Shown here: positions 1-64,000 of the stretch, piece after piece
How the letters are laid out: each line of letters begins with the position of its first letter
Position numbering within the stretch: position 1 is the first letter of the stretch
From: a virus
DNA: 64,000 bases
Strand: one strand, 5' to 3'
Virus record (IMG/VR): IMGVR_UViG_3300046804_002762
Location: 1-64,000 of that record
Notes under the pieces: model-generated
Database searches by the model: none
What the model saw: the letters and a program-made list of their open reading frames with translations, nothing else
What the model was told of the DNA's origin: nothing
Position numbers and translations under genes: made by a program

Positions 1-288
1 CAACAACTCTAGGTTCTGGAGTAGTTAATTCATCTCTAACTTCTGTTGGTACTTTATCGGGTGGTCTCAATATTGCTTCAGGACAGACTTATAAGATTAA
101 TAGCGTTAATGTTCTTGATGCAACAACTCTAGGTTCTGGAGTAGTTAATTCATCTCTAACTTCAGTTGGTACTTTATCGGGTGGTCTCAATATTGCTTCA
201 GGACAGACTTATAAGATTAATAGCGTTAATGTTCTTGATGCAACAACTCTAGGTTCTGGAGTAGTTAATTCATCTCTAACTTCCGTTG
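1..288 (+). repeat. 120-bp tandem repeat within the fibre gene
   Basis: The units start at 1, 121 and 241. The first two are almost base-identical and the third matches for about 48 bases before diverging. Each unit encodes 40 residues (TTLGSGVVNSSLTSVGTLSG and onward), so unit changes keep the frame. More copies may lie upstream of the window. Confidence 0.9.
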
Positions 289-923
289 GAACATTAAATT
301 CATTAAATGTCTCAGGAACCGCAACATTTGCTGGAATTACTACAGTTACTGGTACAACATTATTTGCAAAACAACTAAACGTTTCTGGAGTTTCTACTGC
401 AGGTTCTTTTATAAAATCTGGAGGAACCTCAAGTCAATTCTTGAAAGCAGATGGTTCCGTAGATAGTAATACTTATTTAACTTCCTCTTCAACATCTGTA
501 ACTGATGATATCTCAACAGATGCTACCAGATACCTTACATTTACAAGTTCCACATCTGGATCTATCTCTGGTGTAAATGTTTCTTCAACAAATCTCCAAT
601 ATAATCCACTATCTGGAAATCTAGCAGCAACTCAATTTACATCTCTATCTGATGCTGCACAAAAAACTAATGTAAGGCCGATAGAAAATCCAATTGAAAT
701 TACAAAACAACTTGATGGAGTTAGGTTTGATTGGATAAATAACAATAAACCTTCACTTGGTTTGATTGCTCAAGAAGTTGAAAAAGTTCTTCCAGAACTC
801 GTTGAGACCAATAGTGATGGTATTAAGTCAGTAAGTTACTCTAATATGGTTGGTCTTTTAATTGAAGCAATCAAAGAACAACAAGTTCGTATTGAAGAAC
901 TGGAGAGAAAGTTAAATGCCTAA
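1..923 (+). CDS. Tail fibre protein, C-terminal part with S74 chaperone domain (5' partial)
   Basis: The reading frame is open from base 3 and runs off the left edge. The visible N-terminal part is made of 40-residue repeats rich in Ser, Thr, Gly and Asn, followed by a fibre-like stretch. The last ~90 residues look like a peptidase S74 intramolecular chaperone: SLSDAAQKTNVRPIENP, then GLIAQEVEKVLPELV and a terminal coiled coil ending EELERKL. In known S74 fibres this domain trimerises the fibre and then cleaves itself off just before the conserved serine, here probably the S of TSLSDAAQK. A separate protein starting at 441 is unlikely because the upstream frame is continuous. It overlaps the next gene by 8 bases. 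Confidence 0.85.
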   Translation, partial: TTLGSGVVNSSLTSVGTLSGGLNIASGQTYKINSVNVLDATTLGSGVVNSSLTSVGTLSGGLNIASGQTYKINSVNVLDATTLGSGVVNSSLTSVGTLNSLNVSGTATFAGITTVTGTTLFAKQLNVSGVSTAGSFIKSGGTSSQFLKADGSVDSNTYLTSSSTSVTDDISTDATRYLTFTSSTSGSISGVNVSSTNLQYNPLSGNLAATQFTSLSDAAQKTNVRPIENPIEITKQLDGVRFDWINNNKPSLGLIAQEVEKVLPELVETNSDGIKSVSYSNMVGLLIEAIKEQQVRIEELERKLNA

Positions 924-2106
924 TCAGTTTTTATCACCAGAAGGAGATTTAGAAAACTATTTTGTAAGTGAGTATTGGTTAATTGACCAGTATATTGGCG
1001 ATGCTTTATGGATTTTGGGTTCTGGAGCTAATGGAAGACTTGGTAACGGAGCAACAACAGGTAACATAAGTACTCCAGTCACAACATTTGCTGGGGGAAC
1101 TAATTGGAAACAAGTAAGTTGTGCAAATGGACATACAGCAGCAATCAAAACTGATGGAACTCTATGGACTTGGGGTACTGGATCTAATGGAAGACTCGGA
1201 AACGCACAAGTAACCAATGTATCCACTCCAATCACCACATTTGCTGGAGGAACCAACTGGAAACAAGTAAGTGGTGGAAATATCCATACAGCAGTAATCA
1301 AAACTGATGGAACCTTATGGATTTGGGGTAATGGATATAATGGAAGATTAGGAAATGCATCAACAACCAATGTATCCACTCCAATCACCACATTTGCCGG
1401 AGGAACTAACTGGAAACAAGTAAGTTCTGGAGGTTATCATACAGCAGCAATCAAAACTGATGGAACTTTATGGATTTGGGGAAGTGGATCTGGTGGAAAA
1501 CTTGGAAATAACACAACAGTCGATACATCCACTCCAATCACCACATTTGCAGGAGGAAACAACTGGAAACAAGTCAGTTGTGGAATTTTTCATACATCAG
1601 CAATTAAAACCGATGGAACCTTATGGGCTTGGGGTTCTGGATCAGTCGGACAACTTGGAAACGCGGAAGCATTAGGAAGCACTAAATTTACTCCAGTCAC
1701 CACATTTGCTGGAGGAACTAATTGGAAACAAGTAAGTTCTGGAGATAATCATACGGCAGCAATCAAAACTGATGGAACCTTATGGACTTGGGGAAGTGGA
1801 TCTAGTGGAAAACTTGGAAATAGCACAACAGGCGATAGATCCACTCCAATCACCACATTTGCAGGAGGAAACAACTGGAAACAAGTATGTGCTGGAGATA
1901 CTCATACATCAGCAATTAAAACCGATGGAACCTTATGGACTTGGGGTGGTGGTGCTTTTGGACAACTTGGAAACGCGGCAACGAGTAATAGATTAACTCC
2001 ATCCACCATATTTGTTGGAGAAACTAATTGGAAACAAGTTGATTGTGGATATAGGAATACAGTAGCAGTCCAAGCAGGTATCAACGCCGAGTACCCACTC
2101 TCATAA
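916..2106 (+). CDS. RCC1-like seven-bladed propeller protein 1
   Basis: A 396-residue protein. After a ~33-residue unique N-terminus (MPNQFLSPEGDLENYFVSEY) it consists of seven ~52-residue repeats of the type WTWGxGxxGxLGN ... TPxTTFAGGxNWKQVxxGxxHTAAIKTDGTL. Seven WG-LGN motifs and seven NWKQV motifs are present, which fits one closed RCC1/BLIP-II type beta-propeller. It sits directly after an S74 fibre and before a DUF4376 protein, so a virion adhesin or receptor-binding role is inferred. The residues between NWKQV and the HTAAIK strand vary most between blades. The end overlaps the late promoter at 2102. Confidence 0.8.
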   Translation: MPNQFLSPEGDLENYFVSEYWLIDQYIGDALWILGSGANGRLGNGATTGNISTPVTTFAGGTNWKQVSCANGHTAAIKTDGTLWTWGTGSNGRLGNAQVTNVSTPITTFAGGTNWKQVSGGNIHTAVIKTDGTLWIWGNGYNGRLGNASTTNVSTPITTFAGGTNWKQVSSGGYHTAAIKTDGTLWIWGSGSGGKLGNNTTVDTSTPITTFAGGNNWKQVSCGIFHTSAIKTDGTLWAWGSGSVGQLGNAEALGSTKFTPVTTFAGGTNWKQVSSGDNHTAAIKTDGTLWTWGSGSSGKLGNSTTGDRSTPITTFAGGNNWKQVCAGDTHTSAIKTDGTLWTWGGGAFGQLGNAATSNRLTPSTIFVGETNWKQVDCGYRNTVAVQAGINAEYPLS

Positions 2107-2110
2107 ATAC
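2102..2110 (+). promoter_or_regulatory. Late promoter, CATAAATAC
   Basis: It matches the T4-like cyanophage late consensus (ATAAATAC) and lies 14 bases before the start at 2124. It overlaps the stop region of the preceding gene, as is common in these phages. Confidence 0.7.
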
Positions 2111-2123
2111 TTAAAAAACGATA

Positions 2124-2798
2124 ATGGAAATAGCACTCATTCATAACAACTCATTAGAACTTGGTCCTTTCGGGATGAATGTTCATTATATCAATCAAGA
2201 GTTAGAAGAACTTGAAGTAGAAGAACGCATATCTCCACAAAGTTTTTCCCAACTCCCCATTCATTTTAGTGATGGACTTACTCATCTTCTTCCAACCGAA
2301 AGAGTGATTCCAGAGAATGATCCAAAGTATCAAAATGTAGGAGATTTTAGTTGGGAAATTATTGAAGAAGATGGTGTTCCCGTAAAGGTTGTATTCACTC
2401 ACGAAGTTGCTGATAAGACTTTAGAAGAAGTCAAAGCAACTCGTAAGCAAGAAGTTGCTCCAGCAAGAAAACAAAAAGAAAATACTGTTACCACTCTTAC
2501 AGTCAATAATACTGAAGTAGAAGTATCAACCTCAAGAGAAGAAAGATTGATGCTTGCAAGTAAACTTTCAGCATCTCCTGGGCCTCATAACTTTAAGTTC
2601 CAAAATACTTGGTTAGAGATTACTACAGAAGAACTTCAGTATATTGTAAGTGAAGTTGATAAAGTAGTTCAAGAAGCATTTGATTGGGAGTTAGCAAAAC
2701 TTCAAGAGATTGATGCTTGTGAGACAATTGATGAGGTTTATGATGTTGTGATTGTAGAGCAACCAGAACTAGAAACCCCTCAATTACCAGTAGAGTGA
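2124..2798 (+). CDS. DUF4376-type tail fibre assembly-like protein
   Basis: A 224-residue protein. Residues ~105-210 carry the DUF4376 pattern: an Arg/Lys-rich helix (ATRKQEVAPARKQ), a small beta unit (TVNNTEVEVSTSREERLML), an aromatic strand (FQNTWLEITTEELQYI) and a helical end. Proteins with this domain are found beside phage tail fibres and are thought to help fibre assembly or form fibre tips. It lies between two RCC1 propeller genes and is driven by the late promoter at 2102. Confidence 0.7.
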   Translation: MEIALIHNNSLELGPFGMNVHYINQELEELEVEERISPQSFSQLPIHFSDGLTHLLPTERVIPENDPKYQNVGDFSWEIIEEDGVPVKVVFTHEVADKTLEEVKATRKQEVAPARKQKENTVTTLTVNNTEVEVSTSREERLMLASKLSASPGPHNFKFQNTWLEITTEELQYIVSEVDKVVQEAFDWELAKLQEIDACETIDEVYDVVIVEQPELETPQLPVE

Positions 2799-2799
2799 A

Positions 2800-4026
2800 A
2801 TGAGTAGAGTAGAAACAACCACTAACTTTAGAGATAGTCTTGGTGTTGATTTAGGTAGAAAGTTAGTCACCAAAGACTATCTCATTAGTGTTTATCCAGA
2901 AATTGGAGATAAGATTGGTATTCCTCCAGAACTGTGGATTTGGGGTAGTGGAAGTAACGGAAAACTTGGAAACGCAGTAACAACCGATATATCCACACCA
3001 GTCACCACATTTGCCGGAGGAACCAATTGGAAACAAGTTTCTTCTAATGGAAATTCTCATACAGCAGCAATCAAAACTGATGGAACCTTATGGACTTGGG
3101 GTAGTGGGGATAGTGGACAAATTGGAAACAACTCAACAACCACCGTATCTACTCCAGTCACCACATTTGCCGGAGGAACCAATTGGAAACAAGTTTCTAA
3201 TGGAAATTCTCATACAGCAGCAATCAAAACTGATGGAACCTTATGGACTTGGGGAGATGGATCTAACGGAAGACTTGGAAATGCATCAACATCCGGTGCA
3301 TCCACTCCAGTCACCACATTTGCTGGAGGAAATAATTGGAAACAAGTAAGTTTTGGAACTGCTCATATAGCAGCAATCAAAACTGATGGAACCCTATGGA
3401 CTTGGGGTAGTGGAAGTAATGGACAACTTGGAAACGCAGTAACAACAGGTAACATAAGCACTCCAGTTACCACATTTGCCGGTGGAACCAACTGGAAACA
3501 AGTGAGTGGAGGTGATATCACAGCAGCAATCAAAACTGATGGAACCTTATGGACTTGGGGTAGTGCAAGTAGCGGAAAACTTGGAAATGCAGTAATAACA
3601 GGTAACATAAGTACTCCAATCACAACATTTGCTGGAGGAAACAACTGGAAACAAGTTGCTTGTGGAAGTATACATATGGCAGCAATCAAGACTGATGGAA
3701 CATTATGGGTTTGGGGTCTTGGAAGTTATGGAAAACTTGGAAACGGAGCAACAACAGGTAATATATCCACTCCAGTCACCACATTTGTTGGAGGAACCAA
3801 CTGGAAACAAGTTTCTAATGGAAATTCTAATACAGCAGCAATCAAGACTGATGGAACATTATGGGCTTGGGGCAGTGGAAGTAATGGAAGACTTGGAAAC
3901 GCAGTAACAACAGGTAACATAAGCACTCCAGTCACCACATTTGCTGGAGGAAATAATTGGAAACAAGTAAGTTTTGGAACTGTCCATACAACAGCAATAC
4001 AATCAGTAGATTTCTCACCATTCTAA
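2800..4026 (+). CDS. RCC1-like seven-bladed propeller protein 2
   Basis: A 408-residue paralogue of the protein at 916 with a different ~45-residue N-terminus (MSRVETTTNFRDSLGVDLGR, ending PELWIWG). Seven WxWGxGxxGxLGN units are present, so this is again one full propeller. The repeats are similar to those of the first copy at DNA level, which suggests gene conversion among copies. It starts one base after the stop of the DUF4376 gene, in the same transcription unit. Confidence 0.8.
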   Translation: MSRVETTTNFRDSLGVDLGRKLVTKDYLISVYPEIGDKIGIPPELWIWGSGSNGKLGNAVTTDISTPVTTFAGGTNWKQVSSNGNSHTAAIKTDGTLWTWGSGDSGQIGNNSTTTVSTPVTTFAGGTNWKQVSNGNSHTAAIKTDGTLWTWGDGSNGRLGNASTSGASTPVTTFAGGNNWKQVSFGTAHIAAIKTDGTLWTWGSGSNGQLGNAVTTGNISTPVTTFAGGTNWKQVSGGDITAAIKTDGTLWTWGSASSGKLGNAVITGNISTPITTFAGGNNWKQVACGSIHMAAIKTDGTLWVWGLGSYGKLGNGATTGNISTPVTTFVGGTNWKQVSNGNSNTAAIKTDGTLWAWGSGSNGRLGNAVTTGNISTPVTTFAGGNNWKQVSFGTVHTTAIQSVDFSPF

Positions 4027-4033
4027 TAAATAC
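4024..4033 (+). promoter_or_regulatory. Late promoter, TAATAAATAC
   Basis: A late promoter-like string at the stop of the second propeller gene, 24 bases before the start at 4058. It probably drives the 4058-7618 glycosylation unit. Confidence 0.65.
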
Positions 4034-4057
4034 CTCAAGATACATTTAATATTCTTT

Positions 4058-5398
4058 ATGAACCCTCTTGAGTTGGTCACAAAAACTCTATACTCCTTCA
4101 ACGAAAAAGAACTTACAGCACAAGTTCTTCAGGCATTTGGAAAAAGAGCAGAAACCTTTGAGCAACACAATGATGTTGCTAAAATTTTCTTTGAGATAAA
4201 AGATTTCTCAAATGCTATTACTTATGGCGAGAAAGCACTTAAGTTAGCAAGGTCAAAAGAAGAAAAATATACAACAGCAAAGAACCTGATTAATGCTTAT
4301 AATCAAAATAATTATCCGGAAAAAGCAATAACTCAAATAACAAAAATAAAATCACAAAATCCACAAGATACTGAACTTCTTCTTGAGGAAACTTTTTCAT
4401 ATTCTGCTCTCAATCAAAAAGAGAAATCAGAAAAACTTTTATTTGACCTAATTAAAAAAAGACTACCAGAAGAGATTGAAAGAAAAGCATATCATAATCT
4501 ATCCGGACATTATTTCAGGAAGGATGATATTCATACAGGACTTCAGCACTTTCTCAAAGCAGGAGAAGTAGAAGCATATAAGAATAGAAAACTTCCAGAG
4601 TATGAGAAATGGGATGGTACAGTAACTCCAGGAAGAACTGTAATTATTGATAATCAGTGTGGTGCTGGTGATGAAGTGATTCATATCAGGTTTATGAAGC
4701 ATATTAAAAAACTTGGAATGAAACCAGTCTGGACAACAACACGAAGAGACCTACAAAAAATCTTCCAATACAACGGGTTTGAAGTTGAATGTGTTTGGGA
4801 TAAACCAGAACTACCAAAGGATACTTGCTGGGTTTATGCTCTTGCTCTTCCTTATTATCTCAATCTCAAAGTAGAAGATTTAGGACAAACTCCTTACCTC
4901 AAACCACTACCACAGAAAGAAGAACAATATTCATATCTACAAGAAGATAAGAACTATAAGATTGGTACATTCTGGAACTCTGGTTCTGGATTTGAACAGG
5001 CACATTTCCGTTCAATTGATGCTGATGATTTATTCAAAGTTCTATCAAAAACTAATTCATCATTATATTCACTTCAACTACCAGACCAAACACCACCAGA
5101 AGGTTATGATGTAAAAACTTTTGATATTCCAAATCGTGATTTTACTGATACATTTTCACTTGTATCTCAAATGGACTTGGTGATTACTTCTTGTACTTCT
5201 ATTGCTCATATAGCAGCATCACAAGGTAAAGAAGTCTGCGTATTTGTACCGATTATGGAGTACTATGTTTGGACAAGTTCAACAGGAAAATCTTGGTGGT
5301 ATGGAGATAATGTTCATCTCTTTAAGCAAAAGAAACCAAGAAATTGGGACGAACCTTTGAAGCAATTGAAGGAGTTTCTAAATGATAGAGGAGTATAA
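4058..5398 (+). CDS. TPR and GT9-like glycosyltransferase fusion
   Basis: A 446-residue protein. The N-terminal ~180 residues are helical repeats of TPR type (FFEIKDFSNAITYGEKALKL, LINAYNQNNYPEKAITQI). The C-terminal half resembles a GT-B heptosyltransferase-like fold: VIIDNQCGAGDEVIHIRFM near the start of the domain, and DLVITSCTSIAHIAASQGK before VCVFVP near the end, which is the usual acceptor/donor loop region of GT9 enzymes. It is predicted to transfer a sugar to a protein or glycan. It is the first gene of a tightly overlapped unit and shares 17 bases with the next gene. Confidence 0.7.
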   Translation: MNPLELVTKTLYSFNEKELTAQVLQAFGKRAETFEQHNDVAKIFFEIKDFSNAITYGEKALKLARSKEEKYTTAKNLINAYNQNNYPEKAITQITKIKSQNPQDTELLLEETFSYSALNQKEKSEKLLFDLIKKRLPEEIERKAYHNLSGHYFRKDDIHTGLQHFLKAGEVEAYKNRKLPEYEKWDGTVTPGRTVIIDNQCGAGDEVIHIRFMKHIKKLGMKPVWTTTRRDLQKIFQYNGFEVECVWDKPELPKDTCWVYALALPYYLNLKVEDLGQTPYLKPLPQKEEQYSYLQEDKNYKIGTFWNSGSGFEQAHFRSIDADDLFKVLSKTNSSLYSLQLPDQTPPEGYDVKTFDIPNRDFTDTFSLVSQMDLVITSCTSIAHIAASQGKEVCVFVPIMEYYVWTSSTGKSWWYGDNVHLFKQKKPRNWDEPLKQLKEFLNDRGV

Positions 5399-5840
5399 CC
5401 TTTCTTTTCTCAATCTAAATATCATTAAGAACAAACTTCTTGAAATAGAAACCAGTTCTCACGGACTTGTAACCAAAGGTGTTTCCACTTATAATTATGG
5501 AATGCCTATTTTAATGTATCCAGAACTGACTGGATTGAAGAATGTACTTAAGCAATATATTAGATTATATTGTAATAAGTATGAGATTCCACCTTTAAAG
5601 TTTATCAACAGTTGGTTTAATATTTCACAATCAGGTAATAAACTTAAGGCACATAAGCACGAAGAAAGTATTGTAAGTGGAGCATTTTATATTTCTGGAA
5701 AGACTCCTTTAATATTTCCAGAGACCTCAATCAATCCTTATCCCGGTCTGTTAGTTATTTTCTCAAGTGATTTGATTCACTATACTGAAGAAGAAACTGA
5801 AGAACGAATTATTATTAGTTTTAATACAGATTACCTATGA
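5382..5840 (+). CDS. 2OG-Fe(II) oxygenase family protein
   Basis: A 152-residue protein with the layout of the small putative 2-oxoglutarate/iron oxygenases common in cyanophages. The iron-binding part is HKHEESIVSGAFYISG (His and Glu candidates near residue 88), followed by GLLVIFSSDLIHYTEE (second His) and ERIIISFNTDYL (the Arg usually binds 2-oxoglutarate). Such enzymes hydroxylate proteins or small molecules. Its place inside a glycosyltransferase run suggests it may create hydroxylated residues or modify sugars; this is inference. Confidence 0.7.
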   Translation: MIEEYNLSFLNLNIIKNKLLEIETSSHGLVTKGVSTYNYGMPILMYPELTGLKNVLKQYIRLYCNKYEIPPLKFINSWFNISQSGNKLKAHKHEESIVSGAFYISGKTPLIFPETSINPYPGLLVIFSSDLIHYTEEETEERIIISFNTDYL

Positions 5841-6625
5841 AATTTTTATTTTTGGTTGGTTCGGCACTCAAGCATTTTCAAGAAGAAAAGTTTAGTGCTT
5901 ATGATGAACAACAAAGATTTGAACAAACATTAAAGACGATTGAATGTATAAGAGAAAAAGTACCAAATTCTTATGTCGTTTTATTTGAATGTTCTTCTAA
6001 ACTAATTGATGAGAAGCAAAAAGATACACTTAAAGAAAAAGCAGATTTGTTTTTAGAATTTTATAATGAACCAGTACTCAAACAAATCTATGAAAACCTT
6101 GAAGAAAGACCAGAACTGATTACTTATGGCAAATCATTATTAGAAACCAGAGGATTGTTGAATGCTCTTTATGTAATCAAGAAACACAATCTTTTTAGTG
6201 ATAGTCAAAGAGTATTCAAACTGACTGGAAGATACTTGTTGAATGAGTATTTTGATATTAAAGATTACGAATCAAAGTTTCTTGAGGAAAAATATGTAAT
6301 CAAAAAGTATGATTATCTTTCACAAGAAGCAGAAAATTTTGATGATAAAGAACTTGAAAATGTTTATGCTTATCTTTATGGAGCTCAAGGTATGATGGTA
6401 ACTGGTCTATGGTCTTTTGACCGTATGCTTTTTAATGAAATTGTTGAGTCACTTGAGAAAGCATTTGTTTATATGGAAAAGATGCTCCAATTTACATCAG
6501 GTACTGATGTTGAACACTCACTTTATCGGTTCTTAAACAAAAAGAACATAATCAGTATTCCAAATCTTGGTCTCACTACAATTAAAGGAATGAGTGGTGA
6601 AAATGGTGCAAGTTATCAAATATGA
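5837..6625 (+). CDS. Putative glycosyltransferase-like protein
   Basis: 262 residues. A beta-alpha start (MKFLFLVGSALKHF) and the string RVFKLTGRYLLNEYFD, which resembles the KxTGRY segment seen in some GT-A-like phage and bacterial glycan proteins. No clear DxD motif is visible. It overlaps both neighbours by 4 bases (ATGA), so it is translated with the glycosylation unit. The function is inferred mainly from context. Confidence 0.55.
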   Translation: MKFLFLVGSALKHFQEEKFSAYDEQQRFEQTLKTIECIREKVPNSYVVLFECSSKLIDEKQKDTLKEKADLFLEFYNEPVLKQIYENLEERPELITYGKSLLETRGLLNALYVIKKHNLFSDSQRVFKLTGRYLLNEYFDIKDYESKFLEEKYVIKKYDYLSQEAENFDDKELENVYAYLYGAQGMMVTGLWSFDRMLFNEIVESLEKAFVYMEKMLQFTSGTDVEHSLYRFLNKKNIISIPNLGLTTIKGMSGENGASYQI

Positions 6626-7275
6626 AAATAGCAATCTTTTATCATATAGCACAAATGGGTTTGGGTGCTTTTATATATCAACAGCAAATTCATAGACTTT
6701 ATACTTCAGGATTAATCAAAGAAGCATCTCATATTCATTTTGGAGTGAATGGAAACCAAGAACTTTTTAATGTTCCTGATAAGGCAACTATAAATATCAA
6801 TCAAAACTGGAAAGAAGAAACAGATACTTTGGTTTCTTTAAGAGATTTTTGTAAACAAAATCCAGATTATAAAGTTCTTTATTTTCACACAAAAGGTATA
6901 TCTCAACACTGCCTAAATGGAGAGAGTTGGAGACTGATGATGGAATATTTTGTGATTGATAAATGGAAAGAGTGTGTAGATTATTTAAATGAATATGATA
7001 GTGTTGGAAGTAATCTTAAAATCTTAGGACCAACAACTTGGAGTGATGGTAGACAATCGTGGGAAAAAGCAGGAACTCAACATTTTGTAGGAAACTTTTG
7101 GTGGGCAAATGCTTCTTATGTAAATACTTTAGATGATGAGTTTTTGAAGAGTGATTTTAGATTAGACAGAGAATTTTGGATTGGTACTGGAAATGGTAAA
7201 ATGAAATCTTTATATCAACCAGAAGACCACGAACCTTATACATATTTTTATCAGGAGAAGGATTATGTTTCGTGA
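6622..7275 (+). CDS. Putative glycosyltransferase (HTKG-type)
   Basis: 217 residues. Contains YFHTKGISQH, a WRLMMEYF helix, GPTTW and HFVGNFWWANASYV. This HTKG ... GNFWWA arrangement recalls RgpF/DUF616-like glycosyltransferase relatives found in cyanophage and bacterial polysaccharide clusters. ATGA overlap with the preceding gene and a short overlap with the next. The substrate is unknown. Confidence 0.55.
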   Translation: MKIAIFYHIAQMGLGAFIYQQQIHRLYTSGLIKEASHIHFGVNGNQELFNVPDKATININQNWKEETDTLVSLRDFCKQNPDYKVLYFHTKGISQHCLNGESWRLMMEYFVIDKWKECVDYLNEYDSVGSNLKILGPTTWSDGRQSWEKAGTQHFVGNFWWANASYVNTLDDEFLKSDFRLDREFWIGTGNGKMKSLYQPEDHEPYTYFYQEKDYVS

Positions 7276-7618
7276 ATGTGGAGAATGTACTGCTTGCTGT
7301 TCTTGGTTGATTGGTGATGCTTTTGGATGGAAGTTTGGAGCAGGAAAATCTTGTAAGTTCTTGGAATGTAATGGATGTGGTGTTCATAAAGGACGACCAG
7401 AATCTTGTAGAGATTATCAATGTGCTTGGTCTCAATATTTACTTCCAGAAGAAATGAGACCTGATAAGTGTAATGTATTGGTTTCTGTGGAACAAAATGA
7501 GAATGGTCAATATTTAAAGGCATTAGCAATAAATAGTAAAGAAGTAACAAGTGATGTTAAACAATACCTTCAAAAGTGGAGTGAAAGTATGAACACTCCT
7601 GTGATTTTTATAGAGTAA
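7265..7618 (+). CDS. YkgJ-like cysteine-cluster metal-binding protein
   Basis: 117 residues with a CGECTACC (CxxCxxCC) cluster at residues ~5-12, further Cys at CKFLECNGCGVH, and RPESCRDYQCAW. This is the pattern of the YkgJ family of putative zinc or iron-sulfur binding proteins. In bacteria such proteins can sit beside modification enzymes. Here it ends the 4058-7618 unit of sugar enzymes, so a cofactor or redox role for that unit is possible but unproven. Confidence 0.75.
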   Translation: MFRECGECTACCSWLIGDAFGWKFGAGKSCKFLECNGCGVHKGRPESCRDYQCAWSQYLLPEEMRPDKCNVLVSVEQNENGQYLKALAINSKEVTSDVKQYLQKWSESMNTPVIFIE

Positions 7619-7640
7619 AAGTCGTTTCCAAGAATTTCAA

Positions 7641-9077
7641 ATGCCTACTTTTTATAACTTTAGAGAAAACGGACTTGATTATAGTTTTGATGATGTCTTT
7701 GTACCTGCGGACTTATTTCGTGATGGGAACTTATGGACTTGGGGTTATGGAGGTAGTGGACGACTAGGAAACGCAACAATAACCAGTGCATCCACTCCAG
7801 TCACTACATTTTCCGGAGGAACCAATTGGAAACAAGTATATATTACAACTAATCTTAGCACAGCAATCAAGACCGATGGTACTTTATGGACCTGGGGCGG
7901 TTCGGGTAATGGGAGACTTGGAAATGGACAAACAACAGGTACTTTTAGCACTCCAATCACCACATTTGCTGGAGGAACCAATTGGAAACAAGTAAGTTGT
8001 GGAAGTCAATGTGTAGCAGCAATCAAAACCGATGGAACCTTATGGACTTGGGGAGATGGATCTGGTGGAAGACTTGGAAACGCAACAATAACCAGTGCAT
8101 CCACCCCAATAACAACATTCGCAGGAGGAAGCAATTGGAAACAAGTAAATTGTGGTAGTTCTTATATGACAGCAATTAAAACTGATGGAACCTTATGGAC
8201 TTGGGGAGATGGATCTGGTGGAAGACTTGGAAACGCAACAATAACCAGTGCATCCACCCCAATAACAACATTCGCAGGAGGAAGCAATTGGAAACAAGTA
8301 AATTGTGGTAGTTCTTATGTGGCAGCAATCAAGACTGATGGAACCCTATGGGCTTGGGGTAGTGGATCTGGTGGAAAATTGGGAAACGGAGTAACAACAG
8401 GTAACATATCAACTCCAGTCACCACATTTGCTGGAGGAACCAACTGGAAACAAGTTGCTTGTGGAATCAATCATGTAGTAGCAATCAAGACTGATGGAAC
8501 TTTATGGGCTTGGGGAGATAATGATTCTGGGCAATTAGGAGATATTTTAACCGCCTTAAGATTAGGCGATCGAGGTGGATCTATGGCTGCAAGTTCTTCC
8601 GTAGTAACCGGAATAAGCACAACAGGTTTATCTATAGGAGATACACTCGTAACTACTGATCCATCTAATATATTTATCAGTGGATCAACAATAAGTTCTA
8701 TAGGTGTAGGCAGTGTTAATCTTTCTAGTGCAAACATTTCTGCCTATACTGGAGTATTTTCCTTTGCGAGATATTTCCCTCCTATATCTACGCCAATTAC
8801 AACATTTGCTGGGGGAAACAACTGGAAACAAGTAAGTGGTGGAGATTATTACACAGCAGCAGTCAAGACTAATGGAACTTTATGGACTTGGGGGGCTTCT
8901 CATTATGGTCAACTTGGAAATGGATTAAGACAAGGAGTCGGGAGTGTAAATCTTAAAAGAATAACAGATATTAGATCCACTCCAGTCACCACATTTGCTG
9001 GAGGAACCAATTGGAAACAAGTAAGTTGTGCTGATGATAATGCATCAGCACTCACCTACGACGACCCAGTGATCTAA
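7641..9077 (+). CDS. RCC1-like seven-bladed propeller protein 3, with insertion in blade 6
   Basis: 478 residues, with another unique N-terminus (MPTFYNFRENGLDYSFDD). Seven WG-LGN/LGD units are present. Blades 3 and 4 are nearly identical in DNA. Blade 6 (WAWGDNDSGQLGD) is followed by a ~75-residue Ser/Thr/Gly-rich insertion (about residues 297-375) before the propeller resumes at STPITTFAGG. The insertion could form an extra loop domain on one face. No promoter is obvious just upstream; the late promoter for the next unit overlaps its stop. Confidence 0.8.
   Translation: MPTFYNFRENGLDYSFDDVFVPADLFRDGNLWTWGYGGSGRLGNATITSASTPVTTFSGGTNWKQVYITTNLSTAIKTDGTLWTWGGSGNGRLGNGQTTGTFSTPITTFAGGTNWKQVSCGSQCVAAIKTDGTLWTWGDGSGGRLGNATITSASTPITTFAGGSNWKQVNCGSSYMTAIKTDGTLWTWGDGSGGRLGNATITSASTPITTFAGGSNWKQVNCGSSYVAAIKTDGTLWAWGSGSGGKLGNGVTTGNISTPVTTFAGGTNWKQVACGINHVVAIKTDGTLWAWGDNDSGQLGDILTALRLGDRGGSMAASSSVVTGISTTGLSIGDTLVTTDPSNIFISGSTISSIGVGSVNLSSANISAYTGVFSFARYFPPISTPITTFAGGNNWKQVSGGDYYTAAVKTNGTLWTWGASHYGQLGNGLRQGVGSVNLKRITDIRSTPVTTFAGGTNWKQVSCADDNASALTYDDPVI
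8038..8345 (+). repeat. Nearly identical adjacent propeller blades (156-bp unit)
   Basis: Bases ~8041-8190 and ~8197-8346 encode consecutive blades that differ at only a few positions, for example Y-M-T versus Y-V-A after GSS. The rest of the gene's blades differ far more, which points to a recent duplication or conversion event. Confidence 0.8.
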
Positions 9078-9081
9078 ATAC
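9074..9081 (+). promoter_or_regulatory. Late promoter, CTAAATAC
   Basis: An exact cyanophage late-promoter string. It overlaps the stop codon of the third propeller gene and lies 22 bases before the sulfotransferase start. It probably drives 9103-15212. Confidence 0.75.
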
Positions 9082-9102
9082 TCATAACAACTGAAAAACA
9101 CT

Positions 9103-9885
9103 ATGAAGACTTTGTATTTTCTTGGAGGACTTCCAAGAAGTGGTTCTACATTATTAGGGTCACTTCTCAATCAACATCCAGACATTTATGTTTCTCCTAC
9201 ATCTCCACTAGGTGATGTAGTGACTGATATAGAAAAAATATTCAATAAAGTAGACCAACAGTTTACTTTTGACCGAAAAGCAATATCTTATAATGTTTAT
9301 AAAGCAGTTCTTGCTAACTTTTACAATCATATTCCAAAATCAACAATTCTAGATAAGCATCGGTTTTGGGGGAAGAACCTAGATACAGTTCAAATGTTTC
9401 TTTCCAACAAACCAAAAATTATAGCAACTTATCGTTCTATTCCAGAAGTTCTTACATCTTATATTTCTCTCATAGAACGGTCTAAGCACGAAGATAATTT
9501 TATTGATAATCATTTAAGAACAGATAATCTTCCAATCACAAATAATAATCGTGCTGAATATATTTGGAGATATTATGTTTCTCCATCTTATGAGAGTATG
9601 GTGTACGGTCTTACAAAATATCCAGACTGGGTTCATCTGGTAGAATATAATAGTCTTGTAGAAAATCCAGAAGCAGAGTTAAATAAAATTTATGAGTTTC
9701 TAGAGATTCCTTATCATACAAATACCTTTAATAATATTGATAATGCTTGTGGAGAACAGAAAGATGATGCTTGGGGATTAAAAGGTCTTCACGATATTCG
9801 TCCAAATCTATCTAAAATCTCACAAAATCCTATTGATGTAATAGGAGAAGAAAATGTAAAACTTTATTCCAAGTTTGATTTATGA
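9103..9885 (+). CDS. Sulfotransferase family protein
   Basis: 260 residues. The N-terminus has the PAPS 5'-phosphosulfate loop, GLPRSGSTLLGSLLNQHP, followed by the usual helix. A likely 3'-phosphate motif is YRSIPEVLTSYISLIERS near residue 110-130, and WGKNLDTVQMF precedes it. The length fits a minimal bacterial sulfotransferase domain. It probably moves sulfate from PAPS to a glycan or protein. It opens a late operon of sugar enzymes, so sulfation of a virion or tail glycan is the simplest idea. Confidence 0.8.
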   Translation: MKTLYFLGGLPRSGSTLLGSLLNQHPDIYVSPTSPLGDVVTDIEKIFNKVDQQFTFDRKAISYNVYKAVLANFYNHIPKSTILDKHRFWGKNLDTVQMFLSNKPKIIATYRSIPEVLTSYISLIERSKHEDNFIDNHLRTDNLPITNNNRAEYIWRYYVSPSYESMVYGLTKYPDWVHLVEYNSLVENPEAELNKIYEFLEIPYHTNTFNNIDNACGEQKDDAWGLKGLHDIRPNLSKISQNPIDVIGEENVKLYSKFDL

Positions 9886-10691
9886 AAACTCATTTGTTAG
9901 TGGTTCTTCAGTCTCATTCAAAAGGCAATAGAGAAACCGATGAAAATCATAAAAGATATTGTAATGCTCCAAAGATTGAAGTATCTTCAAGATGTATATT
10001 TTCTGTAATTGATGCTTTGAATTATGCTCAAGAACAATATCCAGATTATGAAATAGAACTCCAAATTTTTGATGACCACTCAGACCAAGAGTTTCTGGAT
10101 ATTCTTCAACGACTTATTGATACTACAAAGTTCAAAGTCAACCTAACTCATATTGAAACTTATGGCATAATGCCTTCTATACTTCGTTGCTATGAGCACG
10201 GCAGAGATTGTGGGAAGGATTGGGTGTATTTTATTCAAGATGATTTTCTTCACCAACAAAATTCTATTGAGTTGATGATACATGCGATTAATCAATTTAG
10301 TTGTAATTTGGGACAGCCCGTTAGTATTTTCCCATTTAACAAACCGGCAGAATATCATGATCCAGTAAATACTGCTGTTCCTTGCAATCTTGTGGTTGGA
10401 AAAGATCGTTATTGGAGAACTAATATACATGTTGCAGTTACTTTAATGACTCATGTTAATGTTATAAAAAACAATTGGGATTTATTTTATAAGATGGGGA
10501 CCAGCGAGGTTAGTGATAGTATGGAAATGGATAGTATTTGTAAAATCTATTATGAAAAAGGATACTACTGTTTTACACCTATTCCATCATTAGCACTGCA
10601 TATGCAGACAGAATGGGATAAGGACTTTTTTATTGATTGGAAATCTTGGTGGAATGAATATGATTTGGAGAAATTAAATGAAAAAAATTGA
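9882..10691 (+). CDS. GT2-like glycosyltransferase
   Basis: 269 residues. It starts with a beta strand (THLLVVLQSHS), has an IFDDHSDQEFLDIL segment like the nucleotide-sugar pocket of GT-A enzymes, and WVYFIQDDFLHQ, which places a DD (DxD-like) metal site near residue 118. It overlaps its neighbours by 4 and 14 bases. The acceptor is unknown. Confidence 0.65.
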   Translation: MKTHLLVVLQSHSKGNRETDENHKRYCNAPKIEVSSRCIFSVIDALNYAQEQYPDYEIELQIFDDHSDQEFLDILQRLIDTTKFKVNLTHIETYGIMPSILRCYEHGRDCGKDWVYFIQDDFLHQQNSIELMIHAINQFSCNLGQPVSIFPFNKPAEYHDPVNTAVPCNLVVGKDRYWRTNIHVAVTLMTHVNVIKNNWDLFYKMGTSEVSDSMEMDSICKIYYEKGYYCFTPIPSLALHMQTEWDKDFFIDWKSWWNEYDLEKLNEKN

Positions 10692-11376
10692 AGTATTTTT
10701 AAGACATTGTTATTATTCAAAAATTCAAGAAGCACCAGGAAAACAGAGACCTGAGTGGTGGGATAAAGAAAAGGTATTTCAGAACTTTAAGAGTACTCTT
10801 AATCCAGAAACTACAAACTACACAATTATCTACGATAAACATTATGGGGAAAGAAAGGATACTTTCCTTAAAGATGAGAAAAATGTCTATGAAATAGATT
10901 GTGGTAAAGAATCTCAAAGTTTTATCCAAACTTTGAATTATATTCTTTCTCAAGATTTAGATGATGATGTGATTGTTTATTTTTTAGAGGATGACTATGT
11001 TCATCGTCCAGGATGGGATAAAGTTTTAATTGATGGATTTAGTCTTCCTGTAGAATACGTAACTCTTTATGATCATGGAGATAAGTATCAAGAGATGTAT
11101 AAAGACTTTATGACTAAAGTTCTTCATACAAAATTATCTCACTGGATGCCCGTTCCATCTACAACTAATACCTTTGCTACCAAATTTAAGACATTAAAGG
11201 AAGATAAAAATATTCATATCAAATATTCTTTAAGTTATGAGCCAACCTATGATCACGGTAAATTTTTGGAACTACATAGTAACAGAAGAACTTTGATTTC
11301 TTGTATTCCTGGTTATTCCACACATTGCGAATCAAATTTATTATCACCTTGTATTGATTGGAAAAATTACTTATGA
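10678..11376 (+). CDS. GT-A-like glycosyltransferase
   Basis: 232 residues with VIVYFLEDDYVHRPGWDKVL around residues 98-117, a typical GT-A metal-binding EDD region followed by an aromatic-Pro-Gly segment, and a C-terminal HCESN stretch. The overlap with the next gene is ATGA. Similar in layout to the previous gene, so they may act in sequence on one glycan. Confidence 0.6.
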   Translation: MKKIEVFLRHCYYSKIQEAPGKQRPEWWDKEKVFQNFKSTLNPETTNYTIIYDKHYGERKDTFLKDEKNVYEIDCGKESQSFIQTLNYILSQDLDDDVIVYFLEDDYVHRPGWDKVLIDGFSLPVEYVTLYDHGDKYQEMYKDFMTKVLHTKLSHWMPVPSTTNTFATKFKTLKEDKNIHIKYSLSYEPTYDHGKFLELHSNRRTLISCIPGYSTHCESNLLSPCIDWKNYL

Positions 11377-13505
11377 ATTGGAAAGATGTTTCTGGATTTT
11401 TTGATTCAGATTTAGTCTATAAATTAGCAACAAAAACATTTCCAGAAGGATCTACCTTTGTAGAGATTGGATCCTGGATGGGAAGGTCTACTTGCTGTCT
11501 AGGTCAATTAATCAAAGATTCTAAAAAAGACATTAAGGTTTATGCAGTAGATACATTTGAGGGTAGTGAAGAGCACGGAGAATTATTAAAGGAAATTAGA
11601 GAACACTCAACTTCATTATTAGAAATTTTTAAAGGTCATACATCTTTATGTGGTGTTGATCATCTTATCACTCCAATCAAAGGAGCAAGTCTTGATGTTG
11701 TAAATCAATTTGAAGATCAGAGTATTGATTTTATTTTTATTGATGCTTCCCATGATTATGCTAATGTATTAGCAGATATTAGTGCTTGGTATCCTAAACT
11801 AAAACCAGGCGGTCTTATTGCTGGTGACGACTATGCTCCATGTTGGGGTGGAGTTATTCAAGCAGTAAATGAATATTTTACTGGTAAAACAGTATTTTTT
11901 CTAAATGGTGCCTTACAATATCCATATTCACAAAAAGTTTGGCATTGGTGTCATTTTAAACAATCAAAGGAGATGAAAAAGATGGATGTAACTCTTTATG
12001 CAATCGCAAAAAATGAGGAAAAAAATGTTGAGCGATTTATTGAAAACTCAAAGAAATTTTCAAAAACAATTGTAGTTGATACGGGAAGTACAGATAATAC
12101 AGTTCAACTTCTTCGTGATGCTGGTATTGAAGTTTACGAACATCCTCAGACCAGGGAAGAATTTGATTTTTCTGCAGCAAGAAATCAAGCACTTTCCTAT
12201 GCGGAAACTGATTGGGCTTTTTCTCTAGACTTTAATGAAGATTTGGAAGACTTTTTTCCAGATGGTCTAGAAGTTGTTGCTGGAGAGTTTACTACATTTA
12301 ATCATGAACGATATGATAAAGTTGATGATAAAGAACCAACATTAGGACAAGCATCTCATACTCGTTTTCATAGAACTAAGAACTATGCTTGGGTGAATGC
12401 AGTTCACGAAACTCCAACGTTCATTCCAACAGAAGATTATCTAAACGAAGTTGCAGTTGATACAACTATTAAAATTACAAAGAATGTTCATAATACTGTA
12501 GACAAAGAACTTTTTTACCTGTCTATCTGTGAAAGAGAATTTAATAAGGATCAAACTAATACTTATTTTCTTTGGTTTATTTTCAAACATTATTTCAATG
12601 TTAAGAATATTCAAAAAGTAATTGAATTTGGTCAGCATTATTTGAATATTTCCAAACCTTATTTTGATCCAATGAGGATTGATGTTTTTATTATGACTAG
12701 CATCTCTTTAATCAGTTCTGGAGATATTCAAAAAGCATCTAATTATGCTTTCCATGCACTCAGTGAAGCAATGAATATTGGTGGAGAAATTATTGGTAAA
12801 GCATTTACTCATTTGCTGAATATTGGAAAATTAACACAAAATCCAAATATTATCGTATTTGCAACGGCATTTAATCCAGATACACTAAGACTTCCAGAAA
12901 GAACAGAATCAATTGATAAGTTGTTCTTAACTAATTTGGACGATACTCCAACTACTGCTTGGATGGGACATCGTAATTTTGCAGAGTGGATTGTAAAACA
13001 ACTGAATCCAGAAGTAATTGTAGATCTTGGAGTTGACTGGGGTTATTCTACATTCTCATTTGCTATTCCAAGAATTGGAAAGGTATATGGTATTGATAAT
13101 TTCTCAGGTGATGATTTTATTGGAACAGTAGATTCTTATCCTTTCGTAACCATGAAGAGAGATAAGTTACACCTTCAAGATAATATTGAATTCATCAAGG
13201 GTGATTTTAATGAAGTGGTAAAAACATGGGATAAGAAGATTGATATTCTTCACATTGATGGAAGTCACCATTATGAAGATGTCAAAAAAGATTTTGAAAA
13301 TTGGAGTAAATTTGTAAATGATGATGGCGTAATTCTACTTCACGATACTGCTATTGAAGATTATGATGGAAAATTCTATGGTGTTAAAAAATTCTTTGAT
13401 GAAATTGATTTACCAAAATGTACCTTTACCCACTCCTTCGGACTTGGTGTAATTTCTAAGAATGAAAAACTAATTGAATTGATTAAGAATACTTTTAATC
13501 TATGA
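11373..13505 (+). CDS. Methyltransferase-glycosyltransferase-methyltransferase fusion
   Basis: 710 residues from the ATG at 11373 (a TTG 15 bases upstream is less likely because ATGA coupling is present). Domain 1 (residues ~20-190) is a class I SAM methyltransferase: FVEIGSWMGRSTCCLGQL, YAVDTFEG, DFIFIDASHDYANV, LKPGGLIAGDDY. Domain 2 (~205-330) is a GT2 domain: LYAIAKNEEKNVERFI, VVDTGSTDNTVQLL, FDFSAARNQALS. Domain 3 (~540-700) is a second SAM methyltransferase: VDLGVDWGYSTFSFA, YGIDNFSG, DILHIDGSHHYEDV. The fusion probably builds and O-methylates a sugar. The middle ~200 residues are helical with no clear family. Confidence 0.8.
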   Translation: MNWKDVSGFFDSDLVYKLATKTFPEGSTFVEIGSWMGRSTCCLGQLIKDSKKDIKVYAVDTFEGSEEHGELLKEIREHSTSLLEIFKGHTSLCGVDHLITPIKGASLDVVNQFEDQSIDFIFIDASHDYANVLADISAWYPKLKPGGLIAGDDYAPCWGGVIQAVNEYFTGKTVFFLNGALQYPYSQKVWHWCHFKQSKEMKKMDVTLYAIAKNEEKNVERFIENSKKFSKTIVVDTGSTDNTVQLLRDAGIEVYEHPQTREEFDFSAARNQALSYAETDWAFSLDFNEDLEDFFPDGLEVVAGEFTTFNHERYDKVDDKEPTLGQASHTRFHRTKNYAWVNAVHETPTFIPTEDYLNEVAVDTTIKITKNVHNTVDKELFYLSICEREFNKDQTNTYFLWFIFKHYFNVKNIQKVIEFGQHYLNISKPYFDPMRIDVFIMTSISLISSGDIQKASNYAFHALSEAMNIGGEIIGKAFTHLLNIGKLTQNPNIIVFATAFNPDTLRLPERTESIDKLFLTNLDDTPTTAWMGHRNFAEWIVKQLNPEVIVDLGVDWGYSTFSFAIPRIGKVYGIDNFSGDDFIGTVDSYPFVTMKRDKLHLQDNIEFIKGDFNEVVKTWDKKIDILHIDGSHHYEDVKKDFENWSKFVNDDGVILLHDTAIEDYDGKFYGVKKFFDEIDLPKCTFTHSFGLGVISKNEKLIELIKNTFNL

Positions 13506-14092
13506 AGGTAGTTCAAATAGGTTCTAATAAAGGAAACGATGATCTATCAGAATACTTACTATCCAATTATGAACAGTTAGACTTTGGATTGTTTGTAGAA
13601 GCAATACCATTACACACAACAGAACTAAAAAAATGCTATTCAAAGTACAATAATATTTTTGTAGAAAATGTTGTTGTTAAGTCTCCACACTATGAAAAGG
13701 ATGAAATAAAATTTTATTTTCTAACAAGTAATAAACCAGATTATGGAATTTCATCCTGCTCAAAAGAGCACATAGAACAACATATTAGAGATATACCTCA
13801 TTTATCGGGTGGTAAAATTTTAGAATTTAATTTACCACGTATAACTATGGAAAATCTTTTAGACAAATACAGCATTGAGTCTTTAGATTTATTGGCACTT
13901 GATGCGGAGGGTATTGAATCTGATATTCTCTTAAATTTTAACTGGGAAAAATATGATATTAAGAGAGTTCAATTTGAATATATTCACTTAAAGGAAAAAA
14001 CTAATACTGTTAAGGATATGTTCCTTAATATGGGATATAGACAAGTTAAACCTATAGATAGATTTAATTTTGATTGGGCATTTGAAAAATGA
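13502..14092 (+). CDS. FkbM-family methyltransferase
   Basis: 196 residues. The N-terminal VVQIGSNKGNDDLSEYL is the SAM-binding loop, followed by FVEAIPLHTTELKKCY and ITMENLLDKYSIESLDLLAL, then DAEGIESDILLNF, all in the order expected for FkbM methyltransferases, which O-methylate sugars and related groups. It overlaps the preceding gene by 4 bases. Confidence 0.8.
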   Translation: MKVVQIGSNKGNDDLSEYLLSNYEQLDFGLFVEAIPLHTTELKKCYSKYNNIFVENVVVKSPHYEKDEIKFYFLTSNKPDYGISSCSKEHIEQHIRDIPHLSGGKILEFNLPRITMENLLDKYSIESLDLLALDAEGIESDILLNFNWEKYDIKRVQFEYIHLKEKTNTVKDMFLNMGYRQVKPIDRFNFDWAFEK

Positions 14093-14859
14093 AGATTGTA
14101 ATTGAAAAAGGATTGTGGGAAACTGACTTCTTACTAAATGAAATTTTACCTAAAGGAGAAGTTTCTCATAATCTAAATGATGCTGCTGATGTTTTTATTT
14201 TTGCATCAAGGGCACACACATATAATGAGATATTATCAATAGTCCAAAAAACAAAACCAAAAATTATAATTTGCCTTTCTGATGAATTGATTGTAGAAAA
14301 TCTACAGCAGTTCAATCAGTTAGGCAATTATTGTGATTTATTTTTAAGGCAATATCATCATCCTCAATACACCTATACGTCAAACACAATTCACATTCCT
14401 CTTGGATATACAAATGGATGTAAAGTGTTTCAAGAACCAAAGGAATTAAATTGGTCTTTTCTTGGAGAAATCAAAACAGACCGACAAGAAATGATTGATA
14501 CATTCAGAAGTATTCCAAAACACTTTGTTGGTAAGTCTTTGTCCAAAGATTTAATGTGCAAGATATACTCTAAATCCATATTTGTTCCTTGCGGACGTGG
14601 TAATTCATCATTAGATTGTTTTAGACTTTACGAAGCATCTATGAATGGATCTATTCCCGTTCTTGTTGGTTCTCAAGATGAAATAGAATGCACTTTTAAG
14701 TATGAAGAAAATCCACCATGGATATTTGCAGAGACTTGGAAAGATGCATTAGATAAATGCGAATCACTACTAGAAAGACCAATAGATAATACACCAGTTT
14801 TGAATTGGTGGAAGAGTAGAATTGATAAGATTAAATCTAAAGTATTAGAGGTACTATGA
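14089..14859 (+). CDS. Exostosin-like (GT47-type) glycosyltransferase
   Basis: 256 residues. The C-terminal half reads FVPCGRGNSSLDCFRLYEAS, then MNGSIPVLVG, which is the donor-binding signature of exostosin-like enzymes (a glycine-rich turn, then R-x-x-E-A ... G-x-x-P-V). An earlier IHIPLGYTNG and WSFLGEIKTDRQEM fit the same fold. It overlaps both neighbours by 4 bases. Confidence 0.7.
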   Translation: MKIVIEKGLWETDFLLNEILPKGEVSHNLNDAADVFIFASRAHTYNEILSIVQKTKPKIIICLSDELIVENLQQFNQLGNYCDLFLRQYHHPQYTYTSNTIHIPLGYTNGCKVFQEPKELNWSFLGEIKTDRQEMIDTFRSIPKHFVGKSLSKDLMCKIYSKSIFVPCGRGNSSLDCFRLYEASMNGSIPVLVGSQDEIECTFKYEENPPWIFAETWKDALDKCESLLERPIDNTPVLNWWKSRIDKIKSKVLEVL

Positions 14860-15212
14860 AAATTACAATTCCCATTTCTGTAGGTGAACTTTTAGATAAG
14901 ATTACTATCTTGGAAATCAAATCTATGTTCACGGATGATAAGTATGTTTTAAAAGAATTAGAAGCATTAAATTTAATCAAAAGCACTCTAACTCAATATA
15001 CTTTAGAGTATGAAGTTCAACTTAAGAAAGTAAATGAAAAACTTTGGAAAATAGAAGATAAGTTAAGAAAGTTGGAGCAAGAGCAAAGATTTGATAATGA
15101 ATTTATTGAACTTGCTAGAAGTGTTTATAAAATTAATGATGAAAGAGCAAGAATAAAAAGAGAAATTAATGAATTGTGCAATTCTGATTATAGAGAAGTA
15201 AAGGTATACTAA
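14856..15212 (+). CDS. DUF6165 family protein
   Basis: 118 residues, beginning ISVGELLDKITILEIKS and containing NEKLWKIEDKLRKLEQEQ and ELARSVYKINDERARIKR, mostly helical coiled coil. This matches a small family usually found beside glycosyltransferase genes in phages and bacteria; its role is unknown. It is the last gene of the 9103-15212 unit. A late promoter overlaps its stop codon. Confidence 0.75.
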   Translation: MKITIPISVGELLDKITILEIKSMFTDDKYVLKELEALNLIKSTLTQYTLEYEVQLKKVNEKLWKIEDKLRKLEQEQRFDNEFIELARSVYKINDERARIKREINELCNSDYREVKVY

Positions 15213-15216
15213 ATAC
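15209..15216 (+). promoter_or_regulatory. Late promoter, CTAAATAC, facing a gene remnant
   Basis: An exact late-promoter string at the stop of the DUF6165 gene. The only open frame downstream is a short fibre remnant, so the promoter may be left over from a lost structural gene. Confidence 0.6.
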
Positions 15217-15231
15217 TTAAAAGTTCTTACC

Positions 15232-15357
15232 ATTGGCGTGCGAGGTGAAAATTATTTTGGGGGAAGAATATCACAAACACAAATATACAACAGAGCACTG
15301 ACAGCATTAGAAATTCAACAAAACTTCAATGCAAATCGTGGAAGGTTTGGCATCTAA
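15232..15357 (+). pseudogene. C-terminal remnant of a LamG/concanavalin-like tail fibre gene
   Basis: The frame from 15232 encodes 41 residues with YNRALTALEIQQNFNANRG and a terminal RFGI before the stop. This ending is typical of LamG (concanavalin A-like lectin) domains of cyanophage fibres. There is no start codon upstream in this frame, so this looks like the tail left by a deletion. The late promoter at 15209 supports a former structural gene. Confidence 0.65.
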
Positions 15358-15370
15358 CCACTTCTTAAAC

Positions 15371-15413
15371 TGGCACAAGACGCCACCAGAATCTCCCTGG
15401 TGGGTTTTATAGT
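15371..15413 (+). promoter_or_regulatory. TGGCACAAG-type promoter with internal terminator hairpin
   Basis: TGGCACAAG at 15371 and TATAGT at 15408 are 37 bases apart. Between them CCACCAG-aatctcc-CTGGTGG (15383-15403) forms a strong hairpin followed by GTTTT, so the same stretch can end upstream transcripts and start new ones. The next start codon is at 15436. Confidence 0.6.
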
Positions 15414-15435
15414 ATCTACAGTTCACCAGAGACCG

Positions 15436-15540
15436 ATGCGGTTCTCCAACCTAGACCGATTGATTTTTATTGGTAGTTTTATGATACTGATGAACTGGGG
15501 AGTTCGTCTTACTAATGTTACTTTGAATGCATTGTTCTGA
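15436..15540 (+). CDS. 34-residue membrane peptide
   Basis: A short frame starting MRFSNLDRLIFIGSFMILMN, with one hydrophobic segment. It begins 22 bases after the -10 box at 15408, and its TGA overlaps the ATG of the SprT-like gene (TGATG), suggesting coupled translation. It may act mainly as a leader for the next gene. Confidence 0.5.
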   Translation: MRFSNLDRLIFIGSFMILMNWGVRLTNVTLNALF

Positions 15541-15977
15541 TGCTTACATTATACACCAGTGGATACAATTATAGCAAGCGTAGATGTAGTCGCATCGTAG
15601 ATTGGTTTGTTTCCAAACACTTTCCTAGGCATAAACTAGAGATTTCTATAAACCATCGTGGTTTAAGTCATGAGAGTGTTTATGGTTGGGTATGGGTTTC
15701 TGATTGTAACTACAGACCTCGTTCATTTGAGATTGAAATACACAATCAGATGACACCAGAACACTACACCAAGACGCTTCTACATGAACTCTATCACGTT
15801 TATCAACATGTTAAGGGTACTCTTAAGGATAAGCACGGTAAGCGTCTCTGGAGGGGCATAGACTACACGGAGACGAACTATTCAGAGCAACCATGGGAAA
15901 TACAAGCACATCAAATGGAAGAAGTACTCTATGAAGAATATCTAGAGTACTTGACAATCTCTCAAAACTCACTATAA
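15540..15977 (+). CDS. SprT-like zinc metalloprotease domain protein
   Basis: 145 residues with HELYHVYQH (HExxH zinc motif) near residue 83, preceded by TPEHYTKTLL and followed by a basic segment and WEIQAHQMEE, where a third metal ligand is expected. The layout fits SprT-like/SPRTN minimal metalloproteases, which cut DNA-bound proteins in cellular relatives. The phage role is unknown; degradation of host DNA-bound proteins is an option. Confidence 0.7.
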   Translation: MLTLYTSGYNYSKRRCSRIVDWFVSKHFPRHKLEISINHRGLSHESVYGWVWVSDCNYRPRSFEIEIHNQMTPEHYTKTLLHELYHVYQHVKGTLKDKHGKRLWRGIDYTETNYSEQPWEIQAHQMEEVLYEEYLEYLTISQNSL

Positions 15978-15978
15978 T
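15951..15978 (+). promoter_or_regulatory. Sigma70-type promoter
   Basis: TTGACA (15951-15956), 16-base spacer, TATAAT (15973-15978). It lies over the end of the SprT-like gene and drives the small genes from 16003. Confidence 0.8.
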
Positions 15979-16002
15979 ACCTTTGTCGAGGTTAAACAAA
16001 CT

Positions 16003-16215
16003 ATGATCTCTATGAAAATTCAGAAACCAGAATTTATCTGTGTATCTCCAAAAACTTCTGATGCAAAAGAAATCTTTGTAACTGATATGCACAAACTTCA
16101 TTCTTGTAAAGTTAAAGAACGTAAGAATGGTCTTGTAAGACTTGAAAGTATCTCTGGAAAAGTCTTTTTCTGGATGAATGAAAGTGATGATCTGAACTGG
16201 AAGATTATCAAATGA
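16003..16215 (+). CDS. Small protein, paralogue of the one at 51303
   Basis: 70 residues. It shares a pattern with the 62-residue protein at 51303: VSPK or VTPK at the start, a Cys-Lys or Cys-Ile segment in the middle, GK-x-x-FW in the second half and NW-x-I near the end. An alternative ATG lies at 16012. No known domain. First gene after the sigma70 promoter at 15951. Confidence 0.65.
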   Translation: MISMKIQKPEFICVSPKTSDAKEIFVTDMHKLHSCKVKERKNGLVRLESISGKVFFWMNESDDLNWKIIK

Positions 16216-16403
16216 ACAAACTGATCGCTCTACTATTTCTGCTTCCTACCTCTATATCAGCACAAGAAGTTTATTCAATTAATATAAATCGTTTGTGTGC
16301 AGAAATTGTAGGAATTCCTTATGCTTCTGATGATTTTTCTGATGAAGATTGGCAACAATTTAAATCTTGTGTAAATTATGTAAAAGATTTTCAAGTTAAA
16401 TAG
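16212..16403 (+). CDS. Small secreted protein
   Basis: 63 residues. The N-terminus MNKLIALLFLLPTSISAQ is a clear signal peptide with an AxA-like cut at ISAQ. The mature part is acidic with two cysteines (RLCAEI, FKSCVNY) that could form a disulfide in the periplasm. ATGA overlap with the previous gene. Confidence 0.65.
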   Translation: MNKLIALLFLLPTSISAQEVYSININRLCAEIVGIPYASDDFSDEDWQQFKSCVNYVKDFQVK

Positions 16404-16423
16404 TAGTAGAATAGGAGAACGTT

Positions 16424-16594
16424 ATGGTTGTTTTATTTTCAGCAGCCATTATTTCTTGTCAACAAGCACTTGGTATTATTCATCGTCTTACAAAAGTCGT
16501 TGGATTAACTGAAACTCAAAAGAGTGAGATAGTTGCAGAGGTTCGCAAAGCTATTCCTTTCTGTCCAGTAATTATTAAGAACGATGCAAAGTGA
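16424..16594 (+). CDS. Small exported protein or lipoprotein
   Basis: 56 residues, MVVLFSAAIISCQQALGIIH at the start. A short hydrophobic stretch ends in IISC, which could be a weak lipobox or simply a signal anchor. GGAG occurs 8 bases before the ATG. It overlaps the next gene by 11 bases. Confidence 0.55.
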   Translation: MVVLFSAAIISCQQALGIIHRLTKVVGLTETQKSEIVAEVRKAIPFCPVIIKNDAK

Positions 16595-16757
16595 AACTTA
16601 TGAAGACAAATGGAACAGGGGACTTACTCTGTTTGAGGAAAGTGTTCTAAAACCTGATGTTGAATTGAGACAGTGTGCTCATAATCAACAGTGTTATAAT
16701 CAACTTATGGAAGTTCGTCAGCAAGTTCTAGAATACTTAAAGGCATTAAGAAGATGA
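16584..16757 (+). CDS. Small soluble protein with two cysteines
   Basis: 57 residues, MQSETYEDKWNRGLTLFEES, with RQCAHNQQCYNQ in the middle and a helical end. No family recognised. It overlaps the previous gene in another frame and the next gene by ATGA. Confidence 0.5.
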   Translation: MQSETYEDKWNRGLTLFEESVLKPDVELRQCAHNQQCYNQLMEVRQQVLEYLKALRR

Positions 16758-16993
16758 GTTCTACTTACATATATTTGATCATCTTTGGATGTGCTGGATA
16801 TCTAATTTCAACAGATCCAAGCATTGCCAAAGCAGTAGTCTTTATTACTAAAATTGTTAAAAATAAGTTTATCATATTCAAGTGGTGGTTCATTCATAAT
16901 CCCAAAACACCTTGGGCTAGATATTCAATGCACCGTCGTTCAATGAAGATGGCAGAAGAACTAATGAAAGAGTTTGAAGAAAAGAATAGATGA
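16754..16993 (+). CDS. Small membrane protein
   Basis: 79 residues with one N-terminal membrane helix (YIYLIIFGCAGYLI), a second moderately hydrophobic stretch (FIIFKWWFIHN) and a basic-acidic helical tail (SMKMAEELMKEFEEKNR). No family recognised. ATGA-coupled to the preceding gene. Confidence 0.6.
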   Translation: MSSTYIYLIIFGCAGYLISTDPSIAKAVVFITKIVKNKFIIFKWWFIHNPKTPWARYSMHRRSMKMAEELMKEFEEKNR

Positions 16994-17127
16994 GTATAAG
17001 TGCGTAGGCATAAATTTTTGTTAAGAAACTCACACAAAATACCTAGATAGTGGTACAATATTGGAGTGAGAAAACAATGAAAGAAAACCAATCTTTATTA
17101 TGATGTTCTTTGTGCATGGAGGTTATT

Positions 17128-17301
17128 ATGCACAATTTAATTTCTTTTAATCAACTAGCTGCTTGGAAACAACTTGAACCAACTATAAATGAATTCATTG
17201 ATCATCATGAACTGATGAATGACTATTTTAATTGTATGATTGAATGTGATGACGATCAGCAAAGTTGCAAGCGAATATGTAGAGAGATGTTGTCTTCTTG
17301 A
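17128..17301 (+). CDS. Small protein with cysteine-rich C-terminus
   Basis: 57 residues from ATG 17128, chosen because GGAGG ends 5 bases before it; an in-frame ATG at 17116 would overlap that site. It starts MHNLISFNQLAAWKQ and ends with CMIECDDDQQSCKRICREML, four cysteines that might bind metal. The terminator at 17326 follows. Confidence 0.55.
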   Translation: MHNLISFNQLAAWKQLEPTINEFIDHHELMNDYFNCMIECDDDQQSCKRICREMLSS

Positions 17302-17325
17302 ACCAGTTAAATATCCGTCCATACG

Positions 17326-17353
17326 CCCTTGACTTTTGCAGTCAGGGGTTTTA
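17326..17353 (+). terminator. Rho-independent terminator
   Basis: CCCTTGACT at 17326-17334 can pair with AGTCAGGGG at 17340-17348 around a TTTGC loop, followed by TTTTA. It closes the 16003-17301 group. Confidence 0.65.
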
Positions 17354-17359
17354 TATTTT

Positions 17360-17484
17360 AAATAAATACTAGTGCCTTATTGGGAAATAAAGGTAAAAAA
17401 TGGTGGAATGATGGAACTAATAGTAAATTTTGCAAAGAGTGTCCTGGCGATGGGTGGACTTTGGGTAGAATAAGACACTGGTAA
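17360..17484 (+). pseudogene. Late promoter plus C-terminal remnant of a homing endonuclease
   Basis: TAAATAAATAC (~17359-17369) is followed by a frame (17371-17484) with no start codon. It encodes GKKWWNDGTNSKFCKECPGD and then GWTLGRIRHW before a stop. The WWNDG ... KECPGxGW-x-x-GR ending is the usual C-terminus of HNH/NUMOD endonucleases in cyanophages, so this is the tail of a lost endonuclease gene with its promoter left in place. Confidence 0.6.
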
Positions 17485-17487
17485 AAC

Positions 17488-17530
17488 TGGCACACTCCAA
17501 ATTGACACACCACACAAATTCCACTATACT
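17488..17530 (+). promoter_or_regulatory. Sigma70 promoter within a TGGCACA module
   Basis: TTGACA (17502-17507), a 17-base spacer and TATACT (17525-17530) form a near-ideal sigma70 promoter. TGGCACA at 17488 lies 37 bases before the -10, the same distance as in the other members of this family, which lack a good -35. Confidence 0.8.
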
Positions 17531-17556
17531 GAACTCATTGATTCAAACCTCTAACA

Positions 17557-17967
17557 ATGTACGAAGCGACTGTCCAGTTCAAGTTTGATGCAACCTGGAC
17601 TCCCAGTTATAGTTCTTCATTTTCTGATGATGACTTTATCCCAGAAGAACACTATTTGATCACTGCTCCCGCTGCTGACTTGAACGCCAAGCAGTATTTC
17701 AAACTGTTTGAAAAGTTCTTGTTGTGTGTTGGTATGTGCCCCGCAAGTATCCGTAGTGGTGCGATGTCGTTGGTCTTTAATGATTTTGTGAGTGAAGAAG
17801 AACAACGTAAAGTCTGTAAAGAATATGAACTGACGATGGATGAGGACCTTGATGAGAAGTTTAAGGAATGGAAAGTCCGTGATGAAGAATGGGCACGACT
17901 AAAAAAAGGTCCTATGGGAACTGTACTGAATGAAGAGGAACTGACGAATCTGGAAGAAGGGCAATGA
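17557..17967 (+). CDS. Hypothetical acidic protein
   Basis: 136 residues, MYEATVQFKFDATWTPSYSS, with a FEKFLLCVGMCPASIRSGAM segment and an acidic helical C-terminus. I do not recognise a domain. It is the first gene after the sigma70 promoter and is likely expressed early. Confidence 0.7.
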   Translation: MYEATVQFKFDATWTPSYSSSFSDDDFIPEEHYLITAPAADLNAKQYFKLFEKFLLCVGMCPASIRSGAMSLVFNDFVSEEEQRKVCKEYELTMDEDLDEKFKEWKVRDEEWARLKKGPMGTVLNEEELTNLEEGQ

Positions 17968-18167
17968 GTGATAGAGCAAAAGAGTTTATGAGTTTCGTTT
18001 GGGACCAACGAAACAATCAAGGTGCTGATACTGAAGAGAAACTGGTTGCTGCTATTCTTTCAATCGCTGCTGAGTATGTAATATCATACAACGCACAAGA
18101 TGGTAGAGTAGTTTTGGATAAAAATGACATTCTACAACTTGCGGAGGAACTAAATAATAGTGCTTGA
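17964..18167 (+). CDS. Small helical hypothetical protein
   Basis: 67 residues, MSDRAKEFMSFVWDQRNNQ. It is entirely helical and its last codons overlap the 5' arm of the regulatory element in front of the GIY-YIG gene. ATGA overlap with the preceding gene. Confidence 0.65.
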   Translation: MSDRAKEFMSFVWDQRNNQGADTEEKLVAAILSIAAEYVISYNAQDGRVVLDKNDILQLAEELNNSA

Positions 18168-18246
18168 TTAAGTCGCATTTCTCAAGTGGAAGGGGGCATT
18201 TTGCCCTTTTCTTATATAAATAATATTGCGACTTAAATCAAAGCAG
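18151..18246 (+). promoter_or_regulatory. Homing-endonuclease leader element 1 (pseudoknot, hairpin, late promoter)
   Basis: CTTGA (18163-18167) pairs with TCAAG (18182-18186). The loop holds TTAAGTCGCA (18168-18177), which pairs with TGCGACTTAA (18227-18236), giving a pseudoknot. Inside lies a hairpin GGGCA/TGCCC (18194-18206) with a T run, then the late promoter TATAAATA (18215-18222). TAAATAATANTGC occurs on both sides (18151 and 18217). Matching elements lie at 31694, 37492 and 47195. Confidence 0.7.
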
Positions 18247-18858
18247 ATGGAATACTACACTTACGCATACCTGCGTGAAGATGGAACACCTTACTATATT
18301 GGTAAAGGTAAAAATCGCAGGGCTTTTGATAGGAAAAAGCACACCGTATTTGTTCCTTCTACAAACAGGATACTTTTATTGAAACAAAATCTAACAGAAG
18401 AAGAAGCATTTAGGCACGAAATCTATATGATTGGTGTGTTTGGTAGAAAAGATTTGGGAACTGGTATTCTTCATAATAAAACTGATGGAGGAGAAGGTTC
18501 AAGTGGATATAGGCATATTAATGAGTATAAAAATACAATTAGGCAAAAACAATTGAAACGATGGTCAAAGGAAGAAGAAAGAAATAAAATAACGGGTGAT
18601 AAAAATCCATTTTTTGGCAAAAAACACACTAAAGAAACAAAAGAAAAAATATCTGCTGATAGTAAATTGAGAACTAAAGGTTCTGATAATGGAAATTCAA
18701 AATCGTGGAAAATAACTTTTGAAAATGGAAAAGATGTAATTACTGATTGTATGAGTTCTTGGTGTAAAATAAATTCCTACAACTATTGGAGTGTCATAAA
18801 TGTGTATAAAAACCTTTCCAAAAATCACAAGGGTATTGTTTCCGTAATTCAATTGTGA
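18247..18858 (+). CDS. GIY-YIG homing endonuclease
   Basis: 203 residues from ATG 18247, 10 bases after the leader element; an upstream TTG at 18226 lies inside the stem and is unlikely. The catalytic start is YYTYAYLREDGTPYYIGKGK, followed by the Arg (KNRRAFDRKKH) and Glu (EEEAFRHEIYMIG) of the GIY-YIG nuclease core. A NUMOD3-like stretch (NPFFGKKHTKETKEKIS) and a helix-turn-helix-like end follow, as in segmental phage endonucleases. It cuts DNA to spread by homing. Confidence 0.85.
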   Translation: MEYYTYAYLREDGTPYYIGKGKNRRAFDRKKHTVFVPSTNRILLLKQNLTEEEAFRHEIYMIGVFGRKDLGTGILHNKTDGGEGSSGYRHINEYKNTIRQKQLKRWSKEEERNKITGDKNPFFGKKHTKETKEKISADSKLRTKGSDNGNSKSWKITFENGKDVITDCMSSWCKINSYNYWSVINVYKNLSKNHKGIVSVIQL

Positions 18859-18864
18859 TATAAT
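18836..18864 (+). promoter_or_regulatory. Sigma70-like promoter
   Basis: TTGTTT (18836-18841), a 17-base spacer and TATAAT (18859-18864) at the end of the endonuclease gene. It would restart transcription for the gene at 18883. Confidence 0.55.
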
Positions 18865-18882
18865 ATAAAAAAAGAATTTATT

Positions 18883-19158
18883 ATGAAACTTATTTCATTC
18901 AACCGACGTGAAGATTTCGGAACAGATTTTTATGTTCAAATCGTCAATATCAAAAGGTTCTCATTACTCCAAATCTCAATCAGTTGGAATGATTTTAAAT
19001 CCTGGCCTTATCTTCAAATTAAATCGGGGACTGGAGATGTTCTTGATGTTCTGTTCTGGGTATATAAGTTTGGAATTGATGTAACAATTCTGGGACGAAC
19101 CTGGACTTGGGATCACCTAAAAGATATTGATTTTGATAAGGACGAAGAAAATGTTTAG
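18883..19158 (+). CDS. Hypothetical protein
   Basis: 91 residues, MKLISFNRREDFGTDFYVQI, beta-rich with many aromatic residues and an acidic tail. No family recognised. AGAAT rather than a good ribosome site precedes it. It overlaps the next gene by 8 bases. Confidence 0.65.
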   Translation: MKLISFNRREDFGTDFYVQIVNIKRFSLLQISISWNDFKSWPYLQIKSGTGDVLDVLFWVYKFGIDVTILGRTWTWDHLKDIDFDKDEENV

Positions 19159-19546
19159 CAAACCACTTCTGGGCACAAATACAAAGAAAACTAAACTATC
19201 TTGGGTTGAATATATCTGGCAATCTTGTATCATTCAGGGATGGTATAACTGTTGGTATGCCTTTAAGAACTGGGGTGACTTGATGGGCGATAATTATCAA
19301 GAATATGCTCTTCTTGTGTCTGATGACCCATTAGAGCAATGTATTCTATACTTTTGGGATAGTTTAGAAGACGAAATTTATCCCAAACATTTCTTGGAAA
19401 GTTTGCTTCAAATAGTGGATGATATTGATACTGGTAAAGAAAAAGTAGTTCCACTTGATGAAGATTTCTTTGATAGAATGAAAGAACTTGTTGGTGATGT
19501 TGTAATTGACCTTGATGAAAAATTAGAAAATGAAGACCTTACCTGA
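19151..19546 (+). CDS. Hypothetical protein, paralogue of the one at 28905
   Basis: 131 residues. It shares layout and many residues with the 133-residue protein at 28905: MFSxPxxGT at the start, a W-x-E-Y-W helix, GDNYQEYALL against GNYKDYALM, and a shared Val-Gly-Asp-Val/Ile plus NLNEKL/DLDEKL ending. Trp-rich in the first third, acidic in the last. Function unknown. Confidence 0.7.
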   Translation: MFSKPLLGTNTKKTKLSWVEYIWQSCIIQGWYNCWYAFKNWGDLMGDNYQEYALLVSDDPLEQCILYFWDSLEDEIYPKHFLESLLQIVDDIDTGKEKVVPLDEDFFDRMKELVGDVVIDLDEKLENEDLT

Positions 19547-19691
19547 TAAAAAAACACTTGATATATTTTGGACGGTCGCAACAAGTTCCAGTATTGAAAC
19601 TGGCACAAGACCCCATTACGGATTCGCAAAGATGTTGTATGATTACCTTGCGGACATTGAACCACCTGTAGGACTTGCTGATTCAAAATGA
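19530..19691 (+). CDS. Small hypothetical protein
   Basis: 53 residues, MKTLPDKKTLDIFWTVATSS. It overlaps the previous gene by 17 bases and the next by ATGA. A TGGCACAAG-type promoter lies within its coding sequence, so its own product may be less important than the promoter. Confidence 0.45.
   Translation: MKTLPDKKTLDIFWTVATSSSIETGTRPHYGFAKMLYDYLADIEPPVGLADSK
19601..19643 (+). promoter_or_regulatory. TGGCACAAG-type promoter
   Basis: TGGCACAAG at 19601 and TATGAT at 19638, 37 bases apart, with no good -35 box. It would serve the membrane protein at 19688 and the long gene run after it. Confidence 0.5.
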
Positions 19692-19954
19692 GTTTTTCTA
19701 AAACTGTCTCTGTTTGTGCTGCTCTTGCAAGTATTTTTGCTGCTGGAGCTGCTGGTTGGAAACTGGCCAATGAAAATCAATCGCAACCCGTAGAGCAAAC
19801 AAAAGATGTTTCTGCTTTTGAAGAAAAAATTAATAACCTTGAAAAACAACTAGAAGAAGTTAAAGAACAACCAAAACCTGTAGTAGTACAACAACCTACT
19901 GTTCTTCCTCCTCTTCCACCTGTCCCTGAACCTAAACCAGGAGAAATTGAATGA
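19688..19954 (+). CDS. Membrane-anchored coiled-coil protein with proline-rich tail
   Basis: 88 residues. An N-terminal membrane or signal-anchor helix (VSVCAALASIFAAGAAGWKL), a short coiled coil (FEEKINNLEKQLEEVKEQ) and a proline-rich end (VLPPLPPVPEPKPG). It probably sits in the inner membrane with its tail outside. No family recognised. Confidence 0.65.
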   Translation: MSFSKTVSVCAALASIFAAGAAGWKLANENQSQPVEQTKDVSAFEEKINNLEKQLEEVKEQPKPVVVQQPTVLPPLPPVPEPKPGEIE

Positions 19955-20193
19955 CCTACGATCAACTCTACGAGCATATTCTTAATTATGTTTCTCTGCC
20001 TTATCCTGTTATCACTGGTGATATTACCAACTGGACAGGAAAACCTCTTGAACACGATAAGAAACGTGCCTGTCTAATTCTTGGTGCTTTTATGGAGTTT
20101 AACCTTGATTGTCTTGATGAAGGTGTAGATCCTCGCACACTTGATATGACTGGTTTTGTGAATGAAAAACTTGATGAGTTGGAGGGCAAATGA
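19951..20193 (+). CDS. Hypothetical protein
   Basis: 80 residues, MTYDQLYEHILNYVSLPYPV. A soluble acidic helical protein, ATGA-coupled on both sides in a chain of short genes that runs to 23227. No known domain. Confidence 0.65.
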   Translation: MTYDQLYEHILNYVSLPYPVITGDITNWTGKPLEHDKKRACLILGAFMEFNLDCLDEGVDPRTLDMTGFVNEKLDELEGK

Positions 20194-20444
20194 GATTTCG
20201 TGATATTGAGTTCCGTTGGAGTAAATGTAACAACAAGTATGAACTCGTCAAGTGGTATCCTCAAACTCACGGTGAAACTTGTTGTGTCGTTGCTTTCTTT
20301 GATAAAGACAAAGAAGGTTATGATATGAGAACCATAGGTGATAGGTTCTTTGAGGATAAAGATGCGTGGGTTGTTGGTAAGTATGCTCTGGAGTTTCTAA
20401 ATGCTATCTTCCAAATTGAACAAGATGAAGAGGAACTGAAATGA
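20190..20444 (+). CDS. Hypothetical protein
   Basis: 84 residues, MRFRDIEFRWSKCNNKYELV; beta-rich first half with KWYPQTHGETCCVVAFFDKD, helical second half ending in acidic residues. ATGA coupling on both sides. Confidence 0.65.
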   Translation: MRFRDIEFRWSKCNNKYELVKWYPQTHGETCCVVAFFDKDKEGYDMRTIGDRFFEDKDAWVVGKYALEFLNAIFQIEQDEEELK

Positions 20445-20692
20445 CTAAAATCCAACTCAAATCTGTCACAGTAACTTACACCAGAACTCTCACAGTTGCT
20501 CCCACAACTGAAATGTTTGAGGACTGGGAGGATTATCCAGACCAAGAAGGATTCGAGAGTTTAGTGATTAATCAATTGTTTGATATAATCCATAATGAGA
20601 TGGGAGGACCAGCAAATCCTATGCCTTACACTGATGTAAAACAGTTTGAAACCGTTGAGATTGATTGGGAAGGTGATGAAGATTATGACTGA
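20441..20692 (+). CDS. Hypothetical protein
   Basis: 83 residues, MTKIQLKSVTVTYTRTLTVA, then EMFEDWEDYPDQEGFESL and an acidic C-terminus. No family recognised. It overlaps the next gene by 8 bases. Confidence 0.65.
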   Translation: MTKIQLKSVTVTYTRTLTVAPTTEMFEDWEDYPDQEGFESLVINQLFDIIHNEMGGPANPMPYTDVKQFETVEIDWEGDEDYD

Positions 20693-20867
20693 ACGAGTAA
20701 AATTCACACACATCACACGAGTGATTGACCCAAAGACACGCATTCATTATCTTGACGCAATAGACACCAACGGAAATCATTGGACTGCTGAAATGTCTCC
20801 TAAGATTGAACCTTGGATGGTTTATACTAAAATGTGGAAAAAAGATACAGGATTGCCTTATGACTAA
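20685..20867 (+). CDS. Small protein, near-identical paralogue of the one at 24729
   Basis: 60 residues, MTERVKFTHITRVIDPKTRI. The first ~75 bases are almost identical to those of 24729 and the proteins share most residues, including YLDA-x-D-x-NG-x-HWTAEMSP. The start is ATG 20685, matching the paralogue. The copies are part of a duplicated block with the DISKVLIEG module. Confidence 0.75.
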   Translation: MTERVKFTHITRVIDPKTRIHYLDAIDTNGNHWTAEMSPKIEPWMVYTKMWKKDTGLPYD

Positions 20868-21087
20868 ACATCCTACAAAAGATTGGGAATGGGAAGAAAC
20901 TGCCGAAGTCGCATTTCAGGAATGGTTCAACGGAGAGTATGGTAATTTTACATTCCGTTGTGAATGGTTCTTTGGAGATTGTGAAGTTGAGGATGTGAAT
21001 ACTCGTAAGGATTTGATGACTAAGTGGGTTCATTCCGCATTTTTGACGGGTTATAATACTGGGAGATGCTCCAAGACAGATGAGTGA
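20860..21087 (+). CDS. Hypothetical Trp-rich protein
   Basis: 75 residues, MTKHPTKDWEWEETAEVAFQ, with a GNFTFRCEWFFGDCEVED stretch and an AFLTGYNTGR end that resembles the GYN/GWN endings of the 21080, 22228 and 24911 family. It starts within the end of the preceding gene. Confidence 0.6.
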   Translation: MTKHPTKDWEWEETAEVAFQEWFNGEYGNFTFRCEWFFGDCEVEDVNTRKDLMTKWVHSAFLTGYNTGRCSKTDE

Positions 21088-21466
21088 TCTAATCTTCTAC
21101 ACAAATAATGAGGAAACTTACCGCATTTCTTTTCCAACTCTTGGAACCAAATGTCCTGAAACTAAACTTGAAATCAAAATGACTGAACCCGACATCTCAA
21201 AAGTTCTCATAGAAGGAGACTACGCAACCATTATGGGTGTGAAGTATAAGAGAGTGGAAGAACCAAAAAGTTTCTATGATAAACTTTGGGAAGAACTTGG
21301 AAAGAAAGTAGGATATGGTATTGATTGTGATGAACTGACTGATAGGGTTATGGATTTGATTAAGGATAATATTCCAGGGTGTGCTGAAGGTCTTGGTTTG
21401 CCCGAATGGTATTTGGGTTATAATGAAGCACTACGCAGAGTAAATAGGAGGTTGTTTGAACGATGA
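21080..21466 (+). CDS. DISKVLIEG-module protein 1
   Basis: 128 residues. From residue 34 it carries the module MTEPDISKVLIEGDYATIMG and then VKYKRVEEPKS, almost base-identical to the start of the gene at 24911. The C-terminal half ends IPG ... GYNEALRRVNRR, like the WLP ... GYNDC ends of its relatives. The true start may be ATG 21179, where the paralogue begins; the first 33 residues would then be extra. Confidence 0.65.
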   Translation: MSDLIFYTNNEETYRISFPTLGTKCPETKLEIKMTEPDISKVLIEGDYATIMGVKYKRVEEPKSFYDKLWEELGKKVGYGIDCDELTDRVMDLIKDNIPGCAEGLGLPEWYLGYNEALRRVNRRLFER

Positions 21467-21891
21467 CTGAATATCAACCAACTCCACAAACACCAGAGCA
21501 AGTAGATGAAGGTCTTCGTGAGGCTTTTAGACAAGCAATCAAAGATGGTGTGATGGATGCTACTCCTTACCTGAACCAAATGAATTTTAACACAGATATT
21601 GAAAAAACAGAAGCAGAAATCAAAGTGCTTCAAAAGAAACTTGAACTCCTTAAAGAGATTGAGACACATAAATCTCAACCAAGAATGTATTTTGAACTTG
21701 GTGGTAAATTTGAGATTGTCTCTTATAATGGTGAGAATTATTATCGTCTGGAATATCCAAGTGCTATTATTTGGTATAAGAAAAAGAAACCTAATGATGG
21801 TATGATGCTGGTTCGTATTACTGATGGTGAAACTTATCGTTTACTTGAAGGTGTGTGGTTCAACGATGTGAAGAAGGGGAAGTATGACTGA
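21463..21891 (+). CDS. Hypothetical coiled-coil protein
   Basis: 142 residues, MTEYQPTPQTPEQVDEGLRE, with a coiled coil at ~45-75 (IEKTEAEIKVLQKKLELLKE) and a beta-rich C-terminus. ATGA overlaps at both ends. No family recognised. Confidence 0.65.
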   Translation: MTEYQPTPQTPEQVDEGLREAFRQAIKDGVMDATPYLNQMNFNTDIEKTEAEIKVLQKKLELLKEIETHKSQPRMYFELGGKFEIVSYNGENYYRLEYPSAIIWYKKKKPNDGMMLVRITDGETYRLLEGVWFNDVKKGKYD

Positions 21892-22087
21892 ATGTACCTG
21901 TTCCTATCTTCAAATAGGAACCAAAACCTCCAACACTAAAAACCTCAATCCCGATTGCCCTCTTCACGGAACTGATAGTGTATGGTATAATAGTCCAGAA
22001 CAAGTCAAAAAAAGAGAAGGAAGGTCTCAACAACTTCGGGAACTTTATGATGCTGCTCGCAAAGCAAGAGAGAAACTAAATGAATAA
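21884..22087 (+). CDS. Small Cys/His-containing protein
   Basis: 67 residues, MTECTCSYLQIGTKTSNTKN, then PDCPLHG. The C-T-C ... C-P-x-H arrangement near the N-terminus could hold one zinc ion; this CxC ... CPLH pattern recurs in small cyanophage and actinophage proteins. A helical C-terminus follows. Confidence 0.6.
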   Translation: MTECTCSYLQIGTKTSNTKNLNPDCPLHGTDSVWYNSPEQVKKREGRSQQLRELYDAARKAREKLNE

Positions 22088-22226
22088 CACTCAAAAAATT
22101 CAATCTGAAATTGATGAATTACATAAAAAGTTTGATGTTCTTCAATCACAATCTGCATCTTTAAGTGAATTGAATAGTGTGCGAAGACAGTTAAATGTTG
22201 CTTATGAAAAGTTGAGGAAGAACTAA
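22080..22226 (+). CDS. Short coiled-coil protein
   Basis: 48 residues, MNNTQKIQSEIDELHKKFDV, predicted to be one long amphipathic helix. Overlaps the preceding gene by 8 bases. Function unknown. Confidence 0.5.
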   Translation: MNNTQKIQSEIDELHKKFDVLQSQSASLSELNSVRRQLNVAYEKLRKN

Positions 22227-22227
22227 A

Positions 22228-22536
22228 ATGACTAACCCAGAAATCATCGTAGAACGAAAAAAATACGGAAGTTCTGCTATGGATTATACTATGAGAGTTT
22301 ATCAAAAACTTGATGAAGAAACCATAATGATTGATGGTGTGAAGTATCAAAAAGTAGAGGAACCAAAACCAAAGATACTTTATGAGATGTTCTGTAAGGA
22401 ACACGGACAATTTATAAACAGAGATGTTATTTGTGAGATTGTTGAAAGATGGTTGCCTGATGAAGATGATGGTGATGATAGATATGCTTGTGGTTGGAAT
22501 GATTGTGTTGAAAAGTTGAAGTTGAGGTTAAAATGA
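22228..22536 (+). CDS. DISKVLIEG-module relative (IDGVKYQKVEEPK)
   Basis: 102 residues. It contains ETIMIDGVKYQKVEEPKPK, a looser version of the module in 21080 and 24911, then a helical region and WLPDEDDGDDRYACGWNDCV, matching the WLP ... GYNDC end of 24911. This makes a three-member family with shuffled halves. Confidence 0.65.
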   Translation: MTNPEIIVERKKYGSSAMDYTMRVYQKLDEETIMIDGVKYQKVEEPKPKILYEMFCKEHGQFINRDVICEIVERWLPDEDDGDDRYACGWNDCVEKLKLRLK

Positions 22537-23090
22537 CTGAACGACTAAATCATAAACTTGATGTAAGTAAAATCAAAACACTCACAGATGTAAAGAATAT
22601 CTTTGAGTGTATGTGTTTGTCTTCTAATGCGAGTGAAGAGCACGAAAAGTATGAACTCCTCAAAGAATACTTCACACTTCCAAATGAGCCACAAGAACTT
22701 ACTGGATTTAAACTACCACGCAAATCATTAGAAGAAATCTCACAAGAGTTTGATGAGAAGATTGATAAACAGATTGAGGATGTAGAATACAAGTTCGCAC
22801 AACTCAAATATTATCAAGAGTATCAGTTTAGTAAAAAGATTACCAAGATTATTGAGGATATTGAGTATGCTCGCAAGAATGGAAGTTTTCCAGCAAAATT
22901 AGATTACTCTAAACTTACTGCGACTGGTGGTAATATTACTTCCAATTTTGTAATTAAAGAAGGTGGTAAAGAAGTCGGTTATTACACATTTGGTTCGGGA
23001 TATTTGAGGTATTATATGAGGAAGAAACCGACTGCTATTAGTCGTTGGTTTATGAAAAATTGTCTTTCTTTTGTATGGGTTGATGTATGA
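22533..23090 (+). CDS. Hypothetical protein
   Basis: 185 residues, MTERLNHKLDVSKIKTLTDV. A long helical middle (EEISQEFDEKIDKQIEDVEY) is followed by a beta-rich end (FGSGYLRYYMRKKPT). No domain recognised. Overlaps neighbours by 4 bases. Confidence 0.65.
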   Translation: MTERLNHKLDVSKIKTLTDVKNIFECMCLSSNASEEHEKYELLKEYFTLPNEPQELTGFKLPRKSLEEISQEFDEKIDKQIEDVEYKFAQLKYYQEYQFSKKITKIIEDIEYARKNGSFPAKLDYSKLTATGGNITSNFVIKEGGKEVGYYTFGSGYLRYYMRKKPTAISRWFMKNCLSFVWVDV

Positions 23091-23227
23091 TGACTAAACC
23101 AACAGATGAAGAACTTGATAATTTCATTCAAGGTTATTTGAGTGATGGTGAAGATTGGTGGTATGATGAAGAAATCGTAAGAGGACTTGCCCGTGCTTTA
23201 CTTGAACATTTTGGTGAGGACACTTGA
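23087..23227 (+). CDS. Small acidic protein
   Basis: 46 residues, MMTKPTDEELDNFIQGYLSD, one of two adjacent ATGs as start. It ends one base before the terminator/promoter module at 23233 and closes the 19688-23227 chain. Confidence 0.55.
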   Translation: MMTKPTDEELDNFIQGYLSDGEDWWYDEEIVRGLARALLEHFGEDT

Positions 23228-23232
23228 AGAAC

Positions 23233-23274
23233 TGGCACAGGAGCATCCCACAGGTGCTCCTTTTGCCTTATAAT
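23233..23274 (+). promoter_or_regulatory. TGGCACA-type promoter with terminator hairpin
   Basis: TGGCACAGG at 23233 and TATAAT at 23269 are 36 bases apart. GGAGCA/TGCTCC (about 23240-23260) followed by TTTT forms a terminator in between. The -10 box overlaps an in-frame ATG at 23273, which therefore cannot be the start for transcripts made here. Confidence 0.6.
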
Positions 23275-23299
23275 GACTTCATACACAAAGGAACTCCAA

Positions 23300-23503
23300 A
23301 TGGCAATTGACACCAGCACCTGTATCAACATCCTTCCTGATGAGGAATGGTATTACACAGTTGAAGATTCAAATATTGTCACCAGTGATGATGGTTGTAC
23401 TATTTCCTATTGGCAAGATGGAAAACGACATACTCACATTACTATGGAAAAAGAAGAAGCACTCGCAATCGCAGACGCAATCTACAAACTTTTTAAGAAC
23501 TGA
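23300..23503 (+). CDS. Hypothetical protein
   Basis: 67 residues from ATG 23300, preceded by AAAGGA. The upstream in-frame ATG at 23273 overlaps the -10 box. MAIDTSTCINILPDEEWYYT, then a beta-rich middle with a His-rich strand (KRHTHITMEKEEALAIADAI). No family recognised. Confidence 0.6.
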   Translation: MAIDTSTCINILPDEEWYYTVEDSNIVTSDDGCTISYWQDGKRHTHITMEKEEALAIADAIYKLFKN

Positions 23504-23504
23504 A

Positions 23505-23678
23505 ATGCACTACGAAACTGACATCATCATTCATCAGTATTCATCTGATGGAGATTTTTATTACAAACTCAAAGTCACAGATGTAATCAATATGGATTAC
23601 TACTATGATGGTAGTGCTTCTACCCTTGATGATGTTATGGAATGTATCCAACTTCACCTCAAACAACACCAGAACTGA
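23505..23678 (+). CDS. Hypothetical protein
   Basis: 57 residues, MHYETDIIIHQYSSDGDFYY, with an acidic Tyr-rich strand region and a C-terminal helix. The start follows the previous stop in the string TGAAATG, typical of this gene run. Confidence 0.55.
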   Translation: MHYETDIIIHQYSSDGDFYYKLKVTDVINMDYYYDGSASTLDDVMECIQLHLKQHQN

Positions 23679-23679
23679 A

Positions 23680-23865
23680 ATGACTGACCAAGAAAAACTT
23701 TACAAACTCTGTATTCTTGAGTTGCTGATTGCGATTGATGAGGATGTAGTGGATTGGAGGAACTATCCTAAACTCTGGACAGCAGTTGGACTTGCCGACA
23801 GAACTCTTGACATTTGGGCAGGAGACAATCTCAAACAAATGAAAGCAGAACTTGAAGAGGTGTAA
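23680..23865 (+). CDS. Hypothetical helical protein
   Basis: 61 residues, MTDQEKLYKLCILELLIAID, fully helical and acidic. Same TGAAATGA spacing to its upstream neighbour. No family recognised. Confidence 0.55.
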   Translation: MTDQEKLYKLCILELLIAIDEDVVDWRNYPKLWTAVGLADRTLDIWAGDNLKQMKAELEEV

Positions 23866-23872
23866 AAACTAA

Positions 23873-24061
23873 ATGAAATACAACATCAAAAAACAACAAA
23901 TCATTCAAAATGAAGAAGATGGTTGGAGTTTTCAATTTTGGGAAGAAGTAGATTTTGTAAAAATTGTTTATTTTGAAGAACCACTTTCAAAAACAACAGA
24001 ATTTCGTATTCCTAAAGATTGTGTAGAATATTTTATTGATGCTTTGGAGAACCTGAAATGA
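23873..24061 (+). CDS. Hypothetical protein
   Basis: 62 residues, MKYNIKKQQIIQNEEDGWSF; a small beta-rich protein with a C-terminal helix. ATGA overlap with the next gene. Confidence 0.55.
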   Translation: MKYNIKKQQIIQNEEDGWSFQFWEEVDFVKIVYFEEPLSKTTEFRIPKDCVEYFIDALENLK

Positions 24062-24249
24062 CTGACTTTTCTCAAGAACGATTTGTTGATTTAGGACAAA
24101 CACTCTTTGTTGAGTGGTTGAGAACCTTGAACAATGCCCAAAATTCAACTGAAGAAGAAAGACGAGAACTATTCAAGTTTGCTGCTGAAATGTCTTTTGA
24201 AGCAGTAGAAGAGTTTGCTAAAGTATTCCGTCATCAAGAGGAGAACTGA
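24058..24249 (+). CDS. Hypothetical helical protein
   Basis: 63 residues, MTDFSQERFVDLGQTLFVEW; helical, acidic. Part of the 23300-26158 run of coupled short genes. Confidence 0.55.
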   Translation: MTDFSQERFVDLGQTLFVEWLRTLNNAQNSTEEERRELFKFAAEMSFEAVEEFAKVFRHQEEN

Positions 24250-24250
24250 A

Positions 24251-24409
24251 ATGACCACCAATTTCACTGAACAACAACGACAAATTTTATCAATTGTTCT
24301 GTTTGAGCAAGTTGGTAAATCTTCGGAAGGAGAACAGATGGACAAAGAAACACTGGAACTTTATAAGGAAATTGTAAATCAAAAGATTTCTACTCTGGGG
24401 GTAAAATGA
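24251..24409 (+). CDS. Short helical protein
   Basis: 52 residues from ATG 24251 in TGAAATGACC, MTTNFTEQQRQILSIVLFEQ. Helical, no family recognised; ATGA overlap with the next gene. Confidence 0.5.
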   Translation: MTTNFTEQQRQILSIVLFEQVGKSSEGEQMDKETLELYKEIVNQKISTLGVK

Positions 24410-24732
24410 CTATCAGAGAAACTGAACTTCTCAAACTCTTTTCCAAAGCAAACCAACTTGATTTAAGTGTTGAAGTTTGTGAGGACAAAGATGGTGATTA
24501 TGTAATTCGTATCTATGAAATGTTCCATCCAGAAGGATTTGATGAAACAGTATTCATCAATCAACAAGGTGAAACTAACTGGGATAAGAGATGTTATAGT
24601 TTTGATTATATGATGGATGTTCTTGATGAAAAGTTGGAAGAAAAACGACAAGAGGAAATCAAAGAACAAAAACGACAAGAACTTCTTGCTCGTTTGACTG
24701 ATTTTGAAAAGGACTTGCTTGGAGTAAAATGA
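24406..24732 (+). CDS. Hypothetical protein
   Basis: 108 residues, MTIRETELLKLFSKANQLDL. The last third is a charged helix (EEKRQEEIKEQKRQELLARL). No family recognised. ATGA overlaps at both ends. Confidence 0.6.
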   Translation: MTIRETELLKLFSKANQLDLSVEVCEDKDGDYVIRIYEMFHPEGFDETVFINQQGETNWDKRCYSFDYMMDVLDEKLEEKRQEEIKEQKRQELLARLTDFEKDLLGVK

Positions 24733-24914
24733 CTGAACGAGTAAAATTCAAAACTATCACACGAGTGATTGACCCAAAGACACGCATTCATTATCTTGAT
24801 GCTGTTGATGAGAATGGATATCACTGGACTGCCGAAATGTCACCACATGAAGAGAGATGGTTGTGTTATACTGATATCTGGAAAAAAGACCCACAACAAC
24901 CTTACGATCTATGA
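24729..24914 (+). CDS. Small protein, near-identical paralogue of the one at 20685
   Basis: 61 residues, MTERVKFKTITRVIDPKTRI. Most of its DNA is shared with 20685. It is directly followed by a DISKVLIEG-module gene, whereas in the first copy one other gene lies between, so the two blocks are rearranged duplicates. Confidence 0.75.
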   Translation: MTERVKFKTITRVIDPKTRIHYLDAVDENGYHWTAEMSPHEERWLCYTDIWKKDPQQPYDL

Positions 24915-25483
24915 CTGAAACCGACATCTCAAAAGTTCTCATAGAAGGAGACTACGCAACCATTATGGGTGTGAAGTATAAGAGAGTGGAAGAACCAAAA
25001 TCAGTAGTAGAAGAAGCATACAAGGACTGGTGTGGTGAGTATCCAACAGGTGGTCCAAGTGAAGATGCGAAATGGGGTGCTTTCCTAGCAGGTTATCAAG
25101 TAACACAACCAAAAGCAGTTCCAGTTGATGAACCTGATTGGTATGATGAAGTAGAATGGGATGAAAAAGATAATCCAAAACCTATGGATGAGGTTGTGAA
25201 TAGATTGGTGGAAAAGTGGAAGACCGACCCACCAGAGTTTCTGAAGTTTGAATTGGGTAAAACTCTGGAAGATTTGATTACTCGGTGGTGGTTGGATACT
25301 CATACAGTCCATAAAGATTGGGATGTTCCAACTTGTGTTGATGATTTGATTGACCAAATTCAGTTGTGGTTGCCTCGTGAGCAATCAGCAGAAGGAAGTC
25401 AAAGTATTTCTGTGATTGATACAGTTGATGGATATAATGACTGCCTCACTAAAATTAAATCTAAGTTGAGGAACAAACGATGA
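24911..25483 (+). CDS. DISKVLIEG-module protein 2
   Basis: 190 residues. It starts with the module MTETDISKVLIEGDYATIMG and VKYKRVEEPKS, base-identical over ~80 bases to part of 21080. The rest holds a W-rich acidic region and ends WLPREQ ... TVDGYNDCLTKIKSKL. The C-terminal WLP/GYNDC unit is shared with 22228. Function unknown. Confidence 0.7.
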   Translation: MTETDISKVLIEGDYATIMGVKYKRVEEPKSVVEEAYKDWCGEYPTGGPSEDAKWGAFLAGYQVTQPKAVPVDEPDWYDEVEWDEKDNPKPMDEVVNRLVEKWKTDPPEFLKFELGKTLEDLITRWWLDTHTVHKDWDVPTCVDDLIDQIQLWLPREQSAEGSQSISVIDTVDGYNDCLTKIKSKLRNKR

Positions 25484-25662
25484 GTAAACGAAACTTTAAG
25501 CAAGAACTCTATTATTCCTACTATGAGGATATAGAGGATGGTAGAACAGCTGAAGCGATTGATTATACTGCTTTGATTGGTATTATCGCAGAGTTGTGTG
25601 ATAGAATTGAAGAACTTGAAAAAGACAACGAACTTCTGAAATCTTATGCTTGGGAACGATGA
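25480..25662 (+). CDS. Short coiled-coil protein
   Basis: 60 residues, MSKRNFKQELYYSYYEDIED, with a C-terminal coiled coil (LCDRIEELEKDNELLKSY). ATGA overlaps on both sides. Confidence 0.55.
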   Translation: MSKRNFKQELYYSYYEDIEDGRTAEAIDYTALIGIIAELCDRIEELEKDNELLKSYAWER

Positions 25663-25973
25663 TTGAAACTTTGATTGCTGGATTGACTTGTGGTATCACT
25701 ACATACTATGGTCTAGGAGATGGATTTCATGGACAAAAAACCGCCAATGGTGAACGGTTTGATGCTTATCGTTGGACTGCAGCTCATCCTTATCTGCCTA
25801 TGGGCACGAGGATTCGAGTAACAAATCAAGATAATGGTAAACAAGTAATTGTACGAGTGAATGATCGTGGACCTTATTCTCATGCTGATTTGGATCTCTC
25901 TTATGCTGCTTTTGCTCACATTCAATCCACTAGTAAAGGTAATGCCACCGTCTGCTGGAGGGTAGTGGGATAA
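25659..25973 (+). CDS. RlpA-like double-psi beta-barrel protein
   Basis: 104 residues from ATG 25659 (a TTG 9 bases upstream is less likely). After a short hydrophobic N-terminus it has TTYYGLGDGFHGQKTANGER, TAAHPYLPMGTRIRVTNQD and VIVRVNDRGPYSHADLDLS, the signature order of RlpA/expansin-type barrels. Bacterial RlpA is a lytic transglycosylase that cuts denuded peptidoglycan. The conserved barrel Asp is present in NDRGPY. It could act in lysis or in remodelling the host wall. It sits alone among small unknown genes. Confidence 0.8.
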   Translation: MIETLIAGLTCGITTYYGLGDGFHGQKTANGERFDAYRWTAAHPYLPMGTRIRVTNQDNGKQVIVRVNDRGPYSHADLDLSYAAFAHIQSTSKGNATVCWRVVG

Positions 25974-25975
25974 AA

Positions 25976-26158
25976 ATGACTGAAGACATTCAACAACCAA
26001 ACGGCGACTTTCTAAAGAACTATCCAGATGTGACTCGTGTTGAAGTGATTACTGGTGATGGACGAGAGTTTGTTCGGTACGAATGCTCTAATGTTCAGGT
26101 AAGTCTTCAGGACGACGGACAAACACTTAAAGTATTTCTTTTTACGACTTATGACTGA
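25976..26158 (+). CDS. Hypothetical protein
   Basis: 60 residues, MTEDIQQPNGDFLKNYPDVT; a small beta-rich protein (VEVITGDGREFVRYECSNVQ). Starts 2 bases after the RlpA-like gene; overlaps the next gene by 8 bases. Confidence 0.6.
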   Translation: MTEDIQQPNGDFLKNYPDVTRVEVITGDGREFVRYECSNVQVSLQDDGQTLKVFLFTTYD

Positions 26159-26765
26159 TTATTCTTGGTTAGAACCAATGGAGAGACGCACAAAAGAAAT
26201 AAGGGAAGAAACCCAGAGAATCAAAGATGAAACTGAAAAAATGAGACAAGAAACTCATAATCTTCCAGTTCCTGATGATGCCCCTTGGTTGAACTTATCA
26301 CAAGAAGAAGTGAATGAATTGAGAAATAAGAAGTTTGAACTTACTCAATACGGCAAACAGAGGTTTAAAGAAATGACGGTAGGACAACTAATGGACACTG
26401 AAAAGTTTCAAGAAGAGTTTGCTAAATCGCAAGTATTTGATGCTGATAAGTTTGCTGAGGAAAATAGTATGGTAAGAAATCATCGCATCCTTGAACGATA
26501 CAATAACTTCTACAATCTTGAGTGTTCTGGTCTTTCTCACGGCACACCGATCACCCCAGAGTTTCAACAAGCTATGGCTTTGGAATGTATGTTGGATGCG
26601 TTGAGATGTGAGAACCTTAATCACGAATTTGATATGGTTCCAACTGCTGATATTAACGCACTGATTGAAGGTTTGTATCAACAAGGTAAAGATTATCTTG
26701 AAAAGGTGAGGGCAGTTCAAGAACAGGCACAAGGAAACTCCAAAACCGATTTGGATGCTCTATAA
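26151..26765 (+). CDS. Hypothetical helical protein
   Basis: 204 residues. An N-terminal charged coiled coil (RRTKEIREETQRIKDETEKM) is followed by a helical region with two cysteines. I do not recognise a family. A TGGCACA-type promoter for the next gene is embedded in its last codons. Confidence 0.65.
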   Translation: MTDYSWLEPMERRTKEIREETQRIKDETEKMRQETHNLPVPDDAPWLNLSQEEVNELRNKKFELTQYGKQRFKEMTVGQLMDTEKFQEEFAKSQVFDADKFAEENSMVRNHRILERYNNFYNLECSGLSHGTPITPEFQQAMALECMLDALRCENLNHEFDMVPTADINALIEGLYQQGKDYLEKVRAVQEQAQGNSKTDLDAL

Positions 26766-26766
26766 T
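26725..26766 (+). promoter_or_regulatory. TGGCACAAG-type promoter (AGGCACAAG variant)
   Basis: AGGCACAAG at 26725 and TATAAT at 26761, 36 bases apart. The TTTGGATGC before the -10 can pair back to GCACAAG, as in the copy at 27884. Confidence 0.5.
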
Positions 26767-26787
26767 ATCCTCATACACAGAAACCTG

Positions 26788-27048
26788 ATGACTTTTCAAC
26801 CTTACAACATTGTTCCTGGAACTGAAATTATTCACAGTACCATTGATTTCTATGAATTCTCTGATGAAGCAAAAGGTATGACTCATACCGTAAAACTTCA
26901 AGCAGATAATGGTGGAGTTTATCTGGAATCCACAGGAAAACAGCACGACAGTGAGCACAGAGGCATCACTGAATATATGTCTATCCCAAACAAAGAACTT
27001 GCGATTGTCGTTGCTCGTCGCATTCTTGAACTTTATCAGGTAAATTAA
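26788..27048 (+). CDS. Hypothetical protein
   Basis: 86 residues from ATG 26788; the frame opens 33 bases earlier but that would precede the likely transcript start. MTFQPYNIVPGTEIIHSTID, beta-rich, then NKELAIVVARRILELYQ. No family recognised. Confidence 0.6.
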   Translation: MTFQPYNIVPGTEIIHSTIDFYEFSDEAKGMTHTVKLQADNGGVYLESTGKQHDSEHRGITEYMSIPNKELAIVVARRILELYQVN

Positions 27049-27049
27049 A

Positions 27050-27313
27050 ATGAAAATCCAATTCAAAGGACATCAAGCAACAGACCGAGAAGTAGAACTC
27101 TCACAACAAGAACTCTTCCAACTCTTTGAGATTATGAGAGAAGAGTTTGAAAATCACATTACATATTCACGATTTAATAATTGTTATCCCAGCGACATTG
27201 AAAAGGACATTGTAGATTTTTGCAATTCTCATAATGTTGATGTGGAATATGGTCGTGATAGAATTTCTTTCTTTAAATCTATTCTTAATAACCTTAAGAA
27301 CCCATACCAATGA
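27050..27313 (+). CDS. Hypothetical protein
   Basis: 87 residues, MKIQFKGHQATDREVELSQQ. Mixed helical and beta, starting 1 base after the previous stop. No family recognised. Confidence 0.6.
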   Translation: MKIQFKGHQATDREVELSQQELFQLFEIMREEFENHITYSRFNNCYPSDIEKDIVDFCNSHNVDVEYGRDRISFFKSILNNLKNPYQ

Positions 27314-27486
27314 ACCTCACATACCGACAACTGATTCTTCTTACAACTGCTATCACAGTGTTTTATGATGAGGTCGCAAAGACTTCTACACCTGAACTAA
27401 AACAAGAACTGATGGAACTTGGTGAGATTATTCAGGAAAATGCTATGATGAGGAAAAGGGCAGATGAACGACGGAAAAATGACTAA
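27310..27486 (+). CDS. Short helical protein
   Basis: 58 residues, MNLTYRQLILLTTAITVFYD, with an N-terminal hydrophobic stretch and a charged coiled-coil end. ATGA overlap with 27050; overlaps the next gene by 8 bases. Confidence 0.5.
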   Translation: MNLTYRQLILLTTAITVFYDEVAKTSTPELKQELMELGEIIQENAMMRKRADERRKND

Positions 27487-27703
27487 AAAATTCTGTAAGG
27501 ATTGTAAATGGTATCGTAAATCCTGGATTGAACATATCTTTTTTAGAACTAATTCGTATGATATGTGTGCCTCTCCAAATACTACTGATGACCTTGTAAC
27601 TGGATATAAACAACGATTTTGTGATATGCTGAGAGCAAATCGTTGGAAAGAACTTGATTATGCTTGTGGTCCTGAAGGAAGATTTTTTGAGGAAAAGAAA
27701 TGA
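27479..27703 (+). CDS. Small zinc-ribbon-like protein
   Basis: 74 residues from ATG 27479 (an in-frame ATG at 27464 is possible). The start MTKKFCKDCKWYRKSW gives a CxxC, and DMCASPNT and FCDMLRAN give further cysteines, a pattern seen in small CxxC-W proteins of cyanophages that may bind zinc. Confidence 0.6.
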   Translation: MTKKFCKDCKWYRKSWIEHIFFRTNSYDMCASPNTTDDLVTGYKQRFCDMLRANRWKELDYACGPEGRFFEEKK

Positions 27704-27882
27704 AATGGATTAAGAATCCAGACGAGATTGTACTGGAGGATGTGAAGATGGTTCATTATGAGACAATGGAAGAAGGTCGTGCTGTGTGGTTGGGAATCTA
27801 TCTTAACAACGGTCAAATATTTCACTTAAACATTGGTGGTGATAATCTTTATGTTAATTATAGTGAGGAGACACCTGACTAA
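27700..27882 (+). CDS. Hypothetical protein
   Basis: 60 residues, MKWIKNPDEIVLEDVKMVHY; beta-rich with an acidic end. ATGA-coupled to the zinc-ribbon-like gene and followed by a promoter module. Confidence 0.55.
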   Translation: MKWIKNPDEIVLEDVKMVHYETMEEGRAVWLGIYLNNGQIFHLNIGGDNLYVNYSEETPD

Positions 27883-27883
27883 C

Positions 27884-27925
27884 TGGCACAAGGATACTCC
27901 AGAAAGGACTTGGATGCCCTATAAT
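27884..27925 (+). promoter_or_regulatory. TGGCACAAG-type promoter
   Basis: TGGCACAAG at 27884 and TATAAT at 27920, 36 bases apart. GGCACAAG can pair with CTTGGATGCC (with a two-base bulge) just before the -10, giving a possible terminator or operator hairpin. Confidence 0.55.
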
Positions 27926-27947
27926 GGTTTTATAAACCCAGAGACCA

Positions 27948-28247
27948 ATGAACCCCCTACAAAGATACAAGAACTGGACTCGTAAACAGTATAACAAATA
28001 CTATTATGAGTATGACTTTCAACCTAACTTTAAGTGGAATCCTTTTGACACAAACAATGACTGGGTTTATGACCTTAAGAAGTGGAGAAACTTTATTTGG
28101 GGATTGCAGAGTATAGGACATGCCTGGGAAGCATACACTTATTGGATGAGAGATATGAAGTATTCTTATAAACTTCCTTATGCGATGTGGAGTGAGTTGA
28201 ATGATGGATGGATGTATATGTATGAGTATTCTTGGGCGAAGAAATGA
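27948..28247 (+). CDS. Aromatic-rich hypothetical protein
   Basis: 99 residues, MNPLQRYKNWTRKQYNKYYY, unusually rich in Tyr and Trp along its whole length. No membrane segment. No family recognised. It and the next gene (also Trp/Tyr rich) may form a pair. Confidence 0.6.
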   Translation: MNPLQRYKNWTRKQYNKYYYEYDFQPNFKWNPFDTNNDWVYDLKKWRNFIWGLQSIGHAWEAYTYWMRDMKYSYKLPYAMWSELNDGWMYMYEYSWAKK

Positions 28248-28585
28248 ACCTTCATAAACTTTTTATATCAAATAGATTTCTCCGATATACTCCATTCTGG
28301 TGGTGGTATCGTTTGATATCTCATCAAGGATTTCGATTTGATGATTACCATATTTGGGGAGAGTTTTGGAGTTCTCTGAATGGTGGATGGTTGGATATGA
28401 ACTACAAGTGGGAGTTTGAGAAGTTCTGGGGTAAAGGAGCAAAACCTGAGCGCATTGTTGTATCAAAAGAAGCATACGATTCTCTTGTTAAGAGACTTAA
28501 TGCCCCACCAGATCCTAAAGTAGTTGAAAGATTAAAAGAGATTATGACAAAATCAGCACCTTGGGACGATGACAGAGAAATCTAA
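28244..28585 (+). CDS. Trp-rich hypothetical protein
   Basis: 113 residues from ATG 28244, MNLHKLFISNRFLRYTPFWW, with YHIWGEFWSSLNGGWLDMNY and a lysine-rich helical C-terminus. Resembles 27948 in aromatic content. Overlaps the next gene by 17 bases. Confidence 0.6.
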   Translation: MNLHKLFISNRFLRYTPFWWWYRLISHQGFRFDDYHIWGEFWSSLNGGWLDMNYKWEFEKFWGKGAKPERIVVSKEAYDSLVKRLNAPPDPKVVERLKEIMTKSAPWDDDREI

Positions 28586-28745
28586 AATCTTCTATAATAT
28601 CTGGTGTTGTGCTTATCAACGACGATGGATGTATAAAGGAACACCACGAGAACACAGAGAACATACTACAATTCGTATGTGTCTAGATATGAAAGACGTT
28701 AAGTTCTACCAGTTTGATACTGATAAACCACATTATCTAAAATGA
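28569..28745 (+). CDS. Small basic protein
   Basis: 58 residues, MTEKSKIFYNIWCCAYQRRW, with a His/Arg-rich middle. Overlaps the previous gene in another frame and the next by ATGA. Confidence 0.5.
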   Translation: MTEKSKIFYNIWCCAYQRRWMYKGTPREHREHTTIRMCLDMKDVKFYQFDTDKPHYLK

Positions 28746-28912
28746 AAGTTACCGAACATAACATTACCGAGTGGAAACTAAACCAAGAAGAAATCAAAAG
28801 TTTAATCCATCTTACAAAACTTGAAATCAAACGGTGTGAGGGTGATAGCGTTACACAAACTTATTATGGTATCATTTTAGGCAAACTATTGATTATGAGA
28901 AACGATGTTTAG
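28742..28912 (+). CDS. Small helical protein
   Basis: 56 residues, MKVTEHNITEWKLNQEEIKS. Helical, no family recognised; overlaps the next gene by 8 bases. Confidence 0.5.
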   Translation: MKVTEHNITEWKLNQEEIKSLIHLTKLEIKRCEGDSVTQTYYGIILGKLLIMRNDV

Positions 28913-29306
28913 TACACCAGTTAGAGGAACAGCATCAAAGAAAAATAGAACTACCTTAAACTGGTGGGAATATTGGATCGGTCATTGCTGGATGATGGGA
29001 TGGCAAAATATTCGCGGATCTTTTCGTATTTGGAAAGATCTAATGACTGGTAATTATAAGGATTATGCACTAATGTGGTATGATGATCCTTATGAGGAAT
29101 GTGTTAGTTGGTTCTGGGGAACTCTTGGTGATGATGATACTTTGCCTAAAGAGTTTCTTGAAGGATTGCTAGTTCAAGTAGCACAAATTGAAAGTGGTGA
29201 AGTGAAACCAATTCCATTCACTCAAAAAATGTTTGATAAACTTGAAGACCTTGTTGGTGATATTGAAGTAAACCTTAATGAGAAATTAGATGATGACGAT
29301 CTTTGA
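28905..29306 (+). CDS. Hypothetical protein, paralogue of the one at 19151
   Basis: 133 residues, MFSTPVRGTASKKNRTTLNW. Its layout follows 19151 residue by residue: Trp-rich helices, GNYKDYALM, DDPYEECVSWFWG, and LVGDIEVNLNEKLDDDDL. The two copies are ~9.7 kb apart and clearly diverged. Confidence 0.7.
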   Translation: MFSTPVRGTASKKNRTTLNWWEYWIGHCWMMGWQNIRGSFRIWKDLMTGNYKDYALMWYDDPYEECVSWFWGTLGDDDTLPKEFLEGLLVQVAQIESGEVKPIPFTQKMFDKLEDLVGDIEVNLNEKLDDDDL

Positions 29307-29484
29307 TTTAGTTCACGATGAACGTAGATATGGTTGGGTAGTTGATACTCGCTATCAGTGGATTAATATGCTTACTAAAATGCAAAGAAATAATCCAAGA
29401 CGTTTCAAAGAGTTTCAATACTCCACTGCAACTTTTTATCATCACCTAGATAGAGTACAACAAGAGCAAAATCTATACGATTAG
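29290..29484 (+). CDS. Hypothetical protein
   Basis: 64 residues, MMTIFDLVHDERRYGWVVDT, one of two adjacent ATGs. Helical, basic, with an RRFKEFQYST segment. It overlaps the preceding gene by 17 bases. Confidence 0.55.
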   Translation: MMTIFDLVHDERRYGWVVDTRYQWINMLTKMQRNNPRRFKEFQYSTATFYHHLDRVQQEQNLYD

Positions 29485-29488
29485 TATT

Positions 29489-29884
29489 ATGGGTATGTTT
29501 GATTATGTCCGTTCTTCATATGACCTAGGAGAACAATTCACAGAAGTAGAGTTGCATACAAAAGATATTGAGGATGGACTTGGTGGTACAATGTCTCAGT
29601 ATTGGTTAGATAAACACGGATATTTGTATACTATTGATTACTCAGGAACTGCAGACTTTATAGAACTTAAAGAAGGTGATGAAGGTTATAATGAAACTCA
29701 TAAGTGGTGTAACTTTACTTGGAAACCAAATGGAAATAAAGGTAAGGTCACTCCTTGTTATTTGACGAAATACATTGAGGTTTATCCTGCATCTTGGGAC
29801 GGTGAATGGACTGACTGGCCCACCTGCAGATTGCACTTCAAGTATGGTAGACTGATGGACTATGAATATATGACTAAACGATGA
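29489..29884 (+). CDS. Hypothetical beta-rich protein
   Basis: 131 residues starting MGMFDYVRSSYDLGEQFTEV. The MGMFD(x)V start followed by short beta strands and a WY-rich end is a pattern I recognise from conserved phage proteins of unknown function. ATGA overlap with the next gene. Confidence 0.65.
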   Translation: MGMFDYVRSSYDLGEQFTEVELHTKDIEDGLGGTMSQYWLDKHGYLYTIDYSGTADFIELKEGDEGYNETHKWCNFTWKPNGNKGKVTPCYLTKYIEVYPASWDGEWTDWPTCRLHFKYGRLMDYEYMTKR

Positions 29885-30201
29885 TCTCTACAGAACTATT
29901 CCCTTACGAAAATCATCCATACAGATTAGAGTTTGGTGAAAAGAAAAACTCTACAGTCTGTTTCTTTTCGTGTGAGGAACACTTGCAAAAATACCTGACA
30001 CGGTATAAACTAGATACAAAGACAGTTAAAATTGATTATCGTGATGGAAAACCCCCTAAGTCTAGTAAAACAGACAAGAACAGTGTGGAACAAAGAACTA
30101 GAAAGACCAGTAGTGGAGGTTCTAGTAGAAGTAGAGGGAGCACCAAAAAGTTGGATTCCACTGGAACTTCTAGTCGCACTCGCAAACCTAAATCAAAATG
30201 A
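29881..30201 (+). CDS. Protein with Ser/Arg/Lys-rich tail
   Basis: 106 residues. The first ~55 residues look folded (MISTELFPYENHPYRLEFGE, with CFFSCEEHLQKYLTRY), while the last ~50 are low-complexity Ser/Lys/Arg/Thr and probably disordered and nucleic-acid binding. Confidence 0.55.
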   Translation: MISTELFPYENHPYRLEFGEKKNSTVCFFSCEEHLQKYLTRYKLDTKTVKIDYRDGKPPKSSKTDKNSVEQRTRKTSSGGSSRSRGSTKKLDSTGTSSRTRKPKSK

Positions 30202-30359
30202 ACGAACAGACCAAACTAATCTTAGCACTTCAACAAATTGATAACCTTACAAGTCTTTTGGAAGGCAATCAGTATCAAGACTTCTTATACAGTAAACTTA
30301 TTTCTGCACGAATTGAATTACAGAGGCAATTAAATCATTATGGAACAAAAACTCATTGA
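30198..30359 (+). CDS. Short helical protein
   Basis: 53 residues, MNEQTKLILALQQIDNLTSL. One amphipathic helix pair. ATGA overlap with 29881 and a 20-base overlap with the next gene. Confidence 0.5.
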   Translation: MNEQTKLILALQQIDNLTSLLEGNQYQDFLYSKLISARIELQRQLNHYGTKTH

Positions 30360-30552
30360 CGAAGCATTCTATGTGGAACAAAAACAATGGGGAACGTGGC
30401 AATCACATTATCCTGATGGAAAAGGTATTATCACATCACTGACTGAAGAAGAATGTGTGAGAGCAACAAGATATTACCTGAAATGGAAACAGGAAGGTGC
30501 TATAAATGAAAATGTAGTAACCTATTCTGGCACTGTGGATGGAAAACTTTAG
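30340..30552 (+). CDS. Hypothetical protein
   Basis: 70 residues, MEQKLIDEAFYVEQKQWGTW, then HYPDGKGIITSLTEEECVRA. No domain recognised; overlaps the next gene by 14 bases. Confidence 0.55.
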   Translation: MEQKLIDEAFYVEQKQWGTWQSHYPDGKGIITSLTEEECVRATRYYLKWKQEGAINENVVTYSGTVDGKL

Positions 30553-30748
30553 AGCAGGAAACAATGTAAAATTTATTGGTTGTTCAAAAGAACAAATACT
30601 ATGGGGAAATAATACAGACCCTACGGGCATTTTAATTGTGGGTAATACATATTATGTTGAACATGTGGAAATACACTCACAGCACACAAAATTGACACTT
30701 CGCGGTGTTTCTGGTAAATTTAACTCAGTTTGTTTTGAAAAAGTATGA
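30539..30748 (+). CDS. Small SH3-like hypothetical protein
   Basis: 69 residues, MENFRAGNNVKFIGCSKEQI, then LIVGNTYYVEHVEIHSQHTK and a strand-rich end (FNSVCFEKV). The pattern of short strands with a G-x-x-V-x-F start suggests a small barrel. Function unknown. Confidence 0.5.
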   Translation: MENFRAGNNVKFIGCSKEQILWGNNTDPTGILIVGNTYYVEHVEIHSQHTKLTLRGVSGKFNSVCFEKV

Positions 30749-30873
30749 CAACACGCACCTTTATTGATAAGAATGGAAATGAGTGGAGTTGGGAAGAAAC
30801 CGAAGAAGTATTGAAAGCACTAAAGGAACTTCATGAAACTAAGACTAACACCGAACCAGCAAATCTGGGCTAA
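30745..30873 (+). CDS. Short acidic protein
   Basis: 42 residues, MTTRTFIDKNGNEWSWEETE; a DKNGNEW turn followed by one acidic helix. It overlaps the next gene by 41 bases in another frame. Confidence 0.5.
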   Translation: MTTRTFIDKNGNEWSWEETEEVLKALKELHETKTNTEPANLG

Positions 30874-31006
30874 TGTGTTTAAATGTGCCGTAGAAAGGTC
30901 TAATCTTTACTTTGCTGATAAAGACTTAGATAGACACGCAAGAGAGCACACTACAGTTGTATTAGCACTTCAAAAAGGAGAACAGTTTTGGAAAGAACTA
31001 CTGTAG
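30833..31006 (+). CDS. Small basic helical protein
   Basis: 57 residues, MKLRLTPNQQIWANVFKCAV, helical. Its end holds the AAGGAG that probably serves the TTG start of the next gene. Confidence 0.5.
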   Translation: MKLRLTPNQQIWANVFKCAVERSNLYFADKDLDRHAREHTTVVLALQKGEQFWKELL

Positions 31007-31158
31007 AATATCCTTACCATGTTCTTGATGAAACAACTCCTTGGTATGAGTGGTTAATGTATTGTGAAATATGCCATCAATTAGACGTTCCAGGGCAACC
31101 TTCTCTGGGACGTTTTATGGCATATCGTAGATACTTAAAATCTATTGGACTTTTGTAA
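30988..31158 (+). CDS. Small protein with likely TTG start
   Basis: 56 residues. The TTG at 30988 is preceded by AAGGAG at a 7-base distance, and no ATG lies nearer than 31020, so TTG is the likely start. MERTTVEYPYHVLDETTPWY, then a CEICHQ turn and a basic end. The TAA overlaps the next ATG. Confidence 0.5.
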   Translation: MERTTVEYPYHVLDETTPWYEWLMYCEICHQLDVPGQPSLGRFMAYRRYLKSIGLL

Positions 31159-31409
31159 TGATTAAAAGATTACTTAATTGGTTTATTAGTCCATCAGAAA
31201 AACCTATTCTATGTGACGATTACAATGTTTATGATAAACTACTAGAACTAGAAGAAAAATATGAAAATCTTCTATGTGATTTTGTAAGGTTGGAAGAAGA
31301 AAATATAGAAACTACAAATACTCTCTACGAACTTATGAATTCTATTGATGCAGTTGATGCACGTATAGATATTTTAACTCTAGAAAAGTGGAAGGATAAA
31401 GATGTATGA
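31158..31409 (+). CDS. Coiled-coil hypothetical protein
   Basis: 83 residues, MIKRLLNWFISPSEKPILCD, with a coiled coil from residue 25 on (KLLELEEKYENLLCDFVRLE). The amphipathic N-terminus could bind membranes. Confidence 0.55.
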   Translation: MIKRLLNWFISPSEKPILCDDYNVYDKLLELEEKYENLLCDFVRLEEENIETTNTLYELMNSIDAVDARIDILTLEKWKDKDV

Positions 31410-31581
31410 ATTTGACAATAATTTTGAAAAAGCACTTGCACACTTTGGAACAAGAGTTGAAATTATCATTGCACTTGAGATGGGTGGAAAGTTAGATGCT
31501 GACACTGCTTACAAAAATATTAAATACGAACTTAAAGAACTCAAAAGAATTAGAAAGAAGCACAACAAGGAAGTGCAGTAA
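31402..31581 (+). CDS. Small helical protein
   Basis: 59 residues, MYEFDNNFEKALAHFGTRVE, helical with a basic C-terminal half. It overlaps the preceding gene by 8 bases and the next frame by 86. Confidence 0.5.
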   Translation: MYEFDNNFEKALAHFGTRVEIIIALEMGGKLDADTAYKNIKYELKELKRIRKKHNKEVQ

Positions 31582-31696
31582 ATGTGATGTTGAGTATCCA
31601 CTTGACATTGAATACTTCCAACGTGTAAAATACTTTAAGGATGGATATAGTTTTTATTGCAATGAATGCGACAAACCTCCTAAAAAAGAAGAATAA
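31496..31696 (+). CDS. HNH-type zinc finger fragment protein
   Basis: 66 residues with CSKCDVEYPLDIEYF and FYCNECDK, two CxxC knuckles 30 residues apart. This C-x2-C ... C-x2-C layout usually opens small HNH or recombination-endonuclease-like proteins, but no catalytic part follows. The stop overlaps the direct repeat of the next leader element, so it could be a truncated gene. Confidence 0.5.
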   Translation: MLTLLTKILNTNLKNSKELERSTTRKCSKCDVEYPLDIEYFQRVKYFKDGYSFYCNECDKPPKKEE

Positions 31697-31797
31697 ATAA
31701 TTACACCTATTGAGACTGCAATTTCATAGGTAAGATTAGGTGCTCTTATGAGCACCTTTTCTATTATAAATATTAGTGCAGTCTCAATAGAATAGAA
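31694..31797 (+). promoter_or_regulatory. Homing-endonuclease leader element 2 (pseudoknot, hairpin, late promoter)
   Basis: CCTAT (31706-31710) pairs with ATAGG (31726-31730). The loop TGAGACTGCA (31711-31720) pairs with TGCAGTCTCA (31777-31786). The inner hairpin AGGTGCTC/GAGCACCT (31738-31757) ends in TTTT, and TATAAATA follows at 31765. The stems differ in sequence from elements 1, 3 and 4 but keep pairing. The gene starts 11 bases after the last arm. Confidence 0.75.
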
Positions 31798-32433
31798 ATG
31801 AATTATCTAAAGGTTTATTGTAATCTAATCAGGAAAGCAGAGAACAGAATTCCTCCTGAAGATTATACGGAAAAGCACCATATATTTCCAGTAAGCATTT
31901 ACGGAAAAAATGATAAAATTGCAATTCTTACTGGAAGAGAGCACTATATCGCACACGAATTGCTGGAAAGAATTTTTATAAAACGATATGGATTAAAGGA
32001 CAAAAGAACTATTAAAATGATAAACGCTGTTATTGCTATGAAAGGTAATGGTAATTATATTAATTCATATCTTTATGAGAAAAGTAGAAAAAGATTTTCA
32101 AATTCTTTAAAAAGTATTCCAAAATCGGAAGAGCATAGGAAGAAAATGTCAGAGGCTTCAAAAAGAAGATATGAGAATATGGAGGAAAGAAAAAAGACAT
32201 CAGAGCAGATGAAAAAATATCATAAAAATATTGATACAACTGGAAAAAATAATTCGAATTATAATAATGGATGTTATTATGAATTAACAAGTCCACTTGG
32301 AGAAATAGGTTATACGAATAAATTGGATGTTTTTTGTAAAAGAAATGATTTATCCAGGTCTGGTTTTTGGAAAGTCATAACATATAAACAAAAGAAAGAC
32401 CACAAAGGATGGTCGGTTAGAAAACTGGACTAA
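31798..32433 (+). CDS. HNH homing endonuclease
   Basis: 211 residues. The catalytic core is YTEKHHIFPVSIYGKNDKIA, then LTGREHYIAHELL, giving HH ... N/D ... H of the HNH motif near residues 27-60. A NUMOD3-like repeat (SEEHRKKMSEASKRRYEN) and a C-terminal helix-turn-helix-like end (RNDLSRSGFWKVI ... HKGW) follow. This is the form of free-standing phage homing endonucleases. The ATG is at 31798. Confidence 0.85.
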   Translation: MNYLKVYCNLIRKAENRIPPEDYTEKHHIFPVSIYGKNDKIAILTGREHYIAHELLERIFIKRYGLKDKRTIKMINAVIAMKGNGNYINSYLYEKSRKRFSNSLKSIPKSEEHRKKMSEASKRRYENMEERKKTSEQMKKYHKNIDTTGKNNSNYNNGCYYELTSPLGEIGYTNKLDVFCKRNDLSRSGFWKVITYKQKKDHKGWSVRKLD

Positions 32434-32436
32434 TAA

Positions 32437-32465
32437 TAGACAATCTGTAAAACCTGTGCTATGAT
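32437..32465 (+). promoter_or_regulatory. Sigma70-type promoter
   Basis: TAGACA (32437-32442), a 17-base spacer and TATGAT (32460-32465), just before the gene at 32489. Confidence 0.6.
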
Positions 32466-32488
32466 ATAGATACAAATTAATTAAACGG

Positions 32489-33136
32489 ATGGATTACAAA
32501 AAGTATTCTCTTGAAAATCTTGAGAAGTGGATTGAAGACGCAATCAATAGTAGTGAAGCATCGCCACAAGAAATTTATGATGTTATCAAAAATGTAGTGA
32601 GTGATAACTATTATTGCTACAAAAATCACACTGAAAGGTGTTATGAACTTCTTGCTCTTCTGAATGGTAATGGGAGGGGACATATTCCAGCATACGATGA
32701 ATATGTTGAGAAAAAAGAAAATCTTGTATGTGATAAAGATGATAAGTCTCCCAAGTGTCAAAAAGCATGGAGTGATTTTTGGGAAGAGAATTATTATCCT
32801 GAAGAGCATAATCAATACACTGAAGAAGAACTGAACGCAATGTGCGACAAGGCAGCATCAGACCAAGAAAAACAAAAGTGTCGTGAATATAACCTGCGTG
32901 AGGCAGAGTATTATGACAAGAGAGCAGAACTTGATGCTAAAAAAGATAAAGTAGTCAAATGGAAACTTCCTGTTGAGATTGATGGTATGAGCGGTGAGTA
33001 TTATGTTAACTTCCCTGATGACTTGATGGAAGCAGCAAATATTGGAGAGAATGATATGGTAGAATGGATAGATCAAGGCAATGGGTCATATTTTTTGCGT
33101 AAAGTAACTAAACCTATTGGAATTGATGAGTGCTGA
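32489..33136 (+). CDS. Hypothetical protein
   Basis: 215 residues, MDYKKYSLENLEKWIEDAIN. An N-terminal helical region (LENLEKWIEDAINSSEASPQ) that resembles a conserved phage N-domain, a Cys-containing acidic middle (CQKAW ... CDKAASD) and a C-terminal beta unit (YVNFPDDLMEAANIGENDMV) like an AbrB/MazE-type swapped-hairpin segment. The last part suggests DNA binding, but this is tentative. Confidence 0.6.
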   Translation: MDYKKYSLENLEKWIEDAINSSEASPQEIYDVIKNVVSDNYYCYKNHTERCYELLALLNGNGRGHIPAYDEYVEKKENLVCDKDDKSPKCQKAWSDFWEENYYPEEHNQYTEEELNAMCDKAASDQEKQKCREYNLREAEYYDKRAELDAKKDKVVKWKLPVEIDGMSGEYYVNFPDDLMEAANIGENDMVEWIDQGNGSYFLRKVTKPIGIDEC

Positions 33137-33363
33137 TGGTTAAATTCATCAATGCTTGTTTAAATGGATTGATATACAGCACGGGAAATATCTGTGTTGT
33201 TGACTATCCAAATCCATCTGTGGTAAAATATTATGAATCTGGTAAGTCCTGTTATGTCAACGGGATTTTTTATACTAAATGTGAGGATAGATTAAATGGC
33301 TCTTTCGCAACAAACCCTGGAACATCTTCTGGAAGCAGAATCACACCTTCGTACTGCAATTAA
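33136..33363 (+). CDS. Hypothetical protein
   Basis: 75 residues from ATG 33136, whose A is shared with the upstream TGA. MVKFINACLNGLIYSTGNIC, with scattered Cys and Tyr. It overlaps the next gene by 68 bases in another frame. Confidence 0.45.
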   Translation: MVKFINACLNGLIYSTGNICVVDYPNPSVVKYYESGKSCYVNGIFYTKCEDRLNGSFATNPGTSSGSRITPSYCN

Positions 33364-33520
33364 ATCCGCGGCTTCTAATGAAAAACCTTTGGTAGTTAAA
33401 CAACTCTCACAACTTCTTTTTGATATAGAGCAATGTAAGAAGTTTGAGGAATTGATGGATATGATTGATAATAGAAACCCTGGAAGTAGGGGATCTTTTG
33501 GTTCTTTATTTGATGACTAA
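33296..33520 (+). CDS. Conserved cyanophage helical protein
   Basis: 74 residues, MALSQQTLEHLLEAESHLRT, then KQLSQLLFDIEQCKKFEELM and a GSRGSFGSLFDD end. I recognise this sequence type as a recurrent small cyanomyovirus protein of unknown function. It reads as real despite the overlap with the frame at 33136. Confidence 0.7.
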   Translation: MALSQQTLEHLLEAESHLRTAIKSAASNEKPLVVKQLSQLLFDIEQCKKFEELMDMIDNRNPGSRGSFGSLFDD

Positions 33521-33608
33521 GAAGTGTTAAGTAATTCCAAAGACATTCTTAAGAATTCTTTATTTTGATAGATAAGATGTTATGATAGCAACACAATATT
33601 CGCGAATT

Positions 33609-33773
33609 ATGACCCTTCCATCAAAAAACAATAATAAACTCACCGATTCAGAATTTAATGAAATGGTTGCTCTTAAGAATGCAATCAACTATGATATTGC
33701 TCAAGTTGTTCCTGAAAAAATGGAAACATTTACGGAATATTTTGTAAGGAGTTTAAAAGAACGTGGCGGTTGA
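33609..33773 (+). CDS. Small hypothetical protein
   Basis: 54 residues from ATG 33609, MTLPSKNNNKLTDSEFNEMV. The in-frame ATG at 33582 lies in a TATGAT string that may be a -10 box, so the inner start is preferred. Followed by a terminator/promoter module. Confidence 0.55.
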   Translation: MTLPSKNNNKLTDSEFNEMVALKNAINYDIAQVVPEKMETFTEYFVRSLKERGG

Positions 33774-33778
33774 ATAAG

Positions 33779-33822
33779 TGTCACAAGGGGGGATTTACAA
33801 GTCCCTTTTTTTACTCTATAGT
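33779..33822 (+). promoter_or_regulatory. TGTCACAAG-type promoter with terminator
   Basis: TGTCACAAG at 33779 and TATAGT at 33817, 38 bases apart. The spacer holds AAGGGGGGA ... TCCC with a long T run (33785-33812), a likely terminator for 33609. A start of 33844 then fits the next gene. Confidence 0.55.
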
Positions 33823-33843
33823 CTTTTTAAGATAAACTCAAAA

Positions 33844-34251
33844 ATGAATTTCAAAACAGTTTTGCTTGCGTCAGTGTTTGTTGCACCAGTTCCTGTATTT
33901 GCACAACAAACAAACATTTATCAAGTCTGTACTAACTATCAAGAGAATTATTCACCTGGATATTATGATAGTTATGGAAATTATGTTCAGGGAAGAGTAA
34001 ATACTGAAAGTTATAATGTTCAATGTGGAACTGGTACATATTATCGTCCCAACGGAGGTAATGTTTATCAATCACCAGTAGTTGCTCCTGTGGCACAACC
34101 TAGAGGATATTGTTCTCCTGCAAGAACTACTCTTGGTGGACTTTTAGGAGGAGGAATTGCTGCTGCAGTTTCTAAAAAAAATGCTTGGAGTTGGGCAATT
34201 CCTCTGGGTGTAGTACTGGGAACTGGTGCAGCAAACGTAAATTGTTACTGA
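33844..34251 (+). CDS. Secreted glycine-zipper protein
   Basis: 135 residues from ATG 33844; the frame opens at 33778 but that lies upstream of the terminator and -10. Signal peptide MNFKTVLLASVFVAPVPVFA with cut before QQ. The middle is Tyr/Asn/Gly-rich, and the C-terminus has GGLLGGGIAAAVS and PLGVVLGTGAA, a glycine-zipper hairpin like those in outer-membrane 17-kDa-antigen type proteins. Four cysteines are present. It may insert in the host envelope. Confidence 0.65.
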   Translation: MNFKTVLLASVFVAPVPVFAQQTNIYQVCTNYQENYSPGYYDSYGNYVQGRVNTESYNVQCGTGTYYRPNGGNVYQSPVVAPVAQPRGYCSPARTTLGGLLGGGIAAAVSKKNAWSWAIPLGVVLGTGAANVNCY

Positions 34252-34291
34252 ATATGGAAGCGGTACAGAGACCTTGTGACAATTGAAGAAG

Positions 34292-34333
34292 TGGCACACA
34301 AATCTCCACAAGAGGCACAAAAGACCCTATAGT
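34292..34333 (+). promoter_or_regulatory. TGGCACA-type promoter
   Basis: TGGCACACA at 34292 and TATAGT at 34328, 36 bases apart. It precedes the gene at 34360. Confidence 0.5.
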
Positions 34334-34359
34334 ACATTTGTTGATTTGAGGAACCTACC

Positions 34360-34770
34360 ATCGCCACTCGCTCTCGCATCGGTCTTGAACTTAAGAACGG
34401 CAGTATTCTGTCTGTCTATCATCACTGGGATGGTTATCCTGAGTGGTTGGGTCGTATTCTTACTACTCACTACAATACTCGTGCTAAAGCAGCAGAACTG
34501 ATTGATGGTGGTGATATGAGTTCTGCTTGGACTAATGCTGGTTGGAATAACGAAACCCGCGCACAAGGTCCGCTGTATTATACCGAGCGTGGTGATGAGT
34601 TTATTGCCCCTCGCCTTGATGCTGATCTGTGTGAGTATCTGAATAACACTAGTGAAGTGTATGCTTATGTCTTCCGTAATGGTCAGTGGGTATGCTATAA
34701 TATGAATCTGTTTGATGATACTAAACTCCCTGAAATCGTTGAAATTCCCTCTGGTGCTCTTGCTGTCTGA
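34360..34770 (+). CDS. Conserved phage protein with apparent ATC start
   Basis: 136 residues if read from 34360. The frame encodes (I)ATRSRIGLELKNGSILSVYH, then HWDGYPEWLG, LIDGGDMSSAW and a C-terminal FRNGQWVCYNM. Relatives I recall from cyanophages begin MATRSRIGI. Here the expected ATG reads ATC. It is preceded by GAGGAA with a 6-base gap, and an in-frame TGA lies 18 bases upstream, so there is no other near start; the first alternatives are TTG 34447 or later. It may use a rare start codon or be damaged. Confidence 0.6.
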   Translation: MATRSRIGLELKNGSILSVYHHWDGYPEWLGRILTTHYNTRAKAAELIDGGDMSSAWTNAGWNNETRAQGPLYYTERGDEFIAPRLDADLCEYLNNTSEVYAYVFRNGQWVCYNMNLFDDTKLPEIVEIPSGALAV

Positions 34771-34773
34771 CCT

Positions 34774-34965
34774 ATGAAAACTTCTACTGCTATTGGTGTT
34801 ATTGCTGGTGCTATTGTTATTGTAACTGTTAGCATCTTATTTGAAGCGTGGTTGCTTGGACTGATTCTATCTTGGTTTAATGTATTCTTGACCTTCGGGC
34901 AGAACCTTGCTATTGTGGTTCTTGCTAATATGATTTTCAAAAACTCTGGGAGTTCTTCTAAATGA
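34774..34965 (+). CDS. Small membrane protein with two helices
   Basis: 63 residues: AIGVIAGAIVIVTVSILFEA and a second stretch FLTFGQNLAIVVLANMIF. First of four tiny membrane proteins in a row. Holin-like topology, but no family can be named. Confidence 0.6.
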   Translation: MKTSTAIGVIAGAIVIVTVSILFEAWLLGLILSWFNVFLTFGQNLAIVVLANMIFKNSGSSSK

Positions 34966-35120
34966 ATCGTAAGTACATCACCGTATTTGCATTAGGTTTC
35001 CTTGCTATGATTGGTTGGAATGTCTTTCTAGTACAACGCGATGAGCGAATGTATGATGCTTATTATCGCACAAAAGCGATAGAGAACCTCAAAACTCCTC
35101 CAAGTAATCAAATTAGGTGA
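34962..35120 (+). CDS. Small membrane-anchored protein
   Basis: 52 residues, MNRKYITVFALGFLAMIGWN, one N-terminal membrane helix, then a charged tail. ATGA overlap with the previous gene. Confidence 0.55.
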   Translation: MNRKYITVFALGFLAMIGWNVFLVQRDERMYDAYYRTKAIENLKTPPSNQIR

Positions 35121-35215
35121 TTTACTTTCTTCTCATTTCTGCGGCATTTGGATGGTTCTTTTTTGTACTATTCTCTAAACATTTTGATTACCTAGACGAA
35201 CACAAACGCAAATGA
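35117..35215 (+). CDS. Tiny membrane protein with GTG start
   Basis: 32 residues from GTG 35117 (GTGA overlap with the preceding stop), MIYFLLISAAFGWFFFVLFS and a short charged tail. One membrane helix. Confidence 0.45.
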   Translation: MIYFLLISAAFGWFFFVLFSKHFDYLDEHKRK

Positions 35216-35349
35216 TTCCACAACGTATTCGAGAACTGATTATGAACGCAGAACGTGAAAAGATTGCCCGTGAGTTTTGGGAGGAAATTGAACAGGAAGC
35301 AGCAAAACTTGAAGTAACTGTGGACTATTATCTTGCTGAGTTTTACTGA
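35212..35349 (+). CDS. Small helical protein
   Basis: 45 residues, MIPQRIRELIMNAEREKIAR, soluble and helical. ATGA overlap upstream; its TGA overlaps the next ATG. Confidence 0.5.
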   Translation: MIPQRIRELIMNAEREKIAREFWEEIEQEAAKLEVTVDYYLAEFY

Positions 35350-35447
35350 TGACTTTTATTCTTGGTATGCTTACTGGTATTCTTTTGACAGTCGGAACAT
35401 CCCTTATTGTTGCTTCCAACATTGACAAAGAAGACAATCAATTCTAA
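35349..35447 (+). CDS. Tiny membrane protein
   Basis: 32 residues, MTFILGMLTGILLTVGTSLI, one membrane helix with a short acidic tail. TGATG coupling with the previous gene. Confidence 0.5.
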   Translation: MTFILGMLTGILLTVGTSLIVASNIDKEDNQF

Positions 35448-35473
35448 ACTTAAGAGGTAAATTACACAAAAAA

Positions 35474-35713
35474 ATGGCACAAAAGTTTCTCTATATCTTG
35501 GACTATTTCGTTCCACAGTTTCAATCGGAATATGGTGGATTGCTTAACGTAATCGCAGAAAATGATGAAGAATGTTTTGATGTTGTTGTTGAATGGGATA
35601 ATGAAACCTGGACAGAATACTACAGCAAACTACGAGAAAACATTGTAAAAGCACAACGCTTTCCTCTTCTTGAAAACGAAGAATCTTGTGTAGTTGAATC
35701 CTTTACGACCTGA
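35474..35713 (+). CDS. Hypothetical protein
   Basis: 79 residues, MAQKFLYILDYFVPQFQSEY. A beta-alpha-beta pattern (YGGLLNVIAENDEECFDVVV) that I recall from conserved cyanophage proteins of unknown function. The stop overlaps the next ATG. Confidence 0.6.
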   Translation: MAQKFLYILDYFVPQFQSEYGGLLNVIAENDEECFDVVVEWDNETWTEYYSKLRENIVKAQRFPLLENEESCVVESFTT

Positions 35714-35874
35714 TGATTGACACATCTTTGAATCGTCTTGAGTTTAATCTGAAGCAACAGTATCAAGAACGCATTACATTTTTACAACAAAAGATCACAG
35801 AACAACAGCACGAAATACTGAGACTTCAGGAGCAAATCAAATATATGTCAAAAGATAAGTTCTATGACTGTTGA
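35713..35874 (+). CDS. Short coiled-coil protein
   Basis: 53 residues, MIDTSLNRLEFNLKQQYQER; one continuous coiled coil. It overlaps the next gene by 11 bases. Confidence 0.55.
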   Translation: MIDTSLNRLEFNLKQQYQERITFLQQKITEQQHEILRLQEQIKYMSKDKFYDC

Positions 35875-36157
35875 ACTTCCATCTTCTTTCTTTCATTCTC
35901 CCCCAAAAGGATATTATTATGAAGCAACTGAGTTCAAACGAAATGTTATCAGTATTTGGTTATGTAATACTCGCAAGTTTGACTATAATAATGGTGCTGA
36001 AACCAGAACTATACACTCCTTCTACAACACCAAAACCAGAGAATATTTTGCCCCGATCAATAGTAGAACCATCGGTGCTTGTGTAAATATCAAGAACACG
36101 CGGAACTATACCGCGATGCCGATAAACCAATCAATTCTGGAGTCTTGTTTCGTATGA
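35864..36157 (+). CDS. Conserved cyanophage protein of unknown function
   Basis: 97 residues, MTVELPSSFFHSPPKGYYYE, then FKRNVISIWLCNTRKFDYNN and FYNTKTREYFAPINSRTIG. The FYNTKT-x-x-YFAPIN pattern is familiar from cyanophage proteins without assigned function. A second frame (35919-36086) with its own ribosome site lies wholly within it. Confidence 0.65.
   Translation: MTVELPSSFFHSPPKGYYYEATEFKRNVISIWLCNTRKFDYNNGAETRTIHSFYNTKTREYFAPINSRTIGACVNIKNTRNYTAMPINQSILESCFV
35919..36086 (+). CDS. Possible overlapping small membrane protein
   Basis: 55 residues in another frame inside 35864-36157. AAAAGGA lies 9 bases before the ATG. MKQLSSNEMLSVFGYVILAS, with a clear membrane helix (VILASLTIIMVL) and a Pro/Thr-rich tail. 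Either a true overprinted gene or a coincidence. Confidence 0.4.
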   Translation: MKQLSSNEMLSVFGYVILASLTIIMVLKPELYTPSTTPKPENILPRSIVEPSVLV

Positions 36158-36330
36158 TCATCGAAGAGGGAACCGAAGTCATTTACAAAAGCATTTCTGG
36201 AGTGATTGCATTTGCCTCTGATCAATATGTCTCAATTCTTTTCAGAAAAGGAAAACACAAATCTCAAGATGTGAAGATCGTAGTTTATCAAGAAGATTTT
36301 AAGAATGTTGTGCTAGCAGATGGAAAATGA
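36154..36330 (+). CDS. Small beta-barrel-like protein
   Basis: 58 residues from ATG 36154 (ATGA overlap with 35864), MIIEEGTEVIYKSISGVIAF, then QYVSILFRKGKHKSQDVKIV. The strand pattern resembles an SH3/KOW-like fold. The frame is open further upstream but that part is probably not translated. Confidence 0.55.
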   Translation: MIIEEGTEVIYKSISGVIAFASDQYVSILFRKGKHKSQDVKIVVYQEDFKNVVLADGK

Positions 36331-36608
36331 AGAAGAGTAATAACTGGTGGCGATGGTGGGCAAAATCCATCGGAGAGAAAGCATCCAAATGTGATAAAGA
36401 AAGCGACACGGTTGCGGTTATTCGCACCGTGATTTTTGCTACTTATTTGATTACAAACTGCTTTATAGTGGCAGGCGTAATTAGGCACTGGAATGATAAA
36501 CCTCAAATTGAAATCTTTATTGAAAATCCTTATGAAGTACCTGGTACAGTATCTCCAACCCAAAAAGAAGGGTTACTCCAAGCAAACCGCAACTTTGCTT
36601 ACGATTGA
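36327..36608 (+). CDS. Conserved cyanophage membrane protein
   Basis: 93 residues. The start MKKSNNWWRWWAKSIGEKAS and CDKESDTVAVIRT precede one membrane helix (ATYLITNCFIVAGVI). I recall this NNWWRW ... KASKCDKE sequence as conserved in cyanomyoviruses, function unknown. After the stop, another frame encodes DDAEFWCKVIEKKGAKDIKI, which may be a separate short peptide or an old frameshifted tail. Confidence 0.65.
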   Translation: MKKSNNWWRWWAKSIGEKASKCDKESDTVAVIRTVIFATYLITNCFIVAGVIRHWNDKPQIEIFIENPYEVPGTVSPTQKEGLLQANRNFAYD

Positions 36609-36673
36609 TGATGCAGAATTCTGGTGTAAAGTGATAGAAAAGAAAGGTGCAAAGGATATAAAGATATTGGTTC

Positions 36674-36682
36674 AATAAATAA
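36674..36682 (+). promoter_or_regulatory. Late promoter-like string, AATAAATAA
   Basis: Lies 16 bases before the start at 36698. A weaker match than CTAAATAC, but placed as other late promoters in the window. Confidence 0.45.
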
Positions 36683-36697
36683 CTAAAAAGTATTAAA

Positions 36698-36865
36698 ATG
36701 AAACCAACACCCAGACAACTTCAAGAAACTTATAAAATTCACGATCAACTCGTAGAGCATCTTATCTCTGAAGGATATGCTGATGATGAAAAATCTGCAG
36801 ATAACATTATCAACGGAATGAGCGAAACTTGGTTTAATTTGATTATTAACGATAATAATTCTTGA
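36698..36865 (+). CDS. Small helical protein
   Basis: 55 residues, MKPTPRQLQETYKIHDQLVE, with an EGYADDEKSADNIINGMSE segment. This helix-turn-helix-like acidic pattern (AxxIIxGMSExW) is one I recall from short cyanophage proteins near capsid genes. It probably shares the late promoter at 36674. Confidence 0.6.
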   Translation: MKPTPRQLQETYKIHDQLVEHLISEGYADDEKSADNIINGMSETWFNLIINDNNS

Positions 36866-36896
36866 TTATTTCAAATATATCAAAACAAGAAGAAAG

Positions 36897-37487
36897 ATGC
36901 TAACATTCAAAGAGTTTTATAGTATTTGTGAAGGGAAAAAAACAAAAGATCTTCCATATGTAGTTCCTGGTACTTATCAAGAAAAAGATGGTGTAAAGAT
37001 ATACACTCTCAAGAGAGATGATGGACAAAAGAGAGAACCAATCAAGTCTGCAAAGAAAATATCCAAAATGCTTGATAAGCAAGGTGGAATTGGTGGTAAA
37101 GCAATAAAAAAAGCAATAAAAAAAGCAGGAAAGAAAGTTAAATCAGTCTCTGAAGATCTGGAAGCAAGAAGACAGCAACTTGCAAAAAGACAAAGAGATA
37201 ATGTTTCTGCATTTAGGGAAAGATCCATTGCATCAGTAAATGCACAGAGAGAAAGAGTTGCAAATCAAAAAGAACGCGAAGAGTTAAAGAGGGAAATTAA
37301 GAAAGAACTGCAGACAGAGCAGCATCCCACAATGCAACCCAATGAATATAACAAACAGGTAGCAAGACAATCTGCACGTTGGAAAGGTATGCAAATCCGT
37401 CAGGCACATGGTGAAATGGAGCACGAAGCAGGAGCACAACTAGCAGCAAAGAAAGCAAGAATGAAAGCAATTATGTCAAGAAAATAG
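36897..37487 (+). CDS. Basic protein with capsid-targeting-like N-terminus 1
   Basis: 196 residues. The start MLTFKEFYSICEG resembles T4 internal-protein leaders (MKTYQEFIAEA). The rest is strongly basic: a Lys-rich glycine loop (GGKAIKKAIKKAGKKVKS) and a long Arg/Lys/Glu coiled coil ending in KARMKAIMSRK. DNA-binding and packaging inside the head is inferred from these features only. It ends just before leader element 3. Confidence 0.55.
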   Translation: MLTFKEFYSICEGKKTKDLPYVVPGTYQEKDGVKIYTLKRDDGQKREPIKSAKKISKMLDKQGGIGGKAIKKAIKKAGKKVKSVSEDLEARRQQLAKRQRDNVSAFRERSIASVNAQRERVANQKEREELKREIKKELQTEQHPTMQPNEYNKQVARQSARWKGMQIRQAHGEMEHEAGAQLAAKKARMKAIMSRK

Positions 37488-37491
37488 TACA

Positions 37492-37593
37492 TAAATAATG
37501 ATGCCTTAATTGACTCGCATCTTTAAGGTTGGAGAGGAGAAATCCTCTCCTTTTAATATAAATAATACTGCGAGTCAATTTAAGAGCAGAACT
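37492..37593 (+). promoter_or_regulatory. Homing-endonuclease leader element 3 (pseudoknot, hairpin, late promoter)
   Basis: CCTTAA (37504-37509) pairs with TTAAGG (37523-37528). The loop TTGACTCGCA (37510-37519) pairs with TGCGAGTCAA (37569-37578). The inner hairpin GGAGAGGA-GAAA-TCCTCTCC (37531-37550) has a GNRA loop and a T run; TATAAATAA follows at 37557. About 95% identical over ~95 bases to the element at 47195. It precedes only a gene stub. Confidence 0.75.
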
Positions 37594-37687
37594 ATGGAAA
37601 TCCAAAAGAGTATTACTATACCTATTATTCTTATGAAGAATGGGGTAGAGGATATATTGGCAGTATGGGAAAGAATTGATAAAAACT
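37579..37687 (+). pseudogene. GIY-YIG homing endonuclease stub
   Basis: The frame from about 37611 reads YYYTYYSYEEWGRGYIGSMG and KN before a stop, the start of a GIY-YIG domain (compare [20 protein letters not shown] at 18247). The ATG at 37594 is out of this frame, and the rest of the gene is absent: the sequence runs straight into a TTTGGGGCCTTGAAAGTGTT box. It is best explained as a deletion remnant. Confidence 0.7.
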
Positions 37688-37716
37688 TTGGGGCCTTGAA
37701 AGTGTTCTAATAATGT
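37686..37716 (+). promoter_or_regulatory. 32-nt box, degenerate copy (box 1)
   Basis: CTTTGGGGCCTTGAAAGTGTTC, then TAATAATGT in place of TATAGTATG. First of 16 copies. It abuts the GIY-YIG stub and precedes the gene at 37733. Confidence 0.65.
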
Positions 37717-37732
37717 AAGCACTCAAACTCAA

Positions 37733-37870
37733 ATGGAAGACTTTGATGACCTTTTAGTAGAAGAGTTTTCTTCTTTTGACTTTCTTGAAGAGATGAATGA
37801 AGGTCTCTTTGAAGAGCAAGATAATTTGAAATCCTTCAACAACTATTTGAACTCCAATTACGATTGCTGA
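37733..37870 (+). CDS. Short acidic protein
   Basis: 45 residues, MEDFDDLLVEEFSSFDFLEE, nearly all acidic and aromatic, like a DNA-mimic or anti-restriction peptide in composition only. It begins 17 bases after the degenerate box. Confidence 0.5.
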   Translation: MEDFDDLLVEEFSSFDFLEEMNEGLFEEQDNLKSFNNYLNSNYDC

Positions 37871-37872
37871 TT

Positions 37873-38052
37873 ATGACTCCTGACACTTACACTTTTTCTG
37901 GCGATGCTGTTACCTTCCTTGGTTTGGTTGGTGTTGCTTCAACGCTTCTTATTGTTGTTACTTCTTTCCGCAGGTTTTTCAACAGTCCTTACAATGTTCG
38001 TGTGACACCTAAAGTTACTCAAGAGACCACCACTGAAATTACTGAATCCTGA
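37873..38052 (+). CDS. Small membrane protein
   Basis: 59 residues from ATG 37873, MTPDTYTFSGDAVTFLGLVG, one membrane helix (LGLVGVASTLLIVVTSF), then a basic and Thr-rich cytoplasmic tail. No family recognised. Confidence 0.6.
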   Translation: MTPDTYTFSGDAVTFLGLVGVASTLLIVVTSFRRFFNSPYNVRVTPKVTQETTTEITES

Positions 38053-38056
38053 ACTA

Positions 38057-38263
38057 ATGACTCAAACTGTAAACGTCCTGCCTCATCTTGAAGAACTGAA
38101 AAATGCTTGGCGTAAGCAAGATTTTAAGTTCAGTTCAACACAAAATGAAGAGTATCAAATGCTTCTTCAAGCACGACGAGAAAGGGTTAGGTGGTTCTAC
38201 GAAACTGGTCAAGTATGTAAAGTCAGTAAATCTGCACAAGATAAACTGAAGGAAGACAACTAA
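38057..38263 (+). CDS. Small helical protein
   Basis: 68 residues, MTQTVNVLPHLEELKNAWRK; soluble, charged and helical. No family recognised. Confidence 0.55.
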   Translation: MTQTVNVLPHLEELKNAWRKQDFKFSSTQNEEYQMLLQARRERVRWFYETGQVCKVSKSAQDKLKEDN

Positions 38264-38304
38264 ACAATGGTGCTGCAGTTGAGAAACTGAACACTGACTC
38301 TTGA

Positions 38305-38312
38305 CTAAATAC
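38305..38312 (+). promoter_or_regulatory. Late promoter, CTAAATAC
   Basis: An exact late consensus 24 bases before the basic protein at 38336, which supports that protein being a virion component. Confidence 0.75.
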
Positions 38313-38335
38313 CTAAAAAGACTTATTCTGTAGAG

Positions 38336-38938
38336 ATGAAAACATTTTCTCAATTTTGTGCAGAAGCATATGATGCTTCCTTTATGTCTGGAGCACAAAT
38401 TCGCAGAACAGGCGAAGGTGGGCGTATTGGATCTTTGAGAAAAAAGACTGCCCCCGAAAAGCGTAGAATGGCACAGGCAAAACCAGGAGAAGAAAGAAAA
38501 CCAACAGAATATAAACCAAGAAAGGATATTGGTACTCAAAGACAAGCATCTACAAGAGTTCAACAACCAACACAAGAACGTGGATCTGCTGATGTAAAAG
38601 CAAAAGCAGCAGCGGCAGCAAAAGAAGAAAGAAAGAAAGCAGCACTTGCTAGAATTGCTGCAAAGAAAGGTGGAGCAGCACCAGCAGCAGAAAAACCAAA
38701 AGCAAAAGAAGCAGAAAAGACAGCAACTAAACTACTTGCAAAGAAGAAAACTGAAGTAGATTTAAGACCTGCTGATCAACCAAAACGTCCTGTTGTTGGT
38801 ATGTCAAGAGAGAAAAGAAAGGACATTACAAGAAGAGGTCATAGAAAACTTGAAACTCTTGTAAGACAATCTGAGGCAGAAAAGCAAGGTAAGAAACCAG
38901 AGCAAGTTCAACTTAAGCACGACTATAGACCTAAGTAA
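38336..38938 (+). CDS. Basic protein with capsid-targeting-like N-terminus 2
   Basis: 200 residues. MKTFSQFCAEAYDASFMSGA closely follows T4 internal-protein leaders such as MKTYQEFIAEA, which the head protease gp21 removes after Glu. The body is low-complexity Lys/Arg/Ala (KAAAAAKEERKKAALARIAA) and likely binds DNA. With a late promoter at 38305 it is a good candidate for an internal head protein that may be injected with the DNA. Confidence 0.65.
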   Translation: MKTFSQFCAEAYDASFMSGAQIRRTGEGGRIGSLRKKTAPEKRRMAQAKPGEERKPTEYKPRKDIGTQRQASTRVQQPTQERGSADVKAKAAAAAKEERKKAALARIAAKKGGAAPAAEKPKAKEAEKTATKLLAKKKTEVDLRPADQPKRPVVGMSREKRKDITRRGHRKLETLVRQSEAEKQGKKPEQVQLKHDYRPK

Positions 38939-38940
38939 TC

Positions 38941-38972
38941 TAACTCTGGGGCCTTGAAAGTGTCCCTGTAGT
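38941..38972 (+). promoter_or_regulatory. 32-nt box (box 2)
   Basis: TAACTCTGGGGCCTTGAAAG then TGTCCCTGTAGT. Here no ATG follows directly (TATAAGCAC), and the gene begins 19 bases later at 38991. This favours a promoter-type reading of the box. Confidence 0.7.
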
Positions 38973-38990
38973 ATAAGCACTTCCTTCATA

Positions 38991-39194
38991 ATGGACCGAA
39001 TCGAAATCCAACGCGCACTCTATGATGCTCGCAATGAGTATGCGAAGGCAAAGAAATCTGTAGAGTTTTGGACTCGTGAGATTTCTTTCTTGAAAGAGTG
39101 TGAAGACAACCTCAATAAAGGTCGCACTGGTGATTGGTTGTTTAATGAAATGTTTGGCGATACTCCACTCGCTGAAGAAGTTTATGGGGGTTGA
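38991..39194 (+). CDS. Small helical protein
   Basis: 67 residues, MDRIEIQRALYDARNEYAKA, mostly charged helix, then NEMFGDTPLAEEVYGG. Followed by a strong terminator. Confidence 0.6.
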   Translation: MDRIEIQRALYDARNEYAKAKKSVEFWTREISFLKECEDNLNKGRTGDWLFNEMFGDTPLAEEVYGG

Positions 39195-39206
39195 TTAAAC
39201 CTCATC

Positions 39207-39245
39207 AGCACGCTCAGATTAACCTCTAAGCGTGCTATTTTTGTC
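39207..39245 (+). terminator. Rho-independent terminator
   Basis: AGCACGCT (39207-39214) pairs with AGCGTGCT (39229-39236), followed by ATTTTTG. Confidence 0.75.
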
Positions 39246-39270
39246 TTTAGATACCAAACCACTGAGAACA

Positions 39271-39468
39271 ATGAATTACATTCAGATCCCTGATTATGTC
39301 TATGAGCGTATGCTCAAGACTCTTCAAAATGGCGTCGATGTGTGCTATAATGTAGATCATTCCTCGGATATTACTGAACAGTCTCCGAGTTATGCAAATG
39401 GTTACAGTCGCGCTACAATGCAGAGTGTGATCTCTGATTTGAAATACTGCAAAGAGCAACAGAACTAA
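39271..39468 (+). CDS. Small hypothetical protein
   Basis: 65 residues from ATG 39271; upstream codons of the frame lie in the terminator. MNYIQIPDYVYERMLKTLQN, then a Ser/Tyr-rich segment and a basic helix. The stop overlaps box 3. Confidence 0.55.
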   Translation: MNYIQIPDYVYERMLKTLQNGVDVCYNVDHSSDITEQSPSYANGYSRATMQSVISDLKYCKEQQN

Positions 39469-39498
39469 ACTCTGGGGCCTTCAAAGTGTCCTTATATT
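39467..39498 (+). promoter_or_regulatory. 32-nt box (box 3)
   Basis: AACTCTGGGGCCTTCAAAGT then GTCCTTATATT. The CTTCAAAG variant changes one base of the CTTGAAAG core. It ends 5 bases before the helicase ATG at 39504. Confidence 0.65.
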
Positions 39499-39503
39499 AG
39501 ATA

Positions 39504-40745
39504 ATGATTCCAATGCAAATCCAACTTCGCCCTCATCAAGAACGCGGTGTTGCTGCTATGCAAAAGCACCCTAAAGGTCAACTGATCGTTCCAACGGGAG
39601 GAGGAAAAACTCTCAAGATGATCTATGATGCTCTGCGCGAGTTGCAGTCTGAAACTCCCCAGACCATTGTTGTTGTTGCTCCTCGCATTTTGCTTGCTGA
39701 GCAACTTTCTGCTGAGTTCCTTGAGTTTATCACCAACGCCAAGGTTTTTCACGTTCACAGTGGCGAAACTCATCACGAGTCTTCCACTCGCCCTCGTGAG
39801 ATTCGTAACTGGGTTGATGCTAATGCTGGCAATCATCGCCTGATTGTAACCACCTACAATTCTCTGTCGCGTCTCCAAGTAGCAGAGATTGATGTGGATA
39901 CGATCTACTTTGATGAGGCACATAACAGCGTTCAGCGTCATTTTTTCCCTGCAACTGAGCACTTTGCTGCTAATGCACGTCGCTGCTACTTTCTGACGGC
40001 AACCCCAAAACATTCTCTTGCTGTCGGCAAACCAGGGATGAATGATGCTGCTGTTTATGGTCAGGTGATCTGCAAAGTTCCTGCTCCTGAGTTGGTTGAA
40101 GGTGGATACATTGTTCCCCCTAAAGTGATCGTCAAGCAACTGCCTATGGTAACTGGTAAGCAGACCAACTTCGACCGTGATTCGGAGAATCTGCTAGAAA
40201 CCATTGATGACAATCAAGTCGGCAAGATTTTGATCTGCGCTAAGGCAACCAAGCAGATTGTTTCTCTGGTTTCTGAGACTGACTTCTGTTCTGAGTTGGA
40301 GTCTCGCGGTTATTCTTGGATGTATATCACGGCAAAGACGGGTGCTGTCATCGACGGTAAGAAAGTGAACCGTGAGGTATTCTTCGACACGCTATCTGCC
40401 TGGGGTAAGGATAACGATAAGAAGTTCGTTGTTCTCCACCACTCCATCCTGGCAGAAGGTATCAACGTGTCGGGTTTGGAAGCAGTTCTCTTCCTGCGTA
40501 ATATGGACTTTATTGGTATCTCCCAAACTATCGGACGCTGTATCAGGTTGCATCACGATGATGCCAAAGGTCTGCGCGATGGACGTATCGAACCTGGCAA
40601 CCTTGCTCAGTATAGCAAATCGTTCGGTCTTGTTTGTATTCCCATTTACTCAAAAGTAGGAATCGCTACTGCCCGCGCAGTTCAGTCTGTCGTTGATACG
40701 ATCTTTGAGAAGGGCGAACCTGCCATCAGCACTGTGAGGCGGTGA
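39504..40745 (+). CDS. SF2 DEAH-type helicase
   Basis: 413 residues with the helicase motifs in order: VPTGGGKT (I, residue ~32), VVVAPRILLAEQL (Ia), TTYNSL (Ib-like), YFDEAHNS (II), FLTATPKH (III), LAEGINVSG (V) and ISQTIGRCIRLHHD (VI). This is the size and layout of small phage SF2 helicases related to UvsW/type III restriction helicases, which unwind branched DNA. The G+C content looks clearly higher than in the flanking virion genes, so it may have been acquired. Confidence 0.85.
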   Translation: MIPMQIQLRPHQERGVAAMQKHPKGQLIVPTGGGKTLKMIYDALRELQSETPQTIVVVAPRILLAEQLSAEFLEFITNAKVFHVHSGETHHESSTRPREIRNWVDANAGNHRLIVTTYNSLSRLQVAEIDVDTIYFDEAHNSVQRHFFPATEHFAANARRCYFLTATPKHSLAVGKPGMNDAAVYGQVICKVPAPELVEGGYIVPPKVIVKQLPMVTGKQTNFDRDSENLLETIDDNQVGKILICAKATKQIVSLVSETDFCSELESRGYSWMYITAKTGAVIDGKKVNREVFFDTLSAWGKDNDKKFVVLHHSILAEGINVSGLEAVLFLRNMDFIGISQTIGRCIRLHHDDAKGLRDGRIEPGNLAQYSKSFGLVCIPIYSKVGIATARAVQSVVDTIFEKGEPAISTVRR

Positions 40746-40874
40746 GTCTCACAGTAGACTCAAGGCCCTGACTGGACTGAAAACCTGATTTTTCTGCAAT
40801 TCTACCTGAAGGGTGTCATAGGTCATCCTCCGCAACCAAATCAACGATTTTTTGGAAAGTGTAGAATAGGGCTT

Positions 40875-40903
40875 GAAATCCCTACCCAAAGTTGTTAAAC
40901 TAT
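40875..40903 (+). promoter_or_regulatory. Sigma70-type promoter
   Basis: TTGAAA (40875-40880), a 17-base spacer and TAAACT (40898-40903), 30 bases before the next start codon. The 124 bases between the helicase gene and this promoter show no coding frame. Confidence 0.6.
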
Positions 40904-40932
40904 CTCCTGTAGTTGCTTTTAGCACAAACACA

Positions 40933-41919
40933 ATGACTATTATTTCTATTCCCCTGAAAGGCGTTTCGCCTCAACTTCGCGCTGAAATTGAATCTAAACT
41001 TCCCGAACCTCTTAAAGTTCCTGGTTGGAAGTTTAATGGTTATCAATGGCGTTTGCTGTCACAGATTAACACCAAAGATTCTGAAGGAAACACTGACAAT
41101 AGTGTTAGAATCTCTGGAACTGGTGACAATGAGACCTTGCAGATTTCTCTCCGTAAGGGTATTGATGTAAATAAACTTACCCCATCAATTTATCCCAACG
41201 ATAACTTGATGAATGGATTCAATAGGATTAAAAATCTTCTTGAAATTGGATACAAAGAGTGGATCTTTGCAGAATATGTTGAAGATGAATCTACTCGCAG
41301 TGAGTTTCAAGAATCTTTTGAAGAATGTTTGGATGACTTTCGCGCCGCTGCAAATGCGGGAGATGGTCAGAAAGTAATCAGCGACAAAGAAGTAGAAGAA
41401 CTTGCCAGAAAGAGATTTGGGCATCGTAAGGATCAGAGTAAGCAATCTATTGCTAAATGGATTCGCACTCTTGATCTTAATTGGAGTGGTCAAAAGATTG
41501 ATGGTGTAGCTAACAAAGTCTCTAAAGATTTTACGCGCAAAGGTGTAATTGAATCATACAATCGTGATGAAGCACAACAGTTTCTAAACGATAATGGTAT
41601 TGGTGCTGATCTTCTTAACACTAAAGATTCTACTCGTGTTGCACGTCTTTATCCTCAAATTATGAGGAACTTTGTTAAAAATGGTGTAACTATGGATCTT
41701 GCATTGTTTGATAGTGACGCTTGCTCTCACGAAGAACTTGATAATCGCCAAAAAGAAACCCTTGATGAACTTAAAGAGTATGATGAGTTGGTTATGCAAT
41801 ATGCCGCAAAGCGTATGCTTATGATTGGTATTCATCCTTGGAACATTATTGGTTCAATCTCTCAAAAGATTGGTGTTGAAGAACAGAAACTGGAAAATGG
41901 TTTGGTTCCTGTAGAATGA
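40933..41919 (+). CDS. Hypothetical protein, 328 residues
   Basis: Starts MTIISIPLKGVSPQLRAEIE at ATG 40933; the open frame extends upstream through the promoter and is not used. A short beta-rich N-terminal region is followed by a long helical part with ELARKRFGHRKDQSKQSIAK and RVARLYPQIMRNFVKNG. I do not recognise a family. It is one of the longest unknown genes in the region and has its own promoter. Confidence 0.65.
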   Translation: MTIISIPLKGVSPQLRAEIESKLPEPLKVPGWKFNGYQWRLLSQINTKDSEGNTDNSVRISGTGDNETLQISLRKGIDVNKLTPSIYPNDNLMNGFNRIKNLLEIGYKEWIFAEYVEDESTRSEFQESFEECLDDFRAAANAGDGQKVISDKEVEELARKRFGHRKDQSKQSIAKWIRTLDLNWSGQKIDGVANKVSKDFTRKGVIESYNRDEAQQFLNDNGIGADLLNTKDSTRVARLYPQIMRNFVKNGVTMDLALFDSDACSHEELDNRQKETLDELKEYDELVMQYAAKRMLMIGIHPWNIIGSISQKIGVEEQKLENGLVPVE

Positions 41920-42092
41920 AAGAAGGATTTACAATGTTCAAAGACACCTATGCTGCTGTTCCTTACGGGAATCAGTATCTTATCATTCACAATGGTCAGC
42001 AACTTGAGAAACTGTGTAGGACTGAAAGTTCTGCACGGAAATATATCACTGACCATAGGAAAAGTGTGTCATTAGGCAAACTTCCAATGTGA
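41916..42092 (+). CDS. Small hypothetical protein
   Basis: 58 residues, MKEGFTMFKDTYAAVPYGNQ; ATGA overlap with 40933. A second ATG (41934) could be the true start. Mixed strands and a basic helix. Followed by box 4. Confidence 0.5.
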   Translation: MKEGFTMFKDTYAAVPYGNQYLIIHNGQQLEKLCRTESSARKYITDHRKSVSLGKLPM

Positions 42093-42095
42093 TTC

Positions 42096-42127
42096 TAACT
42101 TTGGGGCCTTGAAAGTGTTCCTATAGT
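42096..42127 (+). promoter_or_regulatory. 32-nt box (box 4)
   Basis: TAACTTTGGGGCCTTGAAAG then TGTTCCTATAGT. The ATG follows 19 bases later (42146), not directly. Confidence 0.7.
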
Positions 42128-42145
42128 GTAGTCACCTATTCCCAA

Positions 42146-42415
42146 ATGACTTTTTACTGGACGTTCGTTGACACTCTTGTTAAGAACGTCGCTACCATCA
42201 GTGCCATTGTTGTTGGAGTCAGTCAGTTTCTGATTCGTTCATTTAATGAGAACAATGGTCGTGAAAAAGTTCGTGCTGCAACGCTTCAATTCCTGAAGTT
42301 TGTTGATACGCTGATTGAATTTGGTAAAGCACAACTTTCTCCTGCTGAAGTAGTAGAGCAACCTCAAGTTGTACCTGCTACTGTTACCAAAACCCGCAAG
42401 CGTCGTTCCGCTTGA
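42146..42415 (+). CDS. Membrane-associated small protein
   Basis: 89 residues, MTFYWTFVDTLVKNVATISA, one membrane helix near the start (ATISAIVVGVSQFLI), a charged helix and a Pro/Val/Lys-rich tail ending RKRRSA. No family recognised. Confidence 0.6.
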   Translation: MTFYWTFVDTLVKNVATISAIVVGVSQFLIRSFNENNGREKVRAATLQFLKFVDTLIEFGKAQLSPAEVVEQPQVVPATVTKTRKRRSA

Positions 42416-42420
42416 TAAAC

Positions 42421-42463
42421 TGTCACAAGAGCACTTGCAATTCAGCAGGTGCTCCTTTATTGT
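42421..42463 (+). promoter_or_regulatory. TGTCACAAG-type promoter with terminator hairpin
   Basis: TGTCACAAG at 42421 and TATTGT at 42458, 37 bases apart. GAGCACTTGC pairs with GCAGGTGCTC between them (42429-42455), followed by TTTA. Confidence 0.55.
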
Positions 42464-42484
42464 ACATTTGTTCTTGAAACTCCA

Positions 42485-42688
42485 ATGATTTTCCTTACTG
42501 TTCCCGACCACGGTTGTGTTTATACTCTCTCGCAAGAAGATGGGGATGAGTTGTATTATGCTCCCATCTATGCAAATGGTAATGTAAATCTTGAGGAGTT
42601 TGCTCCTGTAGATTTAGATTCTGCAGATATGGATGAGATGGAACTCTTTGATATTCGCAATCGTCTTGCCAAACTGATGGAGGTTTAA
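42485..42688 (+). CDS. Small acidic protein
   Basis: 67 residues from ATG 42485, MIFLTVPDHGCVYTLSQEDG; a beta-rich start and an acidic helical end. The upstream part of the open frame overlaps the promoter. Ends directly before box 5. Confidence 0.55.
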   Translation: MIFLTVPDHGCVYTLSQEDGDELYYAPIYANGNVNLEEFAPVDLDSADMDEMELFDIRNRLAKLMEV

Positions 42689-42690
42689 TG

Positions 42691-42722
42691 TAACTCTGGG
42701 GCCTTGAAACTGTACCTATAGC
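42691..42722 (+). promoter_or_regulatory. 32-nt box (box 5)
   Basis: TAACTCTGGGGCCTTGAAAC then TGTACCTATAGC. The gene starts 17 bases downstream at 42739; no ATG is attached to the box. Confidence 0.7.
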
Positions 42723-42738
42723 ATAACCATTAGACAAA

Positions 42739-43236
42739 ATGACTCCCGAACAGAGATTCCAACAACTATTTGAGGAAATGTATCAACTTTGTGAAGAGCA
42801 AGGTTGGGGAGATCCTTTCAGTTATGCTCGCTCCCGTGAGATTCATCTTGCTGGTATTCTTGGGCATAAAGTAGCAGAAACCTATTCTGGTGCTGATGCT
42901 GTGGATGAAGATGGTGAATGTGAGTATAAATCTACCATTGCCAATTCTATCAATGGGACGTATAATGGTATCAGTGTTCAAGATACCTGGGAAGAGCAAG
43001 AGCGTTATTTAATTGAGGAGAAACTTGGTAAGTATTCCAATCACTATATTGCTCGCTATGAGGGTGGCAAAGTTGTAGAAGTTTGGAAACTGACTGGTGA
43101 TAATGTGCTGATGGTTCTGCTTCCTAAACTAAAGAAAGATTGGGAGCGTAAGATTCACGGTAAGCACAAAGATCCCCGTCTCTCTGGTAATCTAACTAAG
43201 AAAGAAATCCAACAGTTTGGGACTCGCATTGTATGA
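42739..43236 (+). CDS. Putative PD-(D/E)xK restriction endonuclease-like protein
   Basis: 165 residues. The segment SGADAVDEDGECEYKSTIAN (residues ~55-75) has the D-x8-E-x-K spacing of PD-(D/E)xK nucleases and the GADA ... EYKS look of some type II restriction enzymes. HLAGILGHKVAET before it fits the preceding helix, and HYIARYEGGKVVEVWKL a later beta pair. It overlaps an adenine methyltransferase gene by 4 bases, the classical arrangement of a restriction-modification pair. The assignment rests on this motif and context only. Confidence 0.5.
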   Translation: MTPEQRFQQLFEEMYQLCEEQGWGDPFSYARSREIHLAGILGHKVAETYSGADAVDEDGECEYKSTIANSINGTYNGISVQDTWEEQERYLIEEKLGKYSNHYIARYEGGKVVEVWKLTGDNVLMVLLPKLKKDWERKIHGKHKDPRLSGNLTKKEIQQFGTRIV

Positions 43237-43784
43237 CGATTGATAGTGGAAAACTAATGTATTCGGAGGGTAACAATGACGAATGTTACACTCCGTTTTA
43301 TGCTGTAACTCCCATTCTGAAGTATATTCCCAAAGATGCAAAAGTCTGGTGTCCTTTTGACACTGCTGAGAGCGAGTTTGTTAAGCAAATCTCCCAAACT
43401 CATAGTGTAGAATACTCTCACATAAGTGAAGGAAAAGATTTCTTTACCTATGAACCTTTTCACTGGGATGTGATTGTATCCAATCCACCATTCACAAACA
43501 AACGTAAGTTCTTTGAGCGAGCATTATCATTTGACAAACCATTTGCTCTGATTATGACTAACACTTGGTTGAATGATAGTGCTCCGAAGCAGTTGTTTAA
43601 GGACAAGGATTTGCAACTGTTGATGTTTGACAAGCGTATGAAGTTTAACAGTCCTGATGGTCGTCCAAACGACAAGATTACGTTCAGTTCTAGTTACTAC
43701 TGCTGGAACTTTCTTCCCAAGCAAATCATTATGGAAGAACTTAACATACCAAAGAGCACATCAGAAGCAAAACTTCCTCTATAA
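43233..43784 (+). CDS. Adenine-specific DNA methyltransferase-like protein
   Basis: 183 residues. Motif IV is VIVSNPPFTNKRKFFERAL (NPPF catalytic loop, residue ~84), with NDECYTPFYAVTPILKYIP near the N-terminus and VWCPFDTAESEFVKQI as motif I region, an order that matches EcoRI-type adenine methyltransferases common in phages. Expected to methylate N6 of adenine. ATGA overlap with the nuclease-like gene. Box 6 follows. Confidence 0.75.
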   Translation: MTIDSGKLMYSEGNNDECYTPFYAVTPILKYIPKDAKVWCPFDTAESEFVKQISQTHSVEYSHISEGKDFFTYEPFHWDVIVSNPPFTNKRKFFERALSFDKPFALIMTNTWLNDSAPKQLFKDKDLQLLMFDKRMKFNSPDGRPNDKITFSSSYYCWNFLPKQIIMEELNIPKSTSEAKLPL

Positions 43785-43787
43785 CAC

Positions 43788-43819
43788 TAACTCTGGGGCC
43801 TTGAAACTGTACCTATAGT
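43788..43819 (+). promoter_or_regulatory. 32-nt box (box 6)
   Basis: TAACTCTGGGGCCTTGAAAC then TGTACCTATAGT, directly followed by the ATG at 43820. Confidence 0.7.
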
Positions 43820-44716
43820 ATGAAGAACACTCACCTAGAACATCCTGAAGATAGCATCCTTACGGGTGATCTATCTGTGCTTGATTGGTTCTCTGAACCT
43901 GATAGTTCGATCAGTGTCAAGATAGATGGTGCTCCTGCCATAGTTTTTGGTACTGATCCTGAAACTGGTAAGTTTTTTGTGGGCACCAAGTCGGTATTCA
44001 ACAAGAAAAAGATTAAGGTTAATTATAGTATTGAAGACATTCTGCGGAATCACGGTAACACTGTTCGCGTTGCAGAGATTCTTATTGCCTGCTTCGACAA
44101 TCTGCCCCGAATTGATGGTATCATTCAAGGTGATTTCATTGGATACGGTGGAGACGACACTTATCGTCCCAACACTATCACTTACAAGTTTCCGAATTGT
44201 GTAGAGGAAGCAATTATCTTTGCTCCTCACACTACCTATTCTGGTCCTAATTTGCGTGAGTGTGTTGCATCTTTCGGTGCAGATGTCCCTGACTGTGAGA
44301 ATGTGAAATGGGTGCAACCTGAGGCATCTATTTGCCCTCATCGTGAGGATATTGAAGATGTGTGCAAGTTTGCTAAACAAATGAGCACTCTATGTGAGTT
44401 CGTAAGTAACAAACAAGTAGCAGAACTCAAAAAAGTCATCAATTCCTACATTCGTGAGGGTAAGGAGGTGGATGAGCATGAAATTGCAGAAAATTTCGAT
44501 GTTGATGTGAACCTGCTGCGACTGTGGAAGTTGGTGTATTCAATCAAGGTCGATTTGTTCTTCTTCATTGATGCTGACGACAGTATTTCGTGTGAGATTG
44601 GTGGAAGGGAGTCTGTTCACGAAGGTTTCGTAATGACCAACAAGTTTGGTACTTACAAAGTAGTTGACCGCGCAGAGTTTAGCAGACTCAATTTTACACT
44701 TGAAAAGAGTTGGTAA
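43820..44716 (+). CDS. Ligase-like nucleotidyltransferase
   Basis: 298 residues. SVKIDGAPAIVFGTDPETGK (residues ~32-51) carries the KxDG motif where polynucleotide ligases and capping enzymes take AMP or GMP. Near the C-terminus, VHEGFVMTNKFGTYKVVD has the EGxV (motif IV) and K-x-V-D (motif V) pattern. The middle is helical and differs from known ligases. This fits a family of phage proteins of unknown role with a ligase-like core. Lys34 or so is the predicted nucleotide-linked residue. Confidence 0.65.
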   Translation: MKNTHLEHPEDSILTGDLSVLDWFSEPDSSISVKIDGAPAIVFGTDPETGKFFVGTKSVFNKKKIKVNYSIEDILRNHGNTVRVAEILIACFDNLPRIDGIIQGDFIGYGGDDTYRPNTITYKFPNCVEEAIIFAPHTTYSGPNLRECVASFGADVPDCENVKWVQPEASICPHREDIEDVCKFAKQMSTLCEFVSNKQVAELKKVINSYIREGKEVDEHEIAENFDVDVNLLRLWKLVYSIKVDLFFFIDADDSISCEIGGRESVHEGFVMTNKFGTYKVVDRAEFSRLNFTLEKSW

Positions 44717-44745
44717 CTCTGGGGCCTTGAAAGTGTCCTTATAGT
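44714..44745 (+). promoter_or_regulatory. 32-nt box (box 7)
   Basis: TAACTCTGGGGCCTTGAAAG then TGTCCTTATAGT, followed by ATG 44746. The TAA of the box is also the stop of the preceding gene. Confidence 0.7.
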
Positions 44746-44943
44746 ATGAGCACTGCACAAAGTCAAATGATTAACCAAATCGCTGAAATGATTGTGGATG
44801 CTGCTAATGATCCACGCACCGCCGATAACATCCGCGAAATGCACAAACACCCACAAGGTGCAGAAACTTTGCGTCTGATTGTGCGTGATAATGTAGCAGG
44901 TGCTGCTGATGTAGTTGCTAATGCTCTCTGGAACAATCTCTGA
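44746..44943 (+). CDS. Small helical protein
   Basis: 65 residues, MSTAQSQMINQIAEMIVDAA. An inner ATG at residue 8 (44767) would be the start if TATAGT is a -10 box. Helical, no family recognised. Confidence 0.6.
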   Translation: MSTAQSQMINQIAEMIVDAANDPRTADNIREMHKHPQGAETLRLIVRDNVAGAADVVANALWNNL

Positions 44944-44950
44944 AACTAAA

Positions 44951-45304
44951 ATGACTACCACGTTCGCAGAATACGCTGCACAGAAAGATGCACAAAACAC
45001 AATCTATCTTAACATTGTTAAGTATGGTCTGATGCTATGTGATGCTCTGACCGCTGATGCGCCTGATAATTACTTCTATGAACTGGATAGTTCTGGTCGT
45101 AAGTATCATCGAATCTGGATGTACATTGGCGATCGTCGTGATAGCATCCACGCCTTTATTGATAAGAAAACAGGTTCAGTATTGAAACCTGCAAGTGTAA
45201 AGGCACCTGCAAAGGGTGAGCGTTACAATCTCCTCTCTATTCCTTCCCGCGAGAAGTGTCTTGAGAGTGCAGATTGGTCGGGTGGTTATCTTTACGCAAA
45301 ATGA
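44951..45304 (+). CDS. Conserved hypothetical protein
   Basis: 117 residues from ATG 44951, MTTTFAEYAAQKDAQNTIYL, with YFYELDSSGRKYHRIWMYIG and VHAFIDKKTG-like strand pairs (DSIHAFIDKKTGSVLKPAS). The KYHRI ... AFID-x-x-TG-x-x-KPAS pattern is familiar from phage proteins of unknown function. Confidence 0.65.
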   Translation: MTTTFAEYAAQKDAQNTIYLNIVKYGLMLCDALTADAPDNYFYELDSSGRKYHRIWMYIGDRRDSIHAFIDKKTGSVLKPASVKAPAKGERYNLLSIPSREKCLESADWSGGYLYAK

Positions 45305-45513
45305 ACTACAAAGATCAACTGCTTCTTGAAATCAATCAAATCTGGCAGCAACTTACTGATGCTGGATGTAAAAATGCTGCTGATGGTGTAGATGCTGCGA
45401 TTGCTTCTGCAGGTAATGACCTGACTAAGATTATGGCAGCGCACGATTATGCTTGCTGGCATTTACAAGAACTGGAAAAAATGAGTTTGATTGATTCAAC
45501 AATTATTGAGTGA
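45301..45513 (+). CDS. Small helical protein
   Basis: 70 residues from ATG 45301 (ATGA overlap), MNYKDQLLLEINQIWQQLTD, an all-helical acidic protein. Ends one base before the interrupted gene at 45515. Confidence 0.6.
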   Translation: MNYKDQLLLEINQIWQQLTDAGCKNAADGVDAAIASAGNDLTKIMAAHDYACWHLQELEKMSLIDSTIIE

Positions 45514-45514
45514 A

Positions 45515-45529
45515 ATGAATTACTCTAAC
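45515..45529 (+). pseudogene. 5' fragment of a small gene split by the HNH gene
   Basis: ATG then MNYSN before the frame is lost; it lies 1 base after the 45513 stop, as expected for the next gene of the run. The other half is at 46022. The HNH stop codon overlaps this fragment on the minus strand. Confidence 0.5.
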
Positions 45530-46017
45530 ATCATAACCTTTACATAACCTTTATGTGACTTTCTATTACCTTTTGCTACATTACATAGATGTGACTTTGA
45601 GAGATTATTCTCACGACAATACTTCGCAAGATTAGTAACTTCAATAACTTCTCCAGTTTCTTTAGTTAAAATCCAACTTTTTTCTGCTATTGTTCTACCT
45701 TCATTCTCAAACTTTTCTCTTTGAGATTTATTACCTTTCACTCCATTCTCTTTAACCTTATCTGGATTTTGTTCTCTCCACTTTTTACCACCTTCTAAAA
45801 TAACATCCATAAATGCTTTATTTCTTGCTCTTCTAAACTCTGGATTTTTTACATCACCTAAAATCATTTTGTAAGCACAAAAATCTTTATAATCTCCCAA
45901 CAACTTCCACTCACAAAAGTGAAACATAGCGTGTTGAGTTGGTGTTACTTCCACAAGATTTGTTGGGTCGTCGGTCCCACCTCTGTGTTTAGGAATGATG
46001 TGATGTTTGTGCTTCAT
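45520..46017 (-). CDS. HNH homing endonuclease (minus strand)
   Basis: 165 residues. MKHKHHIIPKHRGGTDDPTN, then LVEVTPTQHAMFHFCEW gives the HH ... N ... H of the HNH motif. The C-terminal part (CRENNLSKSHLCNVAKGNRK, then HKGY) is a DNA-binding helix-turn-helix end as in other phage homing endonucleases. It is the only strand switch between 1 and 53 kb. CTAAATAAT upstream on the minus strand (46034-46042) may be its late promoter. Confidence 0.85.
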   Translation of the reverse strand: MKHKHHIIPKHRGGTDDPTNLVEVTPTQHAMFHFCEWKLLGDYKDFCAYKMILGDVKNPEFRRARNKAFMDVILEGGKKWREQNPDKVKENGVKGNKSQREKFENEGRTIAEKSWILTKETGEVIEVTNLAKYCRENNLSKSHLCNVAKGNRKSHKGYVKVMMLE

Positions 46018-46021
46018 TTTT

Positions 46022-46144
46022 AACCAAAGTTGCCATTATTATTTAGCACAATATTATGCTTTTGATAACACTACCGATCCTAAACTTCAACGCTTCATTT
46101 ATACGGAGATCAAAAAGATTCTCATTCAGCAAGGTAAATGGTGA
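46022..46144 (+). pseudogene. 3' fragment of the gene split by the HNH gene
   Basis: Open frame without start, encoding NQSCHYYLAQYYAFDNTTDP and a helical end (RFIYTEIKKILIQQGKW). Joining 45529 to 46025 across the shared TAAC gives MNYSNQSCHYYLAQ, a plausible intact gene of ~45 residues. Box 8 follows. Confidence 0.55.
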
Positions 46145-46151
46145 GCAACAG

Positions 46152-46183
46152 TAACTCTGGGGCCTTGAAAGTGTCCCTATAGT
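46152..46183 (+). promoter_or_regulatory. 32-nt box (box 8)
   Basis: TAACTCTGGGGCCTTGAAAG then TGTCCCTATAGT, followed by ATG 46184. Confidence 0.7.
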
Positions 46184-46432
46184 ATGAGAACAACCACTGA
46201 AACCAAGATGAACACCAACATCGTCTCCGAAATCTACTCCTATCACACGAATTGGAAGGAGGGTAAAGTCAACCAGATGTGGATTCAGCAAGTGAATGAC
46301 AAGTTCATCGCTATTGCATACAATCCCGAAAAGAATGTTTCGATGCCTATGTCGAAACCCCGCACTTCCTACCAAGAGACTCTCAAATGGGTTCGCGGTT
46401 GGTGTGGTACTTTCTGCACACTTCCTGCCTGA
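46184..46432 (+). CDS. Hypothetical protein
   Basis: 82 residues, MRTTTETKMNTNIVSEIYSY; an inner ATG at 46208 is a possible start. NQMWIQQVNDKFIAIAYNPE looks like a beta pair. No family recognised. Confidence 0.6.
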   Translation: MRTTTETKMNTNIVSEIYSYHTNWKEGKVNQMWIQQVNDKFIAIAYNPEKNVSMPMSKPRTSYQETLKWVRGWCGTFCTLPA

Positions 46433-46438
46433 TTGATT

Positions 46439-46525
46439 ATGCTAACCTCTGGAATCTTAGTCCTGGTTGCTTACTCTTTAGGAGCAGCACAAGTCCTTCT
46501 CGTCCAACACTTTCTTCGCAAATGA
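46439..46525 (+). CDS. 28-residue membrane peptide
   Basis: MLTSGILVLVAYSLGAAQVL then LVQHFLRK: one hydrophobic helix with a basic end. It is ATGA-coupled to the next gene at 46522. Confidence 0.4.
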   Translation: MLTSGILVLVAYSLGAAQVLLVQHFLRK

Positions 46526-46707
46526 ATAAACTCACTAAAGCACAAAAAGAGATTCTTCTCACTCTTGAGAATGGAGATGAAGTTCTCAACTGGTCTCAAC
46601 GGATGCGAGCACTTCAACCGCTGATTGATGCTGGTATTGTTTATATCAAAGAAACCAAAGATCCAAATGGTCATACAAACAGTGTAAGAGTCGCACTGGT
46701 TGATTGA
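46522..46707 (+). CDS. Small winged-helix-like protein
   Basis: 61 residues from ATG 46522, MNKLTKAQKEILLTLENGDE, then LQPLIDAGIVYIKETKDPNG. The helix-turn-helix plus beta hairpin pattern suggests a small DNA-binding fold. It overlaps 1 base with the next gene. Confidence 0.55.
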   Translation: MNKLTKAQKEILLTLENGDEVLNWSQRMRALQPLIDAGIVYIKETKDPNGHTNSVRVALVD

Positions 46708-46871
46708 TGATGAAAAACTATCGCGTTCGTGTTGAAACTAACGATGGATGTGTGACGATTTGGTATGAGAAATCCAATGCAAAGACTGCGGACAAACTGA
46801 TACTCAATCGGGTATACAATCAACTCTGTGGTCTAAACATTAAAGAAATCTCTGTTAATCCCTCTGTCTGA
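46707..46871 (+). CDS. Small hypothetical protein
   Basis: 54 residues, MMKNYRVRVETNDGCVTIWY, with a beta start and a helical middle (KTADKLILNRVYNQL). Similar in layout to 47051. Two adjacent ATGs. Confidence 0.55.
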   Translation: MMKNYRVRVETNDGCVTIWYEKSNAKTADKLILNRVYNQLCGLNIKEISVNPSV

Positions 46872-46873
46872 TC

Positions 46874-47047
46874 ATGACTGACCTTCGTTATTCTACTGGT
46901 GAGGAACTTGAGCAGTTCTTGTATGAGAAATGTCGTGAAGATGCTGACCTTCTGGCAACTATCATCAGCGAATATGTGTCCTCTCTGAGTGATAGCAAAC
47001 TCTTTGAACTTGAGGACTTTCTTTCTAACAACTTTGGAGACGATTGA
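46874..47047 (+). CDS. Small acidic helical protein
   Basis: 57 residues, MTDLRYSTGEELEQFLYEKC, fully helical, acidic. No family recognised. Confidence 0.55.
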   Translation: MTDLRYSTGEELEQFLYEKCREDADLLATIISEYVSSLSDSKLFELEDFLSNNFGDD

Positions 47048-47050
47048 ATT

Positions 47051-47194
47051 GTGAAATACGAAGTTAAAATGTATCAAGGTGGAAGAACTTTCGTTGAAGA
47101 AGTTTATGCTCCTGACCCCAAATCTGCAAGAGAGACTGCACAAGTTCGCAATCCTTCGTGTAAAGTTATTGGAGTAAATGTTTCTTTCAAGTAA
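47051..47194 (+). CDS. Small protein with GTG start
   Basis: 47 residues from GTG 47051, reading MKYEVKMYQGGRTFVEEVYA and ending VIGVNVSFK. A beta-alpha-beta pattern (ARETAQVRNPSCKVIGVNV) I recall from short cyanophage proteins. Its TAA overlaps the direct repeat of leader element 4. Confidence 0.6.
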   Translation: MKYEVKMYQGGRTFVEEVYAPDPKSARETAQVRNPSCKVIGVNVSFK

Positions 47195-47294
47195 TAAATA
47201 ATGATGCCTTAACTGACTCGCATCTTTAAGGTTGGAGAGGAGAAATCCTCTCCTTTTAGTATAAATAATACTGCGAGTCATTTCAAGAGCAGTT
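47195..47294 (+). promoter_or_regulatory. Homing-endonuclease leader element 4 (pseudoknot, hairpin, late promoter)
   Basis: CCTTAA (47207-47212) with TTAAGG (47226-47231); loop TGACTCGCA (47214-47222) with TGCGAGTCA (47272-47280); hairpin GGAGAGGA-GAAA-TCCTCTCC (47234-47253); TATAAATAA at 47260. Near-identical to element 3, ten kilobases away. The gene starts 14 bases after the last arm. Confidence 0.75.
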
Positions 47295-47828
47295 ATGCAA
47301 AAAGTAAGCGTTCAAGCATTGAACGAATGTTTCAATGTATCTGGCCCCGATTATGTTGAAATGCCTGAAGATTGGAAAGATGTTGGTAATGAGTATCTAT
47401 CAATTTTAGCAAGTAAAGCAGGTAAAATAAGTGCAGAAGTACAGAGAGAAAATCAAATAGGTATTTTTTCATTAACAAAAGAAGATAGGGTGAAAAATGG
47501 AAGAAAGGGAGGTTTAATTTCTGGAAATAATAATAAGAAAAACAAAACGGGTTTCTGTGGAAGAAGTAAAGAAAAGATGAGTATAGATGGTAGAAAAGCG
47601 GGAAAAATAGGAGGAAAAGTTAATGGCAAATTAACTTACGAAAATAAAACTGGTATTCACGGATTATCTAAAGAAGAAACAAAAAGAAATGCAAGTATGG
47701 GAGGAAAAGTAATAAGTTCTCAAAGATGGAAATGTTTAGTTACGGGATTTATTTCAACCGCTGGTGCATTAGGAAATTATCAAAAAGCAAGAGGAATTGA
47801 TACTTCGCAGAGAGTAAGAGTTGAATAA
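47295..47828 (+). CDS. NUMOD-repeat homing endonuclease-like protein without nuclease core
   Basis: 177 residues. It contains repeated IGIFSLTKEDRVKNGRKGG and TGIHGLSKEETKRNASMGGK units and ends RWKCLVTGFISTAGALGNYQ then KARGIDTSQRVR. These are DNA-binding repeats and the C-terminal signature of cyanophage HNH/NUMOD endonucleases, but no HNH or GIY-YIG core is visible in the short N-terminus. It may be a fragment that lost its nuclease, or use a core I cannot recognise. Confidence 0.65.
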   Translation: MQKVSVQALNECFNVSGPDYVEMPEDWKDVGNEYLSILASKAGKISAEVQRENQIGIFSLTKEDRVKNGRKGGLISGNNNKKNKTGFCGRSKEKMSIDGRKAGKIGGKVNGKLTYENKTGIHGLSKEETKRNASMGGKVISSQRWKCLVTGFISTAGALGNYQKARGIDTSQRVRVE

Positions 47829-47854
47829 TACTCAATGCAACTTTCAAATAACAG

Positions 47855-47886
47855 TAACTCTGGGGCCTTCAAAGTGTCCCTATAGT
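47855..47886 (+). promoter_or_regulatory. 32-nt box (box 9)
   Basis: TAACTCTGGGGCCTTCAAAG then TGTCCCTATAGT, followed by ATG 47887. Confidence 0.7.
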
Positions 47887-48057
47887 ATGAGCACAACCTT
47901 TTCCGTCCGATTCGATTCCAATGCACTCAATTCGCCTGAGTATATTGGACCTTTCTACACTGAAGATGAGGCACAAGATTATGCTGATGATCGCAACAGT
48001 TCGTTAGCATTATCAGGTGTTCCTTCAAGTGTAGCATTTTACTCTGTTGTTTCCTGA
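47887..48057 (+). CDS. Small hypothetical protein
   Basis: 56 residues from ATG 47887 (the frame opens upstream in the box), MSTTFSVRFDSNALNSPEYI, then a GPFYTEDEAQDYADDRNSS segment: strand, then helix. Looks like a compact ferredoxin-like fold; function unknown. Confidence 0.6.
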   Translation: MSTTFSVRFDSNALNSPEYIGPFYTEDEAQDYADDRNSSLALSGVPSSVAFYSVVS

Positions 48058-48059
48058 TT

Positions 48060-48245
48060 ATGAAGTTCATTGGTAACTGCATTAACTCTTTTGATGAGAA
48101 TGGTGATTGTATCATTCCTTCACTTCCATTCGCAAATGTTACAGAGTTCGCTCAACTTGTGGAAGAAAGTGATAATGTAGAGATTGGTGATTTCATTATT
48201 CAATACAACGAAGAAACCGACGTTCATTCATTCTACTTTAACTGA
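48060..48245 (+). CDS. Small hypothetical protein
   Basis: 61 residues, MKFIGNCINSFDENGDCIIP, acidic, with alternating strands and one helix. Two bases after the previous stop (TGATTATG spacing, used by its neighbours too). Confidence 0.6.
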   Translation: MKFIGNCINSFDENGDCIIPSLPFANVTEFAQLVEESDNVEIGDFIIQYNEETDVHSFYFN

Positions 48246-48247
48246 TT

Positions 48248-48445
48248 ATGTTGTTCCAAGTTACTGCAATCGAGTTTGATTACGATGAAGATGATGACTT
48301 TCCCGAGCATCAATTCTCAAACATTACCGATGAAACAATCGGTATGATTTGGGAAGCAGATGATGAAGATGATCTAGTTGAAGAGATTACTGCTGCAACA
48401 GGTTGGTGTATCAAATCTCTTGATTATCGCCACATTCTGAAATGA
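48248..48445 (+). CDS. Small acidic hypothetical protein
   Basis: 65 residues, MLFQVTAIEFDYDEDDDFPE, then GMIWEADDEDDLVEEITAAT and GWCIKSLDYRHI. This strand-acidic loop-helix-strand pattern recurs in small cyanophage proteins. ATGA overlap with the next gene. Confidence 0.65.
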   Translation: MLFQVTAIEFDYDEDDDFPEHQFSNITDETIGMIWEADDEDDLVEEITAATGWCIKSLDYRHILK

Positions 48446-48681
48446 TTTCCCTTCCTAATTTCACAAACAAAATGACATTCACTGATTCACTGATTTCACA
48501 AGGTTATGTCTTCGATGATGAGAATTATGATGGTTGTTATGTAAAGCAAGATGCTGATGGTTTCATTCACCTTTATCAGGAAAATGTGGATGATGAAACT
48601 GACACTCTCTGGAATTATGTAAAGATGACTGAGGATTATGATGTCATCGAAGAAAAGACTTTTGCTCCTAACTGCAACTAA
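48442..48681 (+). CDS. Small acidic hypothetical protein
   Basis: 79 residues, MISLPNFTNKMTFTDSLISQ; an inner ATG at 48472 is also possible. YVFDDENYDGCYVKQDADGF and ETDTLWNYVKMTEDYDVIEE suggest a small beta-rich fold. Confidence 0.6.
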   Translation: MISLPNFTNKMTFTDSLISQGYVFDDENYDGCYVKQDADGFIHLYQENVDDETDTLWNYVKMTEDYDVIEEKTFAPNCN

Positions 48682-48694
48682 TTTCACAAACAAA

Positions 48695-48842
48695 ATGGAC
48701 CTTACTCAAGAACAATACGATTCGTCGAACTGTAGCAGTTGCAGGTCTTAAAAAGACTTTCCCACTTAACATTCACGGTCGTATTTACAACACTCAAAAG
48801 GAATATGATGATGCACTTGCTGACTTTATCAATGGTCTCTAA
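48695..48842 (+). pseudogene. Frameshifted paralogue of the gene at 49095
   Basis: Frame 1 starts MDLTQEQYD and stops early; the +1 frame continues as RRTVAVAGLKKTFPLNIHGR, then IYNTQKEYDDALADFINGL and a stop. The end matches the protein at 49095 (NIHGRIF ... ADYKEALADFINGL). Removing one base near 48722 (GATTCG) restores a single 48-residue frame. Mutation or sequencing error cannot be told apart here. Confidence 0.6.
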
Positions 48843-48845
48843 TTC

Positions 48846-48877
48846 TAACTCTGGGGCCTTGAAAGTGTCCCTATAGT
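48846..48877 (+). promoter_or_regulatory. 32-nt box (box 10)
   Basis: TAACTCTGGGGCCTTGAAAG then TGTCCCTATAGT, followed by ATG 48878. Confidence 0.7.
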
Positions 48878-49060
48878 ATGAACAACACTCCAATCGACTT
48901 CCAAACCGACATCACTCCTACACTTCTGGAGTTTATGTGCAACAATCACACTGATCTGAATGACTGTGTAGACTTTGTTTGCTGTCAATTTGATCTCGAT
49001 GCAACTGATGAGTTGATTGATCAGATTGCAGATGAGTTTGATGCTTTCTTCGGTAACTGA
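48878..49060 (+). CDS. Small acidic helical protein
   Basis: 60 residues, MNNTPIDFQTDITPTLLEFM. No inner ATG occurs within the first 18 codons, so in this case the box-attached ATG is the likely start. Acidic, helical, two cysteines. Confidence 0.6.
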   Translation: MNNTPIDFQTDITPTLLEFMCNNHTDLNDCVDFVCCQFDLDATDELIDQIADEFDAFFGN

Positions 49061-49094
49061 TTCACACAAACACTTTTCCCACTAATTGAAACAA

Positions 49095-49277
49095 ATGACA
49101 AACTACAATCCTTACGTTCAAAACCTGATTGAGATGGGTTACGATGAGCAAGACTGCCGTATGGTTTCTGATGCTGGTCGCCAGAATGTAACCTACCCTC
49201 GTAACATTCACGGTCGCATCTTTGAGACTGAAGCAGACTATAAAGAAGCACTTGCTGACTTCATCAATGGTCTGTAG
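49095..49277 (+). CDS. Small protein with NIHGRIF ... FINGL C-terminus
   Basis: 60 residues from ATG 49095, MTNYNPYVQNLIEMGYDEQD, ending ADYKEALADFINGL. The C-terminal half matches the broken gene at 48695. Preceded by ACTTTTCCCACT, a string also found before 54697. Function unknown. Confidence 0.65.
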   Translation: MTNYNPYVQNLIEMGYDEQDCRMVSDAGRQNVTYPRNIHGRIFETEADYKEALADFINGL

Positions 49278-49285
49278 AGTTAAAG

Positions 49286-49313
49286 TTACTCACCTCCAAA
49301 GTGTCCTAGTAGT
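49286..49313 (+). promoter_or_regulatory. 32-nt box, short variant (box 11)
   Basis: TTACTCACCTCCAAAGTGTC then CTAGTAGT, 4 bases shorter in the GGGGCC part. Shares this form with box 13. Followed by ATG 49314. Confidence 0.6.
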
Positions 49314-49520
49314 ATGAGCACTGACATCACCCCGATTATAAATCTATTTCAGGAGTTTGCATCTAATCTGCCTGATGGATTCTGGAAGTTTATTGTACTT
49401 CTCTTCCTTGTTTATGGATTAGGTGCTTTGATTGCATTTAATTCTTCTTCCAAAGACAACACAAGTCCTCTCTTCTGGGTTGACTTCTCTGATGATTCTG
49501 ACATCAACGGCGATTCCTGA
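49314..49520 (+). CDS. Small membrane protein
   Basis: 68 residues, MSTDITPIINLFQEFASNLP, one membrane helix (FIVLLFLVYGLGALIAF) and a Ser/Asp-rich tail. No family recognised. Confidence 0.6.
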   Translation: MSTDITPIINLFQEFASNLPDGFWKFIVLLFLVYGLGALIAFNSSSKDNTSPLFWVDFSDDSDINGDS

Positions 49521-49529
49521 TTTCAAACT

Positions 49530-49757
49530 ATGATCTACACTTCTCCTCTCACCTCTAAAGTCTATCAAATCGTTGAGACTTCACACACACGCAATGCCTG
49601 GGATGAGCAAGGCAATCTAACACCTTATCAGCAATCTGTCTTTGAGATCTATTATGAAGGACAGAAAGTGCAGTTTGCATTAACTGCTGAAGGTGTTGCT
49701 GCGAGTGTAGCACATCTTGAGAATCCTGGTCCTGATGTATCTTCCCGCTATGATTGA
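49530..49757 (+). CDS. Small beta-rich protein
   Basis: 75 residues, MIYTSPLTSKVYQIVETSHT, beta-rich with a C-terminal helix. The last base is shared with the next ATG. Confidence 0.6.
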   Translation: MIYTSPLTSKVYQIVETSHTRNAWDEQGNLTPYQQSVFEIYYEGQKVQFALTAEGVAASVAHLENPGPDVSSRYD

Positions 49758-49906
49758 TGGCAAGGAGACTAACACTTAAGAGTCCATCCCAAGTGAAAAC
49801 TATTGCCCTCATTTTTGCTGTTGCGTTTATACTCTCACCTGGAGTTCGCAACATCACCTCTAGCACATTACACACTGTAGCAAACATTATCTCACAACAA
49901 CAATGA
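49757..49906 (+). CDS. Small membrane protein
   Basis: 49 residues, MARRLTLKSPSQVKTIALIF, basic N-terminus then one membrane helix (TIALIFAVAFILSPG). TGATG coupling upstream and ATGA downstream. Confidence 0.5.
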   Translation: MARRLTLKSPSQVKTIALIFAVAFILSPGVRNITSSTLHTVANIISQQQ

Positions 49907-50043
49907 GTTTCTCAACTGCTGAAATTACTGCTCTTAAATCATTGATAGAGTTTCATGATGATTGGGATGAAGTAAGTGAACTTATGGGCACTGATATAGA
50001 AGCATTGTACGAAAAAGTTTGTGAACTTGACACCAATGATTGA
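49903..50043 (+). CDS. Short acidic helical protein
   Basis: 46 residues, MSFSTAEITALKSLIEFHDD; acidic, helical. Overlaps the next gene by 8 bases. Confidence 0.5.
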   Translation: MSFSTAEITALKSLIEFHDDWDEVSELMGTDIEALYEKVCELDTND

Positions 50044-50176
50044 GACTGATTTTTACATTTTAAGTGGCGAACAATATCAAGAGTTTTATACCGAAGCACA
50101 GAAGATTGGTGTGACTATTGATTACTTTCTTGATGAGTTTTGTTATGTTGAAGGACCATACATTGTGAGTGATTAA
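50036..50176 (+). CDS. Short hypothetical protein
   Basis: 46 residues, MIETDFYILSGEQYQEFYTE, then a helix with YFLDEFCYVEGPYIV. No family recognised. Confidence 0.5.
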   Translation: MIETDFYILSGEQYQEFYTEAQKIGVTIDYFLDEFCYVEGPYIVSD

Positions 50177-50394
50177 GCAGCACATCTTTCTCACTAATTA
50201 ACACTTTCACTTTTTTCGACAATTTCACTGCGGGGGATGACCTAGACTGCCTGACAAGTGAAATCGCAAGTTTTTTCGGTTTTTGCTTGAGTGCTGGACT
50301 GGGATCTCAGCGAGACGCACCTGAGACTGAGACCTGATACCAGCAGCAGCGAGCAAATCCTACAAAGTAACACAAACTCTTCAGTGAATAACAG
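50177..50394. other. Non-coding stretch, no clear feature
   Basis: 218 bases before box 12 with no plausible plus-strand gene. It holds T-rich runs (CACTTTTTTCG, AGTTTTTTCGG) and short self-complementary pieces (CTCAG ... CTGAG at about 50308-50327), but no convincing terminator or promoter. Confidence 0.4.
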
Positions 50395-50426
50395 TAACTC
50401 TGGGGCCTTGAAAGTGTCCCTATAGT
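50395..50426 (+). promoter_or_regulatory. 32-nt box (box 12)
   Basis: TAACTCTGGGGCCTTGAAAG then TGTCCCTATAGT, followed by ATG 50427. Because its upstream flank is non-coding, its conservation cannot come from protein constraint. Confidence 0.75.
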
Positions 50427-50768
50427 ATGAGCACTTCCCAAATGATCCAAGATAACATCGATCGCATTCAAGATAGCATCAATCTGGCATCCAAACTTGC
50501 CCGAGACAATTATGATGCTCGCAATGGCATTATTGACCGCATGAGAATTGATTGGTCTGAACATGCACATCGTTTGACTTATATTGCAGGTGAGTGTTCG
50601 TATTACTTTCCTCTGCACAATCAGAACGGCGATAAGATTAACGAGGTGAAACTCTATTGTCGTTGCTCTCCTACTGTAAAAGGAGGAGTTCGCTTCTCTT
50701 ACACTCTGAACGGTAAGACTATTGCTCGCACCAAGATTGTGAATCGTTTGATTGAACTGGGAGTTTGA
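50427..50768 (+). CDS. Hypothetical protein, paralogue of the one at 51526
   Basis: 113 residues, MSTSQMIQDNIDRIQDSINL. Shares with 51526 the layout DSI-x-L-A/S-x-x-L-A-x-(D/E)NY, RNGI/VID/VD, a variable middle, then CR/KxSxTVKGxxRF/YxxxxxGKxIA. The second half is a small beta-barrel-like unit. Function unknown. Confidence 0.65.
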   Translation: MSTSQMIQDNIDRIQDSINLASKLARDNYDARNGIIDRMRIDWSEHAHRLTYIAGECSYYFPLHNQNGDKINEVKLYCRCSPTVKGGVRFSYTLNGKTIARTKIVNRLIELGV

Positions 50769-50771
50769 ATT

Positions 50772-50984
50772 ATGAATCTCTATATCATCAACGAAGTCCT
50801 GTCTGATTATACCTCTGGAATGGCAGTAATTGCTGCTGAGTCTAAGGAACACTGCCGCGAGTTGTTTATCGAAGAGTTTGGCGAATACTATGCTGATTGT
50901 TTCGATAAGGATGCAAAGTTCACTGTTATCGAAGGTGTAAATCATGTTGCTGGTGTGGTAGATTATGTGTACGGTGGAGGTTGA
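50772..50984 (+). CDS. Hypothetical protein
   Basis: 70 residues, MNLYIINEVLSDYTSGMAVI, a beta-alpha-beta pattern with EHCRELFIEEFGEYYAD, recalling small cyanophage proteins that start with MNLYIINE-like strands. No function known. Confidence 0.6.
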   Translation: MNLYIINEVLSDYTSGMAVIAAESKEHCRELFIEEFGEYYADCFDKDAKFTVIEGVNHVAGVVDYVYGGG

Positions 50985-51008
50985 TTCCTACCTCACTGCC
51001 AATTAAAG

Positions 51009-51036
51009 TTACTCACCTCCAAAGTGTCCTAGTAGT
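51009..51036 (+). promoter_or_regulatory. 32-nt box, short variant (box 13)
   Basis: TTACTCACCTCCAAAGTGTC then CTAGTAGT, the same variant as box 11, followed by ATG 51037. Confidence 0.6.
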
Positions 51037-51300
51037 ATGACAACCACTGAAATGACCAAAATGACTCAAACTCCCTCCGAACTTCTCTACAACGAAGCAC
51101 TCAACTTTCTGGTTAATTACTTCAATCATTTTGATAAAGAGGAACTTCAATTTTATGGCAAACTGTATGTGAGCGATATTGTCAACATTCTTGGATATGC
51201 GACCTTTGAAGATAATCTTAACACTGAGGTTGGTTATATTTCCAATGTGACGACTCTGAATCGTCTCCGCAATGAAATTGTCGATCGTTTCTATAACTAA
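51037..51300 (+). CDS. Hypothetical protein
   Basis: 87 residues, MTTTEMTKMTQTPSELLYNE, with inner ATGs at 51052 and 51061 that fit a downstream transcript start. Helical, acidic. No family recognised. Confidence 0.6.
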   Translation: MTTTEMTKMTQTPSELLYNEALNFLVNYFNHFDKEELQFYGKLYVSDIVNILGYATFEDNLNTEVGYISNVTTLNRLRNEIVDRFYN

Positions 51301-51302
51301 CT

Positions 51303-51491
51303 ATGACTGCATTTGTAACTCCCAAAAGCAAAAAAGCACAGAATCGTTTCTGTAACTTAATGAATCAAAATAATGAATGTATTGTTGAGCAACATCGAGG
51401 TGATAAGGTGTTTCTCACTTCTGCTAACGGTAAGTATCACTTTTGGGCGAATCTTAACCACGACAAAGACTGGAACATTGAGTTGAATTAA
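51303..51491 (+). CDS. Small protein, paralogue of the one at 16003
   Basis: 62 residues, MTAFVTPKSKKAQNRFCNLM, then GKYHFWANLNHDKDWNIEL. It shares the VTPK start, central C-x-V/I and the GKxxFW ... NWxI end with 16003. Two bases after the previous stop. Confidence 0.65.
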   Translation: MTAFVTPKSKKAQNRFCNLMNQNNECIVEQHRGDKVFLTSANGKYHFWANLNHDKDWNIELN

Positions 51492-51493
51492 AG

Positions 51494-51525
51494 TAACTCT
51501 GGGGCCTTCAAAGTGTCCTAGTAGT
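51494..51525 (+). promoter_or_regulatory. 32-nt box (box 14)
   Basis: TAACTCTGGGGCCTTCAAAG then TGTCCTAGTAGT: the long 5' part combined with the CTAGTAGT end seen in the short variants, as if recombinant. Followed by ATG 51526. Confidence 0.7.
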
Positions 51526-51813
51526 ATGAACATCACTGACCTCTTCGATTCCATCAAACTCTCTGAGCAACTTGCGCTCGAAAACTATCAGCAACGCAAC
51601 GGTGTTGTTGATTATCGTCTCGATGGAGTTTGTCATCACTACTTCGCAAAGTATGATCTGAATGGCACTCGCACTGGTGAGATTTGCCTCACCTGTAAAG
51701 TTTCCAAAACTGTAAAAGGTTCACTTCGTTATACTTTCCAGATCGACGGTAAGCGTATCGCAGAGAAGCAAATCCCTGCAGAGTTTAACCTTCTGGGTGC
51801 CTTCCGTAATTGA
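51526..51813 (+). CDS. Hypothetical protein, paralogue of the one at 50427
   Basis: 95 residues, MNITDLFDSIKLSEQLALEN. Shorter in the middle than 50427 but alike at both ends, including SKTVKGSLRYTFQIDGKRIA. No inner ATG is near, so the box-attached ATG is the likely start. Confidence 0.65.
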   Translation: MNITDLFDSIKLSEQLALENYQQRNGVVDYRLDGVCHHYFAKYDLNGTRTGEICLTCKVSKTVKGSLRYTFQIDGKRIAEKQIPAEFNLLGAFRN

Positions 51814-51844
51814 AACTCTGGGGACTTGAAAGTGTCCCTATAGT
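51814..51844 (+). promoter_or_regulatory. 32-nt box (box 15)
   Basis: AACTCTGGGGACTTGAAAGT then GTCCCTATAGT. GGGGAC ... GTCCC here pair more fully than in other copies. No ATG follows; the gene starts at 51866, 21 bases later. Confidence 0.7.
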
Positions 51845-51865
51845 ATAACCACAACGCTTCTCACA

Positions 51866-52177
51866 ATGCGAGTCATCGAACGTCAAATGAATCAAGCAAT
51901 CTCCCAAGAGATTGATTGGAAAAAGGATAACACTGAAGTTATCAACATTGAAGGTGTAAGTTTCGTCTATCTGTATAGCAATCTGATTGCAATGGTAGGT
52001 GATACTTGGTTGGAATTGTTTGATGGTGGGCATAAGTCAGCAACCACCAAGTCTCGTCTTAATGCTATTCTGAAAGAGCATGGAAATAGCGAATACATCT
52101 ACCAGAAAAACTTCAACTGGTTTGTGTCTACCAAGTACGGTGATGTTCCTTTCAATGATGGCATCAAACTGAACTGA
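51866..52177 (+). CDS. Hypothetical protein
   Basis: 103 residues, MRVIERQMNQAISQEIDWKK, then strands and a C-terminal unit with NFNWFVSTKYGDVPF. No family recognised. Confidence 0.6.
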   Translation: MRVIERQMNQAISQEIDWKKDNTEVINIEGVSFVYLYSNLIAMVGDTWLELFDGGHKSATTKSRLNAILKEHGNSEYIYQKNFNWFVSTKYGDVPFNDGIKLN

Positions 52178-52180
52178 ACT

Positions 52181-52354
52181 ATGATGACTGATACCGACAA
52201 AGTGTTCGCACTAACTGAACTTCTCAATGACGTAATTCACACTCTTGAAATGAAACAGTATGACATCGAAGATGCTACTCTGTCTTATGAATGTGTGACT
52301 GATGCTGATAAGTTTCGCCAAAAGATGATCGACATTCTTTATCCCAACAAATGA
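52181..52354 (+). CDS. Small acidic helical protein
   Basis: 57 residues, MMTDTDKVFALTELLNDVIH; ATGA overlap with the next gene. No family recognised. Confidence 0.55.
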   Translation: MMTDTDKVFALTELLNDVIHTLEMKQYDIEDATLSYECVTDADKFRQKMIDILYPNK

Positions 52355-52500
52355 CAAAATCCTTCAAAAAGTTCATCTGGAAAGACTCTAACTCCGACCA
52401 AACAAAGGTTATTCTTGCCAGGTCAGAATACCAAGCAAGGAAACAAAACTTCGGCAATCTTGCTGGTTATCTTTACTCTCACTCTGTTCCTCTTAACTGA
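52351..52500 (+). CDS. Small basic protein
   Basis: 49 residues, MTKSFKKFIWKDSNSDQTKV, basic, with an SEYQARKQNFGNL segment. The last base is shared with the next ATG (TGATG). Confidence 0.55.
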   Translation: MTKSFKKFIWKDSNSDQTKVILARSEYQARKQNFGNLAGYLYSHSVPLN

Positions 52501-52634
52501 TGTTCACGATTCGTTATTTCACTCCTTATCAACAAGTCTGGAGAACGCAAAGTTTCTCTACATTAGAGGAAGCAAATCGTATGGTTGACTTCTATCGCTC
52601 TTGTGGATCTCCTGCTGAATTACTAACCAAATGA
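52500..52634 (+). CDS. Small hypothetical protein
   Basis: 44 residues, MFTIRYFTPYQQVWRTQSFS: a strand, a turn and a helix (TLEEANRMVDFYRS). The fold pattern resembles 47887. ATGA overlap with the next gene. Confidence 0.55.
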   Translation: MFTIRYFTPYQQVWRTQSFSTLEEANRMVDFYRSCGSPAELLTK

Positions 52635-52822
52635 CTGAACTTCAAAAAGATTCAATTCTTGCAAACATCGTTGAACAAGTACAATCTCGAATCACATATC
52701 TTGTCGAGCAAAATCTAATTGAAGAGTCTTATGCTCTGTATAAGGAATGGGAAGAACATCTAGACGATAATATCAGAGAACTTGAAATTATCACTGTTAT
52801 TGACCTCACTACAATTAACTGA
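52631..52822 (+). CDS. Small helical protein
   Basis: 63 residues, MTELQKDSILANIVEQVQSR; helical, acidic. No family recognised. Confidence 0.55.
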   Translation: MTELQKDSILANIVEQVQSRITYLVEQNLIEESYALYKEWEEHLDDNIRELEIITVIDLTTIN

Positions 52823-52824
52823 TT

Positions 52825-53052
52825 ATGATTACTCTCACCACTGTTAATCTGCCTTTCATCATTAACAAGGAAAAGACCAAAGATGAGAAGCAAGAAGGTA
52901 TGTTTGCTCTCTACTTTTACAGTCGAAAGATTATACACAAGAACAGAGTAAGGTATAAGTTTGAACCTCTAAGATTCGATGGTAAGCAAGCACGTTTCAA
53001 GTCAAGAAAGGATGCCAAACGTTATGCTCAGTACCGATTAGGGATTGATTGA
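52825..53052 (+). CDS. Small basic protein
   Basis: 75 residues, MITLTTVNLPFIINKEKTKD; strand-rich and basic, ending SRKDAKRYAQYRLGI. Last gene before a strong terminator and the minus-strand GIY-YIG gene. Confidence 0.6.
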   Translation: MITLTTVNLPFIINKEKTKDEKQEGMFALYFYSRKIIHKNRVRYKFEPLRFDGKQARFKSRKDAKRYAQYRLGID

Positions 53053-53064
53053 TTATACTGTAGA

Positions 53065-53089
53065 GAGGGTACTTATACCCTCTTTTTTT
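53065..53089. terminator. Rho-independent terminator
   Basis: GAGGGTA (53065-53071), CTTA loop, TACCCTC (53076-53082) and seven T. The T run is on the plus strand, so it ends the plus-strand operon; the stem could also slow the convergent endonuclease transcript. Confidence 0.85.
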
Positions 53090-53094
53090 ATTGC

Positions 53095-53871
53095 TTACTG
53101 ATAGAACCAATAACAACCTTTCCAGGTATATTTGTGCGGATGTTTGAGTGATTTAGTACAACCACTATCTCCACCAGTGCCCAGTTCTCTCCCTGCTGCT
53201 CTTACACTTGGGAAGGCATATTTGATTTTATTTGTTACTTTATCTACGCCATAAATCGCATAACTTTTCTTTTTATCTTCCAACTTGATTATTCTGTGCC
53301 CCTTAACTTTCCATCCGTGTTTAATGTAACGATGAAGATTTGAAACTGCTATATCTAAACTCTCAGCACATTCTGTTATACTATCATAGTAAGTTTCTTC
53401 CAAGGTATCAACATTTATTGTTTTTACCTTAACTCTACTATGTTTACCATCACCTCTAATAGTAAAATTAGCACCACTTCTTTTCATTCCTTTTCTTATA
53501 TTTTCTATGTGCTCTGGTGTTTTCTCAACTCCAGTCATTGTGTCGCTTATTCTATCTTTTAGTTCGTCGCTTATTCTATACTGTCCTCCAGCACCTGATG
53601 TCTGATTGTAACCATTATTGTAGGAATTGTATTCACTAATCCAGTAAGTTTCTCTTTCATCAAGTATATCTGATGAACACTCTTCTATCACTCTTATGTT
53701 AAACTTATCTGCCCCATATTTGCGAAGAGATTTGTATAGTGGAGAGGGATTCATTCTCCTCGCTTCATATAGATGTTCTTTCCATCTTTTGTTCAGTTCA
53801 TTTATAGTTTGACCCACATAATACTTACCAGTTTCTTTATTGTAGATTGCGTAGATTATTCCTTGGTTCAT
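53095..53871 (-). CDS. GIY-YIG homing endonuclease (minus strand)
   Basis: 258 residues. GIIYAIYNKETGKYYVGQTI (GIY/YIG equivalents IYAIY and YYVG), then LNKRWKEHLYEARR, LYKSLRKYGADKF and ECSSDILDERETYWISEYNS with the catalytic Glu. The C-terminal half has NUMOD1-like repeats (STFD-type: NVDTLEETYYDSITECAESL and NKIKYAFPSVRAAGRELG), which bind DNA. Copies of TTACTGATA flank it on both sides. Confidence 0.85.
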   Translation of the reverse strand: MNQGIIYAIYNKETGKYYVGQTINELNKRWKEHLYEARRMNPSPLYKSLRKYGADKFNIRVIEECSSDILDERETYWISEYNSYNNGYNQTSGAGGQYRISDELKDRISDTMTGVEKTPEHIENIRKGMKRSGANFTIRGDGKHSRVKVKTINVDTLEETYYDSITECAESLDIAVSNLHRYIKHGWKVKGHRIIKLEDKKKSYAIYGVDKVTNKIKYAFPSVRAAGRELGTGGDSGCTKSLKHPHKYTWKGCYWFYQ

Positions 53872-54192
53872 TACTGATAAGACGCTCTAATAATATGTAT
53901 AAATAGCAGGTTTTTTACTGATAGATTGCTATACTAAACTGTGGAAAACTAAATGTAAAATAAAAGGTATAGTAGTTTGTTATACCGTTTGTATTATATT
54001 TGATAAATGTGAGTTCTTGTAGTGATCTTACCCGACGTTAGCACAGGACCGCACTTTTGTCAACCCCAGCGTCACAAAATCCCCACAATCCCCCCGCATA
54101 AAATCACCATCCCCTCATAAATACCCTCAAGACCTTGACACAAACTCCCAGGCATCTTACAATACACTCATAACACACCAGGAGCGTACTTA
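53872..54192. other. Intergenic region with late and sigma70 promoters
   Basis: 321 bases without a plausible gene. It contains TTACTGATA repeats (53871, 53915), a C-rich stretch around 54055-54100, a late-type CATAAATAC (54116-54124) and the sigma70 promoter at 54135. Start-strand change between the minus-strand endonuclease and the plus-strand genes occurs here. Confidence 0.5.
54135..54163 (+). promoter_or_regulatory. Sigma70-type promoter
   Basis: TTGACA (54135-54140), a 17-base spacer and TACAAT (54158-54163). A CAGGAGCG ribosome site and the ATG at 54193 follow. Confidence 0.85.
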
Positions 54193-54366
54193 TGTCAGTT
54201 GCTTATAGTCAGGCACAGAAGCAGCGTTATAGAATCACTCTGGATTTATCAGTGTTCGGTGACTTCGACCCCCACCAGATTGATTGGGAGAAGTTATTCA
54301 AGTTGGAACCTGCAGAGAAGTGTGAGGCGTATGTAGAGGACTTAAGTACACCTGACCGTTGGTGAG
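54193..54366 (+). CDS. Small conserved-looking protein
   Basis: 57 residues, MSVAYSQAQKQRYRITLDLS, then VFGDFDPHQIDWEKLFKLEP and an acidic end. Good ribosome site (AGGAG) and strong promoter, so it is probably highly expressed early. I recall short cyanophage proteins of this LDLxVxxDFxPxxIDWxxLF type; function unknown. Confidence 0.65.
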
Positions 54367-54372
54367 TGTTAG

Positions 54373-54404
54373 TAACTCTGGGGCCTTGAAAGTGTCCCTA
54401 TAGT
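54373..54404 (+). promoter_or_regulatory. 32-nt box (box 16)
   Basis: TAACTCTGGGGCCTTGAAAG then TGTCCCTATAGT, followed by ATAGAC, not ATG. The gene starts 32 bases later at 54437. Last copy in the window. Confidence 0.75.
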
Positions 54405-54436
54405 ATAGACACCAATCAACCGCAAATCTCCGACAA

Positions 54437-54664
54437 ATGACTATTCTCAAAGACATGTACACTGGTAAAGTTCGTCTCTCTCTTGTGGAATATGATGCCT
54501 TCCTGAGTGCAATCGAAGGTCTGCAATCGTTCGTTTTGAGCACCAACGCAGATTGTGAAATGGCATACGATTGGGTATGCGATCAGTGCAACATTCATTC
54601 CTTTGTTGCTGATCACTACGCTTGGGATTTGTTCTTCAAAACCTACGAATCTGCAATCGACTGA
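54437..54664 (+). CDS. Hypothetical protein
   Basis: 75 residues, MTILKDMYTGKVRLSLVEYD, mostly helical with several Cys, Trp and His at the end (CDQCNIHSFVADHYAWDLFF). A CxxC followed by H could bind metal. Confidence 0.6.
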   Translation: MTILKDMYTGKVRLSLVEYDAFLSAIEGLQSFVLSTNADCEMAYDWVCDQCNIHSFVADHYAWDLFFKTYESAID

Positions 54665-54696
54665 GTTACACTTTTCCCACTTCAATTCTTCACCAA

Positions 54697-54861
54697 ATGA
54701 CTAACACTTTCCGAGTTGTAATTCCTACCGCTGATGGTATACAAGTCGCTGGAGAGTTTCCTACTCGCTTGTTCGCAAGTATGTTCCAGCAAGTTATCCT
54801 TACTGATCGCGGTCTTAAGTGTATGATTGAAGAGTTCATTAACGGTCAATGGTTGGACTGA
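54697..54861 (+). CDS. Small hypothetical protein
   Basis: 54 residues from ATG 54697, MTNTFRVVIPTADGIQVAGE: strand, turn, helix (TRLFASMFQQVI), strand, helix. Preceded by ACTTTTCCCACTTC as before 49095. Confidence 0.6.
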   Translation: MTNTFRVVIPTADGIQVAGEFPTRLFASMFQQVILTDRGLKCMIEEFINGQWLD

Positions 54862-54907
54862 ATCCTTCCATTCTCACTTACACTTTTTCCCCTAAACTTT
54901 TCCTGAA

Positions 54908-55156
54908 ATGACTGTTACTTACCAACGCAATGCTCTCGACATTTCCTATAACGGTTGGGAGAATTATGAGACCTGGAATGTTGCTCTCTGGATCAACAAT
55001 GATGAGGGTTTGTATGACATCGCTCGTCGTTGTGATGATTATCAAGACTTCGTAGATGCGGTCGAAGGACTTATCTCTAAGACGCCTGACGGAGTATCAT
55101 TCACTGACCCGAAAGTGAACGTGATTCAGATTAACTCAGACTTGTTCGATTTCTAG
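54908..55156 (+). CDS. Conserved phage protein with NYETWN motif
   Basis: 82 residues. GWENYETWNVALWINNDEGL is the widespread phage/plasmid pattern 'N-Y-E-T-W-x-V-x-L-W-L/I-x-N-x-E' found near the N-terminus of small proteins related to ArdA-like/DUF7249 groups. A helical part (RRCDDYQDFVDAVEGL) and a beta end follow. Function unknown. Confidence 0.65.
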   Translation: MTVTYQRNALDISYNGWENYETWNVALWINNDEGLYDIARRCDDYQDFVDAVEGLISKTPDGVSFTDPKVNVIQINSDLFDF

Positions 55157-55198
55157 TCTTAAGTATCACTCACCGATCACACAGTTACTAACACTCAA

Positions 55199-55360
55199 AT
55201 GACTCAATCACGCACCGTCACCTTCACTAACGTTCAGGACAATGTGGAGCGTACTGTAGAGTTTCCTGATTATAGCAGTGCCTACCGATTCGTCACCACT
55301 TTGCATATCGCTGGTGTCCAAGCAGTGGTTAATCTTCTCCCTGAAGATATCGCTGCCTGA
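55199..55360 (+). CDS. Small hypothetical protein
   Basis: 53 residues, MTQSRTVTFTNVQDNVERTV; same strand-helix-strand layout as 54697 (YSSAYRFVTTLHIAGVQAVV). No family recognised. Confidence 0.55.
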   Translation: MTQSRTVTFTNVQDNVERTVEFPDYSSAYRFVTTLHIAGVQAVVNLLPEDIAA

Positions 55361-55394
55361 TAACACTTAAGACTCACACAGTTACTCATACACA

Positions 55395-55556
55395 ATGCGT
55401 TACATTTCCTCCAGTCGTTATACGCTTGATGAGATCGCTGAGCAATGTCGTCTGGCAGTATTAGCAGCAAGTCCTAACACTCAAGAGCGTACAGATCTTT
55501 ATACTGAGGTCCGTAAGTTCTATCACTACAGCAACCCTCTCCTGGTTGCACAGTAA
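55395..55556 (+). CDS. Small helical protein
   Basis: 53 residues, MRYISSSRYTLDEIAEQCRL; helical, with a Tyr/His-rich end. No family recognised. Confidence 0.55.
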   Translation: MRYISSSRYTLDEIAEQCRLAVLAASPNTQERTDLYTEVRKFYHYSNPLLVAQ

Positions 55557-55633
55557 GGTATCACAAGAGGAATGAGATGCGCCTCTATAAAGACACTCAC
55601 CAAACACACAGTTTCTAACAACAAACAACACAA

Positions 55634-55774
55634 ATGTCTAAGCAAGTTCTCATCTCTCTGCTGGCACAAGGTAATACTGGTGCTGAGATTCTTCAGATCC
55701 TGGATACTCTGGGCAGTGAGCAATCTTCGGAGGGTGCTTATAATGAACCCACTGCAGATGTGATCGAGTTCTGA
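55634..55774 (+). CDS. Small acidic protein
   Basis: 46 residues, MSKQVLISLLAQGNTGAEIL, then QILDTLGSEQSSEG and an acidic end. A pattern I recall from cyanophages (MSK.ELLSLLA.G.TG.EIL..LD). Last of the short-gene run. Confidence 0.6.
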   Translation: MSKQVLISLLAQGNTGAEILQILDTLGSEQSSEGAYNEPTADVIEF

Positions 55775-55819
55775 TACTAACTGTGTGCCCCTTGGTTGTT
55801 ATACAGAGCGTGAGTGATG

Positions 55820-55848
55820 TTGACACTGAGGGGCACTTATGTTATGAT
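55820..55848 (+). promoter_or_regulatory. Sigma70-type promoter
   Basis: TTGACA (55820-55825), a 17-base spacer and TATGAT (55843-55848). Confidence 0.75.
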
Positions 55849-55877
55849 TGGTGATGATAGTGATTTGGCAGTGTTTT

Positions 55878-55900
55878 GCGCCGATTGTTTATATCGGCGC
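55878..55900. repeat. GC-rich perfect hairpin
   Basis: GCGCCGAT (55878-55885), TGTTTAT loop, ATCGGCGC (55893-55900), lying ~30 bases after the promoter at 55820. No T run follows, so it is not a normal terminator; a leader hairpin or operator is possible. The rest of 55849-56028 shows no gene. Confidence 0.55.
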
Positions 55901-56028
55901 GGCGGCGTTGTGTTATAAACCCGCCCTGATGCCCCCCCTTATTAAAAAAAGCCAACTACCCTAACCTACAGAGGTGACAAATCGACCTCTAAATATAAAT
56001 CTCATAAAAATTTTCCGGAGTATAAAAA

Positions 56029-56139
56029 ATGTTTACGAGGTGGATTCATAAGAAAGGAAAGTCTTGCCCGGATAAACGTTGTAGGAGTTATAAGACACAA
56101 GCAAAGGCAAATGGTGCGCGTAAGAGAAAAAAGAAGTAA
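56029..56139 (+). CDS. Short very basic protein
   Basis: 36 residues, MFTRWIHKKGKSCPDKRCRS, then a Lys/Arg tail. CCGGAG lies 9 bases before the ATG. Probably nucleic-acid binding by charge. Overlaps the next gene by 29 bases in another frame. Confidence 0.55.
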   Translation: MFTRWIHKKGKSCPDKRCRSYKTQAKANGARKRKKK

Positions 56140-56257
56140 ACCTTACTGGGGATTTTGGAAGGTTGTGTTAGCGGGCTGGATGATTCGTTATCCACGTCCT
56201 TTTTTTGTGACACTTGGATTTTGCATGTTTGTGATATATAATGCAGTAACAAAATGA
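56111..56257 (+). CDS. Small membrane protein
   Basis: 48 residues, MVRVREKRSKPYWGFWKVVL, then GWMIRYPRPFFVTLGFCMFV: a basic start and one or two short membrane helices. Overprinted with the end of 56029. A promoter is embedded in its last codons. Confidence 0.55.
   Translation: MVRVREKRSKPYWGFWKVVLAGWMIRYPRPFFVTLGFCMFVIYNAVTK
56214..56242 (+). promoter_or_regulatory. Sigma70-type promoter
   Basis: TTGGAT (56214-56219), a 17-base spacer and TATAAT (56237-56242), 48 bases before the ATG at 56290. Confidence 0.65.
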
Positions 56258-56289
56258 AATAGAAAAAAAAAATTCCGGAGAAATTTTTT

Positions 56290-56484
56290 ATGACTAGCAA
56301 GATATATCACATATATGCAAAGGATAGGTGCATATTTCATTCAATCAAAGAAGAAGAATTCAAGACAACTTGGAATACTCTGAAAAATATGGTTGGATTA
56401 ATGAAAACTGACTATACTGTAGATGATTTGTCCTATGAGGAGTTGATTGTAAATAAAGAGACAATTCTAAATTCTTCTCATTGA
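56290..56484 (+). CDS. Conserved small cyanophage protein
   Basis: 64 residues, MTSKIYHIYAKDRCIFHSIK, then EEFKTTWNTLKNMVGLMKTD and YTVDDLSYEELI. CCGGAG lies 11 bases upstream. I recall this IYHIYAKD ... DLSYEEL sequence as recurrent in T4-like cyanophages; function unknown. Confidence 0.7.
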   Translation: MTSKIYHIYAKDRCIFHSIKEEEFKTTWNTLKNMVGLMKTDYTVDDLSYEELIVNKETILNSSH

Positions 56485-56509
56485 CAAGACATATATAGAC
56501 TGTTAAAAT
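56481..56509 (+). promoter_or_regulatory. Sigma70-type promoter
   Basis: TTGACA (56481-56486), a 17-base spacer and TAAAAT (56504-56509), 26 bases before the glycosyltransferase gene. Confidence 0.75.
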
Positions 56510-56534
56510 TGATATTGAAGGTTATTTTTAACTT

Positions 56535-57302
56535 ATGGCAAAAGGATTTACTATTAAAGCTACTGCACCAAAGCCCAAAGAACAAGAATGGGACATTGAT
56601 GCAATTAAAGAAAGAATGCGAGGAAAATCTATTGTATTTTGTCTTCCTGGAAGGGGATGTTCATTTATTTTTCTAAAAGCATTTGTACAACTTTGTTTTG
56701 ACATGGTTCAAAACGGAATGAGTATTCAAATTTCACAAGATTACTCATCGATGGTTAATTTTGCTCGCTGCAAATGTTTAGGAGCAAATGTTCTTCGTGG
56801 TCCGAAACAAATTCCTTGGGACGGTAAACTCGAATATGATTACCAACTTTGGATTGATTCGGATATTGTCTTTGATTCTACCAAATTCTGGCAACTTTGT
56901 GATCTATCTTTTCCTGCTGATGGAGAAGAAAAGGAAATTGTAGCAGGATGGTATGCGACTGAAGATGGACACACAACTTCAGTCGCACATTGGTTAGAAG
57001 AAGATGATTTCCGCAAAAATGGCGGAGTTATGAATCACGAAACTGTAGAAAGTATCTCAAAGCGTCGTAATCCATTTACAGTTGATTACACTGGATTTGG
57101 TTGGGTTCTGATTAAGAAAGGTGTCTTTGAGAATCTTGAATATCCATGGTTTGCTCCAAAAATGCAACAATTTGAATCTGGAAATGTACAGGATATGTGT
57201 GGAGAAGATGTTTCATTCTGCCTTGATGCAAAAGAAGCAGGATTTGAGATTTGGTGTGATCCTCGTATCCGTGTTGGGCATGAGAAAACTCGTATTATTT
57301 GA
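56535..57302 (+). CDS. GT-A glycosyltransferase (conserved cyanophage type)
   Basis: 255 residues. SIVFCLPGRGCSFIFLKAFV opens the fold, YDYQLWIDSDIVFDSTKFWQ carries the DSD metal motif near residue 113, and FTVDYTGFGWVLIKKGVFEN plus MCGEDVSFCLDAKEAGFEIW (GEDVxFC with the acceptor-side Glu/Asp) complete the GT2-like pattern. This gene type is found near baseplate genes in many cyanomyoviruses. Target unknown. Confidence 0.75.
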   Translation: MAKGFTIKATAPKPKEQEWDIDAIKERMRGKSIVFCLPGRGCSFIFLKAFVQLCFDMVQNGMSIQISQDYSSMVNFARCKCLGANVLRGPKQIPWDGKLEYDYQLWIDSDIVFDSTKFWQLCDLSFPADGEEKEIVAGWYATEDGHTTSVAHWLEEDDFRKNGGVMNHETVESISKRRNPFTVDYTGFGWVLIKKGVFENLEYPWFAPKMQQFESGNVQDMCGEDVSFCLDAKEAGFEIWCDPRIRVGHEKTRII

Positions 57303-57463
57303 TGACTAAACACTACGACATTTTATACAAAGGTTGTAAAATATATCAGAACCTCACCATCGAAGAGTGTAGTGAGGTTCTACAAGACCTCTCAGAGCGT
57401 TTTTTCTCGGAAGAGGATATTGATCCAAATTTAATTGAACTGGAGGAAATTAAACATGGCTAA
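57302..57463 (+). CDS. Conserved small acidic protein
   Basis: 53 residues, MTKHYDILYKGCKIYQNLTI, then EECSEVLQDLSERFFS and an acidic end. A recurrent small cyanophage protein next to the following basic one. Overlaps it by 8 bases. Confidence 0.65.
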   Translation: MTKHYDILYKGCKIYQNLTIEECSEVLQDLSERFFSEEDIDPNLIELEEIKHG

Positions 57464-57596
57464 AGGTGGAAACAATAAGACAGTATTTGAACCCGGAGCA
57501 CCGAAAAAGACTCGTCAAGGACGCTCAGCAAGAACTCTTTTGAGTGCAACCTCTCGTAATGGACGAAAGAAAAAATACCGTGGGCAAGGAAAATAA
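57456..57596 (+). CDS. Conserved small basic protein
   Basis: 46 residues, MAKGGNNKTVFEPGAPKKTR, then QGRSARTLLSATSRNGRKKK. Strongly basic and probably disordered. I recall this sequence as nearly universal in T4-like cyanophages. GGAGG precedes the ATG. Function unknown. Confidence 0.75.
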   Translation: MAKGGNNKTVFEPGAPKKTRQGRSARTLLSATSRNGRKKKYRGQGK

Positions 57597-57597
57597 A

Positions 57598-57825
57598 ATG
57601 CTCCAATTAAATCCACAAATCCCAGTCATTACTCCTAAAGGTAATGGTTGGGCTTTTTTTTGTATTGATCGTTCTCAAGAGCACGATTTAGAATGGGTTG
57701 TCTTCCTAGATAATAATGGAGAGTGTTGGACATTTAAAAATTCTGACCTTCGTATTCAAAAAAATTACACTCTTCATAGAAATAATCCATCCGGATTTAA
57801 CTCATGTACTACACTGATCCAATAG
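57598..57825 (+). CDS. Conserved small cyanophage protein
   Basis: 75 residues from ATG 57598, MLQLNPQIPVITPKGNGWAF, then DLEWVVFLDNNGECWTFKNS, a compact beta fold. Recurrent in cyanomyoviruses at this place. Overlaps the next gene by 22 bases. Confidence 0.7.
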   Translation: MLQLNPQIPVITPKGNGWAFFCIDRSQEHDLEWVVFLDNNGECWTFKNSDLRIQKNYTLHRNNPSGFNSCTTLIQ

Positions 57826-58421
57826 ATGAATGGAATTCTATTCATAAAGATGATCTATGGGTATATAATAAACTCTTTTTAGCACACTCTCTAGGGTATC
57901 TGTGCGGTCCTGTAGGAACTCCCGTTCTATCTCCAGACTACTATATCGTCAGACCAAGTATTAATTTACTAGGGATGGGGAGATTTTCTCGTGTAGAATG
58001 GATTCATAAACATACGGATCATTTTCATCCATCAGAATTTTGGTGTCAAAGATTCTATGGGCAACATATTAGTGTTGATTTTAATAACAAAAATTCAAAA
58101 CTTGTGGTTTTAGGAGATAGATATGACAATGAATCTTTGTATAAATGGAAAAAGTGGACCAAAATTGATGTAAAAATTGAATTTCCGTCAATTTTAAATA
58201 GTTTAAGGGGCAATTATGAGTGGATCAATTGCGAATTTATAGGGAGTAATCTTATTGAAGTACACTTTCGCCAAAATCCAGACTTCCGTTATGGAAATAC
58301 TGTTGCAATTCCGGTTTGGAAAGGTGAGGAAGTTCAAAAAAGAAAAAATTTGAAATTTGTTAAAGATGAAGACTATCTAAGAGAAGGATTTTACATCGAT
58401 ACTCGGGATAGAACCCCGTAA
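57804..58421 (+). CDS. Conserved hypothetical protein
   Basis: 205 residues, MYYTDPIDEWNSIHKDDLWV, with GPVGTPVLSPDYYIVRPSIN and LGMGRFSRVEWI. This GP-x-G-x-x-V-P/L ... YIVRP ... GMG pattern is a conserved cyanophage protein group; some resemble an ATP-grasp-like N-domain (YIVRP), but the role is unknown. It precedes the baseplate genes. Confidence 0.65.
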   Translation: MYYTDPIDEWNSIHKDDLWVYNKLFLAHSLGYLCGPVGTPVLSPDYYIVRPSINLLGMGRFSRVEWIHKHTDHFHPSEFWCQRFYGQHISVDFNNKNSKLVVLGDRYDNESLYKWKKWTKIDVKIEFPSILNSLRGNYEWINCEFIGSNLIEVHFRQNPDFRYGNTVAIPVWKGEEVQKRKNLKFVKDEDYLREGFYIDTRDRTP

Positions 58422-58427
58422 AAAGTT

Positions 58428-58445
58428 CTGATTTTAACAAATCAG
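58428..58445 (+). terminator. Hairpin in front of the gene at 58454
   Basis: CTGATTT (58428-58434) pairs with AAATCAG (58439-58445). The 3' arm overlaps AGGAG of the ribosome site, so the hairpin may limit translation rather than end transcription; no T run follows. Confidence 0.45.
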
Positions 58446-58453
58446 GAGCAAAA

Positions 58454-58711
58454 ATGACCAAAAAAGTCGATAAAGACCAAAATTTTATGAAAAATGAGTG
58501 GGGAACTCAATATTTGTCAAGTGAATACGGGTGGGAGTCTAAAATTGAACAACAGAAGATGCTTCGCGAGATTGCAAACGATGAATTGACTCCTAAAAAA
58601 CATGATTTTTTTCATCAAAATGAAATTCATGCCAAAATACGCAATGATAATGATTATGATGATTGGGAATATGGCACAGAACCTCTTTATGAATTAAAAA
58701 ATTGTGAATAA
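58454..58711 (+). CDS. Conserved small cyanophage protein
   Basis: 85 residues, MTKKVDKDQNFMKNEWGTQY, then EYGWESKIEQQKMLREIAND and an acidic end. Recurrent just upstream of gp25 in cyanomyoviruses. Function unknown. Confidence 0.65.
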   Translation: MTKKVDKDQNFMKNEWGTQYLSSEYGWESKIEQQKMLREIANDELTPKKHDFFHQNEIHAKIRNDNDYDDWEYGTEPLYELKNCE

Positions 58712-58716
58712 ATAAA
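58707..58716 (+). promoter_or_regulatory. Late promoter-like string, AATAAATAAA
   Basis: Overlaps the preceding stop and lies 20 bases before gp25, where a late promoter is expected. Confidence 0.55.
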
Positions 58717-58735
58717 TTTAGTTCTAACATAATTC

Positions 58736-59137
58736 ATGCCTTTAGAGCGGGTAAGTCAGGGTTTTAAAGATATTAGTATGACTTTTCAGTCTAATCCCCT
58801 GAACAGTGATCTTATTGCACTAAAAAATGAGACTGCTATTGCTCGCTCTATTAAAAACATCGTATTTACTCTTCCCGGAGAAAAGTTTTTTAACGAAAAC
58901 TTTGGATCCAGTATTTCAAGGGTTCTTTTTGAAAATGTTGATGAAATTTCTGCATCTATTATTTCCGATGAAATTAGACAATCAATAATAAACTATGAAC
59001 CGAGGGTTAGACTAATTGATGTTCAAATTTATCCGGATTATGATAATGGTTCTTTTGACGTAATAATCATATATGAAATCATAGGAGTGGACGTTGTTCC
59101 ACAACAATTACAATTTGTATTGCAACCTACTAGGTAA
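58736..59137 (+). CDS. 25: Baseplate wedge subunit gp25
   Basis: 133 residues with the GPW/gp25 fold: FTLPGEKFFNENFGSSISRV is the family signature (G-E-x-x-x-x-x-x-F-G), followed by the helix and a C-terminal beta pair (FDVIIIYEIIG). In T4, gp25 joins gp6 and gp53 in the wedge core and is related to type VI secretion TssE. It abuts gp6 directly. Confidence 0.9.
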   Translation: MPLERVSQGFKDISMTFQSNPLNSDLIALKNETAIARSIKNIVFTLPGEKFFNENFGSSISRVLFENVDEISASIISDEIRQSIINYEPRVRLIDVQIYPDYDNGSFDVIIIYEIIGVDVVPQQLQFVLQPTR

Positions 59138-61063
59138 ATGCCATTAGTAAATTTTTCAAATCTGGATTTCGACCAGATTAAAACAACACTCAAAGATTAT
59201 TTAAAAGCGAATTCCAATTTTACTGATTATGATTTTGAAGGGTCAAACCTTTCATCAATTCTTGATGTTTTGGCATATAATACTTACATAACCTCATATA
59301 ATGCAAATATGGTTGCAAATGAGGTTTTTATAGATAGTGCAACCCTTAGAGAAAATGTAGTTGCTCTTGCTAGAAATATTGGTTATATGCCAAGATCTAA
59401 AAAATCTGCAACAGCAACAATAAGTTTTTTTGTTGACACATCAAACATTTTCCCAAAATTGACATCCCTTACTTTAAAGAAAGGTATTGTAGCAACATCA
59501 TCAGGATCTTCTGGTAATCAATCTTTTGTTTTTTCAATATTGGATGATATTACAGTTCCAGTTTTTGATGGAATTGCAACATTTGATAATATAAAAGTTT
59601 ATGAGGGGATTCTTTTAACGAATAACTTTACATATTCTTCTAGAAATCCAAATCAAAGATATATTTTGCCAAATTCAGGCATAGACACAGATTTAATATC
59701 AATAAGTGTTAAAAATAATGCACAATCATCAATAGTTCAGAAATATACCTTTCAAGATAGTCTTTTTGATCTTGATAAAGAGTCTAGAGTATATTTTTTA
59801 CAAGAAATAGAAGATGAGAGATATGAAATTATTTTTGGCGATGGGATATTTGGGAAAAAACTTGATGAGGGAAACTATGTAATCATTAATTACATTACTT
59901 CTAATGGTAGTAGTGCAAATGGAGTTTCTCAGTTTACTTTTTCCGGAAAATTAACATATACTAGAAATTCTATAGAATATACTGTATCGACAGGAATTTC
60001 CTTAATAACCACTATTTTATCGGCATCTGGTGGAGAAAACATAGAATCAGTAGAATCCATAAAAAAGTATGCACCCAGAGTATATGCCTCTCAAAATAGA
60101 GCTGTCACTGCAAATGATTTTGAAACTCTAATTCCATCTAAAATTTATAAAGAAACTGAATCTATATCAGTTTTTGGTGGTGAAGATTTAGTGCCACCAC
60201 AATATGGAAAAGTTTTTATAAGTATTAAACCTAGATTTGGTGATGTTATTCCAAATCTAATAAAAGATAATATTAAGTTAAAATTAAAAAAATACATAGT
60301 AGCAGGTATAGTTCCAGAAATACTAGATCTTAAGTACCTTTATCTTGAGATAAACTCTAAAGTTTATTATAATACGAACTTATCACCATCTTCAGAATAT
60401 GTGTCGAGTATTGTTCAACAAAATGCATTAAAATATTCTGAGTCTACAGAGTTAAATCAATATGGAGCAAGATTTAAATATAGTAAATTTTTAAAGATAA
60501 TAGATGATAGCCACGAATCGGTTACTTCAAACATAACAACACTCCAAATGAGAAGAGATTTGAGAGTATCTTTAAATACTTATGCAGAGTATCAAATTGG
60601 ATTTGGAAATGAATTCTATATAAAAAATATAAATGGTTATAATATCAAAACAACCGGATTTAAAATCGATGGATTGTCTCAAACTGTTTATGTTGGAGAT
60701 ATTCCTAATGCAGACAAACTTACAGGTTCTTTATTTTTATTCACTATAGATTCCATAAATTCATCTTCTCCTACAATTTTGAGAAGAAGTGTTGGAAAAA
60801 TTGATTATGTGAACGGTATATTGACACTCAATCCCATTAATATTTTATCAGGAAAGATAAAAGATGGTCAAACCATCATTGAAATATCTGCTATTCCAAA
60901 ATCAAATGATGTTATTGGAAAACAAGACCTTTATTTGCAACTAGATATTAATAACAGTACTTTTGATATGGTTGTTGATGACATTTCATCAGGTCTAGAT
61001 CCTTCAGCATCAAACTACATTGTATCATCAAGTTATAACAACGGAAATTTAGTAAGATCATAA
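59138..61063 (+). CDS. 6: Baseplate wedge subunit gp6
   Basis: 641 residues, baseplate J-like. The N-terminus LDFDQIKTTLKDYLKANSNF and DYDFEGSNLSSILDVLAYNT is the characteristic gp6 start; NANMVANEVFIDSATLRENV and ARNIGYMPRSKKSA follow. The middle has YFLQEIEDERYEIIFGDGIF, the J-domain strand. In T4 two gp6 copies per wedge form the iris-like ring of the baseplate. It starts immediately after gp25. Confidence 0.92.
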   Translation: MPLVNFSNLDFDQIKTTLKDYLKANSNFTDYDFEGSNLSSILDVLAYNTYITSYNANMVANEVFIDSATLRENVVALARNIGYMPRSKKSATATISFFVDTSNIFPKLTSLTLKKGIVATSSGSSGNQSFVFSILDDITVPVFDGIATFDNIKVYEGILLTNNFTYSSRNPNQRYILPNSGIDTDLISISVKNNAQSSIVQKYTFQDSLFDLDKESRVYFLQEIEDERYEIIFGDGIFGKKLDEGNYVIINYITSNGSSANGVSQFTFSGKLTYTRNSIEYTVSTGISLITTILSASGGENIESVESIKKYAPRVYASQNRAVTANDFETLIPSKIYKETESISVFGGEDLVPPQYGKVFISIKPRFGDVIPNLIKDNIKLKLKKYIVAGIVPEILDLKYLYLEINSKVYYNTNLSPSSEYVSSIVQQNALKYSESTELNQYGARFKYSKFLKIIDDSHESVTSNITTLQMRRDLRVSLNTYAEYQIGFGNEFYIKNINGYNIKTTGFKIDGLSQTVYVGDIPNADKLTGSLFLFTIDSINSSSPTILRRSVGKIDYVNGILTLNPINILSGKIKDGQTIIEISAIPKSNDVIGKQDLYLQLDINNSTFDMVVDDISSGLDPSASNYIVSSSYNNGNLVRS

Positions 61064-61067
61064 CAAA

Positions 61068-64000
61068 ATGACAGAAAAAAGAATTCAAATTAAGGACATT
61101 GTAAATAATCAACTTCCACAATATGTGAAAGAAGATTATCCTCTTGTTGCAGAATTTCTTAAACAGTATTATTTGTCTCAGGAATTTCCGGGTGGACCTG
61201 TAGATTTAATACAGAACATTGATAGGTATATAAAGGTAGATAATACCACAGAACTAGTAGATTATGTTCTTCTACAATCCGATATTTCTATCATAGAAGA
61301 AAATATATCAGTAGACTTTTTAAATTTTGAGCAAAATCAAATCGATTTTCCAGATAATTATGGATTAATATCAATAGATGATGAATTAATTTTATATGAA
61401 ACTAAAACTTTAACTGGGTTTGAAAAATGCTATAGGGGATTTAGTGGCATAATATCCCATAAGAATGTAAATGTTGGAATAGCCTCTACTTATAGTCTTC
61501 GCCCTTCCGATGAATTAATTTTCAAAAAATCGGAGGCATCTTCTCACAAATCCGGCACAAAAATTTATAATTTAAGTTCTTTATTTTTAAAAGAATTTTT
61601 ACTCAAATTAAAATACCAATTAACACCTGGGTTTGAGAATAGAAGTTTTGTCGAAAAGGCTAATGAAGCGACTATTATTAAACAAATAAAAGATTTTTAT
61701 AGAAGTAAAGGTACGGATCAATCGTTTAAAATTTTGTTTAGATCTCTATATGGTGAAGATGTAGAAGTAATACGTACAAAAGATTTTCTATTCAGACCAT
61801 CGGATGCTCAGTATAAAATAACAAATGATTTTATTGTAGAAAAAATATCTGGTCCTATAGAAAAGATCACTAATTTAACATTATTTCAAGATGAATATTT
61901 AAATATTCCAAAATCTTATGGTACTATAACTGAGCCTCTTGAGGAGATAGTTTCTGAAGATGGAAAAATATTTTATAAATTAAAGATTGATGGTGGGTAT
62001 AATAGAGACCTCATATATGATGGGTCTACCTATGGAAATTTTTCAGTGCATCCCAAAACTAGGGTTATTGGGAATTACAATATACAATCTACTTCAATAG
62101 ATGTAGATTCTACTGTAGGTTTTCCAAATAATGGAGAATTTTTAGTAACTTATGAGGATGGCACGCAGGGTGTAATTTTATACAATTCCAAAAGTTTAAC
62201 CCAGTTTATTGATTGTACTAATATTACAAAAAATATTTTAGATAATTCTATAATCTCGGTTAACACATATGCATATGCCAATACCGACGATGGCGAAGAA
62301 ATTAGAGTAAGAATTGTTTCCACTTTGAATAATCTAGATATTCCAGATGATAATACTTTGTTTAGTGAAGGAGACACTATAAAAATAAAAACACTCGGGT
62401 TTGAAGATGGAGATTCGAGATTAAATTCATGGTTATTTAATTTGCCTATTACTTATGATGTAGAGTCTTATAGTATATTTGATAATTTTGATAACACTTA
62501 TTCATTAACTTTAAAGGATAATCACACTTTAAAGGTTGGAGATACATTACAAATCATTGATAACTTAGGTAATACCAAACAATCCACTATAATTGATGTA
62601 ACTTCGGATAAAACTATTCTTATTGTGGGGCAAGGATTTTTGCCAGAAAGTTTGTATAAAATAAAGAGGAATATTTTAAAAGGAAAATCATCAAAATATT
62701 CATATATTGGAGAAATATCAACCAATATTCAAAACATTTACACAAATAAAAACAATGATATATTAATTGCTTCTCCTTCTATTCCATATTATCCAAACTG
62801 TGATTTGAATTTAAACAATAGATCTGTTTCTTTTTCCGGATCTTACAAATCTGGATCTACGATCTTTAAATTAACTTCTTCCACTGATCATGGATTTTAT
62901 ACGGGAGACAGTGTTTATTACACTCCAGAAAAGGAAACAATACAAACTAATGATATTGATGGAAATACAAATTCTTTTGAGATAATAGCATCCTCTTTGT
63001 TTGATGAAGGAATTTATTTTGTTAAAAGAATAGATAAAAATAATATTAAACTGGCAAAAAGTAAGTCTGATATCTTATATGAGAAATATGTATCACCTGA
63101 GGATGATGTCGTAATCAATGATAATAAAATAGAGTTTATAGAATTTAGTGGGAAAGAGATTAGATCTCAAAAATTATTAAGAGAAATTTCTAACCCAATT
63201 ATATCAGAAAAAAAAGAAACAACCATTCCCGGATTTACAGGAATTTTAATTAATGGTACAGAAATTTTAAATTATAAATCAAAAGATAAAATTATTTTTG
63301 GACCTATAGAAAAAATTGATGTAGTTTCTGGAGGATCTGATTATGATGTAATAAATCCACCAAAATTAATAATCTCAGACTCTGTAGGAAGCGGAGCTAC
63401 TGGACATTGCTCAGTTTCGGGATCTTTAAAAGAAATTCGCATATTGGATCCAGGTTTTGATTATTTGGAAGACCCTATTGTGCAAATTACAGGAGGAAAT
63501 GGAATTGGTGCGGTAGCCAAATGTAATACTAAATTAATTACACATAAATCAACATTTAATGCAGAAAAAGGATCTGGTTTGGTTGGAATTGGTAGTTCTA
63601 TTTCTACTGTAGGATTTTCTACTTACCATAAATTTAGAAATGGGGAAGAAGTAATATACAAAACTAACTCCCATAAGGCAGTTGGAGGATTATCAACAGA
63701 TTCTAAGTATTATATTTCCACAGTTTCGACAACAAAAATAAAATTACATAGGACATTAGGAGATGCTATTTCTGGAATAAACACGATAACACTGAGTGAT
63801 TATGGTATAGGAAATCATGATTTTGAATGTGTAAATAAAAAAAGAATTTTATCTTCTATAAGTGTAGAAAATTCTGGAAGTGGATATCAAAATAAAAAAA
63901 GAACTACTTCATATTCGGGCATTGACATTTCTTCAGATACAATAACAATAGAAAATCACGGGTTTCTTTCTGGAGAAATAATAAAATATACTACCACAGG
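61068..64000 (+). CDS. Large baseplate-associated virion protein (3' partial)
   Basis: Open from ATG 61068 to the end of the window, more than 977 residues. The start MTEKRIQIKDIVNNQLPQYV, KEDYPLVAEFLKQYYLSQEF and PGGPVDLIQN matches the giant protein that follows gp6 in cyanomyoviruses, in the place T4 has gp7. FEKCYRGFSGI and repeated GGSGYD/GSGYQ-like turns (GGSDYDVINPP, NSGSGYQNKKR) suggest chained beta domains. It probably forms the wedge periphery. Confidence 0.75.
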   Translation, partial: MTEKRIQIKDIVNNQLPQYVKEDYPLVAEFLKQYYLSQEFPGGPVDLIQNIDRYIKVDNTTELVDYVLLQSDISIIEENISVDFLNFEQNQIDFPDNYGLISIDDELILYETKTLTGFEKCYRGFSGIISHKNVNVGIASTYSLRPSDELIFKKSEASSHKSGTKIYNLSSLFLKEFLLKLKYQLTPGFENRSFVEKANEATIIKQIKDFYRSKGTDQSFKILFRSLYGEDVEVIRTKDFLFRPSDAQYKITNDFIVEKISGPIEKITNLTLFQDEYLNIPKSYGTITEPLEEIVSEDGKIFYKLKIDGGYNRDLIYDGSTYGNFSVHPKTRVIGNYNIQSTSIDVDSTVGFPNNGEFLVTYEDGTQGVILYNSKSLTQFIDCTNITKNILDNSIISVNTYAYANTDDGEEIRVRIVSTLNNLDIPDDNTLFSEGDTIKIKTLGFEDGDSRLNSWLFNLPITYDVESYSIFDNFDNTYSLTLKDNHTLKVGDTLQIIDNLGNTKQSTIIDVTSDKTILIVGQGFLPESLYKIKRNILKGKSSKYSYIGEISTNIQNIYTNKNNDILIASPSIPYYPNCDLNLNNRSVSFSGSYKSGSTIFKLTSSTDHGFYTGDSVYYTPEKETIQTNDIDGNTNSFEIIASSLFDEGIYFVKRIDKNNIKLAKSKSDILYEKYVSPEDDVVINDNKIEFIEFSGKEIRSQKLLREISNPIISEKKETTIPGFTGILINGTEILNYKSKDKIIFGPIEKIDVVSGGSDYDVINPPKLIISDSVGSGATGHCSVSGSLKEIRILDPGFDYLEDPIVQITGGNGIGAVAKCNTKLITHKSTFNAEKGSGLVGIGSSISTVGFSTYHKFRNGEEVIYKTNSHKAVGGLSTDSKYYISTVSTTKIKLHRTLGDAISGINTITLSDYGIGNHDFECVNKKRILSSISVENSGSGYQNKKRTTSYSGIDISSDTITIENHGFLSGEIIKYTTT

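Follow-up and report, generated by a model that had tools for sequence, protein, structure and literature searches.

Regions rich in glycosyltransferase genes are known from pelagimyophages and cyanomyophages as host recognition clusters (HRCs), which lie between VrlC and gp14 and whose enzymes are interpreted as modifiers of the host O-chain (PMC7029224). Glycosyltransferases of T4-like aquatic phages have so far been read as tools for changing the host surface. In mycobacteriophages, the virion is decorated by glycosyltransferases that the phage itself encodes, at the C-termini of capsid and tail-tube proteins (Freeman et al. 2023, as summarized in PMC12619734 and PMC10877033). The BAHT adhesin heptosyltransferases (TibC with TibA, AAH with AIDA-I) are examples of a dedicated cytosolic GT-B enzyme that modifies a partner adhesin (PMC4358343). 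O-antigen conversion and surface polysaccharide synthesis involve a membrane-bound lipid-carrier transferase or a flippase.

Here, a 64,000-nucleotide stretch of viral DNA (the window) was analyzed. Its source record is a 95.7-kb T4-like cyanophage (a virus of freshwater cyanobacteria), and an island lies at window positions 441-15212 (Table 1). It comprises the terminal part of an S74 fibre, three RCC1 propellers of seven repeats each, one DUF4376 gene and roughly 12 enzyme genes that overlap tightly. The island resembles an HRC in being large and variable and in combining tail fibres with several glycosyltransferases (rfaE is also found in the HRC). It differs in that the main text describing the HRC does not mention sulfotransferases or methyltransferases (PMC7029224), and in that the conserved unit here is an adhesin-transferase pair. 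As in virion glycosylation, glycosyltransferase genes adjoin virion genes, as judged by gene order, overlaps and pairing with fibre-tip genes. However, the putative targets of the present system are fibre-tip propellers, and it includes a sulfotransferase and a TPR-containing glycosyltransferase (TPR-GT). The TPR-GT gene is adjacent to that of its partner adhesin, as in BAHT systems, but the enzyme has a TPR domain instead of the BAHT four-cysteine iron-finger site, and the adhesin is an RCC1 propeller instead of an autotransporter. For the lipid-linked pathways, no Bac_transf (PF02397) or Polysacc_synt (PF01943) gene was found in nine records (the window's own record being incomplete), and no membrane-helix-like hydrophobic segment was found in the island enzymes (maximum 19-residue mean, 1.26).

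Table 1 Features of the island, in window coordinates.
Feature	Position	Strand	Evidence
S74-type distal tail-fibre protein, C-terminal part	1..923	+	Peptidase_S74 7.1e-15; PHROG tail-fibre/baseplate families
RCC1 propeller a, 396 aa, N-terminal anchor type 'MPNQFLSPEGDLENYFVSEYWLIDQY'	916..2106	+	RCC1 x7; 62% to S-SRM01
Late-promoter-like motif ATAAATAC	2103..2110	+	20 nt 5' of DUF4376 gene
DUF4376 protein	2124..2798	+	PF14301 1.6e-5; PHROG tail fibre
RCC1 propeller b, 408 aa, anchor type 'VTKDYLISVYPEIG'	2800..4026	+	RCC1 repeat and domain matches
Late-promoter motif TAATAAATA	4024..4032	+	Ahead of TPR-GT operon; most relatives have a similar motif in this position
TPR + GT-B (GT9-like) glycosyltransferase (TPR-GT)	4058..5398	+	Weak TPR matches; conserved motifs; pairing with RCC1
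2-oxoglutarate/Fe(II) oxygenase (2OG-FeII_Oxy_5)	5382..5840	+	PF13759 1.6e-12; PHROG_81
Putative GT-A glycosyltransferase	5837..6625	+	AF2 model pLDDT 81; fold matches
Putative GT-A-like glycosyltransferase	6622..7275	+	AF2 model pLDDT 84; BFVD matches
CxxCxxCC/YkgJ-like small metal-binding protein	7265..7618	+	PHROG_9155 7e-20; weak PF03692
RCC1 propeller c, 478 aa, insert near residues 305-390, anchor type 'FDDVFVPADLF'	7641..9077	+	RCC1 matches
Late-promoter motif CTAAATAC	9074..9081	+	Overlaps propeller c stop codon
PAPS-dependent sulfotransferase	9103..9885	+	Sulfotransfer_3 6.6e-16; invariant PRSGST loop, R111/S119 (alignment)
GT2-like glycosyltransferase, QDD motif	9882..10691	+	PF00535 8.3e-6; weak match to solved glycosyltransferase
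Putative glycosyltransferase, conserved FLEDDYVH motif	10678..11376	+	Alignment; weak collinear match to 9882 family
Methyltransferase-GT2-methyltransferase fusion (Methyltransf_24 + GT2)	11373..13505	+	PF13578 7e-47; PF00535 9e-10
FkbM-type methyltransferase, accessory	13502..14092	+	PF05050 4.7e-7
RXYLT1/exostosin-like putative glycosyltransferase, accessory	14089..14859	+	PF24785 (RXYLT1_C) 1.6e-5, below cut-off
DUF6165 protein	14856..15212	+	PF19662 8.8e-12

Gene content and late-promoter motifs

A preliminary description of this DNA had listed three RCC1-like propellers, and these are confirmed by 21 RCC1 repeat matches above the Pfam cut-off together with full-length RCC1-like domain matches. 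The methyltransferase-glycosyltransferase fusion, FkbM methyltransferase, 2OG oxygenase, sulfotransferase and DUF6165 protein listed with them also match above the cut-off. The S74 fibre is present through its domain at 441-923; its frame is still open at base 1 of the record, so the gene runs off the 5' end and only its C-terminal end is included, with 120-bp tandem repeats at 1-300. The estimate of about six glycosyltransferases is a fair count (six to seven), of which two have a Pfam match above cut-off, and the YkgJ-like protein is retained as a CxxCxxCC protein on its PHROG match, its Pfam match being weak.

The statement that all enzyme genes overlap by ATGA was slightly overstated: the exact 4-nt overlap occurs at 7 of 10 junctions, and the remaining three overlap by 11-17 nt (counting the fusion gene from ATG 11373 instead of the TTG at 11358 picked by the ORF lister). 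At both proposed late promoters, 4024 and 9074, the TAAATA motif is present, and a further one at 2103 had been missed. Of the 129 ATG ORFs in the record, 13 have this motif 20-33 nt ahead of their start, where simple arithmetic predicts about 1.3; it precedes the genes at 2124, 4058 and 9103 as well as genes of the structural region, and is kept in relatives. Gene order, overlaps and late motifs thus fit the proposal that the enzymes are made together with virion proteins, a co-expression that the motifs predict.

The RCC1 propellers are probably tips or decorations of distal tail fibres. PHROGs place RCC1, the 'regulator of chromosome condensation', under 'DNA, RNA and nucleotide metabolism'; we rejected this role because the genes sit among fibre genes and carry short N-terminal anchors, whose types are conserved among relatives. 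Propellers evolve fast (pN/pS about 0.6) compared with the slow-evolving enzymes (0.13-0.26), although shuffling between blades may inflate the propeller value. The edge TPVTTFAGGT is retained in every main-clade blade, with variation at other loop positions. The DUF4376 protein is a probable fibre-assembly partner, and its gene has an RCC1 gene immediately upstream in 32 of 32 evaluable clusters.

For the 5837, 6622 and 10678 proteins and the TPR-GT, searching solved structures by sequence was uninformative; fold prediction was therefore applied to 5837 and 6622, with S-SRM01 rows left out of the input alignments. The 5837 model matches glycogenin, Kre2p and UGGT (E 5e-6, TM about 0.4-0.5). 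The 6622 model matches giant-virus entries of BFVD that carry the name glycosyltransferase (TM 0.68-0.79), with a TM of only about 0.4 to solved structures. The 10678 protein has no database match, and apart from its weak similarity to the 9882 family, its EDD motif is the sole basis for the assignment. An alignment of 11 TPR-GTs reveals invariant GxGDE...D...SC...H...W-WY residues and no conserved four-cysteine set, C379 being the sole invariant cysteine. These motifs, together with a weak Glyco_transf_9 match (0.02) in 3 of the 11 homologues, suggest a GT9-like enzyme.

Relatives of the island

The search for the same enzyme order in other phages, which had been proposed earlier, recovered it in Synechococcus phage S-SRM01 and, out of about 100 IMG/VR loci, in nearly all, indicating that the island is more than a chance assembly. 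In S-SRM01 (cultured; NC_070963.1, Kyanoviridae; host Synechococcus KCZYC6), the island corresponds to gp334-gp349, with near-identical order and 45-86% protein identity; no functional study of it was found in the literature. Compared with the window, S-SRM01 lacks the 9882 glycosyltransferase, the first methyltransferase domain, and the FkbM and RXYLT1-like genes. Two genes, one for a dehydratase/epimerase and the other gp340, are present there in addition. Its fusion is a glycosyltransferase-methyltransferase form that matches residues 209-715 of the window protein.

Among relatives, the core order TPR-2OG-5837-6622-CxxC-RCC1-SULF-10678-GT/MT-DUF6165 is maintained at 50-90% identity under purifying selection, whereas the accessory genes (9882 glycosyltransferase, first methyltransferase, FkbM, RXYLT1-like and epimerase) are variable. 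Genes resembling donor-supply functions occur in divergent islands: an HldE-like kinase and adenylyltransferase in two (L058 and AG-345-E08), and an APS-kinase-like domain in one. Such genes were not found in the window's record, S-SRM01 or the main-clade records searched. Heptose as the window phage's own sugar is not supported, the HldE-like genes being confined to those two islands.

Pairing of TPR-GT with RCC1 propellers

To count pairings, viral contigs were searched with the TPR-GT alone as query, and matches were grouped into 90%-identity clusters. An RCC1 gene is present in the TPR-GT locus in 86 of 88 evaluable clusters, and lies upstream on the same strand within 2 kb in 78 and within 200 nt in 64 of the 88. 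Looser clustering gives 30/31 (60% identity) and 11/11 (40% identity). In the two exceptional clusters, another adhesin-like gene is directly 5' of the TPR-GT. Hundreds of related viral sequences have the TPR-GT directly behind a propeller gene, and the link is maintained down to ~25% identity, in phages from several environments, and even where most other neighboring genes differ.

The genomic context of the pair also changes: it is upstream of neck-like genes in BUCT-ZZ01 and locus L364, and downstream of baseplate wedge and distal fibre genes in S-SRM01. Among 50,697 phage records, the TPR-GT occurs only in S-SRM01, BUCT-ZZ01 and AG-345-E08, all with RCC1 propellers. BUCT-ZZ01 represents a minimal two-gene module of propeller and glycosyltransferase, the latter with an additional C-terminal half resembling a methyltransferase. 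The recorded host of BUCT-ZZ01 is Synechococcus elongatus PCC 7942. A search of genome contigs returned only two TPR-GT relatives, one of which is carried by a T4-like phage contig assigned to a Bacteroidetes bin.

Other island families follow the same pattern. An RCC1 gene is in the locus for 38 of 38 clusters of the CxxC gene (7265), and the 6622 family, like CxxC and DUF4376, is always found in RCC1 loci. In 24 of 37 evaluable clusters, the sulfotransferase gene comes immediately after that of a propeller; sulfotransferases of S-SKS1 and S-SCSM1 have no annotated fibre or RCC1 genes nearby, so a sulfotransferase alone is not diagnostic. Unrelated phages with RCC1 proteins (Clostridioides, Brevibacillus, Bacillus) gave no TPR-GT match, and thus propellers do not always require this enzyme.

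Interpretation

The best explanation, with a probability of roughly 60%, is that the island serves as an adhesin-modification module, with which these phages attach sugars and methyl groups, and probably sulfate, to their own fibre-tip adhesins. Late in infection, RCC1 propellers would be made alongside a cytosolic set of dedicated enzymes. Among these, the GT-B enzyme with the TPR domain would recognize the propeller (or the adjacent fibre tip) and put the first sugar on Ser/Thr side chains. GT-A and GT2 enzymes would lengthen the glycan; methyltransferases, the 2OG oxygenase and the sulfotransferase would trim it, and the modified adhesin would then be assembled into the virion. We infer the acceptor, step order, sugar and virion location of the propellers, and the benefit might be tuning of receptor binding, protection, or prevention of adsorption to debris. 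The original proposal that the phage builds a glycan on its own fibres or propellers is supported in part, in that the RCC1/TPR-GT pairing places the enzymes with the adhesins. Further points in its favor are the late-type motifs, the contrast of fast-evolving propellers with slow enzymes, the lack of membrane-helix-like segments and the donor-supply-like genes of divergent islands; against it count the absence of such genes from the main-clade records searched and the unrelated phages whose RCC1 proteins come with no TPR-GT match. The pairing could also reflect a shared receptor theme, with the enzyme altering a host glycan to which the propeller attaches, or a host-recognition cassette inherited as a whole.

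Alternatively, the enzymes could act late in infection on the surface glycan of the host (LPS/O-chain), blocking co-infection by other phages or keeping progeny from sticking to host debris; their place beside adhesin genes would then reflect that both have to do with the receptor. The glycosyltransferase-rich clusters of pelagimyophages and cyanomyophages, rfaE included, have been read in this way (PMC7029224), and related islands carry genes of kinds typical of LPS sugars (HldE-like, dehydratase/epimerase). We consider it unlikely here, given the late-type motifs and the negative search for membrane-anchored or lipid-carrier glycosyltransferases and flippases (nine records, the window's own incomplete); moreover, the TPR-GT is paired with a phage-coded propeller across several environments, whereas a host-coded substrate would vary. 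The pairing across deep divergence instead suggests that the substrate is the adhesin of the phage itself. A hypervariable cargo zone, where recombination gathered propellers and glyco-enzymes with various targets and no common product, is a distinctly improbable account of the island. The variable accessory genes, a LamG remnant at the 3' edge and the hypervariable tail-fibre regions known in this phage group (PMC7029224) fit such a zone, but the conserved core order under purifying selection does not, and the propeller-TPR-GT pair outlasts the turnover of most other neighbors.

The sulfotransferase and oxygenase might act directly on the propeller protein (tyrosine sulfation, residue hydroxylation), with the glycan part separate. 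The closest solved sulfotransferases are indeed protein-tyrosine sulfotransferases (1e-8), including TPST1, whose PAPS-binding PRSGS/TT loop corresponds to the invariant PRSGST here, and the frequent position of the gene immediately 3' of a propeller gene would suit a protein substrate. However, the similarity is mainly confined to this loop, and the best NCBIfam match, far under cut-off, is NoeE, a glycan sulfotransferase. The GEE stretch of tyrosine sulfotransferases, which holds the catalytic Glu, follows the loop as CGEET and is replaced here by SPTSP. Tyrosine sulfation was accordingly demoted as the main reading, and direct protein modification has, in our view, very little chance of being correct. 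Scarcely credible is hypermodification of phage DNA, a reading that we discarded in view of the gene types and the late-type motifs. Phage glycosyltransferases are known to act on DNA, and PHROGs label part of the fusion 'DNA methyltransferase', but the 2OG enzyme belongs to PF13759 and not to TET/JBP, and late motifs and a location among fibre genes are ill-suited to DNA modification. A search for Tet_JBP dioxygenases, run without a positive control, gave no match in nine records.

Modification of the phage's own adhesins would amount to a form of phage virion glycosylation with the adhesin-transferase pair as its conserved unit. More tentatively, at somewhat below even odds, T4-like cyanophages may possess a dedicated adhesin-decoration system of RCC1 fibre-tip propeller and cognate TPR-GT, elaborated here to a methylated, sulfated glycan and perhaps heptose-based with phage-made donors in relatives. 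We know of no earlier sulfated phage adhesin, nor of a general adhesin-transferase pair in phages. If true, cyanophage receptor binding would depend on a phage-made modification, and the host range of abundant cyanophages would be seen differently. The adhesin reading is open to direct test in cultured phages, namely S-SRM01 and the two-gene BUCT-ZZ01.

The LamG-like remnant (15235..15357, + strand) is an orphan C-terminal piece of a structural protein without a start codon. It has ~70% matches in relatives and is likely a recombination scar.

Island content and expression signals

The window covers bases 1–64000 of a 95,680-base virus record whose large terminase shares 87% identity with Synechococcus phage S-SCSM1 and 82–87% with other T4-like cyanophages. 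Profile matches confirm the preliminary description's placement of propellers, an S74 fibre and enzyme genes in one region (441–15212), which holds the fibre end, three RCC1 proteins, one DUF4376 gene and a series of enzyme genes.

Coordinates of island genes (plus strand, named by start where one number is given) and other features
Feature	Position	Pfam result
RCC1 propeller a	916–2106	
DUF4376	2124	
RCC1 propeller b	2800–4026	
TPR protein (TPR-GT)	4058–5398	no useful match over cut-off
2OG oxygenase	5382–5840	over cut-off
Putative glycosyltransferase	5837	no useful match over cut-off
Putative glycosyltransferase	6622	no useful match over cut-off
CxxC (YkgJ-like)	7265–7618	
RCC1 propeller c	7641–9077	
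Sulfotransferase	9103	over cut-off
GT2	9882	over cut-off
Putative glycosyltransferase	10678	no useful match over cut-off
Methyltransferase-GT2-methyltransferase fusion		over cut-off
FkbM		over cut-off
DUF6165		over cut-off
LamG-like fragment	15235–15357	
GIY-YIG or HNH homing-endonuclease-like genes	18226, 31798, 45520, 53095	
Minus-strand ORFs with repeated peptide	44653–50945	
L058, APS-kinase-like fusion	15473–16264	
AG-345-E08 (L123), 2OG-rich island	16182–27047	
S-SRM01 (NC_070963.1, L366), halogenase	41680–43137	

The TPR protein has residues that a GT9-like GT-B enzyme should show (GxGDE, D, SC...H and W-WY), a putative assignment made mainly on motifs, as the Glyco_transf_9 score is weak and seen in 3 of 11 homologues. 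AlphaFold models of the 5837 and 6622 products (pLDDT 81 and 84) match, respectively, the GT-A enzymes glycogenin, Kre2p and UGGT, and predicted giant-virus glycosyltransferases (TM 0.68–0.79; solved structures only loosely).

The enzyme genes had been described as all overlapping by ATGA; this is exact at 7/10 junctions, and the other three overlap by 11–17 nt. The late promoters proposed before enzyme genes were recovered as TAAATA motifs 20–33 nt upstream of 4058 and 9103, and also of 2124. The motif lies at this distance before 13 of the record's 129 ATG ORFs, structural-region genes included (~1.3 expected by simple arithmetic), and is retained before the TPR gene in most relatives. Propeller c is itself a member of the first enzyme operon, flanked by the CxxC gene and the sulfotransferase.

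Conservation of the island and of the propeller-transferase pair

The search for the same enzyme order in other phages, suggested earlier, was successful. Synechococcus phage S-SRM01, from a Singapore reservoir, carries the island too: S74 fibre, RCC1, DUF4376, RCC1, TPR, 2OG, three genes, CxxC, RCC1, sulfotransferase, 10678 homologue, GT-methyltransferase, DUF6165 homologue and epimerase. Among viral contigs, the sulfotransferase and propeller b queries returned 47 and 62 loci, and nearly all sufficiently long ones show this order, with constant core and variable accessory genes.

If the enzymes serve adhesins, the link should outlast deep divergence and changing neighbours. Among 50,697 phage records, TPR-GT was found only in S-SRM01, BUCT-ZZ01 (26%) and AG-345-E08 (25%), and the same three gave the best RCC1 matches. 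In BUCT-ZZ01 the transferase lies 48 nt downstream of the propeller, with none of the other island enzymes annotated in the vicinity. Viral contigs were then queried with TPR-GT alone, and nearby RCC1 genes were scored by HMM. At 90% identity there were 98 clusters, 88 of them evaluable (at least 2 kb upstream); RCC1 was in the locus in 86, upstream on the same strand and no more than 2 kb away in 78, and within 200 nt in 64, second transferase copies within a locus accounting for some looser spacing. The link holds in 30/31 clusters at 60% identity and 11/11 at 40%, although the queries came from RCC1-linked genes, so that very remote unlinked homologues may escape. The CxxC, 6622 and DUF4376 families likewise always occur in RCC1 loci.

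Loci without RCC1 are mostly truncated by contig ends. Two genuine exceptions have another adhesin-like gene immediately upstream: a 680-aa Gly-rich protein (L288) and a 2344-aa fibre (L281) whose different repeat, matching only DUF6242 in Pfam, we read as BNR/YCF48-like. Together with the RCC1 pairing, these exceptions suggest that what precedes the transferase gene is a gene for a fibre-tip adhesin, in most cases an RCC1 propeller. We found no paper describing this pair in the open-access literature. One contig assigned to a Bacteroidetes MAG (L364) resembles a T4-like phage contig and has the pair.

Likely target of the enzymes

Most likely, the cytosolic enzyme set modifies the phage's own fibre-tip propellers. 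Dedicated adhesin transferases such as TibC are known in bacteria (PMC4358343), and virion glycosylation in mycobacteriophages is cited in PMC12619734. In the main rival reading, which is also how such islands have been interpreted in print (PMC7029224), the enzymes alter the host O-chain. Membrane-like segments are absent from all island proteins, and a search of nine related records for lipid-carrier transferase and flippase families gave no hit; both results weaken a role in host surface polysaccharide synthesis.

Propeller decoration also fits the pattern of selection, in which fast-evolving recognition modules would be processed by conserved enzymes: pN/pS is 0.13–0.26 for enzymes and ~0.6 for propeller bodies, a value that blade-to-blade shuffling may raise. 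Main-clade blades conserve TPVTTFAGGT-NWKQV and differ in two loop stretches. The conserved Thr residues form a candidate acceptor cluster, whose TT pair is not shared by distant lineages. The label given to phage RCC1 propellers in PHROG families 7220, 16766 and 4219, 'DNA, RNA and nucleotide metabolism: regulator of chromosome condensation', seems misleading for fibre-associated proteins.

Chemistry hints and other observations

Both the L058 and AG-345-E08 islands contain sugar dehydratase/epimerase genes, along with extra genes that NCBIfam places closest to HldE heptose kinase and adenylyltransferase domains, at scores under the equivalog cut-offs. Beside these HldE-like genes, L058 also encodes an APS-kinase-like domain that is fused to one resembling nicotinamide-nucleotide adenylyltransferases. 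ADP-heptose-like donors would suit a GT9-like transferase, and PAPS a sulfotransferase. No donor genes of this kind turned up in the window's record, S-SRM01 or the main-clade records searched; these phages would take donors from the host. The sulfotransferase shares the PAPS loop of tyrosine sulfotransferases but lacks their GEE stretch.

By sequence reading, the marine virus AG-345-E08 seems to have ~7 small 2OG-oxygenase-like genes in one RCC1/glycosyltransferase island. In S-SRM01, a tail fibre gene and a gene for an 'adhesin tip complex' flank a tryptophan halogenase gene, which may encode another fibre-modifying enzyme. Just downstream of the window's DUF6165 gene is an orphan, start-less fragment (GVRGENYFGGRISQTQIYNRALTALEIQQNFNANRGRFGI) from the C-terminus of a LamG-like structural protein; relatives carry ~70% matches to it at other places. 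Several spurious minus-strand ORFs share the peptide AHTIGTLSRPQSY, which points to a DNA element repeated between small genes of the 18–58 kb region. The homing-endonuclease-like genes, also recognized from sequence, lie amid small ORFs.
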